Source: Plumapathes pennacea (taxonomy: Eukaryota > Cnidaria > Anthozoa > Antipatharia > Myriopathidae). Taken from it: a DNA stretch of 64,000 nucleotides. Shown here in pieces: positions 1 through 64,000 of this stretch. A model generated the notes under the pieces. It had not been told where the DNA came from. It saw nothing but the letters and a program-made list of their open reading frames with translations, and searched no databases. Position numbers and translations under genes: made by a program. The stretch's first letter is position 1. Each line of letters starts with the position of its first letter. The stretch spans positions 16,975,069 to 17,039,068 of the forward strand of contig OZ038463.1 in assembly GCA_964036295.1 (NCBI GenBank), read 5' to 3'.

Positions 1-3000
1 TTTTTGACCGATGTGCCACATTTTTCTCATTTCACCCGGTGTTTACGAAAATTCGCTCTTAATAGCTGCTCATAAATGGCTAGCATATTTGTTTCGTCCA
101 TTTCCCGGTGCGTTGACGTCACAAAACTTCTGCGCTCGATCACGACTAATGCGAAAGAGCAAGGGGCGAGCAAGTAGTCCTTCCTAATGTTATCAGCCGT
201 TCCATTTCGTATACATGCATCCCTTCCTTTTTGTTTTACAGTGTAAACTGAACTGCAGTCATGTCGCCGTACTGTCACTTCAAACGCTTAATTATCAATT
301 CTGGAGGCGTTGTTTACACTTAAGAATTTGGGGTTACAATCTGATGAGGCATGACAGAGGTATTTGTGCTCATTCTGATAGAGATTGCGCGTGACATTGT
401 GAAGCTTTGGTCTATTTTCGATGGATATTTCACATCAACTTTCTAATGTGAAGTCACTATTTTAACAATTCAAGGCAATATAGTCCTGCTGAGTGCATCA
501 CAAAGGTGGGAAGGGGCGGGATATTGGATATATTAACAGTTGATTAAAAGCGGCTAGAAAGGAGCCACAAAGTCTGCAACAGACATATCCAGACAAGTTG
601 GTAAACTGCGGCTAAACACCTTCAGTATTTTGATGCATACATCTCGATGTTGACATGTCTTTGAGAACCTCCCCCCTCCAAAAATGTTCGATGATGTTGC
701 GTTCGTTCAACGAAACAGAAACCGAAGTATTTTGCAGTTGGTAAGGAACACAGTCCTTGCTTCCTTGCTTCCTCATTTCCCTTTGACGTCACAAGAATTT
801 CATTATCCGCTCACGAGATAAGCCGAGAACAACCGGCATTTCCAGTGCTGTTAGCCCTTCCATGTCGTTATACATTCATTTTGTTTTGACAGTGTTGAAT
901 TCAGGCATGTCGCTGTATCAAACGTTAGTTATCAGAAAAGTCTAGAGCGGTTGTTTACATTCCTGTCATTTGTTTTTTATCAGTGTGGTCTTGCATGCTA
1001 CACATTTCTGGGTTTACAATCTGACAGAGGTACTTCTCCGTATCTGATAGATCAAACGCGTGGCATCGTGAAGCTTCAGTTAATTTTTCGATAAATATTT
1101 CAGAACTTTCCAATAACAGTAGCCAAAGCAATGTTATTCAACGACAAGGTAATTTATCCCCTGCAGAGACGTCTCGGTTGGGTCCAACCTTGTGGCACAA
1201 AGGTCGGTATAGGGGGCGGGATTGAGGAATTATGGTTGGGTAGGTTCGACGCAAGATTTGTGGCTGCATCTATCCAAACGTTTTGGTAGTCGAATACCAT
1301 GCAAAGGTATTTAGCAGCAGTTTAACTCGACACAGTACATGCGTAAATATCTCGAAGTTGACGTACTCTTCAAGAGCCCCCGTCCTAAGATTAAAAACGT
1401 TCATCTGTTTTGGTCCTATATGAATAAGGCGGTCGCGTGACCTGTGAAAACCGCGTCGATAATTATTTTTTTCTCACTTATTATAAAACACTTTTTAAGC
1501 CCGCGTTCACCACAAAGTGATGAATTAAATAGGTACTCCTGGAAACAAAAGTACTTTCTACAAATTCGCGAGATTACAGTTGCCTTGCTGCTCTGATTAT
1601 GTATCGCAGTCAAAAAGCTACAATATGTTTGTTCATTCAAAGTGTGTTAAGGTCAGCGAGCTCTTCCCTGTTATTTCACGTTATCGAGTATAAACTGAAT
1701 GAGCTGATACCGGCAGAGACGACGGACTTCAACGACGCTAAAATTTCTACACTAGTCTCGCCAACAGTCTTACTATAAACCACCTTCGAAACTTCACAAA
1801 GTTAAGGGAAACTGTTTGAGCAGTTAAACACTGACTTAAATTGATCGAGCGAAATGAGTTCTCGCGGTGCTACAAGGATCCGGTTCGGAAAAGGACACGC
1901 CGTCGTCACCCAAACCTAAAACATTATTTTCAAAAATATACCAGATCATATATGTGTTTGATATTTCGCAAGCCGAATCAAATATTCACATCACATTCAC
2001 GTGAATTAATATGACTTGCGCAACCATTATTCTATATGTATCGTCCAATCGTGATCCGGTGCAGTTTCTGTATGTAGTCGCAACATTGTCAGACATACGT
2101 TTTTTTTTTTTATTTATTTATTTTTTTACAGTGTAACGTGAACTGCAGTCATGTCGCCGAATTATTTGTCAGTTCAAACGTTTAATTATCAACTCTGGAG
2201 CGTTTGTTTACACTTAAGAATTTGGGGTTACAATCTGATGATGCATGACAGAGGTATTTCTGCTTATTTGATAGAGATTGTGCGTGATATTGTGAAACTT
2301 TGGTTTGTTTTTCGATGGATATTTCACATTAACTTTCTAATGTGAAGTCAACCGGATGCGCGCATGGGCATATTGTGTTCTATTTTGTTTGTTGGACGAT
2401 GTTGGCCCCATAACATATCTTTGGGTTTGTTTGGACACCCCATCCAGCATAATCCAATATATCAGACAACATGTTTGACCAATAATGTTCGATGATGTTG
2501 CGTTCGTTTAACGAAACAGAAACCGAAGTATTGGTATAAAGGAATACATTCCTTGGTTTCTCATTTCGTTTTGACGTCACAAGAATTTCGCTATCCGCTC
2601 ACGAGATAAGCCGAGAACAACCGGCATTTCCAGTGCTGTTAGCCCTTCCATATCGTTATGCATTTATTTTGTTTTGAGTGCTAAATTCAGGCATGTCGCC
2701 GTATCAAACGTTTAGTTATTAAAAAGTCTGGAGCAGTTGTTTACATTCCTGTCATTTGTTTTTTATCAGTGTGGTCTTGCATGCTACACACTTCTGGGTT
2801 TACAATCTGACAGAGGTTACTTCTCCGTATCTGATAGATCAAACGTGTGGCATCGTAAAGCTTCAGTTAATTTTTCGATGAATATTTCGGAACTTTCCAA
2901 TAACAGTAGCCAAAGCAATGTTATTCAACGTCAAGGTAATTTATCTCCTGCAGAGGCGGCATGTTAGGGTCACAAAGGTCGGTATAGGGGGCAGGATTGA

Positions 3001-3640
3001 GGGAGGGTAGGTATGGTTGGGTAGGTTTGACGCAAGATTCGTGGCTGCATCTATCCAAACGTTTTGTTAGTCGAATACCCTGCAAAGGTATTTAGCAGCA
3101 GTTTAACTTGACACAGGACATGCATAAATATCTCGAAGTTGACGTACTCTTCAAGAGCCCCCGTCCTAAGATTAAACACGTCCATCTGTTTTGGTCCTAT
3201 TTGAATAAAGGCTTTCAATCAGTTGAAAGTGTAAATTTTACAAGAATAGATTATGTAAAGTGCAGGAAATACATGACGAAGGGGGAGATTTTTCTTTCTC
3301 CAAACAAATCTCTAGAAATTGAAATTTCTCTGTAAAACAGAGGACACGACTTTATGAAAGAGGTCAACGAGACATTTTAGGATATATCATGGATATCCCA
3401 CTTAATCTGTGAACATGGTGTTTTTGTGTTCCGGATTTTTATTGGTGAATATTGAATGGCAGCCGAATATAGAAATGCTCTGCTGACTCATGCAGAGTCC
3501 GCTCTGCCCGGTGGGGACCGATTGACAGTCATTGTCGTACTACGAAATTGCTGTGACTTCGCAGAAGTTGTGAGCTTGAACAAACGTGGACCCTCTATTG
3601 CCTTGATTAATGGACGGCAAACGTACCTGAATCGCGTGCG
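1..3640. repeat. Degenerate tandem repeats upstream of the receptor gene
   Basis: About 241-1432 is repeated at about 2131-3212 with an offset of 1.8-1.9 kb. Inside each copy, smaller related blocks recur. Each block has a tract reading roughly 'tacaatctgacagaggta', then a 'gtgaagctt' motif and an 'ttcaaggcaat' motif. The same blocks occur again at 11956-12900, on the far side of the retrotransposon. TGACGTCA sites lie at about 113, 783 and 2572. The open frames in this stretch are short and not conserved between copies, so I call none of them coding. The stretch may be duplicated promoter and 5' sequence of the receptor gene. Confidence 0.7.
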
Positions 3641-3649
3641 ATCAAGATC

Positions 3650-3707
3650 ATGGCGTTGTTGCGTGACTGTGCGTTTGTCTTGAATTGGTTCTTTGCGTGC
3701 ATTCGAG
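3650..3707 (+). CDS. Spare or alternative first coding exon (leader copy)
   Basis: This 58-nt segment has the same length and reading phase as the first coding exon at 11894-11951. Its predicted peptide, MALLRDCAFVLNWFFACIRG, matches MASLRDCVCVLTIFVACVRG closely and looks like a signal peptide. It ends in phase 1 at a possible donor (GTATTG), weaker than the GTAAGT of the other copy. Flanking sequence is also related. It could be an alternative leader exon joined to the exon at 19688, or a dead duplicate. The BEL element lies between the two copies. Confidence 0.5.
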
Positions 3708-3832
3708 GTATTGTTTGACTTAAAGGCCTGCCCAAACGAGGACACATTGCGGCGGCAACACTGCTAGCGCGTGCATGTTTCCCAAATGTTGCCCCGTTTT
3801 GCCACGCGTTTGTTGCGGACACAAATTTGTGT

Positions 3833-4450
3833 CCAGGGCCCGGTTTTTCGAAAGTCGATTCAGCTAATCCAGGATTAACGAAATTCTTTCTTTCGACCTC
3901 TCTTCCACTAAACTGCAGGGTTTTGTTTGAAGATGGATTAGAAAGCTTGCTCTAGCTTAGACAATGTTGCCGCCACAATGTGTCCTCGTTTTGCCAGGCC
4001 ATTATAATCGTTCTTTAGAAATGATTGCTTGCTTTATAAACGTAGATTACAATTGAGCAGCTCAAAAATGTATTCAGCACTTTGACGTCTCTGCCAATAA
4101 ACTGCATGGCGTTCGAAGATGGATTAAAAACTTGTTCCAGCTTTAAAACGTATCAAAGAAGTCGTTGTAGACGAAATCTTCACATTTTCAGGCATATAAA
4201 TGAGAAGAAAGTTTAGACCTAATCCAGGATTAGCCTAATCGTGCTTTGAAAAACCGGTCCCTGGGCCCTGGGTTTTGTTCAAAGATGGATTAGAAAGCTT
4301 GTTGTAGCTTAGACAATGTTGCCGCCACAATGTGTCCTCGTTTTGCCAGGCCATTATAATCGTTCTTTAGAAATGATCGCGTGCTTTATAAACGTAGATT
4401 ACAATTGAGCTGCTCAAAAATGCATTTGGTACTTTGACGTCTCGATCAAA
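3833..4450. mobile_element. Inverted-repeat element (CCAGGGCCCGG family), internally duplicated
   Basis: The ends read CCAGGGCCCGGTTTTTCGAA on the left and the reverse complement of a similar sequence near 4240-4266. The interior matches the copy at 44860-45104, including 'cctaatccaggattagcct'. A segment of about 350 bp (from 'gacaatgttgccgccaca') occurs at 3960-4090 and again at 4312-4440, so this copy carries an internal duplication. I see no coding capacity. Confidence 0.55.
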
Positions 4451-4732
4451 AAGTGCTAAAACTATCCGTTCACAATGTGTATCACATCAGGGCATCAAGA
4501 TCAATATAGTGCTTAACATCCTTCCGAGTGCTGTCTTGTACGTACAGCCCTTCGTACACCGCATTGTGAAGCTGCGGTTTGTTCTCCAGATCAATGGTTA
4601 CTTCAAAATTAAAACATTATCTATTGTTGAAACAATGCAATCATGTTCAAGGCAATCATCCTGCTGACAAATCGGTCACGTTTGGGTGACGAACGCGGGA
4701 ACAGATCTTCAGCTAAATAGTTGTACTCTCAG

Positions 4733-4938
4733 TGAAGACGCTAGTTCTTCTGTATCTCCGACGATCCGTAATTCGATGAGATAATCGAAGATACCAACGA
4801 ATTGACTGTAAAACCTTACGCGTCCGAAAACCAAACACAACCACGCTGCGAGTCTAAATCCGTCTCTTTTTTTTAATCACTGATCAAATTACTTATTAAT
4901 CATTACATCATAATAACACGTGTCAGTTCTAAACAACA
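4733..4938 (-). repeat. 3' LTR of the BEL/Pao element
   Basis: 206 bp. It matches 10966-11172 except for one A/G substitution (near 4770) and a missing A after the T run. On the minus strand it starts TGTTGTTTAGAACTGACACG and ends in CTTCA. Confidence 0.93.
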
Positions 4939-4950
4939 TCTTCCCCTCCC
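4939..4950 (-). promoter_or_regulatory. Polypurine tract of the BEL/Pao element
   Basis: On the minus strand this reads GGGAGGGGAAGA immediately before the 3' LTR. This is the position and composition expected for the plus-strand DNA primer of an LTR retrotransposon. Confidence 0.75.
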
Positions 4951-4990
4951 GGATTCTGACTGGAATCCGTAAGTTAATTTCGAGTTGTTT

Positions 4991-7900
4991 TTACCCATCA
5001 AACTCCAGTGGCGAAATTCGGCTGATGGGTCGTCTGTAAATTTTGTTTCCTTCCTTGACATCCACTACTCGAACACAGCCATCCTGTCCAGGGAATGTCT
5101 GCTCGATCCTGCCGATCTTCCACTGGCGTCTTGGTAAACTAGAATCAACAATGAGAGCAACATCTCCCTCTTTGATATTTCTCTCTGGGTGGAACCACTT
5201 TTGGCGAGAGCCGATGCTGGTGAGATACTCCCGCATCCATCTTTGCCAAACGTGCCGAATCAGCTCCTGAATTCGTCTCCAGCGCTTCCGCAGATTGAAT
5301 GCCGTAGTATCCACACTCTTTGGGGCTAATTCACCACCCATGTGACCAATCAGGAAATGGTTGGGTGTCAGGACTGGTTCATCGTTAGGGTCCCCGCTTA
5401 ATGCTGTCAACGGCCTCGAGTTCATCAAACTTTCGACGCCCACGAACACGGTTTGCAACTCCTCGTCATTGACATCTGCGTCTCTCATCACAGCGGCTAT
5501 AGCTCTCTTGGCCGACTTGATCATTCTCTCGAAGACTCCACCAAAATGAGGAGCCGTAGGTGGATTCCAATGCCACTTGATCCCCTTGTTAGACGTCATG
5601 AGTTGAACTTTATCCTGGTCGATTTGGTCCACCAACTGGCGAATTTCTTTGTTTCCTCCAATGAAATTTGTGCCGTTATCACTTAGCATATCTCGGGGCC
5701 ACCCTCTCCTTGCTACCATTCGTGTTAAGGATTTCAGAAATCCGTCTGTTTCCAAAGACCACGCCATTTCCAGATGACAACAATGTGTTTGAAGGCACAG
5801 GAACAAACACAAGTAACGCTTGGCTCGAGCTTTTCCGCGACCCTGAATGGTAAAGTAGGGTCCAGCGAAATCCACGGCGCAGTTTGTAAATGGCTGCATG
5901 GTAGCTTCCAGTCTGATTCTGGGCAGCGGTGCCATTTGTTGGGTGGACGCTTTTCCTCTGAAGCGTCTCTTGCACTCAGAACATTCCTTGATTGTTTTCT
6001 TCACAGCCTCTCTTCCATGAACAACAAGGTACTTCTCACGCAGATGGTTCAGTGTAAAGTTCACCCCCATCTCGTGTCCTTCGGTTTCGTGGTGGTACTT
6101 GACAATCAGTCTGGTGGCAGGATGGTTCTTTGGGAGAATGATCGGGTATTTTACTTCATCGGGAAGATCTGTCGAATACCTCAACCTGGTATTTGAGCGA
6201 AGGAGACCGTCCAGCCACGTCGGGGTCAACTTATGAATAGAGCTCTTCTTTGGAAAACTGGTTCCCTCTTGTAAACTCTTGATTTCGTTGAAATGCACCT
6301 CTCTCTGTGCATCTGCTATTATTCGTTTCTCTGTTTTCTTTAACTCCTCTGGCGTAAGTTCCCCGTGAAGTCTCTCTTCATCCGGCTTTCTGCAATTCTC
6401 GATGAATCTATGGACCCAGCTTCGGACACGTACCAAGGAGAGTCCGTTCTCAAAATTCTTGCTCGGATGGGTCCGGTACCATTTGGAGAATCGAGATGGG
6501 GTCAGTCGCCACTCTGGCCCAATATTCCTTTCATTGGCAATGGCAAAACTACTAAGAGTAGCTTCCTGCAGTCTGCTGTTTCTTTCCTTCATTTCGTGTC
6601 TTGCTTCCGTGGGACGTTCAAATCTCTCTGATGGCCAAGTTTCCTTCGATTGCTTCAGGAACTCCGGTCCTTCCCACCAACCGTGGTTGTCAACTAACTC
6701 TGTGACCGTCAGTCCTCTGGTACCATGGTCCGCCGGGTTCAGCTTTGTGGGCACATATCTCCACTGCTCAGGATTCGAGTCACCGTGTATTTCCCCCACG
6801 CGGTGTGCTACAAAAGGTTTGTAGTCACGACTTTGTCCACGAATCCAGTATCCAACGTTCATACTGTCGACCCAAAACGTCGCATCATCCACAGCAAAAT
6901 CTAAGGCAGAACAGACTTGCTTCGTCAGGCGTAGTCCAATCAGAGCTCCCATAAGCTCTAGTCGTGGAATACTCATTGCCTTGAGGGGGGCCAACCTTGT
7001 CTTGGCTGCGATTAACTGCGTGCTCGTACTCGAATCCTTGTACTCGTAGCGTGCGTACACTGCGGCTGAATAGGCTTTCTCTGAAGCGTCGCTGAAGGTG
7101 TGAATGCTGACACTGCTGACTTCACCGCCCTTCTTCAAGCATCGAGGAATCTTAATCTTTTGGAGTTTCTCCAAGTCGTTGAACCACGCCTCCCACTCAG
7201 CTTTAAGTTTATCCGGAAGTGTCTCGTCCCAGCCAAGCGCCTCGAGCCATGCCTGTTGTAGAAGCAGTTTGGCGTTTACGACAAAGGGGGACAGGAAGCC
7301 AAGTGGGTCGAACAGCGTTGCCGTCTTCTTCAGGACACTTCTCTTGGTATACTGGAACTCGTTCCCAGGTGGCGAATAGTAGAACAGGAAATGGTCATCT
7401 CGGGCAGTCCAGGATACCCCTAGAGTCTTCGTCACAGGCAACTGATTCTTGTCCAAGTCGATTTCTGAAGCTCGATCCACTTCAGGAATATCCTCCAAGA
7501 CTTCTGTGCGATTGGAGATCCATTTGCGAATGTGGAATCCCGCCTTGTCTCCCATCTCGGTCAACTGTCGTCTCGTTTCTCTGGCTTTGTGTATGCTATC
7601 GAGGGAAGGCATAAGATCGTCCATGTAACAATGTTTCTGAACTGCATTGGCCGCCAATGGGTACTCGTCCTGGTGGTCTTCTGCGTGTCTCTGCCACGTG
7701 TACTGTGCACAAATAGGAAAATAGCACCCGCCAAACACAAATCGAATGAATTCGTAGACCTCTGGCTCCTTACTTTGGTCTAGATCACGCCACAAGAATC
7801 GGTGTAGCGGCCGGTCTTCAGGCGGTAGGATTAACTGATGGTACATTTGGCTTATGTCTCCAACGAGGGCCACTTGTTCCTTCCTGAACTTGACCAGGAT

Positions 7901-10876
7901 GTCAAAAACGTCACTCTGGAGCTTGGGACCTGTCAAGGCTTCCGTGTTCAAGCTTTTGCCCTCAAAGGGTGCCGATCCGTCAAATACGATTTGCACTTTC
8001 GTTGTGGACTTGTCGGGGCGAACAACTGGAAAGTGCGGGAGAAACCATTCACTTTCAGGTCTTTGTTCTTCAGAAGGGACCCGGCGGATGTACTGTTTCT
8101 CCAAGTAGTCATCAAGGACTCGTTGATACGCAGCGGCCACTTCTTTCTCCTTAAACAGCTTCCGTTCCGTGGACACTAGCCGTCTTTTAGCCAAAGCTAG
8201 ATTGTTGGGTAAACTCGGGCGATCTTCCCTCCAGGGCACTGCCACCTGATAGTGCCGGCCGTCAAACTTTAAAGACTTGCTGACCTTGCTCCACGCCAGC
8301 TTTTCTTGTGGTGTCATTTGGGGGCCGCTTGCGGTGATTCCGATCGTTTCCAGGTCCCAAAACCGCTTGAGTAGTGCGCTCAACTCCGAGTGGTCTTCTG
8401 CCTCTGCGATTTGTGTTTCCGCTCTTTGGAGCCTGAATGTGTGATGTAGTCCAGTATAATGGCCGGTTTCTGCTTTGTCAGTCCCACCAATCTTGCCTAC
8501 AGCTGTCCATCCGAGAGGACAAAGTCGAGCGTATGGTTCGTCTGGTTTGCCAACAGCCTCCTTCATCGAGTACATCAGTTCATAGTGATCTGCCCCCAAG
8601 AGTACATCTATCACTCCTCCTTTCGCTAGCTTAGGAAATGGGATGCTTTGCAAATGGTTCCAGTTCTTCTTGATATTCAGCCAGTTTACAGCTTTCATTC
8701 CACCGCAAATTCTCTGTGACGTTTTGGCTATAATCTCTGTGTCTACCCGACCGTCTGTGCTTTCAAGTCCGAGCTGGAACGTTGTTGACATAAAGTGGAT
8801 TATTTGATCGTTAGCCACTTTGATTGAAACTTGTTTCTTCTGTCCAGTGAATCCTAATTCCTCAACGACGTCTTCATTTACGTACGTGGTGTCGCTTCCC
8901 TCATCTAACAGGCAATTTACAAGAAGTCTCTTGTTCCCATTCTTCAAAATCACCGGAATGGTGCGGAGAGCTACCATTGTGTTCTCATGCTCCCCAATCG
9001 TTTCCATGGTTACCGGCCGTGTAACTTCATTCCCCTCCGTGACAAAACTGCGTCGGTCGTGGACTCTTTGGTGACTCGGACTGCTGTCTTGCTGAGGTGC
9101 TAGGCTTGTCGGCCGCAATTCTCGTGTTGTTTGCTGTCGGAAAGATGCCTCGTTTCCTCCCGTTCTGGGCTCACAATGCAGAAGACGATGATGGTTTTCT
9201 TTACACCCATTAACGTTGCAATGTCGGCTCCAAGAACACGAACTTCCAAGATGGTTATCTCCGAGGCATCGGTAACACAATCCAAGTCGTTTAGCCATCC
9301 GCCATTTCTCCTCAACTGGTCGACCTCTAAAATCTCCACACTTCCAAACTGGGTGGTTATCGGGGCACACCGGGCACTTCCGATTTCTTTGGTCTGGGTT
9401 GGCCTTGTTAGCAAGGAACGACCTGGCGTTCCTGTTACTGCTGTCCCTGTGGCCAAAGTTCTTCTGAGAAAATCGTCCGTCACTCTTGTCTCGGGAAACT
9501 CTTTCATTATCAAGGCCATGCTTGATTTCAGAGGCCTGGGTTTGAAACTCCGCTTCCTGCGACACCCAGTCTTTTAGAGTTTCCAGTGCCTCCCGTTTCT
9601 GGTTCTCGCTAATCCACCTGTAATACTGCGCCAGTGCCCTTTGCGGTATCTTCTCCAAGATGATTGTATAGAGCGTGCCTGCTTCCAAGTCTGCGTTACG
9701 CCCGTTCTCTTTTAGGCTTAAAACTGCTCGTTCAAGAACATCTGCAAATATTTCAAAGTCCTTAGCATTGTTGTCTTTAGGTGGCTTTAGATTCTTCAGT
9801 TCCTCTAAATGGCTTTGAACTTGTCTTCGACTTCCACCGTATTTGCGGGACAATCTTGTTTTAGCTGCATCATATGCCTCTTGGGAATATCCTAGGCCCC
9901 TGATAGTCTCCGCGGCTTCGCCTGCGAGGCATGCTTCCAATCGTAGCATCTTAAACTGCGGAGTCAGCGACGTCTGATCCACGCAACTAGTGAAAGCCGC
10001 ATGCCACCGTTGATATTCCATCTTGGTACCGGTGAAAACTGGTATCTTAATCCGCTCGAGCTGCGTGTGAGTTGCTGGAAAAGACGTTTTTGCTGCTCTT
10101 GTCTGACCACTGTTGACCGGAAGTGGTACTTCCGATTGGCTTGATGTGTTTGGCGTCACACGGGTTTGATAAATTCCAGTGTTGTTTGGTTGAATCGCTC
10201 CATCTTCTCCGCCGTTATCCTCTCTGTCGTTCAACCCCAATTCATCGTCGATTTCTTCGTTCAGTTCTTGAAGACGTGTATTCACTTCTTCCTCCGCTGC
10301 GCGCAGTCGCTCCTCCTCTGCAAGCAGTTCGTCTCGTTTCTTCCTAATTTCCTCTGCAATCCGTTCCTTTCTTAGGCGCGCGTCTCTTTCGGCTTGTTCC
10401 TTTGCTTTTCTTCGCTCTGATGTTTGACTGTCGGCGACAGAACTTGGACGAGATTGTGTTTGAGCGACTGGGGCCAGAAAATAACGAGCTGAGCTTGTCT
10501 CCCGATCTACTTGATCCACGAGGGCGTCTGCTTCGTCGCCCACTTTTGAAGCATTTTCTTCGTCTTTGTTTTCCCGATAGGTGTTCTCTAATCGACCCAT
10601 AATCCTTAGTGTCTCTTCCGTTTGTTCATCGATGGATTTCACTAATTCGTTGACTTCATTCTTCTGTGTATTTTCGTCCGATATTAAGGCAGCTAACCTG
10701 TTGAGCAAGCGAGTCATCAACGATTTTGCACTCCTTTTCGCCTGCTTCCATCCTTGAATACTCCGTTGTAGAGCTTCTGCTCTCTGTAGAACCTCACCAT
10801 GGTTCGAATCATCTTCCACAGTCTCCTCCTGGGCGCGCATTTCCCTAGCGAAACCTTTTCCTCCGCCGATGGACAC
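4991..10876 (-). CDS. BEL/Pao Gag-Pol polyprotein (1961 aa, uninterrupted)
   Basis: A single open frame encodes the whole replication machinery of the retrotransposon. Residues 1-270 are charged and coiled-coil-like. Residues about 275-430 resemble the gag-type DUF1759 domain (RIKIPVFTG, then a conserved Trp). Cys/His zinc-knuckle clusters lie at about 497-568. An aspartic protease-like site (LLDEGSDTTY) is near 654. Reverse transcriptase spans about 900-1180 with YMDD near 1082. RNase H follows (FSDASEKAYSAAVY, about 1260). The integrase has an HHCC-type finger from about 1597 and D-D-E residues within VDFAG (1668), SDNGTNF (1733) and GGVFERM (1782). A DUF5641-like tail ends the protein. The ATG lies 71 bp inside the primer-binding site. 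The frame has no stop or frameshift, so the copy may be active; this is inferred from sequence only. Confidence 0.95.
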   Translation of the reverse strand: MSIGGGKGFAREMRAQEETVEDDSNHGEVLQRAEALQRSIQGWKQAKRSAKSLMTRLLNRLAALISDENTQKNEVNELVKSIDEQTEETLRIMGRLENTYRENKDEENASKVGDEADALVDQVDRETSSARYFLAPVAQTQSRPSSVADSQTSERRKAKEQAERDARLRKERIAEEIRKKRDELLAEEERLRAAEEEVNTRLQELNEEIDDELGLNDREDNGGEDGAIQPNNTGIYQTRVTPNTSSQSEVPLPVNSGQTRAAKTSFPATHTQLERIKIPVFTGTKMEYQRWHAAFTSCVDQTSLTPQFKMLRLEACLAGEAAETIRGLGYSQEAYDAAKTRLSRKYGGSRRQVQSHLEELKNLKPPKDNNAKDFEIFADVLERAVLSLKENGRNADLEAGTLYTIILEKIPQRALAQYYRWISENQKREALETLKDWVSQEAEFQTQASEIKHGLDNERVSRDKSDGRFSQKNFGHRDSSNRNARSFLANKANPDQRNRKCPVCPDNHPVWKCGDFRGRPVEEKWRMAKRLGLCYRCLGDNHLGSSCSWSRHCNVNGCKENHHRLLHCEPRTGGNEASFRQQTTRELRPTSLAPQQDSSPSHQRVHDRRSFVTEGNEVTRPVTMETIGEHENTMVALRTIPVILKNGNKRLLVNCLLDEGSDTTYVNEDVVEELGFTGQKKQVSIKVANDQIIHFMSTTFQLGLESTDGRVDTEIIAKTSQRICGGMKAVNWLNIKKNWNHLQSIPFPKLAKGGVIDVLLGADHYELMYSMKEAVGKPDEPYARLCPLGWTAVGKIGGTDKAETGHYTGLHHTFRLQRAETQIAEAEDHSELSALLKRFWDLETIGITASGPQMTPQEKLAWSKVSKSLKFDGRHYQVAVPWREDRPSLPNNLALAKRRLVSTERKLFKEKEVAAAYQRVLDDYLEKQYIRRVPSEEQRPESEWFLPHFPVVRPDKSTTKVQIVFDGSAPFEGKSLNTEALTGPKLQSDVFDILVKFRKEQVALVGDISQMYHQLILPPEDRPLHRFLWRDLDQSKEPEVYEFIRFVFGGCYFPICAQYTWQRHAEDHQDEYPLAANAVQKHCYMDDLMPSLDSIHKARETRRQLTEMGDKAGFHIRKWISNRTEVLEDIPEVDRASEIDLDKNQLPVTKTLGVSWTARDDHFLFYYSPPGNEFQYTKRSVLKKTATLFDPLGFLSPFVVNAKLLLQQAWLEALGWDETLPDKLKAEWEAWFNDLEKLQKIKIPRCLKKGGEVSSVSIHTFSDASEKAYSAAVYARYEYKDSSTSTQLIAAKTRLAPLKAMSIPRLELMGALIGLRLTKQVCSALDFAVDDATFWVDSMNVGYWIRGQSRDYKPFVAHRVGEIHGDSNPEQWRYVPTKLNPADHGTRGLTVTELVDNHGWWEGPEFLKQSKETWPSERFERPTEARHEMKERNSRLQEATLSSFAIANERNIGPEWRLTPSRFSKWYRTHPSKNFENGLSLVRVRSWVHRFIENCRKPDEERLHGELTPEELKKTEKRIIADAQREVHFNEIKSLQEGTSFPKKSSIHKLTPTWLDGLLRSNTRLRYSTDLPDEVKYPIILPKNHPATRLIVKYHHETEGHEMGVNFTLNHLREKYLVVHGREAVKKTIKECSECKRRFRGKASTQQMAPLPRIRLEATMQPFTNCAVDFAGPYFTIQGRGKARAKRYLCLFLCLQTHCCHLEMAWSLETDGFLKSLTRMVARRGWPRDMLSDNGTNFIGGNKEIRQLVDQIDQDKVQLMTSNKGIKWHWNPPTAPHFGGVFERMIKSAKRAIAAVMRDADVNDEELQTVFVGVESLMNSRPLTALSGDPNDEPVLTPNHFLIGHMGGELAPKSVDTTAFNLRKRWRRIQELIRHVWQRWMREYLTSIGSRQKWFHPERNIKEGDVALIVDSSLPRRQWKIGRIEQTFPGQDGCVRVVDVKEGNKIYRRPISRISPLEFDG

Positions 10877-10946
10877 AACTGAAGATCCTCGCGGAACGCC
10901 CCCTTTTTTCCGATGCAGCGATTTTTCTGTATCTCCTCACCAAAGA

Positions 10947-10963
10947 TCCGGCTCGAAGGACCA
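10947..10963 (-). promoter_or_regulatory. Primer-binding site of the BEL/Pao element
   Basis: On the minus strand TGGTCCTTCGAGCCGGA follows the 5' LTR after two bases. Its complement ends in CCA, as a tRNA 3' end does, so it fits a 17-nt tRNA primer site. I cannot name the tRNA with confidence. Confidence 0.75.
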
Positions 10964-10965
10964 AA

Positions 10966-11172
10966 TGAAGACGCTAGTTCTTCTGTATCTCCGACGGTCC
11001 GTAATTCGATGAGATAATCGAAGATACCAACGAATTGACTGTAAAACCTTACGCGTCCGAAAACCAAACACAACCACGCTGCGAGTCTAAATCCGTCTCT
11101 TTTTTTTAAATCACTGATCAAATTACTTATTAATCATTACATCATAATAACACGTGTCAGTTCTAAACAACA
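10966..11172 (-). repeat. 5' LTR of the BEL/Pao element
   Basis: 207 bp, near-identical partner of 4733-4938. It is expected to carry the element's own promoter, reading leftwards. Confidence 0.93.
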
Positions 11173-11177
11173 CTCAG

Positions 11178-11893
11178 CCTTGACAGCATTTACATTATAT
11201 GCGGAAATGTTTCGATGTTGGCGTACTTTGGAGTCTCTCCACCCTAAAGTTAAAAACAACCCACCAAATTATCGAATGTCTCTTTTGTCTTTGATTTGAA
11301 AGGATTTCAGGCTGTTTTGGAGTTTACAGTGATTTCGATATTAAAGTTGAAAGTGTAAGTTGGCGCGTCATATAGGATAGACCTCATTATTATCTGCAAT
11401 AGGACCAGCTAGTTTACGCATTACGATATATTTTAGCAAGTAATTAGATCTACCATTTGTCGAGTTCGTAGACTAAATATTGCATACTTTTGTTAACAAA
11501 ATCTTTATGCTCGCACCGGTTTTTCATTAGTGAATTTCGAACTCTCTTTCGAGCGGTAGATATGCACAAAGAAGCGAATCTTTGAAATACTCTTTGAAAT
11601 ATTGGAAACTTCCGGCTGATTCGAGAGTTCAGTGATGTCCAGACAGGCAGATTGAACCTTGATATTGTTCTGCGGTCTTATTCTTCAATGAATCGGTCTG
11701 TCACAGCAAGGACCGTGTTATAGGCGCCCGCGTTCCTGAAGGTGAGGAGGGTGATACCGACACTGCTGTACTTCGCAGATAAATTGTGAAGTTCGGACAA
11801 AGCGTAGGACTTGAACTACCCAACAGCCCATCAAGTACCGCTAAAGTATCTTCAAACCCCGACTTAGGACCTAATTTGACTGTTGTTGTCAAG
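11178..11893 (+). promoter_or_regulatory. Probable promoter and 5' UTR region of the receptor gene
   Basis: This stretch directly precedes the first coding exon and is related to 3100-3649, which precedes the spare leader exon. The shared stretches include 'ttcgcag' near 11777 followed by 'ttgtgaagttcggac'. I find no convincing TATA box. The transcription start cannot be placed from sequence alone. Confidence 0.4.
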
Positions 11894-11951
11894 ATGGCGT
11901 CGTTGCGTGACTGTGTGTGTGTCTTGACTATATTTGTCGCGTGCGTTCGAG
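11894..11951 (+). CDS. Receptor exon 1: signal peptide
   Basis: The ATG at 11894 opens MASLRDCVCVLTIFVACVRG, a short hydrophobic leader. The exon ends CGAG before GTAAGT (phase 1). Joining to 19688 gives Gly then FEDDG in frame. The copy at 3650-3707 is its near twin. Confidence 0.8.
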
Positions 11952-14900
11952 GTAAGTTCGAGTTAATCGTTGTTTAAAGATTATCGAGTGCTTTAACAAT
12001 GGCCACTGCTTAGGAATGGTCAAATTTGCTTATCCATTTTCGTCCATTTCCGTTTAACTTCACAACGATTTTCAGATAGTAGTAGCATCTGCTCACTAGA
12101 AAAGAGAGCAGACCGGTCAGTCTCGATGCTGTCCTCCGCCGTTGCATTTGGTTTACGTACAGCCATTCCATTGTGTTTTACATTTTACACTTACATTTTG
12201 TGGTATTATATGCTGCTCAATTTTAAGTTGTTTTAAATTTGTCAGAGGTATTTCACTACTTGATAGGTAGTAAGAACGTGTGACAGTGTAAAGCTTTGTT
12301 TAGTTCCTCAATGGAATTTTCAGAGCTATCCCGGCAATATCATTCAGGGCAATGAACATCCTGCTCAGCGAGTGACATAGGTGGGAAAGGGGGAAGAGAG
12401 GTTTGCCCCAGGTGACCTTTAGCTTGGTAAATGCGGCTTTTAATCGGAGTTAATCGTTGTTTAAAGATTAGCGAGTGGTTTAACAATAGCCACCACTCAG
12501 GAATGGCCAGATTTGCTTGTCCATTTCCGTTTAACTTCACAACGAATTTCAGATATTAGTAACATCTGCTCACTAGAGAAGAGAGAAGGCCGGTCAGTCT
12601 CGATGCTGTCAGGCGCCGTTGCGTTTCGTTTTACGTACAGCCATTCCATTGTGTTTTACATTTACATTTACATTTTGTGGTATTATATGCTGGTCAATTT
12701 TAGGTTGTTTGCAACTTGTCAGAGGTATTCTCATTACCTGATAGCTAGTAAGAACGTTTGACATTGTGAAGCTTCGTTTAATTTCTTAGTGGAATTTTCA
12801 GAGCTATCCAACGTAAAGCCCAGTTTCATTTAAGGCAATGTACACCCTGCTCAGCGAGTGACATAGGTGAGGAATGATTAAAATGGGTGCAGTATAGGTT
12901 TGTCGCAGGTAACCTTTACCTTTGGTATATTCTCACTTGACGTAATACACGCGGAAATATTTTGAGACCCCCACTCCGAGATTACACACTTTCAATGAGT
13001 TCAAAGTGTATATTTCACAATAACAGACGAGTTTCTTCCTCTTTGTGTCTGATTTTTTTTATCGTCCAAACAAGAGGACATTAGACATTGGCCAAGTGTT
13101 GTCAAAAGCGCAGCAAATGCAAAATCTTTTTTCTATCCAAAAGATGGCTGCAAGTGTAGGTTTGTGGCGAGTATTGTGGCTTCATCGAGCCAGACGTCTT
13201 GGCAAACTGTGGATAAACAAATATCTTTGGACCTTGAATTAATACATGCGTTTATAAATAGCTTGACGTTGACGAACTTTGATCCCCCCGCCTAGGATTA
13301 AACACCGAATTATTGAATGTCTGTTTGACTTAAATTTGTGAGGTTTCCGGTTGCTTCGGAGTTTAAAGCGATTTCAAGAAGTCGAAAGTGTAAATAACGC
13401 TAGTACACACGTCAAAGCTTCAATTGGGTCCAAATAAATTACGCATTATTCAGTGTTTTGGCTTTGACTTTGGTCCGAACTAGTCCGGACTCGTAAGAAG
13501 TGATGCCATCAGTATTTATTTTCTCGGCTCAAGCGGAGGCGGCTTTTTTTGGCAAACCACTCAGTGTATGGAGTCCATCTGAGCCGACTGTGGGTTGTTT
13601 CATTTTTCAATACTAAATAAAACCATTTGTCACATCTATGTTTAGACTAAGGCCCTGTTTACAAGGAAGGAGGGTGACATTTTTGCACTCGCCATACATT
13701 TCGCGCGATTTCTTCGTTATGCTTCGGTGGAAACGTGTGCAACGCAGGCTAACTTATCTGTCTTGAACAGGGTAATTTTTGGTCCTGTCTTGAACAGGGT
13801 AACAAATGACAGCACTTTGTCTTAGACAGGGTAGCAAAAATTACATCTTTGTGTCTTGAATAGGGTCAGGCTTTAATAGAGGCAGCAGAACCTCCCTGCC
13901 CAAATCCTATTGTGCCCCTCTCCCCCCCCCCCCGCCCCCCCCGGGAGAGAAGGGACGATCCCCTAGAAGGGTTACCCTTCTCTGTCGAAGTTCCTTGTTC
14001 CGTTTACATGATAAGTAGGGTCACCCTGGGAGGAGAATTACTCTATCTACTCATAGAGTAACCCTCCCAGTGGGGACAACTATTGGCCATGTAAACGTTT
14101 GAGTGAGGAAGGGTTACCCTCCCCGGTGATAACTTTCTCAAATCTCGCGACCGCGCGATACCTTTCAGACTCTTGGCGAGATAGCCCGAGGGATAGCGCT
14201 TGGCATGTAAAGGGGGGCTATCTTCTGATCCTTCTAGAAGGGTGTCCCTCCTTGGAGGGTCACCCTCTTTCCATGTAAACAGAGCTTAAATCATGGATAA
14301 TCTATTCCTCTGTCAACATAATGTTTATGCTCCAGCTTTTATGCGTACTATAAAGTTTCGAACTGTTCTAACGAAGGAACGTAAGTGCTTTCAAAAAGAT
14401 ACGAAGCTTTGGAATATTTAGAAACATATCCAAACTACCTTTTTACTCCAATATGACAGGTTGAATACTGCACGTCTAGACAGGTAGATTGGACATTCTG
14501 TTCATTTGTATGCAAAACTAGACTGGCGTTGCCAGTGAGCTCGCGGCGTGGGATGCAGAAAAGTCTATACACAAGTATAAAGAGCAATTCACTGGCCACA
14601 TCTCGAGTTGTTTTGCGAAGTCAATTACGTCATCGCATATCATGTGATAACATGAACCAATCACCGTGTGCTGATTCTCGACCCAGAAAAGAACACGGAA
14701 AAAAAAAAGGATTTCCATTTTTAAGCTTGTCGGGGCCACGCCCCGCGAGCAATTATTGTGTGGTCTTGCACGGCGTGTGAGAGATATTTTTAGCAACCTT
14801 AATCATACTGCAAATATTTGCTGTCAAGGTGTAGAAACAAAAAAAGGTAAAAACAGAATCCCCCAGCCCCTTTACCGTAGTAGCAATCTAAGCAATTCTA

Positions 14901-17900
14901 TACGTTAATGAACGAGTACCGAGGCGGTGTGTGGCAGTCTTGTTTATTGCCAACGAGCAGCCGAGCGAAGACGCGAGGCTGCGAGGCGGCAGCATCATAG
15001 AGCCGTGCACGAGAGAGAAGGGGGAAAAAATCTCGAATGGAGCGTAACCACTTAGAATGACGTAATGTTTTTCTGCAATTGTTTCAAGTTAGCCAATTAA
15101 AATACGTGTTGTTTTGTTCTGCTTGTTTTCTGAACCAATGGGAGCGCGAGATGCGGAGATTTTAACCAATTGTAGCGCTTCTTCTTTGGTGTTATGCTGG
15201 AGCATTTTTGGCCAGCGAAAGTCTCCTCGTGGCGAGTTTTGTGGAGTCCTCTCAGAGTAGCGACGTTGTTCTACTTCGGGTGAGCAAAAGGACAGTAAAA
15301 CAATCTTGTGTTCTTGGACTTGTTGTGTTCCTCTTCTAACGCTTTATGTTAGTGCACTTCAGCGAATTGTTTGTCAAGAACCAGCGTGTTCTAAATCGAG
15401 CGAGCGTGCTCAAAGTCGGCCAGCGAGCCGTGTTGAAAGTTCAACGTGCCAACATCAGGCCAGCGTGCCATTCAATACACAAGCAATACAAAACAAACTA
15501 GACTGGCCTTGCCAGTGAGCTCGCGGCGTGAGTTGGGTCGAGACCAGAATATAAAATGGAAAGTAGGGGACAAGAGCGGAACTCCCAAGAGAGACTTCCA
15601 ATTTCTCACCATAAAAATATCACACAGTATAGAGAACTTGGCTTTTGACACCTTGCTCTTTTGACATCTTGATTAAACTAAAAATTATTATTACAACACT
15701 CATACACTTGCTCCTTAAAGGTTGAGCGACCCTGCATCTTGAGAATGCGTGACATATCTTTTTATGCACAATCGATTATGGCAGTTTGACCTTGACTCAT
15801 ATTTCTAAACAGAGGCCACGATTAATCCAGCCTTCGCTTCACTACTTATGTGTTTTCTTTTATTAACTCAATACGTTTCTTCTATCAGGCTTTCGAGTAT
15901 TCGTGCTGTGTAACAAATATAAAATATTGAAAGCGAGGAATGTCACGAGAGATGTTTACAATATTATTGCGGTTTTGTTCACAGTGTGTTCAGTCCATTT
16001 GTGACTGCAAACTCAATCCTCAGAATTATTTCGGTGTATTTTTCATTTCTGGTATTTAATGAACATTGCGAAACAAAGGCTACATGATCGAATGAAAGAA
16101 ACACTTCAACAGGCAATGTACGATACGCAGAAGAATTTTATGAGGCAACAGATGTCATGTACAGAGTAAAGCATAAAGGTCATTGTTTTACGGCTAAAGC
16201 TCACCGAAGCTTTGGTTTCTGTTTTCGCCCTGTTATCTTCCCAAAAGTATTTCGTGTCGCCACAGAAAGTTTCGTCGGGACTAAATACTTATCGGCGACA
16301 GATATATTTGCAATACCCCAGCGGTATCATCAAACATTTGTTTACGGCTTGCCTGTGCGGTGAACGCGAGCCAAAAGCGAAAAATACAAACGAATCGACC
16401 AGCGAGTCATTTTTCATTTTGCTTTTAATTTTGTTACTGTTCCAGAGAGTTGCGCTCGTTGGCACTTAGCGAGAGCTATTCCTAGTATATATATATATTT
16501 ATATGAATATAGATGTAGTTTTAGATTGTTTCGTAAATATTTTATATCCGCTTCATTGCTTGTGACGTCACAAGCTATAAAATGCAGCGATTTTTTATTT
16601 TTTTATTTTTCTGGGTTAGAGATCTGCATGCGATGATTGGTTGATATTATCATGTGATTTGTGATGACGTTGTGATCACGTGACTTGTCGAGCAAGCAGT
16701 TTCGCCATTTTGAAGACAGCAAGTTGCTTGCCTTAGTGGGCTCTGTGGATTATTTTATGGACCGCTCATCTTACTTACAAACGCATACGCCGGCTGCGGT
16801 AGACCCATACTAAATTTCATTGAGCGGTTTTGGCTTGGGTCGGTCCGTTCAGCCTCAAAAGCCACATTGAAAGCCATGAAAGCAAATGCAATGAATTTAT
16901 CAATGAACTGCATAACTATGCACAACTGTACAGAAATGTACGAAGAATCTAATATCCAGAACCTTGAGAACTTGAAGGAACAAGCTGAACGAAGGCGCTC
17001 GAGATACAAAGACGAGAACCTGTGTAAAGACGGCGATTCTTGACAAGCGCTTGATAGCGGATTATATGGAACTGTTTAGTATGAGGGTGAACTTGAAGGT
17101 ACTTTGTATTCTTTTACTTTGTATTATTCTTGCTGATACAAGTAAAGCGTCAGAAAATCTGACTTTTGTTTGGAATCAAAATTTCACTCTGCGTGCATTT
17201 ATGTTGTTGTTGCGAGATTTTGGCTCGGTGCCATGAAGGTCAAACAATCAGTGGAACAGATGGCGTTATTATTTGAAAATTAGGAAATGGCTGAGGAAAA
17301 AGTGACCGTTGGTAGATCTTGCTTCGCTCAGTTTTATTGTATTCCCATAAATGTTTATGTGAAAGAAAACCGAAGTCCTCCAAGACGAAGTCGTGAGCCA
17401 AGCCACGTACCATTGAATTACCTTTCACGCATTTTGAACAAGAGTAGAAAAAGCAGGCGACTAATACAAGAATACATTTCAAAGAATGTCCCGAAGTCGT
17501 CAAAAGTTCATGATTATACCCGAGCTTACGTACTTCACAATGCTAATGCGTTCCGTGAACGTGCATGTAAACAACATGGAAACAATAAAAAGCCACAGAT
17601 GGAAATGGAAAGAGAAAATTAGGATCAATAAACCATCGCTGCGAGAAAGCTAGAAGCTCAAAAAGAAGATTGCCAAAAGTAACCGAGGTGCTAAGATACG
17701 TTTGTATTTTAAAATGTGTTAAAACACAGGCATTGCAAGATCAGACGTATTCAGAGATCAAAATCACAGAACCAAGTACAATGGGTTTTCTCTGTCAAGG
17801 GATATAGAAAAAAATTCCGGTCCTTCAGTTGTTGATCCAAACAAAACGATCATCGGTTGGCTTTCTGGATGCACGGAAGCCATACTTTAGGAGCGATTTT

Positions 17901-20900
17901 GGCTTGCATTGTTTTTAAGCGTCGGAAGACTTGAAAATAGCCGTACCCAAATGCTTGATGTGTTACCAGCGGGACCCCCGTAAAGTACGAAGGGTTGTGT
18001 TTTGCAAATGCTCGATTATAGATACCGCTTCAACCAATGTATCTGTGTTCTGAGCAATATTTGTGTGAAAGAACATCGAATAAGTAGTAGAAGACGTGTC
18101 GAAACTTGATAGAACTTGAACTTTTCCCTGCGGGCAGAGCGTCTCCCTTTGTCGGAAACTCTGCGGCTTTGTGTAACGCGCGGCGTATACGAACAGTCGG
18201 CGTTTAACTTCGTTTTGCGTGCAGTAAAGGTTCTTTGTTTATTGTCTGAGGATATTGAATTACTAATAGGATTGAGGCAAATATCACGCGAGATTAAGAT
18301 ACAAGATCTGTCAATGAAATGTCACGAGCATAATATCATAGAACGGGGAATCCCGAATCATCAGCTACTTAGCTTTCACTCACGCCGCTTTAACAAAAGC
18401 AGGAAAGACCGGCAGGCGATTACATCGAGAATATTTGTCACTGAATACCTCGAAGTCTTCAAGGTTGATATCCGACTATCCGAGCCGTAATGTTCGCTCC
18501 ACAAGCCCGTGATGCACGCCTTTGTTGTCACGGTATTCAAACGTCTGCAGCTTCCGATAGAGATTAATTTCGTATCGACCCAGAATTTTGCGTTAAAGCT
18601 TAATGCATAGCAGTCTTGAACATATTAGTGATCAGACTTGTACATGTAGGATGCGTAACGTCTGAGATGGCTTTTTCATACGAAGTAATTTCATCATGGG
18701 AAGTGTCATGTTTTAGGCCCCGTCCACACTACGCCGGATAAATTTGAAAACGCAACTTTATTCTTACGGTTAGGAAAACGCTCTTCTAAGTGGATAAATT
18801 TGAAAGCGCCGGCTTTGCGTTTTGGTGTGGACGAAAAACATTTTGAAAACGGAACTTTTCGAAAACCCTGACTCACGTGGCCACGTCAAGTGGTTTCAAA
18901 GATTGTCAGGGACGTTTGTAGAGCAATAACAATACATTTGGGCCCGGAAACATTTTATCCGTTTTCCAGTGTGGACGGAAAACATTTCTTGCGTTTTCAG
19001 AGTGAAAGTTGCGTTTTCAAATTTATCCGGCGTAGTGTGGACGGGGCCTTAATGTGCTACAGCTACTTGAACATGATGCACACGCTGGGAAGATGAGATA
19101 AGGCTATTACGCTGTCTTACAGCTACTTAAGATGTCGGGTATTCCCCAGTCAATCCCATTACAAAATGACAACACAGTTCCTCCACAAAACATGTCAGCT
19201 TGAAAATTCACTCAACAAGGTTGCCAGGTTGTATAGAAAGCGTCACACAAGTACTGTCACGTGCATCGGAAAGCAATGAAAACTGGGTTGTTGCAAACGA
19301 AGAATATTCCTACGGGGCCTTCGATAATTGTTTTCTCTCAATTATTATAATACACTTTTTCGTGAATATCTGTTTGACCAAAATTAGAAGAAAAGAGGGC
19401 AAGAAAAATAAAGGGAGCTCTTGGATCCGTCATTTGCAAAAACTGACTCGGCTATAATATCTTTTGCATATAAACGCACGACAAAAGTTCCTCTCCCGGG
19501 ACCCCGCGTGTCTCTATTCATTGTACTAATGACGTCACAAGCGCACTGGCCACGGGCCTGTCTTGTTTACCTATAAATTAGATCAATTACTGCACTTTTT
19601 ACACGCGTGCGCCCGCGAAGAATAACAGGAGGTAGCTAAGGCTGACATACCTCTGTAGAAATGCCTCTGTCATACTATCGACTGCAGGTTTCGAAGACGA
19701 TGGCGTTTCCAGCTTCCTTCAGCAATCGGTACAGTTTGATGAAAGCTGGACGGAGGTGAGTGGGTGGAAAATGGATGAGAATACAGGCTTCTTCAATTTT
19801 TCTACCAAGTTCCCACCAAAGTTTTTGGTGCGGAATGCTGGCATTTACTACGTGTCTGGTAACTTTTGGATCAAAGACACAAACGTAAGCCTTGTGAGAG
19901 CTTCGATTGCTGTTAACGAAAGATTTGACGAACCCAATGGACTTACAGCAAGATTTGGTAACACGACAGCAAATGGTACGGTGTCGCTGTCTGGCCTTCT
20001 TTTACTGTACGAAAATGACGTAGTTTCAGTGGCTATCAAAGGCTCTGAAGGTACTCTACTGAAATTCAGCACGTTTTCTGTCCTTCGATTGGCCCAGATT
20101 GGGACTGTCCCAGGGCTCCACGTGGTCTTGTCGCGGGAAGTGAAGGGTTCTCTGTTGACGAAACGCCTAGAGGATTGGCGCACAAGTGGCACGAAGGGCT
20201 TATTTCAGGCACTTACGGGCTTCTCACCTTCCACTGGAAAATTCTGTGCAATTTTTGATGGACTCTACAAATATGCTTCGAACATCAATTTTAAATCTGT
20301 CCAAGACAAGGGAAACTCAACCATTCTGCTTGTTTTGAATGAGCAATCTACCATTGTCCGGTATTACGCCAGCGGATCTGGGAGACACACCGGTAGCATT
20401 GATGGCCTTCTTCATCTTCGGAAAGGAGACTGCATTCAATTGAACATATATTCCGAATACCAAGTGTCAAAAGACAGTAGTTTCTCTGCTCTTTACTTAG
20501 GAGCAGAACAGAGCAGTATCCCTGCGTTTTCTGCTCGACTTAGCAACCTCAGTCAAGTGAAACAAAGCGTTGATTGGTGGATGATAAGTGGATGGAATGA
20601 CGTCTCTTCTCAGGGATACTTTGAAAGCAAATCGGAAATTTCGAACAGACAGAAGACCTTCAAAGTCGCTGAAAAGGGATTTTACCTTGTTTCTGCTCTT
20701 TTGAATTTCGAGATCTCTGATTCAATGGATAACAGTCAGATATTTGGCTTCATCACGATAGTTGACCAACCATCTGGTGCAGATGGCAGCGGTGGACTCT
20801 TGGCGACAAAATCTGCTTCCCTTGGCAATACCTCCATCAACGTCCGTGGAGTGTTGTCTCTCAATAAAGACAACATTCTCAAAGTTTATCTTCGTCAAGA

Positions 20901-21478
20901 AGGCGGAGCCACCATTGCGAGAGACTTCAGTGGTTTCTTTAGCGCCTCTTTGATAACTTATGACTATGTGGGTGTTTCAGCTACTCTAAACACCGACAAG
21001 CGCATCGAGGTGTCGGACTGGATTGAACTCAGAGACTGGCAGACCTCAGTGGGCTCTGGGCTTTACCCCTTGCATGAGACATCTTTGACAGCCAGTGGGC
21101 GTTATCAGATATATCTTGATGGCACGTACTTCGTGTCATCCAATGTTATCATGAACAGCACCGAACGAGCTTCACTCGAGGCCTTAATAGCAGTCGACCA
21201 AGTTGTGGATCCCAGCAATGGGCTTTATTCACACGAGGAAAACGTGACGGGTTACAGGACCCTCAACGTGATGGGATCTTTAAATCTTCACCGAGGACAG
21301 AACGTGTCCGTGTTTGTTCGCGTGGGGCAAAGTGCATCATGGATGGTTAGAACAGAAACCAGCTTATCTGTTGCTCTGATTGGTGCCAGGCGGCTTGAGG
21401 ATGATGGTGTTCCTGGATTTTTTGCAGGTATAGAAATCCTGTCATGTATTTTCTTTAATCCAGCGTCACTACCTTGCA

Positions 21479-21511
<33 letters not shown>

Positions 21512-24500
21512 GGTATTGGGGACGATATGATTATGTGGGTCCTTTGTTTATCATAATTTTACCAAAGACGTTTCTACTCGACTGGTAGTGCATTTGTTCA
21601 GATTGACACATTTGACCTTATTTTCAACAGTTAAGAACGGGACGGATGCATTTACTACGAACGCCTGGACAGAAATAGTAGGCTGGTCGACCACTGAGGA
21701 GGGCAAGACAGTGTTTCAAACAGGGACTGCTTTTATCCCTGAAACTGGGAGGTTCACTTCACCACTTCCATCTGTCGGAATATATTTAATCAGTGCAAAT
21801 ATTTTGGTTTCTCACCATGCTTCGGCCTCCTTCAAACTTCAAGTTCGTATTAGCGGGAACGCAAACCTCAAGCCCATCTCAATTGGTCGTCCCGAGGAAA
21901 CCTCTAGTGGTAAAGGAATTTTAACTTTGTCCACCTCTGGCACAGCAAAACTCTCAAGTTCGAACGCCTATTTGTCTGTCTTCGTAAAAGCGGGTAGCAA
22001 TATTAGATGGTCTGTAGAACGTAACAGCAGCGTTTCAATTGCCCTTATTAAAGAAGAAAGGAGTGACGACTTTGCTGGATTTCGGGCTAGAGGTGTTGGT
22101 GAGATAAACGACGTTGCTGGAGTGCGGAAGGTACCCAATTTTTGGACTGTGGACCAAGCGGATTATCAAGATGTGTTTGATGAAGATGTCAAGGTTTTCC
22201 CAGGACAGTTCGCTTTTGGTTATGCAGAAATTCCAATTTCTGGCTTGTACTACGTAGAAAGCGTTGTCGAAGTGGTAAAAAAGTCCCCTCCTCAGTCCTC
22301 AGACCCGATAGCAATTGTTAGTGTATGTGTCGATGGAAATTTTTCTAAAAAAGGAGTGATTGCTTTTGAGAGAATCGACACGGCTCAATGGTCAATAATT
22401 ACGTTTGGTGTTTTTGGAGTGCTTTATCTCAGGAAAGGTCAGAAACTTTCAGTTTGCTTTGAATCTCAGATTAAACAATGGAGAATCAATGAGAACAGTA
22501 TTTTTTCCATTGTAAGAATTTTGCCATGGAAGCGCCCACCTGGGTTACAACAGCAACACACAGGAGCTCCACCTGCTCAAAATGCAGCGTTACCAATATG
22601 GTCGACCAACGGATTCACAAGCCAGTATAAAAGAGGATCAATCGTAGAGCCCATTAAATCTGCTCAATTCATGAAAAGCCGCCTAAAGCTGGCCAGAGAT
22701 GGAATTTATCTGATTTCTGTATCGTTTCTCGTACACGTTGAAGTTATCAGTAACGAGGGTATCTGTATTGGCTCTGAGGAGTGTTCATCTTGTGAACTCG
22801 AACTTTTTCCCCCAGTGGGGAAGGGAAGTGCAACAATCGGTCTTGTGAGGTTTTTGAATCTCACAACTGGCACAGATATCTATACGTGTGTGAACTTCAG
22901 CCAAAGTAGTGCTCGAAACGTTACTTTCGCTCGGCGCTCCGTTCAGTTACTCACCCTCGAAAAGGGAAGCACGTTGGTTGAACTGACACACAATTCGGCG
23001 TCGTCTGACGCTGGAGGCTGGCAAAAGATAACTCAATGGCTCACTCTTCAAGGAATACCACCAATACTTACGTCAGGACTATACATAGTAGCCTTGGACA
23101 TCCTTGTGAGATCTCAGCTTGGCCATAATGTCAGTGTGAAAGTAGAGACAAGTAATTCCAAAATACCACAGGTCTTGCATGCTACCACTACGCTTTCGGG
23201 AACGTCAAACATTTCTTTCAGTGCCACTGGTCTTGCTCGTGCTACAAAAGACGATGTTTTTTCTGTACTGGTGTTTTCTGGCAACTCCCAATTGGTGCTT
23301 CCGGATGTCAGGTTTTCTTTCGTTAAAATAAGGGAAGATACAGGAACTTGTTTTGCATTAAAACAGTCGCACGAAACCCGGATGAACGTGACGTCAGAGT
23401 GGTGGGCCGCCATAGAAGGCTGGGACACAGTTGACTTGGGATGTCTTCCGAACGGTTCAGACGAGAAAGGGGGAAGATTTGTGAACAACAGAGATGGCGT
23501 TTACTATGTAGCAGCAACGGTGCGTTTCAGACTGCCATCTGCAGCAGCTGTAAATAGTAGGTATGTATAGATCACTACGAAAGTTCATAACTCTTTCACT
23601 CCTGATACAGAAGTTTGATGAGGCCATCTGAGGAAGCTACCAATTTTCAATTCTCATTTAATTTCTGGCACCAAACTTGATTCATTATTATGATTATTAT
23701 TATGATTATGGTTATGATTATGATTATTCCCACGCCCTGCGTGGGTACTAATCTGAACACCATGTCGTTTTTTAATGTTTTTCGTTCACGGGCGACCTCC
23801 CCGTGCAGCGGGGTTTGCTGGGAAAAACATCGGAAGAGAATCACTTCCCCGCGCAGTGGGGCCTGCTGGGTAGAAACTCGGGACAGAATCACGCGTGGGG
23901 TTTGCTGGGTAGAACACTCTAACCTCGTTCCCAGGCTCTTTCCTCTCGCGACCTCGAATCTCGTGTTTTAATGTTTTTCGTTCACGGGCGACCTTCCCGC
24001 ACCGCGGTGTCTGCTGGGTTGATCACGTGGTATTCTGCTGGTCCGTTGCGAAGCAACGGACACTGTATAGGAGGCAAGTGTGAATCAAGTGAAGAATCAA
24101 ACCGAACACTCTCAAGAGGAGAAACAAGTTTGTCTTCAAAAACGAAGAGAACAAGCGAGACTAAGACGAATTCTTAAGACAAGGCAGGAGCGGTGTATCC
24201 GTCTCGAGCGCAGACGGCAAACAGACAGTGCTGTCGCTGCCAAAAAAGCAAAGCAACGGTATGACCGAGAGCATTATCAGCAGAAACGAGCTCAGGAGAC
24301 AACCCAGGAAAGAGAGCAGCTGATTGGGAGCATCATAGGCGGAAGCTGGCCCAAGAAACAACTCAGGCAAAAGAACAGCGCATGAAAGCCGCTCGACAAC
24401 GAGCTGCTTCCCGACGCCACAATGAAACGATTGCACAAGAGGCCCGCAGGCTTCAGGCTCAAAATGAGGCAACTTCCAGAGGCAACAATGTCTGCATAGC

Positions 24501-27004
24501 CGTGGATGGGGCTAACCCTGACAACCCGGCTCTGCACGAACAGCAGGAGGACAGAAAATAAGCTAAAATAGTGCTTGAAGGCCAGCCGATAGCTCCAAGG
24601 GGCAGGTAATACACGTCTATTTACTTTCTTCACTCAACTCGTCCGTTATGCATTGCTTCGAGCTTATCGGACATTTTGTGGCCGCGATAAAGCTTTGTTG
24701 TTGTGATGCTATAAATTTTCACGACAGAAAACTGTTTTGACCGTTTGAGTCTTGACAGTTAAATTAACTTCCAGTGTCATACAGTGCAGAGGTTAATTTG
24801 CCACTTAACAAGTAACTTGCTTTGTAGACAAAATCACAACATATATATCACTCACACAGAAGAAGTTGGCGTTTCTGTGCATTTGATTAGAGAGAACTGT
24901 GTTTATTAAAATTGCAGCACTAGAAACCATGATTTCAGTTTATCAGAAAAACAGATCAAAATATTTGTCCTCTGTGAAATTATACAGTGCAAAAACTTGT
25001 GAGTTCTGGTTTAAGTAGGCAGTTCTTTTTTTAACTGCTCAGCTGTTTTTATCATGTACTGTATAACACTGTATAAGTACTATAAGTCAAATGTTATTTG
25101 AACTGTATTTTTTATGTTGGGCTAAACTTTCCAAAACCCGGCCACTACTTTCCATATACAGTCTTTGTTTGTGTTTACTTCTTTGTCTTACTAAGCCCCC
25201 CTTTCCTTTGCTATAAATCATAGTACATAATTATACTAATATAAAATGTATATATAAATAAACAGAAATGATGTTTAGTAAACTAGAAATTGTTATGAAT
25301 GATTATTTTGTCAATTTGGCACCAGGAAAAGAATGTAATTTATTGCTGCATTTCCTTTTGCATTTTTGAATTAGCAGTTTAGCTGTACTTTATACATTAC
25401 TGTGTATAAAGTAATGTTCAGAAGAGATTTACTGTGTTAGTAGCTGGTGTGAGAAAAAAAATTGCCATGATCTAAACAAGTTCAATTAGATAATGCCCTG
25501 ACAAGTCAATGCCTTCAGTAGACTGAAAGTCAAAAATCCATTTGCAAAGATACATAATTATAAGCCAAACAAGTCATTTGCATTTACCACAGTTTCATTT
25601 CACTTCAGCCAGCTCTTTACTAGCATTAATTTCTTTCTTTTGCGAACAAGTTTTTTTCCATGCACCTGCATGACATCTGGTGAGATATTGTCTAAACTGT
25701 TACCCCACCAACACATAGTATCTCAAGCAACAGAACACACTTTTTAAATTATAGACTTTGATGCTTGTTTTGTTTTTCATAGGTCCCTAAATATCAAGAC
25801 AAGCATGAAGTTCACTAAGTCCAACTGGAAAAAGTATCTTTCTGTGATTAGGAAGAGGTAGTTTATACCCACATGACATGGGAAATGAGACTTTTTTAAG
25901 ATAAGAATTTCAATACAGTACTAAACTGATGCTCTTCTCATGTCTCACAGCATCTTACAGGTGTGGATAATGTGCAAACCTGACTCTCATTTGTCTAATA
26001 TTCTGTAAAATTATTGAATATTTATAATTACTTTTTCCATTTTTACTCACAGGAGAGTATAGGGTAGGGCTATATTTCTCTGGCATGGGATTTTGTGTGT
26101 TTGTACATGTACTGGGTAACGCATGCATATCAATGTGCTTCTGAGAAGTATAATGTAACCTACAGGTACTTGAGAAGTATGTAATATACAATCTTTCACC
26201 AATGAATGTAGTGCAAAGACTGACTATGTATACTTTCTTATGAGACAGAATAAATTACTGCGAAATGGACATGGCATGATGAATAATATCATAAGAACAT
26301 CCTTCTTTTAAGACCACCCTACATATTATATAATAAAATTACTGTACTCTTCAAACAGCAGTTGGATCCCGGGGAGGGGAGGGGGGAGTACTATGCCATA
26401 TAGGTATGTGCCGCCCCAAAGGGTATCGTTTTCAAACATTTTTAGTCTGAAATAGGGTATAGATTTTGCCTTTTTGGCCTGGGATAGGGTATGATTTTAA
26501 TAGAAATATGTTGCAGCGGACAATGCACAGCAAATGGAAAAAAGCACAGGGCGGAAATTGATGCAAAAGAAATAAATCTCTAAAATAGGTCTGAAATACG
26601 GGTATTACATTTTGGAGTCAGGTCTGAAATAGGGTATATATTTATGGAATCAGGTCTAAAATGAATATAGTAAGTCAGATATTTTGGTCTGAAATAGGGT
26701 AAGGGGTTTTCAGGTCCAGGCGGCACACCCCCACCCAAAATTATGATGAGTACTCTCCGGAATGGGACACATGCCACTATCATGTAAATGTCTAATATAG
26801 TGTCATCCGCCTTTAATTACATTATATAATATTGAGATGTGTAGTGAAAGCATACAGTACATGAGAGCTCTAAGCAGTGTCATACATAATCGATTACTTG
26901 GGCGTGGGACCTCTGCGAATATCGTATTTCTAGTTATGATTATTATGATGATGATGATAATGATGATAATGATTATGATTATGATTATTATTATTATTAT
27001 TATT

Positions 27005-27041
<37 letters not shown>

Positions 27042-30000
27042 GCGAAGTGGTATCATATAGTCAAGCTTGTAGCGAACACTCCTAGGAAATTGTGAAGTGT
27101 TCATTTAATATAGTGACTATCCGCTTAATACAGGTAGAGCGGTTTACAATTATTTTAATGTGGAGTAGATTGTCGGGACTTTGACAAGTGTACGCTTAGT
27201 AGAGGTTTAATTGTATTATATATAATTATATTTCAACGTGCTATGTCATCGCCAGAAATTTCAGACATCCGGTTGCGCCATCTCGGAAGAGGCATCAGGT
27301 TTCACGCTGACAGCCGCTCAAGAAATAACAAAGAAATGTATGGGATCTGATAATAAATTGCGCTTTTCGCTTAACAGAAGCACGTTCGTAAAAATGTCTG
27401 GGCAGCATTCGGAAGAGGAAAGCTTCCTAAACACAACAGTACAAAAAACATTTATCTCCGGTAAAATTCGATGTGTACTTTTTTGAATTTAAAATTTCGG
27501 CCGACGTAAGAAGGGATTGATAGCAGAATACGCTCAAAACCGGCTGCATGCATAAGCTGCATTTAATACAAGAACCTTGGCTACAACGCAAAATGTTTAC
27601 CCCGTACCTGATTGTCGAAGGATTGAACATCTCCTGTGAAGTTTCGGTCAGTCCCTTGGAGCAAATTCGATGTGTACTTTTTGTGTTTGAATTTGCAGTT
27701 CACAGCCAGCCATGGCGAATACCTCCCGTGAAATACGCTGACTTCGGATGTTGATATTTTGGGCTGGGAAGCTGCAAATCGCATGAAAATTGCACCAAAC
27801 GAAAGCTAATTTCAACTGGGTCGTTCAGCGGCACGTCTCCTAAACGTAGCAGTCTCTTTTTGAACCGGATAAACCCATCCCTCCCCCACCCCACTGAGGC
27901 AAAGTACGTAACAATGTTGAATGTGTGAATGGCGCATGCTCATTTCTCAAATTTATAAACTATGATGGTACACTCAACATGATTGGCCATGTTAGATGAG
28001 AGTATATTACAAGCTGACGTGATACGTTCTTTATCTAAACTTGCGGGAAGTTGGGAGACCACAAAAGTAGCGTAGGGAAACCACGAGGCCGCTTCAATAT
28101 AGAAACGCGCGGTAATTTTGAAAGAACACGACATAAGTGCGGGGGGAACTATTTTCCTTTCGTCACATATTCATATTTTACTAGAAATACGATATTCGCA
28201 GAGGTCCCACGCCCAAGTAATCGATTATGTATGACACTGCTTAGAGCTCTCATGTACTGTATGCTTTCACTACACATCTCAATATTATATAATGTAATTA
28301 AAGGCGGATGACACTATATTAGACATTTACATGATAGTGGCATGTGTCCCATTCCGGAGAGTACTCATCATAATTTTGGGTGGGGGTGTGCCGCCTGGAC
28401 CTGAAAACCCCTTACCCTATTTCAGACCAAAATATCTGACTTACTATACTCATTTTAGACCTGACTCTATAAATATATACCCTATTTCAGACCTGACTCC
28501 AAAATGTAATACCCGTATTTCAGACCTATTTTAGAGATTTATTTCTTTTGCATCAATTTCCGCCCTGTGCTTTTTTCCATTTGCTGTGCATTGTCCGCTG
28601 CAACATATTTCTATTAAAATCATACCCTATCCCAGGCCAAAAAGGCAAAATTTATACCCTATTTCAGACTAAAAATGTTTGAAAACGATACCCTTTGGGG
28701 CGGCACATACCTATATGGCATAGTACTCCCCCCTCCCCTCCCCGGGATCCAACTGCTGTTTGAAGAGTACAGTAATTTTATTATATAATATGTAGGGTGG
28801 TCTTAAAAGAAGGATGTTCTTATGATATTATTTATCATGCCATGTCCATTTCACAGTAATTTATTCTGTCTCATAAGAAAGTATACATAGTCAGTCTTTG
28901 CACTACATTCATTGGTGAAAGATTGTATATTACATACTTCTCAAGTACCTGTAGGTTACATTATACTTCTCAGAAGCACATTGATATGCATGTGTTACCC
29001 AGTACATGTACAAACACACAAAATCCCATGCCAGAGAAATATAGCCCTACCCTATACTCTCCTGTGAGTAAAAATGGAAAAAGTAATTATAAATATTCAA
29101 TAATTTTACAGAATATTAGACAAATGAGAGTCAGGTTTGCACATTATCCACAACTGTAAGATGCTGTGAGACATGAGAAGAGCATCAGTTTAGTACTGTA
29201 TTGAAATTCTTATCTTAAAAAAGTCTCATTTCCCATGTCATGTGGGTATAAACTACCTCTTCCTAATCACAGAAAGATACTTTTTCCAGTTGGACTTAGT
29301 GAACTTCATGCTTGTCTTGATATTTAGGGACCTATGAAAAACAAAACAAGCATCAAAGTCTATAATTTAAAAAGTGTGTTCTGTTGCTTGAGATACTATG
29401 TGTTGGTGGGGTAACAGTTTAGACAATATCTCACCAGATGTCATGCAGGTGCATGGAAAAAAACTTGTTCGCAAAAGAAAACTTATTAAACTATATCACT
29501 AATTCTATCTAGGAAAAGAAAGAAATTAATGCTACTAAAGAGCTGGCTGCAGTGAAATGAAACTGTGGTAAATGCAAATGACTTGTTTGGCTTATAATTA
29601 TGTATCTTTGCAAATGGATTTTTGACTTTCAGTCTACTGAAGGCATTGACTTGTCAGGGCATTATCTAATTGAACTTGTTTAGATCATGGCATTTTTTTC
29701 TGCCCACACCAGCTACTAACACAGTAAATCTCTTCTGAACATTACTTTATACACAGTAATGTATAAAGTACAGCTAAACTGCTAATTCAAAAATGCAAAA
29801 GGAAATGCAGCAATAAATTACATTCTTTTCCTGGTGCCAAATTGACAAAATAATCATTCATAACAATTTCTAGTTTACTAAACATCATTTCTGTTTATTT
29901 ATATTTATAACATAGTCACGATACAAGCCGCGCGCTGATTGGTCGAAAACCGTGGTTTGCCAGAGTATAAACCACACTTACCCGTGGTTTATAAGTTATA

Positions 30001-33000
30001 AACCACGCTTACGTCATCCTCTGGCAAAAAAGAGAAAATAATGCGAGAATGGAGTCACCAATGCCCAACTTCGAGATAAAATTTGGCTTTAAGTGAAGGC
30101 ACCGGCTAGTACGGTTCACCGTGAATCGGTAAAGAACGTGACCTTATCAAAAAGCACTTCAACAGTTTGGAGAGGGAAAATCTATGTCGAAGAACAGCAA
30201 GTTTCTTGTCAGCGTCGTGGAAAGCGACTCGGTTTAAGCACTGTCCCTAAGTACAGCATATTTAGGAATCACAATTACATCAGTGGGTTGTTTGAATGAA
30301 GTTGAATGCTTCAACAAGGAAGGAGAGAACAAATCGTTCAGTTGAAGAAGATCAGCCGTGAGCAATCACTGAACACGAACGGCGAAGACAGACGAACAGA
30401 CGTGTTTGTAGTGATGCAAGAGAAAGAATTTCCGACGATGTGACTGAAAAAAATGATTGAAGAATTTTCGGACGGACTTCAAATGATTGTACTACGAGGT
30501 AGAGTCAAGAAATCGGTAAGTTTTCATTCACACAATTTTCGAGTCGGCCGTTGGAGCATTTGTTGATTCCCTTCAAATTTGCATTTTATGCACTATGTAC
30601 TTGTAGTCCAAAGTTCTACAGGAAATATAGTTCTTTACTGTGAGATGTCGTCTAATTTTATAGAACAGACGGCCTGGTTGAAAAATTGAAGCGAAACTGT
30701 ACTGACTTGGCAATTCGGACCGCCGAGCCGTTTAGGATTAGACAGTTTTATTGTGAAAGTTTTGAAGTTCTATGTTATAAAACAAATAAACCAGCTTCAA
30801 GCGTGCTCCGTTCAGAAATAAAGCACTTAGCAAGTGCCGAGAGCACTCAAGAAGTGGGGAAAAACGCTCGCCTTCGGCTCGCGTTTCTCCCTACACTTCT
30901 TTCGTGCTCTCGTCACTTGCTGCGTGCTTTATTTCTGAACGGAGCACGCTTGAAGCTGGTTTATTTGTTAAATACATTTTATATTAGTATAATTATGTAC
31001 TATGATTTATAGCAAAGGGAAGGGGGGCTTAGTAAGACAAAGAAGTAAACACAAACAAAGACTGTATATGGAAAGTAGTGGCCGGGTTTTGGAAAGTTTA
31101 GCCCAACATAAAAAATACAGTTCAAATAACATTTGACTTATAGTACTTATACAGTGTTATACAGTACATGATAAAAACAGCTGAGCAGTTAAAAAAAGAA
31201 CTGCCTACTTAAACCAGAACTCACAAGTTTTTGCACTGTATAATTTCACAGAGGACAAATATTTTGATCTGTTTTTCTGATAAACTGAAATCATGGTTTC
31301 TAGTGCTGCAATTTTAATAAACACAGTTCTCTCTAATCAAATGCACAGAAACGCCAACTTCTTCTGTGTGAGTGATATATATGTTGTGATTTTGTCTACA
31401 AAGCAAGTTACTTGTTAAGTGGCAAATTAACCTCTGCACTGTATGACACTGGAAGTTAATTTAACTGTCAAGACTCAAACGGTCAAAACAGTTTTCTGTC
31501 GTGAAAATTTATAGCATCACAACAACAAAGCTTTATCGCGGCCACAAAATGTCCGATAAGCTCGAAGCAATGCATAACGGACGAGTTGAGTGAAGAAAGT
31601 AAATAGACGTGTATTACCTGCCCCTTGGAGCTATCGGCTGGCCTTCAAGCACTATTTTAGCTTATTTTCTGTCCTCCTGCTGTTCGTGCAGAGCCGGGTT
31701 GTCAGGGTTAGCCCCATCCACGGCTATGCAGACATTGTTGCCTCTGGAAGTTGCCTCATTTTGAGCCTGAAGCCTGCGGGCCTCTTGTGCAATCGTTTCA
31801 TTGTGGCGTCGGGAAGCAGCTCGTTGTCGAGCGGCTTTCATGCGCTGTTCTTTTGCCTGAGTTGTTTCTTGGGCCAGCTTCCGCCTATGATGCTCCCGAT
31901 CAGCTGCTCTCTTTCCTGGGTTGTCTCCTGAGCTCGTTTCTGCTGATAATGCTCTCGGTCATACCGTTGCTTTGCTTTTTTGGCAGCGACAGCACTGTCT
32001 GTTTGCCGTCTGCGCTCGAGACGGATACACCGCTCCTGCCTAAGAATTCGTCTTAGTCTCGCTTGTTCTCTTCGTTTTTGAAGACAAACTTGTTTCTCCT
32101 CTTGAGAGTGTTCGGTTTGATTCTTCACTTGATTCATACTTGCCTCCTATACAGTGTCCGTTGCTTCGCAACGGACCAGCAGAATACCACGTGATCAACC
32201 CAGCAGACACCGCGGTGCGGGAAGGTCGCCCGTGAACGAAAAACATTAAAACACGAGATTCGAGGTCGCGAGAGGAAAGAGCCTTGGAACGAGGTTAGAG
32301 TGTTCTACCCAGCAAACTCCGCGCGTGATTCTGTCCCGAGTTTCTACCCAGCAGGCCCCGCTGCGCGGGGAAGTGATTCTCTTCCGATGTTTTCCCCAGC
32401 AAACCCCGCTGCACGGGGAGGTCGCCCGTGAACGAAAAACATTAAAAAACGACATGGTGTTCAGATTAGTACCCACGCAGGGCGTGGGAATTATATAGAC
32501 ACGAGTGTTTTACTGGAAAATATACCGTGCGTAAAATCCATACGAAACTACATCCGAGACCCGAGTGGCGTATTTTCCATATCCTCACTAGTGAGGATAT
32601 CGTTGGCATCATTTCCCGCTTTTGCACGGTTGTTTGTGCAATTTCTCGTAAAACACTCGTGTCTAATATAATAAAAAAAAAAAATACACGGCGGCTTGAA
32701 GATATGGATTTTATTTTCTCGTGGTAAAAACAATATTTTACTCACTCGCGAAGCGCTCGTTCGTAAAATATTGTTTTTACCACTCGAAAATAAAATTCAT
32801 ATCTTCGCGCCGCCGTGTAATATCCTCTATATGTTCTCTATGTCAATATACTTTTGTTTCCATCTCAGTCTTTGTCTCTGCATGACCCTGTTGCGTAAAA
32901 CGGGACTAGGCGTTAATAACAATGGGGATTAAGATATTTCTGTTGTTAGCTGATTACTTCAGTTATTAGTGTGGGGACAAAAATGACTACACTCTTCCAT

Positions 33001-34963
33001 ATTTCCTCAGAGAATTTTGTCTAGAACTGTCAGTGGATGTGAGTTCTGGTGATCGGCTTAAAGCAGTCAAAACGGTGCGAATTGGGGACTTTGTGACTCT
33101 GGCTGTCACTTCCACCGTGTACCTGACTGCATTGCAGACAGTTTCTCTCTCAGTAAAGAGTGATGGGGTCCTTGACCTAATTGTTCTGGAAAACAGCACG
33201 TTCTACGTGGCCTTATTAGGTATGTTAACAAGTTATCTGTAATAGTGTGCAAAAGCTGATGTTTCTAAGGCCTCGTCCACAGTAATCCGTTTTCGTTTTT
33301 ATACGAAAACGCATCGAAAGTTTTCTGTTTACACTATCATTTTTGCTGTCCACACTACTACGCTGGACCGACCGAAAACGCTAAATGCCCGGATTTGAAC
33401 ATGCGCAGAATTCTTGACACATGATCATGACGTCACCCGTGTTTTTTCACCGTCCACACTACAACACGAAACCGGAATTTTCGAAAATATCCACTCTGGA
33501 GAGCGTTTTCGAAAATATTTGTTTGCGGGCGGGGCCTAAGTCTCTCCCTGTATCGACACGGCGCAAATACGTTTTTGGGCTGTGCGGTCATCTTATTTGT
33601 TTAGACAGTGGTCATTGCACAACACTGTGGATTCAAGTGCAGATTTTCTATTTTCGGTAGAAACTTGGAATTTGTCGGTAAAACTAACATGTGACCAAGT
33701 GACAGATCGAACGAACCACATCTGGTTGTTCAGAGCATGATCAAGCTAACCTGCCGAAGAGATAAAATAGTTTAAACGGCAGCTTCAGTTGCTTGCTTCG
33801 TTTTGGCTAAGTTTCCGATGGACCGGCTGTGCCACATAAGCGAACGACACTTGATATATTAAACGCTTTTGAGGAACTTAATATAAGTTCAAACCGTGAA
33901 CTCAACGGATAGGCAACTGACACGCAAATTTGCCTGCGTTCCACACCGCTGACTCTATGCGGCTGCGCAATACGTTTGTCAACTCTGTTTTTTGTAAACA
34001 AGCTGTGAGCTCTTTGTGCCTTGCAAAGTGTAAATAACGGCAGCTCATCAAAGAATAAAAAGAGTTGCGTGCAGAGGTTCGTTTCTCCTCGGATCTTCTG
34101 CCTAGCAAACGTAGATAACTACGGAGAAAGTCTTATGCCATTTCTTAGCTTAATTCTTCTGAATTTTTTTTCCTTTTTATCTTCTAGACGAGGACCGTCA
34201 CTTTAAGGCTCGACGCCATGACAACGGACCAAGAGCCGTCATCAATACCCCTGCTTTTGTGGCCCTGCCCTCAGATCTTGGTCGAGACATTCAGTGGAGA
34301 TGTGCCGTCGTTCCGCTAAACCAATCCACCTTGAAATGGCTCAAAGATAATCAGGTAGTTTTCTCTGGTTTCATTATCAGTGTAAACCGGAAACGCATTC
34401 TTGATGTTACTTCCGTTGGTCAGCGTTCATCGCCATTATTGTGTAACTCAGTCGAACTTACTCGAGCGGGTAAAATTTCACTTCGTGTGGTACATAACTT
34501 GTGTTAGAGAAAATGCGCAGAAATAACTTATAATTGAGCATTAAGTCCTAGTATTGAGTTTTTTTCTGTGTTTTGCGCTTGAACCCACATCTTTGTGCAA
34601 TGACCGCTGACTATCTCTGACCGCAGACCTCTGCTCTCCCTCTGTTATAAGAGTTTATATCTGTTAATGAACCGTGTTTTAGTCGCTGCGTTGTTTTGGA
34701 ATACAGGTAATCAGCTCTTCCATGAATCTTTTTCGCCAAAACGTAAATGTCAATGACTCTGGAAGGTACTTCTGCGTGGCGGAGTCCAACAACATCAGTG
34801 TCGCTTCTCAAGCCACAGAGCTTGAGGTGTACGGTAAGGCAAACTGTGAAGAATGTCCCTCACTCAAGGTTTATCTATACGTCTGTTTCCTGCCATGCGC
34901 AGAGCATTCAAACACAGCACCTACTGTTTTAGGTGTAACAACCCATTTCTTTCTTTTTTTTTT

Positions 34964-34995
<32 letters not shown>

Positions 34996-37900
34996 TTCTT
35001 TTTTTCAACGACGTAATATTGCATGTTGACTGAATCTGCGCAGAGTTCGAGGACTATTGTAGATTAACTTTTATGGCATACAAAATGTTTCAAAATGCAA
35101 ACTTTTTCTGCAGTTCTGAATGTGGTTTTGTTTTTTTCAGTTTCGGATTGAAATTATGTCATACAGTACGACTTGATAGTCAGTACACCTAACAATTTTT
35201 AGTGCGACATCGTATCACGACTAACAATCGACCTAAGGGCCCAGTTGCACCAGACTATTTTGTTAATAATTAACTAAGCATCCAGAGAAAACGACAGTAT
35301 CTTCAAAGTTTGGTAGTAACTCACCGACATAAATATACATTCGTCAGCAAGAAAGGGCCGTTTGCACTTAATAAATTGTAAATGTCGACATTGTAATTGA
35401 GTTGTTGAACTCGCAAGTGCGACTGAGGCCTAAGCTAGGAATACAATATTTTCGAAATAAATAATAGACCTCTGTCTTGTAAGCCTTATGTTAAATATCT
35501 TGGAGTCTTAATTGATGCAAACTTGAACTGGAAATATCAAGTACAAGAAATATCAAAAAAAGTTTCTAGAGGTAATGGCATTCTATCTAAATTAAGACAT
35601 TATATCAATATAAATATCTTAATTAAAATCTACTATTCGATAATATACCCCTACCTCACATATGGCTTACTAGCCTGGGGAAACACTTACCTGACTACAC
35701 TGAATAACCTTGTAATAATGCAAAAGAAAACCTTACGTATCTGTACATTCTCTAATTTTGATGCTCATACTAATCCTTTATTCCAGAAATTAAAACTTCT
35801 TAAAGTCATTGATCTCCCACGCGAAATTTTAGGTACATTTTTGGTACATTAAAGGTACATGTTTGGTACCCCTAAATGTACATAATAGGTACCTAACATG
35901 TACCTATAATGAACCTTTTTGGTGGTATCTTTTAGGTATCTCTAAAGTAGCTTTTTTCGCCACCCAAAATGTACCTCGACTGAGATACCTAAAAGGTACC
36001 TTCAGGTCCAGCATTTTCATCATACTCAACATACCTAAAACATACCTCGAATGTACCTGGAATGGACCTACTGAAGTACCTATAATATACCAGAAGAGTT
36101 CCTAAAATATATCTGAAATGAACCTGAAATGTATCCAAACTGCATTTAAAATGTACCTCAGCTATACACAAAGTGTACCCATAGTATACCCATGAAATAC
36201 TCAAAATGTACCCATAGTATACTAATGACATACCTAAAATGTACCCACAATATTCCAACACTGTACCTCTTATGCACCCAAAATGTACTCATAGTGTACT
36301 AATGAGACATTCAAAAATTTTAATTATTTTATTGACTTCATAGCATGAATCAGTACTGTGATTTATAGATGATCAACATAAATACCATTTCAAACTGATA
36401 CCAGTGATGAAGCAAGATTCTAATCAATCATTTAGGTCTTGGTACTGAACTTGTAACAGGATGTATTGTTCAGCAAGACTCAACTGCCAGGCTTTGCTTC
36501 CTGTGACTTCAACCTTTTATGACAATCTTCTGTGTGGCTTGATCTGTACTTCCATAAATTCCCGCTTCTTCCTACATTCAAGAATAAAGGATTAGAATTA
36601 GGTAAAAAAATTAATCATACAGGTTAGCAAAATATAGAGAATGCCCACTATTTCGTTTGCGTGTAGACTTACTGATTAAATTATACATTTGAATTGTGCC
36701 GGCCGCCGTCTGATACAAAGTATATAGTGGAATTCGAACAGCTATCTTACTTAATAGACAACAGTACAGGGAGCACAATGGAAATAGACAAGATATCTGT
36801 AAGCTTGGACGTATTATAGCGCTGCCAAACAGTCATGTCGCACTCCATTCAACAGCAAAGCGCGTGCCTAAATCAGAGCAACTGTATCAAAACATTTGTA
36901 GCCCCGGGAAACAAACAAAATAGAGAGTTATCTTACCTCATGTCCGGCATTCAGGGTCCGATTTCTGCAGAGATGCGATCTGATGTCCCCCATGTTGATC
37001 AGATTATTTTGCAGTTGTGTAATCGACTTGAAAACGATAGTTCAGCAAGTTGTGTCTTCTTTACCCATTCTCCGAGCAGCATATGAGGTTGATAATTCAT
37101 TTTGGAGTATAGAGAGTTATCCGTTCCTCTATTAAAAGACTATCCCAGCGAAAAGAAGTAAAGCTAACCTACGAAGACGATCGACACAAACAAAGTTCGT
37201 TAAATGAGCGCCACATAAACGTCCCCAGCTCCTGATTTGTTTTCACATAACATGTGACCTAAGTTAGTACCCAGGCACATCCGAGACGATCCATGAACCA
37301 TCGGCTTTGCAAGAAGCGAATGGGCCGCCGCTTTGGAACTGGAAATCGTGGATATTTATGAATGTTTGAAACTAGAATGGATGCATAATTAATGGAACAA
37401 TATGCTGATCATCGAAAAGACAGTGTTATTCAGTTGATATTTGGGATTCACATCACGAGATTTGCTTGTTGAACGATGCGTCCGGCTACTGCGTACATGT
37501 TGAACAAGGGAAAATGTATGAATAAAAAAATGCGGATTGGTAGAGGTCTGATGGAAGTCTAAAGCTCAAATGATATCGCAACAGGTATAACACTCTTGGA
37601 TGTGAATTTGTTTGGGAGTCAAGAAGGTACATTTTGGATATCTTTTTCAAGGTATATTACGGGTACACTTTTATTTCGCCGTGCACACTGCAGGTTTTTT
37701 ATCTTGCATGTACATCAGTCAAGATACATGTTGGGTATCTTTCAGGGTACATTGCAAGTACATTTCTATACAGGTACATTTTGGATATCTTTATGAAGGT
37801 ACATAACAGATACATTTTTGTCAAGGTACATTTTAGGTATCAAAAATGTATGTTAGAGGTACATAAAAAAAGTACATTTCGGGTATCTTAAGATCGTTTA

Positions 37901-38446
37901 CCTTGAGGTATGTAAATGGTATACTTTAGATACATTTTGGGTATATTATACAAAGTACATTATTAGTACTATTTTCTAAATGTACCTAAACAATACCTTG
38001 CTCAATCCATATGTACCTGAAAGATACCATTTTGGTACTCAAAATGTACCTAAAATTTTGCGTGGGATAACCTTAAAGCTTGCAATGTTCATGTTTGACT
38101 CTCATCATGATAATCTTCCATCTGCCTTTGAAAATTTCTTCACTCCCATTACTGCAGTCCACAATCATAACACTAGATTAGCTTCCAAAGCTTCACTCCA
38201 TGTTCAACAAATTATAACAAATTATGGTAAATTCGGTATCAGATATAAAGGTGTTGTAACCTGGAATGCACTTAGTGAAAATCTTAGTAACCTTAAATCC
38301 AAATCTAAGTTTAAGAAGGAAGTCAGACTGAAGCTCCTTTCACAATGCTAAGCTCAATTAATCTCATTTATCTTAGTTCTTTAGTTTAGACATATCCTAT
38401 CCATCATATAGTTACATCCATTTATATTTCCTATATATCTCTATGC

Positions 38447-38490
<44 letters not shown>

Positions 38491-41400
38491 GTAATGTATG
38501 GTGTTGGGAAGTCTGGTGTGTGTGCCTGAGTGAGTGTGAGATTATGTAAGTAGTTACTGGGTCCTCTCAGTTCAACACTTACAGTACATGTTCCCTGTGT
38601 TTATTATTTGATTTATGTATTTTTGTCTACTTAGTCTTGTTTCATCATATTCCCTGGGAAACCTGACTCGAATAGTTCTTACTACTTAGGTCTCCCAGTA
38701 TTATTATTACTCATTATTGTAAACAGAAATTTATTTATTTTATCTTTGTTACAGTCATTATTGTTACATTGTTTACCAAACCAATAATAAAGTATCACTA
38801 TTTTGGAGGGCCATACGTGGACTTTTCTAAACACAGAGGCTAGTACGGATGTAAGCCTTGTGAAAATATAGAAAATACTCGATCTGTTAAGAAACAAGAG
38901 ATAGGGGAGAAGGTTAAATTCAAGTGTTCCTTTGTGAAAGAGTGAAACTAAAAACTAAGTTCTTATGATTGTGTATCTTCTTTTTCTCAGATACCCGTCC
39001 TATCTTCAAAAATGGTGCGTACACAGTCAAGGTGCTGGAAAACAAAAACATTAGCGAGACATTTTATTTCACAGCTCGCAACTCAAATAACAAGAGTGCC
39101 AACGTTTCGGGCAAAATATTAGGTATGTATACTACAACTGTCATTATGAAACTTCGTTCCATATGCTACGCGGCCGCATGCATCAAAGTTAAAAATGCAT
39201 GAAAGCTTAGAAAAAATAGCCAGGATTTAGAATGTTTAGGATGCACGTTGTCATAAAGTTACTTCTGGGCACCAATAATAAACGTTCAAGTAAATCTGTT
39301 GCCAGAAAGTAGCTACAAACGGGGATGCTGCAAGTTACTAGTGAATAAATAAATATTTAGATGGCATGTTTCCATTTTTTTGTGACGATATCTGGCTAGG
39401 TATATTTTGTATTATTAGTCTTTGTTTTGATTGTGAACAATGCCCTTTTGTCCTCTTCTTGTGTATTTTGAATTACAATGGTGTCTTAGTAAAAATAACG
39501 AGACATGAAACACTGCAATTATCAGATGTGTGACGACACTAACGTTCGCATATACTCTTCTGTATTTACACAGGCGGCCCAAGCTGATTGACTGTGTGAC
39601 GTCACGGTCGGGTTTTATAAGCAAATGTATGGGATATTTTAGTCGATCGATAACTCGAAAAATATTGCGAGAATAAAGCTTAGACTTGCTAACCTTGTTG
39701 TTGTGGTGGTTTTCTTGCTGCTGTAGCGATTTCAGCGTGTCTCGCTGAATTTTTCCTCTCTAACAGAAAAAATTTCAAGGCTGGCAACTCGGTCGATCTG
39801 GCATCCAGAATGGCTCCAGAAAAGTCTCTCAAATGCGGCCTTTCAACCTCCGTATGGCCACAAAACCCAGACATATGTCGAGTTGAATCCTTTTCCCATA
39901 AGACTGTCGCAAAAAAATTTCGAAAACGCCAGTTGAGTCCGAAGAAATTGCCGAAATCGGCCGTCAAAATGATTTCTGACAAGCCGTGAGGCCCATTCTT
40001 GGTCCACGGAAATGGCGTTTGAATTTCATGTCGAGCTCTGATTCGCTGCCTCTTTCGCATGCTAATTCAATTTACCGCGACACCGGGGAAGGGGCAAGGC
40101 TACATTTGTAGTCGGATTTTGAAACGAACCCCGGGCTCCAGGGGAGGATTATTGTCACAACCATTGTCTCGCGCAGGCCAATAGGAGCGATGCCGGCTTT
40201 TCACCTAGCCGAGAAATGTTTTTGTTGTCGTTTTGAGATGTTGCTGTTTCCGAGATGTTTTCAAAGCCTAATTGTCATAGTTCTTCATGCGATACACAAA
40301 GGTTAATACAAATGTAGCCTTGCCCCTCCCCGGTGTCGCGGTAAATTGAATTAGCATGCGAAAGAGGCAGCGAATCAGAGCTCGACATGAAATTCAAACG
40401 CCATTTCCGTGGACCAAGAGTGGGCCTCACGGCTTGTCAGAAACCATTTTGACGGCCGATTTCGGCAATTTCTTCGGACTCAACTGGCGTTTTCGAAATT
40501 TTTTTGCGACAGTCTTATGGGAAAAGGATTCAACTCGACATATGTCTGGGTTTTGTGGCCATACGGAGGTTGAAAGGCCGCATTTGAGAGACTTTTCTGG
40601 AGCCATTCTGGATGCCAGATCGACCGAGTTGCCAGCCTTGAAATTTTTTCTGTTAGAGAGGAAAAATTCAGCGAGACACGCTGAAATCGCTACAGCAGCA
40701 AGAAAACCACCACAACAACAAGGTTAGCAAGTCTAAGCTTTATTCTCGCAATATTTTTCGAGTTATCGATCGACTAAAATATCCCATACATTTGCTTATA
40801 AAACCCGACCGTGACGTCACACAGTCAATCAGCTTGGGCCGCCTGTGGTATTTACTGTGTATTTGGGAAGATATATATGCAGTGCATACAATAGCTATAT
40901 CAAGTGCCCAAAATTTAAAAATATGGCCCGCCAATATATTACTTACCGTGTAGTCGTGAATTGTCATTGTTTGAAAGACGGTAAAAATCAATCACATTCA
41001 TCAATCAGTCACAGAAATGGAGATGACACACCATGATATGACAGGGATATTTAAATATTCAAATTGGATAGTTTACCTGTTTATTATAGTACATTTTATC
41101 AATCGACTACTTTCTGTTTTTTTTTTTTTTTTGTTTCTTTGAAGGTAACCTCGACGATATCTTTGAAATATTTCCGAATACAGCGATGGACAAGTGGACA
41201 CTCAGGAATATAAAGTCTCTTGATTACGAAAGGAGATCGAGCTACATTATCAACATTTCTGCAACTAACAATGACACCCTGAAGAGCACTTTAATCAGTG
41301 TAACTATTGATGTCGAAGACGTGAACGACAATGTCCCAAAATTCAGCAGAAGGTAAATTTGTCTAAAGTTAGTAAAAATAGAATACGTAGTGTGGCTTTT

Positions 41401-44400
41401 ATAGGTTGGTTTTGTTGGTAGATTCATTGATGTCAATTTTCATTGCAGCAAAAGTCTCTAATAAAGCCACTGCTTTTGTTCATAACATTTATCTTACTAG
41501 TTAATAGCCAAGCGAGAGCAGTAGATATTACGCAAGAACTTTTCCGTTTTCAACATAGCAAAATTCTTCACACCTTTTGGTTCAGATGCACTTCCTGCTC
41601 TTTCAACATTAATAACCTGGTGTTGGTTTTACATTTTCAGAGAATACATCTTCACCGTCCCAGAAAATGCTAGTCAGGGTGCATTCGTTGGTCAGATGAA
41701 AGCTACAGACAATGACCTGTCCGCTAATCCAGTAATTGGGTATAATTTATTTCCTGATGGATCTGGCCAACCGTTTGGGATAGATGAAATAACCGGAAAC
41801 GTTACTGTTAACGGAACTCTGGATAGAGAAACGAACGGCAGTTACAATTTTGTTGTTAAAGCCAGCGATGTAGAGCACTCTACCTTTGCAAATTTGTCCA
41901 TTATAGTGTTGGACGTCAATGACAACCCTCCGGTATTCTCTCAGAAACATTACAATGGCAGTATAATGGAAAATGCGACAGTCGGTGCTTTTGTGTTACA
42001 AGTGTCTGCAGTAGACAAAGATATTGGAGCTGATGCTAAAGTCGTTTACACGTTTGTAGGATCTTCCCGACATTTTAGCATAAATGAAACAACTGGAATC
42101 GTTACAGTCAATAGAAGTTTGGACAGAGAAACCAACGACAGTTACAATTTTGTTGCCAAAGCCAGCGATGGAGAGCACTCAACTACTGCAAATTTGTCCA
42201 TTATAGTATTGGACGTTAATGATAACCTTCCGGTATTCTCTAAGAATCACTACAATGGCAGTATAATGGAGAATGCAAGAATCGGTGCTTTTGTGTTACA
42301 AGTGTCTGTAAGTGACTACGATGTTGGAGCTAATGCTGCAGTCGTTTACTCGTTTGAAGGATCTTCCCGACATTTTAGAATAAATGGAACAACTGGAATC
42401 GTTACAGTCAATAGAAGTTTGGACAGAGAAACGAACGACAGTTACAATTTTGTTGTCAAAGCCAGCGATGGAGAGCACTCAACTACTGCAAATTTGTCCA
42501 TTATAGTATTGGACGTTAATGATAACCTTCCGGTATTCTCTAAGAAACACTACAATAGCAGTATAATGGAGAATGCAAGAATCGATGCTTTTGTGTTACA
42601 AGTGTCTGCAAGTGACAACGATGTTGGAGCTAATGCTGCAGTCGTTTACTCGTTTGAAGGATCTTCCCGACATTTTAGCATAAATGAAACAACTGGAATC
42701 GTTACAGTCAATAGAAGTTTGGACAGAGAAACGAACGACAGTTACAATTTTGTTGTCAAAGCCAGCGATGGAGAGCACTCAACTACTGCAAATTTGTCCA
42801 TTATAGTATTGGACGTTAATGATAACCTTCCGGTATTCTCTAAGAAACACTACAATGGCAGTATAATGGAGAATGCAAGAATCGGTGCTTTTGTGTTACA
42901 AGTGTCTGCAAGTGACAACGATGTTGGAGCTAATGCTGCAGTCGTTTACTCGTTTGAGGGATCTTCCCGACATTTTAGCATAAATGAAACAACTGGAATC
43001 GTTACAGTCAATAGAAGTTTGGACAGAGAAACGAACGACAGTTACAATTTTGTTGTCAAAGCCAGCGATGGAGAGCACTCAACTACTGCAAATTTGTCCA
43101 TTATAGTATTGGACGTTAATGATAACCTTCCGGTATTCTCTAAGAAACACTACAATGGCAGTATAATGGAGAATGCAAGAATCGGTGCTTTTGTGTTACA
43201 AGTGTCTGCAAGTGACAACGATGTTGGAGATAATGCTGCAGTCGTTTACTCGTTTGAAGGATCTTCCCGACATTTTAGGATAAATGGAACAACTGGAATC
43301 GTTACAGTCAATAGAAGTTTGGACAGAGAAACGAACGACAGTTACAATTTTGTTGTCAAAGCCAGCGATGGAGAGCACTCAACTACTGCAAATTTGTCCA
43401 TTATAGTATTGGACGTTAATGATAACCTTCCGGTATTCTCTAAGAAACACTACAATGGCAGTATAATGGAGAATGCAAGAATCGGTGCTTTTGTGTTACA
43501 AGTGTCTGCAAGTGACAACGACGTTGGAGCTAATGCTGCAGTCGTTTACTCGTTTGAAGGATCTTCCCGACATTTTAGAATAAATGGAACAACTGGAATC
43601 GTTACAGTCAATAGACGTTTGGACAGAGAAACGAACGGCAGTTACAATTTTGTTGCCAAAGCCAGCGATGGAGAGCACTCAACTACTGCAAATTTGTCCA
43701 TTACAGTATTGGACGTTAATGATAACCTTCCGGTATTCTCTAAGAAACACTACAATGGCAGTATAATGGAGAATGCAAGAATCGGTGCTTTTGTGTTACA
43801 AGTGTCTGCAAGTGACAACGATGTTGGAGCTAATGCTGCAGTCGTTTACTCGTTTGAAGGATCTTCCCGACATTTTAGGATAAATGGAACAACTGGAATC
43901 GTTACAGTTAATATAAGTCTGGACAGAGAAACAAACGACAGCTTCGATTTGGTTGTCAAAGCCAGCAATGGAGAGCACTCCACGTTTGCAAATTTGTCCA
44001 TAATAGTGTTGGACGTTAATGACAACCCTCCAATCTTCTCTAATGAACACTACGATGCCAGTATAATGGCGAATGCAGCAGTCGGTGCTTTTGTGATACA
44101 AGTGTTTGCTGAGGATGATGATATTGGAGCAAATGCTGAAATCGCTTACAAGTTCGAAGGAAATGGTGAACCTTTCAAAATAAATAAAACAAGCGGAAAC
44201 GTTGCGGTTAATGCAAGTCTCGAGCTACAGCAGTACAACTTAAATGTCACCGCTAGCGATGGAGTGCATTACGCTAAAGCAACGTTAGACGTCGAAGTAT
44301 CACAGAAGGTCACTTACCCTGCTGGGAGGGAAGGTAATATTATTTTATTGTCGCTGTTCAGTGGAGATGTTTTTGTTGCTGTTCTTTCTTCTGTTTTTCT

Positions 44401-47400
44401 TCTTCCCTCAGACAATGGACTTAGGGAGCAATGTGGAGAGCTAGAGAGCACATATCTTACATTGCCCAAATTTGTCCCGTTTTTGCCGAAGTTCTATTGC
44501 CTTCATCGTCTCCTTACTAAGGGCCCGGTCGCACTGGGAAGTTTGGTCGATAATAACTCGGCATCGAGAGCAATACGACGGCTTCTTCAATGTTTCGTAG
44601 CAACTTACTGACATATAATGTTTGGATTTAAAATGACGCAAATGTCGATATTAATGTCTTTAAAGTTACGAGTGCGACCGGAGCCTAAGAAGGACTGTCG
44701 TAATTTCTCAAAATGACGTTCACGTCCTGACAACAGCCTGAAAAACACGCGAAAGCACGATGGCCCGAGCTCATGTCAATTTCACATATTCACGTGCTTC
44801 TTTTGTCTTTTGCAAGTAGTAATATATTTTCACCGACGTTGCCGTCGTCCTCTCCCGTCCTGGGCCCGGTTGTTTGAAAGCCGATTAAGCTAATCTGGGA
44901 TTAACGAAATTCTTTCACTCGAACTCTTTGCCAATAAACAGCAAGGTTTTGTTCGAAGATAGATTAAAAAGCTTGTTCCAGCTTAAGACGTATCGAGAAA
45001 GTCGTTGCAGGACGAACCTTCACATTTTGAGGCTTATAAATGACAAGAACGTTTAGACCTAATCCAGGATTAGCCTAATCGTGCTTTGAAAAACCGGACC
45101 CTGGTGCTTAAATTTCCTAATAGGGAAAGCTACAAAGACATAACGATTACGGATAATTATACTTTTTTGCTGGTTCCTCGCGTTGCCGTCGTCGTCCTAG
45201 TTTGCGTTGTGTCTTTTGAGGAATGCAGTCACCCTTTCGTCTCCCTGATGAAATGGAAGTGAATCTGCTGCTAGCAAGTCAATTTTGTAAGGTATTATTT
45301 TTATCCACAGGTACTCTCGACGGCGGAGAGATAGCTGCGATTGCAGTTGGGATATTAATCGGGTTGGTCATATGCATAGCATGGTGAGTACTTCTTGTTT
45401 GGAACCTAAGAATCCCTCTCACTATAAATTACACGCTTGTATGGCCACAGTCAGTCAGTAAAATAGCTATTGCCCCACCGTGATCTGCGAGTTCTCGTGT
45501 GACTAACTACCTCGTTCTATTTTTGTATATATATATTTTTTTTCTTTTTTTTTTTGTATTTTAGAGTGGCTAGTTCGCTACTGTGTACTTCGTAGGGGTA
45601 CGACAGTGAGCTCGGTTTCCTAGTTAATGCTGGTTTAGCAAGCGCAAGTTATCATTCTCTTTCGTCTGTGTTTGCTTTACAAATTATACCGTATGAACTG
45701 GTCGCTTGCACTTGCGCTTGTGTTTGCTCTTGCGCTTGTTTTACTAGTGTGGACCAGCCTTTACCATTTAATTTTTGTTTGTGGGGAAGCCGATGAGCTT
45801 AAGATTGCAAGTGTGTCATCATCGTCATATTCTTTTTTCAAATATAATCAAATCCATCAGCCAAATCGTTCCCTAAATTCACTGCCAACTAGTCTTGTTA
45901 TATTTAGAGTATATTTGAAGCTCCCGTATACTGACGCTCTTGGAAAGCGGAAGAAGTAACTGAAACTGGAACTCGCTGCTTACGAGAATGAATCTTGATA
46001 GCGGCCACACTTAACTCAGAACGATGACCGACGCGCGAAAGAGATCTGGGGTGAGAACAGACTCGAGGCTTGTTAGGATATCAAAAACAACAGGACAAAT
46101 CCAAACTTTTCTTTGCAAAATTTCCAAGTCTGCATAAACTGACACTGCTAATAGAAGCGAATCATACCCACTCAACCTTTCCAAATATGTGGGTCACGTC
46201 ACATTTATCCTAATAAGCCTCGCTCTAGTGCCGAGTTCCAGGTTTCTCCGCGCGTCCGCCATATTTATGAATGCGCTAACGGAAGCTTGAATGACATAGC
46301 ACTTTACTGAACTCTGTCAATCGTCATTTACAATACTGTAAGTGATTTTGGAATAAAGCCATTGTGGCGAAATACTAAATAAACAATAAACTACTTTTGG
46401 TGAGGAAATATGCACGGATAATAGTTCGAGGATATTATCTTTTCCGAGAAGCGAACAGTTGCCCGAGAGCGAAGCTCGGGTGCAACTGTAAGCTTCGAGG
46501 ACTAAATAATGTCCAAGGACAATTATCCGCGCATATTTGCGAGGCCAAAAGTAGTTTATTGTCTTTATTATCCTTCAGATATTTCGTCTCGCAGCGCAAA
46601 TAGTGGCGCGGGGACGCTGAAGCTTTTTGGTGCTTTCTGGAACTGCTTTTTCGACCAAAAAATTGATGTCCTCCTCGGTAGTCATCTCGTAATGTTTTTT
46701 TTTCTTTTCTTTTCTTTTCTTTTCTTTTGTGATTAAATAAATAAAAAATGTTTGGATATTGTCAATAAACAGCGTTAGTTCGCCAGGCGAGGGTTATTCG
46801 CTGATAACGTCCGCTCGGGAGTGTCACGATTCTATTAGTCGCGCGCGGGAGGAAATATTTGGTGGGTCATAATTACTCATATTCCTCTCGAAATAAGTAG
46901 GGACATCACTTCTGGGATCTGTCCTTTACCAGATACACTAATCATGATATACAGTAGGGGCCACCCAATTAATCTCCATTTGTTAACTCCGTGGTAATAC
47001 CTGAAATAAAACTAACCAGATACGCTGCTTATATTTTGTTATAATTATTTTCTTATTTTTGCAGTCTGATTAAATTTGTAAGGAGGAAACGCAATCGTAC
47101 AGATTCTTAGTAAGTATTATATTTCGTTTTCTTATCCTTGAGTTGACGCAGTTCTTGTTGTATGTTGCTTTGGCCACAGGCAACCCAGGCTTAAGGGGCC
47201 TGGAAGCGAGTTTTCATTTTATAAGAGTTTGAGGGGGATCTAGATGGCGCAAAATAATTTAGGAAATACTCAAATAAAAGAAGTGAAAGTGTTTCGGTGT
47301 TTATTTACCTACGAACTATCTGTGGTCGCGATTACATCGTTTTCGGGCAAATTTTGCGCCTGCTGTGGGTAACGATAAGAAAAAAGGGAAGGTAGGAGAT

Positions 47401-50400
47401 GACTCGTTCGAGTGAGTCGAACTCTGGGCGATTTTTCTCCTCAAAATTCAGGCGGGGGGGCTGTGGTTTGGTTAGGCGCCCAGGCCTAACCGCCCACAAA
47501 CGGTTTTCAGTGGTAACGCTTTCCAGACGTACGCATCAAAATGGCCGCGAAGGAGTGAATTTGAGGCGTGCAATGGCGCCGTACTCGTCGGAAATGGAGC
47601 AGACCAGGGATTACCTTGCTCAGATAGTTGGAGAATGTCTTTGCTAATGCTGTGGTTGAGGTAGTATTTGGCTTATTTTGAATTTTGAGGAGAAAAATCG
47701 CCCAGAGTTCGACTCACTCGAACGAGTCGTCTCCTACCTTCCCTTTTTTCTTATCGTTACCCACAGCGGGCGCAAAATTTGCCCGAAAACGATGTAATCG
47801 CGACCACAGATAGTTCGTAGGTAAATAAACACCGAAGCAAAGTTTCACTTCTTTTATTTGAGTATTTCCTAAATTATTTTGCGCCATCTAGATCCCCACT
47901 TAAACTCTTATAAAATGAAAACTCGCTTCCAGGCCCCCTAAGCCTGGGTTGCCTGTGCTTTGGCCATAAGTGTATTTCACGATATAATACAGTAGTGTCA
48001 AAAAGTACCACTGGAAAAACAAGTGATATTGTGTATTTTTTTGCTAGCTACATGGCAACTATACAAACCCTTATTACACCATTTCACATCTTCGAGTGCA
48101 GATAAAGGTCAAAACGAGTGCAAAGATGGGAGCGTATTGCACTCGCCAGGAACCAAATCAACTGGTCTACTAGCTTACGTGGTCAATTTTCGCAAGCAAA
48201 GTTTACAAACGCGTCATCTTTTGTTCCATTTTGCGCGCGGCGAAACTTTTGCCCTGCTTCGTTTGTCGTATAAAGCCCCATGCACACGAGCAAGTTTTCT
48301 ATGACAAGTAATAATAATAATAATAATAATAATTAGCCTTTATTGTTTTATGATTTGTACATATTTGAAATTAATAGCCAAAGCCAGAGGCTTATATTGC
48401 ATAGGCTGGAGGAAAGTCTATAGTGAAAAAAAATACTGACAAATCAAATAACATTAACAGAGAAATAAAAAAAATAATACATACATAATACATACATACA
48501 TACATTGGTCTAATACACAAGCATATATTATACAGTACATTATTACTATAAATACACTTAGCCAGAGACATACACATACATATGCATACACGCACATGCA
48601 TATAATTATCAAAGGCATATCTACATGCATACATATAGTTAGTATAGTTGTAGGGTGAACTAGTAAGTGAGGTGTAGGAAATATGACTTCAATAACCTCT
48701 TGTAGTTAAATTGTTTCAGCGACTGGCGAATTGACAGTTTTCTGTGACAAGCTTTTTTTGCTCGTGTACATGAGAAAATTTGGGCAGATTTTCTGTGACA
48801 AATGCATTTGCTGAAAAGCTGGCGTGCTAGCTTTTTTTATGACAAGGAAAACTTGTCACATGTGAAATTTGATCATGTACACGAAAACTTGTCAAAGTTT
48901 TTCGAAAAACTTTAGCTCCCATGTCTTCATTTGTAAGCGTGTTTGCACGGTCAAGATGGCGGCATTCACAACATTGACAACAAAGTCTTTGAATTAGCCA
49001 AATAATGCAGTTAGCCGCTGGAGGCTTTGAAATCACGCGAAAAGTTTATGGAAGTCAAAGTCAGAAGGAAAAGAAACAACGAAAATTTGTCAAAAAACTT
49101 GTGAAAAAAATAGTGGCTCGACCGTATACACGGGCAAATCATTTGTCACAGAAAATTTGTCATAGAAAACTTGCTCGTGTGCATGGGGCTTAATAAATGA
49201 TTTATTACACGCATGCTCGGAAAAATAGAACAGACTAGTAAAAATACTCCGCCGTATTGCACTCCTTAACGTCCGTAAAAGGAGGTTATTACACAATGTA
49301 CGTAAAACAACGTCATAAGGGATAGGGTCAATCATTACAACCTCCTGCAAAAAATGATGTTTGATTTTCTCCTTGAAGCATCTGAGAAGGATAGGAAGTG
49401 CAGTGTATTGTAAATCGTTTGCTCCGTTCGTTTGACTGTATTGTAAATCTAAAGTGGCTAGCGCTATAGTCTGGTAGTTTTTTTTCCCCTTGTACTTGTG
49501 TCTCTTGTTTTACATCGCCAGAAATTTCAGACATCCGGTTGCGCCATCTTGGAAAAGGCATCAGGTTTCACGCTGAGAGCCGCTCAAGAAATAACAAAGA
49601 AATGTATGGGATCTGATAATAAATTGCGCTTTTCGCTTAACTGAAGCACGTTCGTAAAAATGTTTGGGCAGCATTCGGAAGAAGAAAGCTTCCTAAACAC
49701 AACAGTACAAAAAATATTTATCTCCGGTAAAATTCGATGTGTACTTTTTTGAATTTAAAATTTCGGCCGACGTAAGAAGGGATTGATAGCAGAATACGCT
49801 CAAAACCGGCTACTGTCACTTTTTAAGCTGCACTTAATACAAGAACTTTGGGTACAACGCAAAATGTTTACCCCGTACCTGATTGTCGAAGGATTGAACA
49901 TCTCCTGTGAAGTCTCGGTCAGTCCCCTGGAGCAAATTCGATGTGTACTTTTTGCGTTTGAATTTGCAGTTCACAGCCAGCCGTGGCGAATGCCTCCCGT
50001 GAAATACGCTGACTTCGGATGTTGATATTTTGGGCTGGGAAGCTCCAAATCGCATGAAAATTGCACCAAACGAAGGCTAATTTCAACTGGGTCGGTCAGC
50101 GGCACATCTCCTAAACTAGCAGTCTCTTTTTGAACCGGAGAAGCCCATCCCTCCCCCACCCCACTGAGGCAAAATACGTAACAATGTTGAATATATAAAT
50201 GGCGCATGCTCATACCGCACGCCGCTGGGAAAGACCGGAAGCAATCGTGGACGCAAAATGTCCGGAATTTCTGGCGATGACTTATTAGGTTTTTGACATT
50301 CAGTTTACATATGATGATAAAGCACACTTCCCTTATTATAGGTCTTGTTTATTTATATTTTGCAGCGAGGTATCCCAAAAAAACATCCGAACGAGTAACC

Positions 50401-51097
50401 TTACGGTACTTGAATCGAAAAATTCTGAAGACTATTTTGCTCTCTCTCATATTGTTGGCAGTCAGCACATTACAGAGGCAAAGTAAGTATCCATAGATGT
50501 AGCGGAGAAATGACAAAGAAACTGAGAATGCATTCTCTAGGAAGTATTTAATCTATTTCTATTCGGGGATAGGAATAACAGAATACACAAAATACCTGTT
50601 TCCAAAAGAACAGGCTTTGCGCCATTTCGAAAATAGAATAGCTGACGTGACAGAATACGGCATAGAAACAAAAACAAAATCGTAAGATCTTCACGTGACA
50701 AGGATGACTACGAAAAAATGGCGGTCCCGTCTCCCCACACTTTTATACCTGATTACAGGCGGACGTAAAAAACCACTGAGGACGTAAACAAATCTCTGGC
50801 AGTGACCAACTTCAGTGCTGTTATCCACGGGCCCACAGTATTTGGCGTAGGCTGTTGTGGTGACCCCGGCCGTATGGCGAAGACAATAAATACTCTCTTG
50901 ACAATAGTCAGTTGACGATATCTCGTGCTTTTATTGTGAACTATATTTGTAAGAAGCAGAGAACCGTCCACATCTTTGCCCAGTTTCTTCCCTGTTTCTT
51001 ATGCAGTTTTACTTGGCTTTGCAGGTCGTCTAGTGTCGAGCCGGAGGGTCATATTGATAACAAAAATTCTAAAGAAATTGAGAAGCCTGCTTCGTAA
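11894..51097 (+). CDS. Large adhesion/recognition receptor: signal peptide, 9 C1q/TNF-like domains, Ig, 10 cadherin repeats, TM, short tail
   Basis: Proposed coding exons: 11894-11951, 19688-21427, 21631-23560, 33011-33219, 34188-34354, 34707-34833, 38991-39122, 41145-41352, 41641-44333, 45311-45383, 47065-47109, 50366-50482, 51025-51097. Every junction has GT/AG ends and matching phase, and the sum is 7572 nt (2523 aa plus stop). Approximate residues: signal peptide 1-20; jelly-roll domains 20-1312; Ig 1313-1410; cadherin repeats 1411-2420; TM 2425-2448; tail to 2523. The product is predicted to be a single-pass type I plasma-membrane protein. C1q/TNF folds often trimerise and bind partners, and cadherins bind through calcium-stiffened repeats, so an adhesion or recognition role is inferred. 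I do not recognise a named orthologue. An exon could be missing in the 7.7-kb first intron. Confidence 0.85.
11956..12900. repeat. Tandem repeat, two units of about 475 bp
   Basis: The motif 'gagttaatcgttgtttaaag' starts at about 11961 and again at about 12449. The rest follows in register, including 'catctgctcactaga' and 'gtgacataggtg'. The units share the block structure of the repeats at 1-3640, so the whole upstream area seems to have grown by repeated local duplication. Confidence 0.75.
12901..13640. other. Intron sequence with further degenerate copies of the 5' repeat
   Basis: Tracts such as 'cccccgcctaggattaaaca' near 13286 echo 'cccccgtcctaagattaaac' near 3160. Nothing coding is supported. 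Confidence 0.45.
13651..14286. mobile_element. Short inverted-repeat DNA element (MITE-like), TAA target duplication
   Basis: The left end reads GGCCCTGTTTACAAGGAAGG and the right end is its imperfect reverse complement (TGTAAACAGAGCT). TAA flanks both ends (13648-13650 and 14287-14289). Internally there is a C/G run near 13921-13943. The 3-bp TAA duplication is typical of the PIF/Harbinger group, so it is probably a non-autonomous member. There is no coding frame. Confidence 0.7.
14518..15640. repeat. Dispersed repeat family, recurring at 54494-55300
   Basis: The segment 'gccttgccagtgagctcgcg' and its continuation (15500-15629) recurs at 54505-54624. A related start occurs at 14524. The block with 'ccacatctcgagttgttt' (14600-14700) recurs at 55115-55205. 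The two parts occur in swapped order at the two sites, so they are probably pieces of a larger mobile element. I cannot assign the family. Confidence 0.6.
15641..17050. other. Intron sequence without a supported gene
   Basis: It holds an AT run near 16485-16505, a TGACGTCA site near 16562 and a stretch (16750-17040) that reads like a decayed coding sequence on the plus strand, broken by several stops. I do not recognise it. Confidence 0.4.
17051..18490 (+). other. Cluster of short unassigned open frames in intron 1
   Basis: An ATG at 17081 opens MRVNLKVLCILLLCIILADT, which looks like a secretory leader, but the frame stops at 17236. A 111-codon frame (17287-17622) and a 124-codon frame (18116-18490) share a related stretch: NKSRKSRRLIQEYISK in the first and NKSRKDRQAITSRIF in the second. 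These may be remnants of a duplicated gene or mobile element. Neither shows a family motif I recognise. Confidence 0.25.
18716..19048. mobile_element. Harbinger-like MITE, TTA target duplication
   Basis: The terminal inverted repeats are about 45 bp and nearly perfect (GGCCCCGTCCACACTACGCC at the left, its reverse complement at the right). TTA flanks both ends. The element at 33269-33536 has related ends. It is non-coding. Confidence 0.85.
19688..21427 (+). CDS. Receptor exon 2: jelly-roll domains 1-4
   Basis: Four repeats of about 140 residues share a pattern: a Trp near the start (SWTEVSGW, LEDW, WWMISGW, WIELRDW), then tG-F/Y, a G-xY-xVS strand (AGIYYVSGNF), a G-L-L-L-Y/R-GD type strand (SGLLLLYEND, DGLLHLRKGD) and a closing S-x-FS-xxL/I strand. 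This is the order seen in C1q/TNF-like beta-sandwiches. There is no collagen stalk. The exon has no internal intron and ends at GCAG/GTATAG in phase 1. The frame is open upstream of the first in-exon ATG, so the exon must be joined to a leader exon. Confidence 0.85.
21428..21630 (+). other. Receptor intron 2 (203 bp) with a run of 30 G
   Basis: This short intron contains 30 uninterrupted G residues (21481-21510) on the transcribed-sense strand, about 54 nt from the donor. The acceptor is TTTTCAACAG at 21630. Such a tract can form a G-quadruplex in RNA and is prone to length change. Confidence 0.85.
21631..23560 (+). CDS. Receptor exon 3: jelly-roll domains 5-8 and the first half of 9
   Basis: The exon enters in phase 1 and leaves in phase 2 at AGTAG/GTATGT. 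Domain starts are recognisable by WTEIVGW (about 21665), FWTVDQ (22138), LPIWSTNGF (22591), WQKITQW (23022) and WWAAIEGW (23401). Domain 9 stops after RDGVYYVAATVRFRLP and resumes in exon 4. Domains 6 and 7 diverge most. Several N-x-S/T sites suggest an extracellular glycoprotein. Confidence 0.85.
23682..23728. repeat. Simple repeat (ATT/ATG-rich) at the left edge of the giant inverted repeat
   Basis: An irregular run of ATT and ATG triplets directly abuts the left terminus. Similar simple sequence starts the spacer at 26934. Confidence 0.85.
24080..24560 (+). pseudogene. Basic coiled-coil ORF remnant, left arm
   Basis: The frame at 24080-24385 encodes an Arg/Lys/Gln/Glu-rich helix (KRREQARLRRIL, DREHYQQKRAQETTQ). 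The similarity continues in another frame (EHHRRKLAQETTQAKEQ, then QRAASRRHNETIAQEARRLQ) to about 24560, so there is a frameshift near 24320. The composition resembles the basic N-terminal regions of some mobile-element replication proteins, for example Helitron-like ones; that link is only an inference. Confidence 0.45.
26366..26760. repeat. Element with internal GGTCTGAAATAGGGT minisatellite, left-arm copy
   Basis: The ends are G/C-rich and inverted (GGGGGGAGTACT at the left, GAGTACTCTCC at the right). The interior repeats 'ggtctgaaatagggt' several times. Related copies lie at 28351-28752 (the partner arm) and 60027-60350. Confidence 0.7.
26934..27041. repeat. Compound trinucleotide microsatellite (GAT, ATT, GTT)
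   Basis: Consecutive runs of GAT, ATT and GTT triplets lie in the spacer next to the inner end of the left arm. Confidence 0.95.
27247..27943. mobile_element. CATCGCCAGAAATT element, copy 1 (right end missing)
   Basis: It begins CATCGCCAGAAATTTCAGAC and matches the copies at 49513-50279 and 56627-57394 until about 27943, where the similarity stops. About 65 bp of the right end, including the inverted repeat, are absent. It fills most of the palindrome spacer. Confidence 0.8.
28351..28752. repeat. Element with internal GGTCTGAAATAGGGT minisatellite, right-arm copy
   Basis: Inverted partner of 26366-26760, carried by the right arm of the giant inverted repeat. Confidence 0.7.
29905..30970. 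mobile_element. 1.07-kb insertion in the right arm, ending in a 189-bp hairpin
   Basis: The left arm has continuous sequence where the right arm is interrupted, so this segment entered after the arms formed, or was lost from the left arm. Its right end is a strong hairpin: 46-bp perfect arms at 30781-30826 and 30924-30969. Near the left end 'ataaaccac' motifs recur in both orientations (29970-30020). No transposase is recognisable; a 68-codon open frame at 30093 is unassigned. Confidence 0.7.
31675..32137 (-). pseudogene. Basic coiled-coil ORF remnant, right arm
   Basis: Inverted twin of the frame at 24080-24560, with the same internal frameshift. A 6-nt stretch present in the left arm (near 24176) is missing here, so the arms are no longer identical. 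Confidence 0.45.
33011..33219 (+). CDS. Receptor exon 4: second half of jelly-roll domain 9
   Basis: The exon enters in phase 2 and leaves in phase 1 (TTAG/GTATGT). It continues the domain with strands such as VRIGDFVTLAVTSTVYL and VSLSVKSDG and the closing STFYVALL. The frame is open throughout. Confidence 0.8.
33269..33536. mobile_element. Harbinger-like MITE, TAA target duplication
   Basis: The ends GGCCTCGTCCACA and GGGCGGGGCC are inverted, and TAA flanks both sides (33266-33268, 33537-33539). It is related to the element at 18716-19048 and lies in receptor intron 4. Confidence 0.75.
34188..34354 (+). CDS. Receptor exon 5: Ig domain, first half
   Basis: The exon enters in phase 1 (joined codon Asp) and ends in phase 0 at AATCAG/GTAGTT. 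It carries the first Ig cysteine and the core Trp (IQWRCAVVPLN, then LKWLKDNQ). The pattern fits an I-set-like Ig domain interrupted by an intron. Confidence 0.85.
34707..34833 (+). CDS. Receptor exon 6: Ig domain, second half
   Basis: Phase 0 in, phase 1 out. It has the hallmark DSGRYFCVAES around the second Ig cysteine and a final strand ATELEVY. Confidence 0.9.
35237..35430. mobile_element. GGGCCCrGTyGCAC MITE, copy 1, TAA target duplication
   Basis: The ends GGGCCCAGTTGCACCAGAC and GTGCGACTGAGGCC are inverted repeats, with TAA on both sides. Copies 2 and 3 are at 44521-44685 and 54309-54489. Confidence 0.8.
35470..35815 (+). pseudogene. Non-LTR retrotransposon reverse transcriptase fragment (part 1)
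   Basis: The translation YVKYLGVLIDANLNW is the classic segment after the catalytic core of non-LTR reverse transcriptases. It is followed by SIIYPYLTYGLLAWGN. The copy is 5'-truncated. The frame breaks off after KLLKVIDL, where another element has inserted, and resumes at 38067. Confidence 0.85.
35816..38066. mobile_element. 2.25-kb element with CCCACGC ends, rich in GGTAC motifs
   Basis: The inverted ends read CCCACGCGAAATTTTAGGTA at the left, and the right end is the reverse complement of CCCACGCAAAATTTTAGGTA. The outer 0.5 kb on each side is packed with imperfect 'aatgtacct'/'aggtacatt' words in both orientations. Removing the element restores the reading frame of the surrounding reverse transcriptase with no obvious target duplication. 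The ends resemble those of the giant inverted repeat at 23729-32488. I see no transposase. Confidence 0.75.
38067..38800 (+). pseudogene. Non-LTR retrotransposon, reverse transcriptase tail and 3' end (part 2)
   Basis: The translation resumes ITLKLAMFMFDSHHDNLPSA and ends near 38351 (FKKEVRLKLLSQC), a typical non-LTR C-terminus. The 3' UTR has a (TG)n run at 38450-38487 and ends near 'accaataataaagt' at about 38795. Confidence 0.8.
38991..39122 (+). CDS. Receptor exon 7: cadherin repeat 1, first part
   Basis: Phase 1 in and out. The translation starts DTRPIFKNGAYTVKVLENKN, matching the opening of a cadherin repeat with its calcium-binding Glu. The acceptor is TTTTTCTCAG. Confidence 0.8.
   Translation: MPVLSSKMVRTQSRCWKTKTLARHFISQLATQITRVPTFRAKY
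39689..40060 (-). CDS. Unassigned 123-aa frame in the left arm of the foldback element
   Basis: The frame starts MRKRQRIRARHEIQTPFPWT and ends PPQQQG. It differs from the right-arm copy by two residues (Asn/Ser and Ile/Thr). I do not recognise a family. It could be the first exon of a transposon or captured gene, since the frame runs into a possible donor (AAG/GTTAGC). It may also be open only because the arms are recent copies. Confidence 0.3.
   Translation of the reverse strand: MRKRQRIRARHEIQTPFPWTKNGPHGLSEIILTADFGNFFGLNWRFRNFFATVLWEKDSTRHMSGFCGHTEVERPHLRDFSGAILDARSTELPALKFFLLERKNSARHAEIATAARKPPQQQG
40356..40727 (+). CDS. Unassigned 123-aa frame in the right arm of the foldback element
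   Basis: Inverted twin of 39689-40060. It has the same start and end, and reads outward from the centre of the element as the left copy does. Confidence 0.3.
   Translation: MRKRQRIRARHEIQTPFPWTKSGPHGLSETILTADFGNFFGLNWRFRNFFATVLWEKDSTRHMSGFCGHTEVERPHLRDFSGAILDARSTELPALKFFLLERKNSARHAEIATAARKPPQQQG
41145..41352 (+). CDS. Receptor exon 8: cadherin repeat 1, second part
   Basis: Phase 1 in, phase 2 out (AGAAG/GTAAAT). It contains SLDYERRSSYIINISA in place of the LDRE region and the linker VEDVNDNVPKFSRR, a canonical calcium-binding DxNDN motif. Confidence 0.9.
41641..44333 (+). CDS. Receptor exon 9: cadherin repeats 2-10, with an exact 300-bp period
   Basis: One intronless exon encodes nine cadherin repeats of about 100 residues. 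Boundaries fall near 41941, 42241, 42541, 42841, 43141, 43441, 43741 and 44041. Each of the first eight ends in VLDVNDN and carries LDRE and a DxD/DxND motif, so calcium binding looks intact. Repeats 3-9 keep an exact 300-bp spacing, and repeats 4-8 differ by only a few bases each. The last repeat lacks LDRE (it has LELQQ) and the DxNDN linker, as is usual for a membrane-proximal repeat. Each central repeat carries about five N-x-S/T sites. The exon ends GGGAAG/GTAATA in phase 1; the frame continues past the donor by chance. Confidence 0.95.
44521..44685. mobile_element. GGGCCCrGTyGCAC MITE, copy 2, TAA target duplication
   Basis: 165 bp with inverted ends GGGCCCGGTCGCACT and AGTGCGACCGGAGCC; TAA flanks both sides. 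It lies in receptor intron 9. Confidence 0.85.
44860..45104. mobile_element. CCAGGGCCCGG inverted-repeat element, clean copy
   Basis: The left end TGGGCCCGGTTGTTTGAAAG pairs with the right end (CTTTGAAAAACCGGACCC). It matches the element at 3833-4450 along its interior. It is non-coding. Confidence 0.75.
45311..45383 (+). CDS. Receptor exon 10: transmembrane helix
   Basis: Phase 1 in, phase 2 out (GCATG/GTGAGT). The sequence GEIAAIAVGILIGLVICIA is a typical single-pass helix with a GxxxG motif (GILIG). Positive residues follow in the next exon, giving an extracellular N-terminus. Confidence 0.85.
45384..47064 (+). other. Receptor intron 10
   Basis: It contains T-rich tracts near 45530-45560, a 178-bp inverted-repeat element (46384-46561) and a (TTTTC)n run near 46694-46728. 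A 95-codon open frame at 45672 has no recognisable features. Confidence 0.6.
46384..46561. mobile_element. Short inverted-repeat element (CAATAAACTACTTTTGG)
   Basis: 178 bp. The ends CAATAAACTACTTTTGG and its exact reverse complement extend imperfectly to about 45 bp. It has a GC-rich loop near 46460-46480 and is non-coding. Confidence 0.8.
47065..47109 (+). CDS. Receptor exon 11: juxtamembrane basic segment, with a stop overlapping the donor
   Basis: The exon completes Cys and encodes LIKFVRRKRNRTDS. It ends TCTTA before a strong donor GTAAGT at 47110. If spliced, the phase-2 end joins 50366 to give Tyr and the frame continues. If the intron is retained, the same bases read TCT TAG and the protein stops there. 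Confidence 0.75.
47175..47957. mobile_element. Foldback element with about 0.28-kb arms and a 7-bp target duplication
   Basis: The arms 47175-47455 and 47673-47957 are inverted copies (ends CACAGGCAACCCAGGCTTA and its partner). CTTTGGC abuts both ends (47168-47174, 47958-47964). The match can be read as 11 bp if the terminal CA/TG is given to the target. The spacer is about 220 bp. It has the same terminal CACAGGC as the element at 39569-40847. Confidence 0.85.
48274..49190. mobile_element. AGCCCCATGCACACGAGC MITE, TAA target duplication, interrupted
   Basis: The inverted ends AGCCCCATGCACACGAGCAA and GCTCGTGTGCATGGGGCT are flanked by TAA (48271-48273, 49191-49193), suggesting the Harbinger group. 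A non-LTR 3' fragment (about 48308-48735) has inserted in it. Confidence 0.8.
48308..48735 (-). pseudogene. Truncated non-LTR retrotransposon 3' end with (ATT)n tail
   Basis: On the minus strand the translation SIRQSLKQFNYKRLLKSYF followed by a stop (48733 down to about 48660) is a typical reverse-transcriptase C-terminus. A 3' UTR and an (ATT)n tail at 48308-48336 follow. A short GACA repeat at both junctions may be the target duplication. Only the extreme 3' end was inserted. Confidence 0.65.
49513..50279. mobile_element. CATCGCCAGAAATT element, copy 2 (complete)
   Basis: 767 bp with terminal inverted repeats CATCGCCAGAAATT and AATTTCTGGCGATG. It matches 27247-27943 and, inverted, 56627-57394. 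The frames within (about 80 codons) are not conserved enough to call. It ends 86 bp before receptor exon 12. Confidence 0.85.
50366..50482 (+). CDS. Receptor exon 12: cytoplasmic tail
   Basis: Acceptor TTTTGCAG, phase 2 in and out (GGCAA/GTAAGT). The translation YEVSQKNIRTSNLTVL continues with SKNSEDYFALSHIVGSQ. YFAL fits the YxxPhi endocytic sorting pattern. The frame is open only in the phase set by exon 11, which supports the splice. Confidence 0.75.
50483..51024 (+). other. Receptor intron 12 (542 bp)
   Basis: GTAAGT donor and GCTTTGCAG acceptor. No element or RNA gene is recognisable. Confidence 0.65.
51025..51097 (+). CDS. Receptor exon 13: C-terminus and stop
   Basis: The joined codon Lys is followed by SSSVEPEGHIDNKNSKEIEK and PAS, then TAA at 51095-51097. 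The segment is short, polar and Ser/Glu-rich. No AATAAA signal is obvious just downstream. Confidence 0.75.
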
Positions 51098-51356
51098 AAT
51101 CTCTTCTTCGCTAATAGCGATAATGCAACCAATTTAGACAGCAACGAAAAACCTCTGGGTTAGAGCACGGTTTAAAATTTGTATGTTTAATTTTATTGAA
51201 GGTGATGTAAAAGCATTATAATTGCGACTATTGCAGTGATGAGACGGAAATTGTGTTTTTGGGACATTATTAGGATGTGGGGTATCCATGGCAAGTTTTT
51301 ATGTAGAGTAATTCCAAGAAACTTGGGGTGCTCAATCCTATCAATGTTAATTCCAT
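51098..51356. other. Probable 3' UTR and flank of the receptor gene
   Basis: AT-rich sequence without an open frame. From about 51180 it may already belong to the non-LTR fragment on the opposite strand. Confidence 0.4.
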
Positions 51357-51570
51357 TTATGTGAAGGTAAATTTAGAAAAAAATAACTTTTTCCTTGCTG
51401 GGTGAAATAGAACATACTTAGTTTTGATAGGATGAATGGTTAGTTTGTTAGCTTTTAGCCAGGATGCAACATGCTTGAGTTCAGTATTTATGATATCCAT
51501 GAGAGATTTTATGACCTTGTGTTTGGCAAATAGATTTGTGTCATCAGCAAAGAAGATAAAAGCTACAATC
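51357..51570 (-). pseudogene. Non-LTR reverse transcriptase fragment (catalytic FADD region)
   Basis: The minus-strand translation IVAFIFFADDTNLFAKH is the catalytic motif of a non-LTR reverse transcriptase, followed by LKANKLTIHPIKTKYVLFH. The upstream part of the domain lies at 53215-53440. The copy is broken by other insertions. Confidence 0.8.
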
Positions 51571-51811
51571 CCGGACAAAATGTGTTGACACATGCTTTAA
51601 ATGTCGTACTTTTGTCAAAACTACCATGCTGTGAGTCACCAGTTCCGAAGAAAACTGCTTTTAATCACCCCCTCCCCGTATCAATGTTGTAGCTTGAATT
51701 TGGAAGAGTTCCGGTAAGCCTTTGACGGAAAATCGTTGCTAAATAATTAATTTATCAACATTGAATGGGGGGAGGGGAGAATGTGTCAACACTTTTGTCC
51801 AAGATTGTCCG
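51568..51811. mobile_element. Short inverted-repeat element (CAATCCCGGACAAAATGTG)
   Basis: The left end CCCGGACAAAATGTGTTGAC pairs with the inverted right end (GTGTCAACACTTTTGTCCAA) near 51784-51805. A second copy of the first 75 bp or so lies at 53124-53200. It interrupts the reverse-transcriptase fragment. Confidence 0.6.
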
Positions 51812-53122
51812 AATACAAAATAGCAAGAAAGTAACTTCTGTCATAGCTAAGAGCTATGACAGAAAAGCCTTCTCTTTTGTTAAATGCGAGGGTTGAATGC
51901 AGTTCTAAAGGCTAGGTTGTAGCGGTAGTCTATTTTGGGATGCCAGAGGCAGAAAAGTAAGATTTATTTATAGGCCGGAGCCAGTAGTTCATTTAGTTAT
52001 ATCGGATTTTGATACTCAGAAAGCGACAACTGCCAAAAAGCTCATGAAGATGGTTATGTGAGTACACACGTTTCAAATTAAGAAATAAGAGCACCTTATG
52101 TGAAAGTACAACATTAAATTGGTGTCGTTCCGTGCCCTGGAAAGCAACCTAATTGCATTTCGAGAACCGCGTCCTACACAGGAGATATACGAAAGGTTGA
52201 CAATATTGACTCCGAAATCCCACAGAAAGGGCAATGTCATATTGAAAATGGTCTTAAATGTATCGCAAATGGTTGCCTATGTGGAATTTTATGATCTGGA
52301 GAGGTTGAAATATGACACGGTTTACAACGGTTTACACGGTTTACACTACGAACTAAAATAGAATCTGTCTAATCCTCTTTCACTCTGTGGTGTAAACCGT
52401 TGAAAGTGTAAACCGTTGGAAATCCTAAATAAATGCAACACAAACTATAGTTTTATATCGTATTCGGATAAAATATCACTCTTTATGCCATTCCAAGTAG
52501 TTTTGTAACAATTTTTTCAATTTTTTAGTGAAATTTACCTAACGCGAGAGCGTGCGTTATTCTGCCAATTAGAACTAATTAACATAATCGTCTGATTCAG
52601 TTGCGTTGCATGTCATTTTATCAAGCTTTTGGCCGTTGAGCGACACTTAAAAACTTTCACCGACGACAAAGCAGTTCTGTAGCCGACTTTTCCATTCACT
52701 CAGTCGCTCTAATTGGGGCACAATTCGCACTTAGTAATGTATTGCTCGTTGTATGTGCGCTTGTCATGATGTATTATTCTTCTATTTTCGAGTGACTTTC
52801 ACCCGTATTGATCTCGAACAGGTTGCACTGCCCACTGTTGAATCACGCATTTCGATGGAAATACGGTACCCCCTATAGGATCATAAAAAAACACACAAAC
52901 TCTTACGATCTAAAGCAATCTTCTCTTGAAACATGATCTGACTCGACGCGCATTTATTCAATTACTGTAAGCGGATGCTTCATTCAACTGTCAATTTCTA
53001 ACTCGAGGTAATATAAGCTTACATTTCAGCCAAAATAAAGCACTCGGTGTTTCTCAATCTTCACTGCGTTTTCAAACTTTTCTGGAAAACCATTACGTGT
53101 ACAATTAGAAAACCGCATTCAG
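51812..53122. other. Spacer without a supported gene
   Basis: It contains 'acggtttaca' repeated three times near 52317-52345, with inverted partners near 52390-52420. An 80-codon frame at 52119 is not recognisable. Confidence 0.4.
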
Positions 53123-53123
53123 A

Positions 53124-53200
53124 CAATCCCGGACAAAATGTGTTGACACATGCTTAAATGTCGTACTTTTGTCAAAACTACCATGCTGTGAGTCACCAGC
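53124..53200. repeat. Partial copy of the CAATCCCGGACAAAATGTG element
   Basis: It matches 51569-51643 in direct orientation with one base difference, then diverges. The two copies flank the 1.5-kb segment between the reverse-transcriptase pieces. Confidence 0.75.
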
Positions 53201-53214
53201 TCTTTAGCCAGATT

Positions 53215-53440
53215 AGGGGTATTCCTCTGAAGTCATAAAATTCAAGTTTGTCTAGTAGAATTTGGTAATTAATATTGTGTCAAACGCTTTCTCGAGATCA
53301 ATAAGAATGCCTGTTGTGATTTCATTGTTTTCAAATGCTTGGAAGATTTGGTCCACCAATTCAAGGACAGCCATCCACATAGAGTGTCTTTTTCTAAAAA
53401 CGTATTAATTGGTGATCGTTGAAAATATTAAATTTGTAAG
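53215..53440 (-). pseudogene. Non-LTR reverse transcriptase fragment (palm region)
   Basis: The minus-strand translation includes ITTGILIDLEKAFDTI and then ILLDKLEFY, the conserved LDLxKAFDTI region of non-LTR enzymes, with a frame disruption after it. It is probably the same broken element as 51357-51570. Confidence 0.75.
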
Positions 53441-54305
53441 AAGGCAGACATTTGGTCATTTCTTTTTTCTAAGGCTTTTACCCATTTTATATCCATAAAT
53501 GGCCGTTTTTGAACAAAATATTAGAACTCGCGAAACTTTTAGAAAACCTTCCTGGAACTATAGATAGACTTTTTGCAAAACGTTTGTCCTATTTTTCTTC
53601 AGTCATCGCATAAAACTTCCAGGAAATGTTCCTGAGAGTATAGCGAGTATAGAAAAAAGGTTTTCGATATAGAACTTCTGATCTTTTAAACAGAGGGTCG
53701 CGAGTAATAGAGCAAATCATCCCATGAAACTTCACTGTCAAACATTCAATAGAGCTTAAAACTATGCGTAGTTCCTTGCTACATCTCGCGCTATGAAGGA
53801 ATGGCGCGCGATTTAAAATTAGGCCGCCACGCTGAATCTGTTGCTCTGTCTGTAGCTGACAAACAACACGAAACGCACATTGGCGACTAATAAACGTAAA
53901 TCTTGCTGTGTAAAATTACTGTTTATTTAGTTGACAGTCATGTTCATGCCGATAATAACGAGAAGCTTCTTGTTTGCTTTCTTTATTCCACCATTTTGTA
54001 TTTGATATCAAAAAAATTCCCAGTTGACCCTACGTTTAAAGCTATGCGTAGTTTTCTTGCCGTATTTCTTCAACGGCTGAAGAAAAAAAAAAAAAAAGTA
54101 TTACATAAAGTTTACTTATAGTCCCAGGACAGTTTCCTGAAAGTTCATAAGTTTTTGTTCTTTTCAAAACTGGTCGTGTTTGGCAAAAAGCATGGCTATA
54201 GCCTTTTTTAATGGCCATTTTGGCCTAATGCTAGAATCGCATGAAACTTCGGGAAGCGTTCCTGAGAGTATAGCGAAGTGTGGATTTTAAAGAGCGGGTC
54301 GCGAG
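53441..54305. other. Spacer without a supported gene
   Basis: Two loosely similar tracts ('cctgagagtatagcga' near 53630 and 54261) suggest an old local duplication. A 15-base A run lies near 54084. Nothing coding is supported. Confidence 0.45.
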
Positions 54306-54308
54306 TAA

Positions 54309-54489
54309 GGATCCGGTCGCACTCGTAACTTTGACGACATTAATATTGACATTTGCACCATTTAAAATGTAAACAGCGCTTGTCACCAGAAATAATTAAA
54401 TGTCAGCAAGTTGCTACCAAACATTGAAGAAGCCACCGTATTGCTCTCGATGCTGATTTATTATCGACTAAACTAGTGCGACCGGACCC
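54309..54489. mobile_element. GGGCCCrGTyGCAC MITE, copy 3, TAA target duplication
   Basis: The ends GGATCCGGTCGCACTCG and AGTGCGACCGGACCC are inverted, with TAA on both sides. It is related to 35237-35430 and, in reverse orientation, to 44521-44685. Confidence 0.8.
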
Positions 54490-54493
54490 TAAT

Positions 54494-55300
54494 AGAAACT
54501 AGACTGGCCTTGCCAGTGAGCTCGCGGCGTGAGTTGGGTCGAGACCAGAATATAAAATAGAAAGTAGGGGACAAGAGCGGAACTCCCAAGAGACTTCCAA
54601 TTTCTCACCATAAAAATATCACTACAACATGTTGTGAACAGTTTATGGACATTACGTTTAATAAGAATTTTAATGATTAACACTTCGAACGATCGAGTCT
54701 GTCGACAAGTATATAACTAAGCAGATAATTGACGTGGATTTTGTATTACTAAAAGGCGTGTTGTCAGTTTTGGTTATCGCAATCAGTCAGATCAGATCAG
54801 TTAAGCTCATCGCTAATATTTTTACCGCGCAAGGATTCACCCTTCAGATACTAGTGATTTGTATTCGTTTATAACGCGACTGTGCTCGATTCAATTAGCA
54901 ATATATGCTTAGTTCTTGTGATTTCTTTACATCGTCGGTTATAGATTGTATAACGCCCCAAATATGATTGGAATGTTATCTTCATTTTCAGAATAATTCC
55001 CAAAATCGTTCCCGAAAGTCCAGTTTATCCGTGCATATTCCACAGAGCCAAATGGTGTTGAGTTTGGATGGGATGCAGTTAACTTTTACACAAAAGTAAT
55101 GAGCAATTCACTGGCCACATCTCGAGTTGTTTAGCGAAGTCAATTACGTCAATGCTTAGCACGTGATAATATGAACCAATCACCGTGTGCTGATTCTCGA
55201 CCGACAAAAAGGAAAAAATAAATAAAAATGTCCGTTTTTAAGCTCGTTTGGGCCCCAGGCCCCCGCGAGCAAAAAGTGGTATAGCCCCGGCTTTGAGCCC
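54494..55300. repeat. Dispersed repeat pieces shared with intron 1
   Basis: 54498-54624 matches 15499-15629, and about 55095-55240 matches 14577-14710. A C run follows at about 55297-55310. I cannot identify the parent element. Confidence 0.6.
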
Positions 55301-56626
55301 CCCCCCCCTTTTTACCTTCATTTCATTCCTTTATGCACCTTCAATAAACATTTTTCCCTTTTTGATGCCTTTGAACAGGAAGACGTCCAGAAAAACAGCA
55401 CGCAATTCACTCGACAACGCGATATTTAAGAACCTCTTAACGAAATGCCAATACGATTGTTTTTTCTTGGTCCAGTTGTTCCTACCGACCCTTTAAGAAA
55501 CCAAAAAGCTTCGGTTTTCTATACCCTTTTTTATGCTAGCTCTGAGGCTTGAAGTGGTCAATCATAGCGAGTGGCCGGGTACAGTGCCCTTTCAGTAACA
55601 GGAACTTCAAGCTAATAGATCTATTGTAGCGACATTAAAAACAAGAAGAGGAGCCTGGACAATGACATGACAAGGCTGACAAAAAGGGATGAGAACAAGC
55701 CAATACTAAAGGTGCGGATAGGGAAGAGAAATATAACAAGAAAACAGGAAAAAGTGACCGGAATTCGTCTGCTTGAACATATGAATATTGACCAACTCCT
55801 TGACAACAATGACAAGATTTCTTTTAACGTACTACGTATGTTGAGTAATATTACAAACAAATGGACGTCTTCTATCACAAATGTACTAAAGACGACGGAC
55901 TACAATCTCATTCTTCTAAATAAGCGAGTACCTAAGTTTCAAGGCAGGAAAAACATTGCTTAGACGCACAACGGTTCAACCGTCGCATCTAACATGTGTC
56001 GAATACAATTCTTATTTAGGTCGACTCAAGTTATGAAATGCGAGTTTTGATTTAAAACGTCAATTGAGTGCATTGAGTGATTTTTAGTTTGGCTTTAGGC
56101 CCCGTCAGTTCATTTCCAGTGTTTTAAAAACATGGCGGATGTAAATGGCGGCAAGGAGCATTCTCTTTGTTTCTATATTACAAACCTCATTCGCAATAAC
56201 AGAAAAAGGTGACTCAATATGCAAGTAGCGGTAAATCACCTCCTATCAAGGAGAAGACGGCTTTTAGGAGTTTCTCTTGTTTGAGCTCGAGGAGTCGAAT
56301 AGAATTTGGGCTGCACTTCATATTCTCCTCAAAACATATCTCGCAGTAAGCTACAGAATTTCCTGCACTCCGGAGTATTCTCATCAGTCTTATGAATCAA
56401 CGTCGAACCTCTGCCAAAGAGATTCGACTGGTTCAGTTGCAGACTGGACTGAATTCAAATCTGTCGAATTTAATTGCTTCATACGTTGAATTTGATATGC
56501 ATTTGATTCTTGAATCGTATTCGACACATGTGAAATGCGACATTTGTACCGGGCCCAAGTAACCCCGCCACGATGTCGCGAACGCAAGTGTAAGGAATCT
56601 GCTCAGGCGGATTCAATAATTATTAC
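55301..56626. other. Spacer with one unassigned 98-codon frame
   Basis: The plus-strand frame at 55667-55963 (starting MTRLTKRDENKPILKVRIGK) is lysine-rich with no recognisable motif and no supporting context. The rest holds no feature I can name. Confidence 0.35.
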
Positions 56627-57394
56627 CATCGCCAGAAATTCCGGACATTTTGCGTCCACGATTGCTTCCGGTCTTTCCCAGCGGCGTGCGGTATGAGCAT
56701 GCGCCATTCACACATTCAACATTGTTACGTACTTTGCCTCAGTGGGGTGGGGGAGGGATGGGTTTCTCCGGTTCAAAAAGAGACTGCTACGTTTAGGAGA
56801 CGTGCCGCTGAACGACCTAGTTGAAATTAGCTTTCGTTTGGTGCAATTTTCATGCGATTTGGAGCTTCCCAGCCCAAAATATCAACATCCGAAGTCAGCA
56901 TATTTCACGGGAGGTATTCGCCATGGCTGGCTGTGAACTGCAAATTCAAACACAAAAAGTACACATCGAATTTGCTCCAGGGGACTGACTGAGGCTTCAC
57001 AGGAGATGTTCAATCCTTCGACAATCAGGTACGGGGTAGACATTTTGCGTTGTACCCAAGGTTCTTGTATTAAATGCAGCTTAAAAAGTGACAGTAGCCG
57101 GTTTTGAGCGTATTCTTCTATCAATCCCTTCTTACGTCGGCCGAAATTTTAAATTCAAAAAAGTACACATCGAATTTTACCGGAGACAAATATTTTTTGT
57201 ACTGTTGTGTTTAGGAAGCTTTCTTCTTCCGAATGCTGCCCAGACATTTTTACGAACGTGCTTCAGTTAAGCGAAAAGCGCAATTTATTATCAGATCCCA
57301 TACATTTCTTTGTTATTTCTTGAGCGGCTGTCAGCGTGAAACCTGATGCCTCTTCCGAGATGGCGCAGCCGGATGTCTGAAATTTCTGGCGATG
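56627..57394. mobile_element. CATCGCCAGAAATT element, copy 3 (complete, inverted)
   Basis: 768 bp with both terminal inverted repeats, in the opposite orientation to copies 1 and 2. No clear target duplication is visible. Confidence 0.85.
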
Positions 57395-57687
57395 ACGTAG
57401 TGCCGGCTATAGTTGGGTAGGCTTAAAATGCAGTCGAACCGCCTTGAGTTACCAGCACCTAACCAACAACTTCTCTTAAGCGACTCACTCTCGTAAAAGA
57501 CCGCGACCATTTTTACAGGGTACTCAAAAACATATAGAAGATCGCGGAAATTTGAAAAAAACACGAAAGTGTGGCGAAACACGACGCACTCTCCACACTT
57601 CTCTCGTGTTCTTTCGCACCCACGCAGACGTGAAACTGACGCTCGTGTGCTATGTTGAGTTATAATTCAGGCAGCATTCGTCGTCGT

Positions 57688-58017
57688 TTACCAATCAGAT
57701 CGCGCGTACTATTCACATCATCATATGGTAACCAATCAGGTGGCATGGTACGTACTATTCACCTTATTTTATGGTAACCGATCAGATCGTGCGTACTATT
57801 CACCTTAACTTATGGCAACCAATCAGATCGCGCGTACTATTCACCTTAACTTATGGCAACCAATCAGATCGCGCGTACTATTCACATCATCATATGGTAA
57901 CCAATCATGTGGTACGTACTATTCACCTTATTTTATGGCAACCAATCAGATCGTGCGTACTATTTACCTTAACTTATGGCAACCAATCAGATCGCGCGTA
58001 CTATTCACCTTATCTTA
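57688..58017. repeat. Minisatellite, about eight units of 41 bp, with AACCAATCAG in each
   Basis: The unit contains AACCAATCAG, then GCGCGTACTATTCACCTTA. Unit starts at 57811 and 57852 give the 41-bp spacing. Units vary slightly (for example 'atcatgtggtac'). The open frame here is a by-product of the repeat. Confidence 0.9.
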
Positions 58018-59121
58018 GTTGTGACTTATGCCCATGGTGACAAAATGCCGACAGCGGCCACCTGAACCAGACTCCAATGGCAGTCATTTACGAAAGGTAT
58101 TCACTGAATAAATAAATATAGTTAACCAACAGAGAAACATTATTTACAAGTTATATGCAAACTAAAACGTAAAGTAAATAACATCATCATCACTTCTACC
58201 ACCATCATAATCATCACCACCTTTATCACCGTCTCACCATGCTCATCGTTCTTCTCCGTTTGTTGAATTTCAAGTTTGCAGAGAAAATGATGTTTAGTCC
58301 AGAATGATATTGAATGCAAACAATGGGTCACAAAGTAACCGAATAACCAAATGTTTCATCATCAAAAAAAAAAAATGAAAAAAAAAATGAAAATGAAAAT
58401 CGAAATCATGCACGACTCTTACCGACAACACATGAAGCTTTCAAAGCCTGACAATACTCTATATTTACAACTATTATCTTACTACTGTTATGGTCACATG
58501 CCAATCGCAAGCTTGGCCAGCAGAAATAACTTATAGTGTTCTGGGAAGAAGTTCAGACGGGACTGTACAGAACTGGGGGCAGGTCTCATGAAAAATGAGA
58601 ACCGCTAATAAGGACTCCCGAAAACGGTGAGCGAAATGTTGACTTTTCCAGGCCTGGAAATCGATTTAAAATTTTATGACTTTTAAAATTTGAAATAAAA
58701 ATGACGTTTAGTGTCCTGAAAAAGACCTCTAACGCTGGCTGGGCTTACAAATGACAAATTACGATAACTGAGAAGATACTAGGTTAGCCCTAATTCCTTA
58801 TATTCTAATATTCCACAATGACTCTGACCTTGGATAACTATGTTCTTTCTACATGACGGAGTTTTCCCATTTACTATTGCTAGAATCTAGTTTAGTTCCA
58901 GTTTTTTTAGATAGTACTGGTAGCATATTTTTCAGTTCTATCTCCATGAAACACGTAACTGTTTTCTTAATATGCTACGACCAAAAAGGACTGAATCAAA
59001 CCAAAGTCTTATTATACTACTACCTCACGGCTAAAAGCAATGCCAAAAGGCCAGTATTCGCGTGTTTTTGAAGTTGCACTATAAATTAAACTGAAAATCA
59101 CACACCCAGATAGGAATATTA
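58018..59121. other. Spacer without a supported gene
   Basis: Contains an A-rich stretch near 58363-58400. Short frames only. Confidence 0.45.
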
Positions 59122-59241
59122 GGCCCGGGTCAAACGTCATACTTCACATGAAACGAACCCAATGCAAATTAGCTCAAACAATGGATTTTGTTCATTTGCA
59201 TTGAGTTCGGCTTATGTGAAGTACGGGGTTTGTCCCGGGCT
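59122..59241. mobile_element. Short Harbinger-like MITE, TTA target duplication
   Basis: About 120 bp. GGCCCGGGTCAAACGTCATA at the left pairs with the inverted right end (GGGGTTTGTCCCGGGC), and TTA lies on both sides. It is almost a perfect hairpin. Confidence 0.7.
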
Positions 59242-60026
59242 TTAGTTTCATGCATCATACCCCTTGCCTGTTTAACAGCTGTTTTAGAAAAAGGCATGAC
59301 CTGAAAGAAGAAACCTTAGACTGCTTTAGGAGACAACCGCAAGATTATTCAAGTACACTTAATAATAGTAATAAGTTCTTAAGGACACATACAACCGTTA
59401 TCTCTGTGCTTCTTACAGGGAACGAAAAATTAATATTAATAATAATAATAGTAATAGATTAGTAGTGATAACTAGTAATTTCCTAAATCCTAATCCTAAT
59501 TCTAAAATTCATCAAAACAGTTCTCTAAAAGTCTCTAATACAAAACCCAAAAAGTTTCCTAAAAATTCTGCAACAATTCTCTAAAATTATCAATAACGAA
59601 AACAACTGAGAGTAATATAACAATCAATAGTTACCAAAATCGCTTAGTAAAGAGGAAAGCTTTAAGAGCGGTTTTAAAAGCGCCGAGTCACTCAGCAATC
59701 TTTACAGACTTACGTAAAGAGTTCGTAAGTTTGGGGCAGCATTAGAAAACGCCCTGTTCCCGAAGATCACATATAATTTAACTAGGGACGTGACCACAGC
59801 TAACAAGGCATGCATGCTATAAACAAGAAACTACCGAGGTATTTATAGAACGAGTACAAATATAAGTCAACGAAAAGCTGTGGTTTTGCACCTGGGTCGT
59901 TGTGAGGTCAGTGCTCTGTTTAGTCAATCGCCTTTAAAGGAACAAAAGAAGAAAAGTGTGAATGTTTGTGTTTAGATTAGGCAATGCAACACAAGTATTA
60001 AACGACAAAAAGAGATGCCATATCCC
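59242..60026. other. Spacer without a supported gene
   Basis: Contains AT-rich simple sequence near 59430-59460 and no recognisable feature. Confidence 0.45.
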
Positions 60027-60350
60027 GGGGGGGGGGGGGGGGGTACTCCCATATATGAGCCATATAGATATGTGCCGCCCCAAAGGGTATCATTTTCAGC
60101 GTTTTAGTCTGAATTAGGGTATCGATTTTAGCATTTTAGTCTGAAACAGGGTGGGAGATTTCGATATTTGATCTAAAATAGGGTCAAAAAGTGCACATTT
60201 CGGTCTAAAATAGGGTCGAAAATTGCAAATATTGGTCTGAAATAAGGTCGAAAATCGGAAATTTTGGTCTAAAATAGAGTAAGGGTTTTCAGTCCCGGGC
60301 AGCACACTCCCACCCAGAATTTTGAGGAGTACCCCCCCCCCCCCCCCTTG
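60027..60350. repeat. Element with internal GGTCTAAAATAGGGT minisatellite, copy 3
   Basis: An 18-base G run and GTACTCC at the left pair with GGAGTAC and a 16-base C run at the right. The interior repeats 'tttggtctaaaatagggt' about six times. It is a diverged relative of 26366-26760. Confidence 0.75.
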
Positions 60351-60429
60351 CCATATATTTTTGCCGTGGAATTAAGTACCTAGCAAGGCATTTCAGCTGC
60401 CGATACATATTACATTTCTCAGGCAGATT

Positions 60430-60573
60430 TTAAAGCACTTTAAAATGCCGGCCATTTACCCCAGGGCAGTTGATCCCAGGTTCCAGGCGCGTCTTCTTGT
60501 TGTTCTCCTGCCTCTGGAAAGTGCGGCTGACAAGAAGAGGCGAGTCTCTGGCATCTTCCTTGGCCGCCAATGG
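60430..60573 (-). CDS. Adhesion GPCR last exon: cytoplasmic C-terminus
   Basis: Phase 0 from CCCCCAG. It encodes a polar tail beginning [20 protein letters not shown] and ending GRHFKVL with TAA at 60430-60432. No PDZ-type terminus of the classic S/T-x-V kind is present. Confidence 0.75.
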   Translation of the reverse strand, partial: PLAAKEDARDSPLLVSRTFQRQENNKKTRLEPGINCPGVNGRHFKVL

Positions 60574-61038
60574 CTGGGGGTAGTATGGAAAGAATAGACA
60601 TTGAAATAATACAATTTACTGTAACCGCCTCATAACTAACAACCCCTCATAAACACTATAATAGCATATCAGGTAATTCAGAACAGTCACCTTCACGTGA
60701 ACAACTCGACCAGATCGAGTCGGGGACTTCATGGAGATGCTCTCTGTTGGAAAACAAAAAAATAAATAAATAAGATAAAACCATGTTCACAGTAATTAAG
60801 AAAAAATCAGTGTTTTATACGCCTGGTTTTTACGAGCGTCGCAAGCACACTAGTTATTTCACGGTGACAGAAGGATCAAAATGTTTATAGTATCACTGAT
60901 ACTTTTCTTTCACGTATTTACTTATTTTAATTACTTTTCAGTTTTTCCAGATGGTATGATGCCTTGTCCTTTTTCATCGTATCGCCGCTCCCCTGGCGTT
61001 CACCAACCTATGGAGAGACAGATTACATGGAATTGCAG

Positions 61039-61083
<45 letters not shown>

Positions 61084-64000
61084 AGTTTGGATGATACTCC
61101 AAGTGTATTCATGCTCTCTATTTTAATACTGAAAGTAGTGCTTCCAGCAATGTCTTTCTTGGTTTATACTCTTTTGAAAAGTGTAATAGAGCTAGTTCTC
61201 CGTTCATCTTTCTACATCGTCAGTTTACGAGCATACTACACGTATAAGTCGATCGCTCATATCGGCAAGGTTTTCGTTTTACTGGCGTCTGTATATTCTA
61301 TTTATTACAAGGAATGAAGCGGCAAGCTACAGCAAAACACTTGAATATAGAGGTTCTTAATTAGCTGTGTGATTGCACTGTATGTTGCTTTGGTCGTGCG
61401 TTTTGCTACGTTTAAATCAACTTTTGCAGTGCTTGGAACTTTACATTTCAATACTCACCGTGATGGACTGATCATTGGCATATCCAAGACTTTTGGTCAG
61501 AGACTGTTTCTCCTTACGGCGCTGAAACGCTGCTCGGACCTAAGAAATGGAACACTTACTAAAGCAAGTCGCAGTTATTAAATAAGTACCGCAGTACTAG
61601 TAGCAGCTGCAGTAGTAGCGGCAGCAACAGCAACAGCACCAGCAGTAAAAATAGATGCATTTATTTTTTTGAATCGCACATAATAGTTATTACAATAGTC
61701 GTAGTAGTATTAATAGTAGTATTAGTAAAGTGATTTCAATAAACCCGTGAAACAGGTACTAAATTGCCTTGAGTTGGCGTCGAATCGTATGTTTCTAGTG
61801 ACGTTCCGTAGAATTGCCTTCAACATATTTGAATCGACGCGGACATCAACGTTTGCCAGCTGTCGGATCTCGGCCACTTCGTATGTTTAATTTCTCAATA
61901 TCACGACATTGGTTTCGAACCATATATACAAAAATACTCTCCGCTAGACACTAGTACACCCTCAGTAATAAATTAAAACTGTTTCACGGGTTTATTGAAA
62001 TCTCTCTATATGGAGAAGGAGCAGTGGTAGTAGTAGTGTAACAGCAACAGCAGTCCTTCGACTGTCGTCTATTGGTTAATATATTGGAATCCTTGGTAGT
62101 CAAAGGGTGGAATTTGCAGTGGTCATAGTGGTGCTGTGCTGCTCTATAGTGGTCAGCGGTAGGGCTACTTGTACTTACCTCTTGGTTGAATACACAGAAG
62201 AACAAGAAGATGAAGAGACCCTGAAGAAGACGTATTTATACATTAGCGTGAGGAGTAGGCCGCGCAATTATTGTTTAGGTACACGAAAATAAAACACTCC
62301 AACAATATCCTGACTTAACTCTACTTAACTAATATTACAGTTAAGTAGTATTTAGCTCACCTGAGATGAGTTGGCTATGGCAAACAGATACTGAAAGACA
62401 ATGGTCGCATCCTTTTGGAAGGCAAACAGTCCAAAGACCCAGCCAAGTCCAAGAATTGGCATCAACACGCCGACGCATTTAGCTCCAGCCCTACACGATG
62501 GGGAGATCAATCAATCAATCAATCAATCAATTTATTTGCCACCTTAGCTGAATATACAATTCCAAAATCAATGTTAAAAGAAAAAAGAAAAGTGGCGAGA
62601 AAGCTCAAAAGAAACCATGGGACTTATGGGTACTGGGCTTCCTCGATGTTTTATAATAACTCAACAGTCGACATTTATCATAATTACCCTGTTAAACTTT
62701 ATAAAATTAATCTATTTCCATCACTGATGAATCATAACCAGCAAGACTTCTGATGCACATTATACGAAATAAAGAATAAACCCATGCAGCAAATGATGGG
62801 GCAAGGTAAAACAGAAGCAATATAATGATGATGGAAGGACGCAAGTATTACTTTAGTGTTCACATACTTGATATTTGCCTTGTCAGGAGTTGTTACACCG
62901 GATGCAGAGAACGTCACAGTTTTGGCAACTTTGATCAGAATAACCAAGTTAACCTGCAATGATAAAACAAGTTCAAAAATCCTAATTTTTCAGTTCATGT
63001 TCAATGAAGAAAGACTAAGCGTTCTTAAACCTCCCTTTTGTCTCTCCCTCTTCTCCATCGTCAGACTTACCGCACTGAATAATATGACAGGTCCAAGGAA
63101 AGCCCAAAAAAACCCATTATCAGTGGACAGCCAGCACCTACAATGAACCAAATAAGCATTAACGAAAAATAACAACAACAACAACAGCAACAAATCATGA
63201 CACGGAGGGAGCAAAAACATATAGATGTAGGGATGACTTACGCTTCCCCTGTTCCGTAGCTGTTTGGCCTGATACCAGCTGATATTCCAACGACAAACGC
63301 TGAAAACGCTGTGGAGAACAGCGTCACATATCAGCTTCAGAATATTTTGACATCTGATGTCAGAACAAATATCTAAACCTGAGGGTGACCAAGGCGCTGT
63401 CATACTGTCTAATTTTCTCACAGCAAGTTGTCTGGCAATAGCTGCCAAGGCGGGGTATCACACTGTACAACGTGATCTCAACAACTTGCAAGGATTTATG
63501 ATGTGGAAGGCTGGGGAGAATCCGTGACAGGCATGCTGGGGAGATGGTGGCTCTTAAGTCGAGATGTCAACACGGCGGAATTTGAATGATTACAAAGAAA
63601 TGCGTATGTGCTCTTGATTGCACTCAGGAAACATTGCGAGACAATTTGATGGAGGGGTGCAATGGCGGTGGAAAGTTGCTGCAATCTTTGTGAAACGTAT
63701 AACTGCTTTGTTGCCCGCAGTAAGATTAAAATAAAATGAAATTACAATAAAATTACTGCTAGGTTTCCGTTTCAGGCATAGCGCGAACCAGTTATAACAG
63801 AAAAATGGCGGCAAACAGATGTTTAAAAGATCACTGTAGGAGAAACGAAATGTGTAGGTATAGCTCTGTCGGTACTTTATTACTCTCTAGAGAAAAACGG
63901 TTGACGTACCCCATCCAAAGACGTAGTAGAAGCGCATGTTTATGTTTTCAGATCCGTACACTTGGATGACTTTCAAGTAAAGGTGAATGCCCTCAATCAA
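60430..64000 (-). CDS. Adhesion-type GPCR, 3' part (TM3 to stop), partial at the right edge
   Basis: Nine exons on the minus strand, in order: 64000-63910, 63308-63242, 63137-63071, 62953-62868, 62490-62361, 62220-62179, 61539-61459, 60741-60691, 60573-60430. All introns are GT/AG and all phases agree (759 nt, 252 residues plus stop). TM3 begins [18 protein letters not shown]4 holds [22 protein letters not shown]5 is [18 protein letters not shown]6 is [16 protein letters not shown] and TM7 [14 protein letters not shown]. These are hallmarks of the adhesion (B2) GPCR family. The cysteine in CWLS is the likely partner of the TM3 disulphide. The ligand-binding ectodomain and GAIN/GPS region are outside the window, so the subfamily and ligand cannot be named. 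It is convergent with the receptor gene. Confidence 0.92.
60691..60741 (-). CDS. Adhesion GPCR 51-nt micro-exon in the tail
   Basis: It encodes [17 protein letters not shown], basic and Ser/Thr-rich. The acceptor must be CAACAGAG for the frame to stay open; using the AG two bases earlier gives an early stop (RASP then TGA). The choice rests only on frame and is less certain than the other exons. Confidence 0.55.
61042..61081. repeat. (GT)n microsatellite
   Basis: About 20 uninterrupted GT dinucleotides in an intron of the GPCR gene. Confidence 0.97.
61459..61539 (-). CDS. Adhesion GPCR exon: start of the cytoplasmic tail
   Basis: 81 nt, phase 0 in and out. Together with the previous exon it gives [17 protein letters not shown], the typical post-TM7 segment of this receptor family. 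Confidence 0.85.
61732..62002. mobile_element. Short inverted-repeat element in a GPCR intron
   Basis: GATTTCAATAAACCCGTGAA at the left is exactly inverted at 61979-62002. 271 bp, non-coding. Target duplication not clear. Confidence 0.7.
62179..62220 (-). CDS. Adhesion GPCR exon: TM7 (42 nt)
   Basis: [14 protein letters not shown] is encoded by exactly 14 codons between CTTCTTCAG and GTAAGT, phase 0 on both sides. Confidence 0.9.
62361..62490 (-). CDS. Adhesion GPCR exon: intracellular loop 3 end and TM6
   Basis: Encodes [20 protein letters not shown] and the extracellular loop up to [12 protein letters not shown]. An (ATCA)n run at 62505-62530 lies just upstream of the acceptor. Confidence 0.92.
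62868..62953 (-). CDS. Adhesion GPCR exon: TM5 end and intracellular loop 3
   Basis: Encodes [19 protein letters not shown] and [10 protein letters not shown], phase 0 in and 2 out (ATCAA/GTATGT). Confidence 0.88.
63071..63137 (-). CDS. Adhesion GPCR exon: extracellular loop 2 and TM5 start
   Basis: Encodes [20 protein letters not shown] and SA. The CW and W-x-F-x-GPV pattern is characteristic of family B2. Confidence 0.92.
63242..63308 (-). CDS. Adhesion GPCR exon: TM4
   Basis: Encodes [18 protein letters not shown] and TGEA, phase 1 in and 2 out. Confidence 0.9.
63910..64000 (-). CDS. Adhesion GPCR exon: TM3 and loop (continues beyond the window)
   Basis: The frame is open to the right edge. 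It reads [20 protein letters not shown], then MRFYYVFGW, and ends TGGG/GTACGT in phase 1. Confidence 0.92.

Follow-up and report, generated by a model that had tools for sequence, protein, structure and literature searches.

A predicted single-pass receptor of Plumapathes pennacea joining nine C1q/TNF-like jelly-rolls, one Ig domain and ten cadherin repeats

In FAT, Dachsous and CELSR, cadherin repeats (EC) are accompanied by EGF, LamG or 7TM modules, while vertebrate protocadherins encode many EC repeats per single large exon; trans contacts of cadherins are made by the outermost repeats. Ligands of the TNF superfamily (TNFSF) are type II membrane proteins with a single C-terminal trimerising domain, and TNF-like domains bind TNFR-type receptors. 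Alr-type receptors possess tandem Ig-like domains and ITIM/ITAM-like motifs, and are encoded in a gene complex whose alleles are extremely polymorphic. Hedgling, found in choanoflagellates, sponges and cnidarians, is described in an excerpt of PMC4054682 as a large TM protein whose cadherin repeats are preceded by other modules at the N-terminus. Excerpts of other papers describe bivalve C1qDC proteins as lectin-like recognition molecules (PMC6835236), count 39 and 40 TNFR-domain proteins in the genomes of two corals (PMC6208414), report that purified coral TNF acts on human cells and, in 2016, name the ligands of invertebrate TNFRs as an open question (both PMC4979521), and treat class 1-1 introns at module boundaries as the pattern of exon shuffling (PMC8001218). 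Here, we describe a predicted gene of P. pennacea in which jelly-roll, Ig and cadherin modules are found in one exon chain, using a window of 64,000 nucleotides (the whole stretch of DNA analysed).

Exon chain and its surroundings

Thirteen exons on the plus strand (11894-51097; Table 1) gave a spliced coding sequence of 7572 nt without internal stop: 2523 amino acids and a stop codon. The protein order was a signal peptide, nine jelly-rolls (JR1-JR9), one Ig domain, ten cadherin repeats (EC1-EC10), one TM helix, and a 77-residue tail; the architecture, 13 exons, 2523-residue length and single TM helix of the preliminary description were therefore borne out by the spliced frame. All 12 introns had GT..AG ends, and the phases out of exons 1-12 (1, 1, 2, 1, 0, 1, 1, 2, 1, 2, 2, and 2) agreed along the whole chain. 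Donor scores in the gene ranged from 1.1 to 7.8 bits using an ad hoc matrix, for which 8.2% and 0.8% of 3969 GT on the plus strand scored at least 0 and at least 4, respectively. Acceptors were mostly pyrimidine-rich, the weak ones being those at 19688 (0.59) and 34707 (0.53). Four introns lay in or next to domains recovered by joining exons: JR9 (exons 3/4), Ig (5/6), EC1 (7/8), and the EC1-EC2 linker (8/9). Modules were separated by phase-1 introns in four of four cases, namely signal peptide/JR1, JR9/Ig, Ig/EC1, and EC10/TM. This class 1-1 pattern supports the term "chimeric" given earlier to the protein, and suggests that the gene is likely a product of exon shuffling. No further jelly-roll or cadherin exons were detected among the 1669 six-frame ORFs of at least 25 aa in the window, in which the best stray profile match was to the EC profile (E=0.98; 53255-53404, minus strand). 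Rfam and tRNA searches gave no match.

Table 1. Coordinates of the exons and of the near-identical repeat units, with the evidence for each.
Feature	Coordinates	Strand	Evidence
Exon 1: signal peptide with start codon; donor of phase 1	11894..11951	+	Hydrophobic-core search
Exon 2: JR1-JR4	19688..21427	+	Pfam and repeat profile
Exon 3: JR5-JR8, JR9 (N-terminal half)	21631..23560	+	Pfam and repeat profile
Exon 4: second half of JR9	33011..33219	+	JR profile, E=1.9e-14
Exon 5: first part of Ig	34188..34354	+	Joined Ig_2, 1.1e-10
Exon 6: second part of Ig	34707..34833	+	Ig_2
Exon 7: first half of EC1	38991..39122	+	EC profile, 7.3e-11
Exon 8: second half of EC1, DVNDN linker	41145..41352	+	EC profile, 1.2e-24
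Exon 9: EC2-EC10	41641..44333	+	Nine Pfam Cadherin stretches
EC4-EC8: five near-identical 300-nt units within exon 9	42236..43735	+	97.0-99.0% nt identity
Exon 10: TM helix	45311..45383	+	Hydropathy peak
Exon 11: membrane-proximal basic stretch of tail	47065..47109	+	Splice sites only
Exon 12: tail, YFAL motif	50366..50482	+	Splice sites only
Exon 13: tail end and stop codon	51025..51097	+	Splice sites only

Several repeats were observed in and around the gene. A young BEL/Pao LTR retrotransposon (4733-11172, minus strand), with one 1981-aa frame, ends approximately 720 bp upstream of the start codon. Pao peptidase, DUF1759 and integrase H2C2 passed the Pfam cut-offs in this frame (RVT_1 did not), and its LTRs of approximately 207 bp were 99% identical, with CTCAG on both flanks. 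A direct duplication (11960-12387 and 12447-12874; 85%) begins 9 bases past exon 1, and intron 2 (21428-21630) is just 203 bp, with a run of approximately 30 G. Intron 3, which splits JR9, contains an 8.8-kb palindrome (23727-32490) with aligned arm pieces of 98-99% identity and further inserts in the right arm and loop; both ends are TTCCCACGCCC reading inward, with TTA flanks, and might resemble those of a mobile element. One repeat was present in three copies, 95-97% alike: 27241-27943 (intron 3), 49513-50279 (intron 11), and 56627-57400 (downstream of the gene). Tight inverted repeats were located in introns 7 (39569-40847; 99%) and 11 (47175-47957; 97%). Two frames in intron 6 (35439-35852 and 37980-38351, plus strand), separated by repetitive sequence, had no Pfam support and presumably resemble the terminal part of a non-LTR reverse transcriptase. 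For a short frame at 62990-63457 (minus strand), the 7tm_2 match was borderline, its score of 20.6 bits (E=3e-4) just equalling the cut-off (20.6).

Jelly-rolls, Ig domain, cadherin repeats, and tail

Pairwise identity among the nine jelly-rolls was 15-27%. When each was scored with a profile of the other eight, values of 15.0-53.2 bits were obtained, and the score was reached by 0/999 shuffles for all nine; the weakest were JR7 (15.0 bits) and JR8 (17.9 bits), which had no Pfam match at E<=1 and were recognised by the repeat profile only. Among single jelly-rolls, only JR2 passed the Pfam cut-off (C1q, 1.5e-6), and six others matched C1q, TNF or BclA_C below it; with longer frames, C1q (JR1-JR4) and TNF (JR5-JR9a) both passed. 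The two halves of JR9 matched the JR profile with 2.9e-18 and 1.9e-14, values flattered by the inclusion of the tested repeats in the profile, and the joined domain gave a weak TNF match (0.0021, below the cut-off). NCBIfam returned no family for the jelly-rolls. A profile of eight jelly-rolls (JR9 left out; the first residue of JR4 entered as M, its GTG codon being read as a start) was compared with PDB: among the best 60 of 82 matches, CD40L, RANKL, EDA and adiponectin ranked first (E 0.0017-0.0075), and lower rows contained more TNF/C1q proteins and, from E 0.1, Fab chains, taken as noise. These results place the nine predicted domains in the TNF/C1q jelly-roll superfamily at the domain level. 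An arrangement as three-by-three trimers was rejected because the similarity among jelly-rolls had no period of three. N-glycosylation sequons in JR1-JR9 were in excess: 21 versus 11.4 in shuffles, with 4/2000 shuffles reaching the number.

The Ig domain was recovered by joining exons 5 and 6 (Ig_2, 1.1e-10); the exon 6 frame alone gave 1.1e-5 and the exon 5 frame no match. The sequon excess in this domain was not significant (181/2000 shuffles).

EC1, joined from exons 7 and 8, matched Pfam Cadherin across the entire profile (1.5e-9), and its halves matched the EC profile with 7.3e-11 and 1.2e-24, again flattered because the profile includes the tested repeats. EC2-EC10 were encoded by one 2.7-kb exon with nine Pfam Cadherin stretches (3.5e-176). 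On this repetitive exon 9, unrelated families, some of them bacterial, also exceeded the cut-off and were taken as cross-matches, while 12 NCBIfam families matched, all below cut-off. DVNDN followed each of EC1-EC9, LDRE was present in EC2-EC9, and a DxD-type motif in EC2-EC10; the majority of the remaining calcium motifs were likewise retained in EC2-EC9. EC1 and EC10 were degenerate, with several calcium motifs missing. Tandem EC repeats with calcium-binding motifs assign this part of the predicted protein to the cadherin superfamily.

EC3-EC9 were exact 300-nt units. DNA identity among EC4-EC8 was 97.0-99.0% in all ten pairs, and dS between EC9 and EC3-EC8 was 0.19-0.26, from which the tandem array appears either to have expanded recently or to have been homogenised. 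Stalk length would therefore be directly measurable in populations. Positive selection on the repeats was unsupported: two of the ten EC4-EC8 pairs had a dS of 0, and eight had dN/dS of 0.55-2.30. Variable codons in EC4-EC8 (12 nonsynonymous and 2 synonymous, versus sites of 234:66) were compatible with neutrality, as judged without a formal test. EC2-EC10 contained 43 sequons versus 16.0 in shuffles (0/2000 reached this number), an excess that is less independent than it seems because the repeats copy one another; the excess in EC1 was not significant (194/2000). In EC3-EC9, sequons were located at positions 7, 50, 59, 67, and 86, and at three of these positions the middle residue varied, yet the sequon was kept (NGS/NSS, NET/NGT, and NDS/NGS). 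Sequon 59 was absent from EC8, EC3 had an extra one at 13, and the patterns of EC2 and EC10 differed.

The TM helix was the hydropathy maximum of the protein (3.06 over 19 residues), and the peak extended a few residues into exon 11. A single YxxPhi motif, YFAL, was found in the tail; searches of the tail for ITIM, ITAM and a class I PDZ end found none, and strong autonomous signalling is therefore unlikely. Cadherin_C had no Pfam match at E<=1 in the TM helix and tail. Read-through of the exon 9 donor (44334-44611) encodes an alternative hydrophobic stretch with a stop at 44611, which may be a second C-terminus of the protein or a chance product of T-rich intron sequence.

Probable continuity of the gene and its proposed role

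Exons 1-13 probably form one gene, as judged from the single signal peptide, the single TM helix, and phase 1 at all module boundaries. Within 11000-19687, exon 1 was the sole ATG exon that combined a phase-1 donor with a hydrophobic core, against an expected number of 0.15. The jelly-roll part had the only convincing signal peptide and no stop ahead of its donor, the Ig exons had neither signal peptide nor TM, and the cadherin part had the TM helix and, as its only signal-peptide candidate, 38443-38515 (in 34834-38990), which was discounted as a microsatellite artefact. In the short stretches examined, no site was better than the donors at 33219 and 34833 and the acceptors at 34188 and 38991, each being either the best or the only one. 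Both deciding junctions, JR9/Ig and Ig/EC1, run from phase 1 to phase 1; since no domain spans them, this agreement carries limited weight, as chance would produce it in approximately 1 in 9 cases (an estimate). The absence of a domain across JR9/Ig would also fit two adjacent genes. Exons 1-4 would then encode a secreted protein of nine jelly-rolls, terminated by a stop in the retained intron, and exons 5-13 an Ig-cadherin receptor whose first exon is unfound. Beyond the exon 4 donor the frame stays open for just seven codons before a stop, and an AATAAA is present at 34054, so a secreted jelly-roll protein would be possible. However, with either of two sets of thresholds, no signal-peptide exon for such a second gene was detected in 23561-33010 or in 33220-34187 (for single-exon, phase-1 candidates), and 33219/34188 is a good single donor and acceptor pair with matching phases. 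We consider two genes unlikely; the one gene could possibly also yield a shorter secreted form, if the intron following exon 4 is retained.

For the product of this one gene, we propose, with roughly even confidence, a type I single-pass receptor with a multivalent head on a recently lengthened, glycan-sheathed cadherin stalk. The nine divergent TNF/C1q-like jelly-rolls and the Ig domain would form the binding head, and the ten cadherin repeats, mostly with calcium motifs, a long rigid stalk holding it far from the membrane as a calcium-stiffened, probably sugar-coated spacer. The jelly-rolls have diverged, whereas the repeats of the stalk are almost copies of one another and have approximately five sequons each, which suggests that most specificity lies in the head. 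Its candidate partners may be other cells, microbes or TNFR-type proteins, and YFAL in the short tail may connect the receptor with endocytosis or with weak signalling based on tyrosine.

The conserved calcium motifs of the ten cadherin repeats, and the best PDB matches of EC2-EC10 (CELSR1, protocadherins and cadherin-23 among the best 60 of 170), might instead point to an adhesion molecule in the first place, with homophilic cell-cell contact through the cadherin repeats and the jelly-rolls as a mere cap. These repeats, however, sit below ten other domains, when outermost repeats would be expected to make trans contacts; they are near-identical and rich in sequons, and the TM-tail piece gave no Cadherin_C match, making this reading rather improbable. 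Still less weight is given to a new receptor class, in which the tethered nine TNF-like jelly-rolls, displayed in trans on the cadherin stalk, would engage the many coral TNFR-type receptors multivalently, as ligand or as trap, and in which the stalk would vary in length between alleles by unequal crossing-over. A young or homogenised array open to unequal crossing-over would also suit an allorecognition receptor distinguishing self from non-self by an allele-specific head or by repeat number, and cnidarian Alr receptors are Ig-superfamily proteins according to an excerpt of PMC11999971. The self/non-self role put forward in the preliminary description is an analogy, given one Ig domain and a tail without ITIM or ITAM; the codon counts of EC4-EC8 (12:2 versus 234:66) are compatible with neutrality without a formal test, and the window contains no second jelly-roll or cadherin gene. 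We regard allorecognition as very unlikely.

Comparison with known systems

Among the matches listed (titles and beginnings of abstracts), the open-access literature contained no architecture of cadherin with C1q/TNF/jelly-roll domains; judged from the literature, it is provisionally new, and it is quite possible that orthologues are already in databases under automatic names. No relatives were confirmed in viral contigs or prokaryote genome contigs, where few are expected because these collections are not animal. If one transcript is confirmed, a TNF/C1q fold would be joined to a cadherin stalk, an unusual combination, and the jelly-roll head would be a testable candidate partner for coral TNFR-type receptors. 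Since coral TNF acts on human cells, ordinary ligands exist too.

Long calcium-binding cadherin arrays are shared with FAT, Dachsous, CELSR and protocadherins, and exon 9 resembles the large exon of vertebrate protocadherins in encoding many EC repeats. In contrast to FAT, Dachsous and CELSR, exons 2-13 had no Pfam match at E<=1 to EGF, LamG, 7TM or Cadherin_C and encode a jelly-roll/Ig head instead; the catenin-binding Cadherin_C of classical cadherins was likewise without match in the TM helix and tail. The jelly-roll domain is shared with TNF superfamily ligands, C1q/TNF-related proteins and C1qDC proteins. Nine jelly-rolls are, however, placed N-terminally on a stalk here, and the order is type I, not the type II order of TNFSF ligands with their one C-terminal domain. 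The protein resembles Hydractinia Alr as a surface protein with Ig, but has one Ig domain, no ITIM/ITAM, and a cadherin stalk. Coral skeletal protocadherin-like proteins are also large cadherin-repeat membrane proteins; the EGF, LamG and catenin-binding domains ascribed to them in an excerpt of PMC8086859 were not matched here. The N-terminal Hedgehog signal and VWA domains of Hedgling, as given in the excerpt of PMC4054682, had no Pfam match in this protein, while the two share the same order: cadherin repeats preceded N-terminally by other modules.
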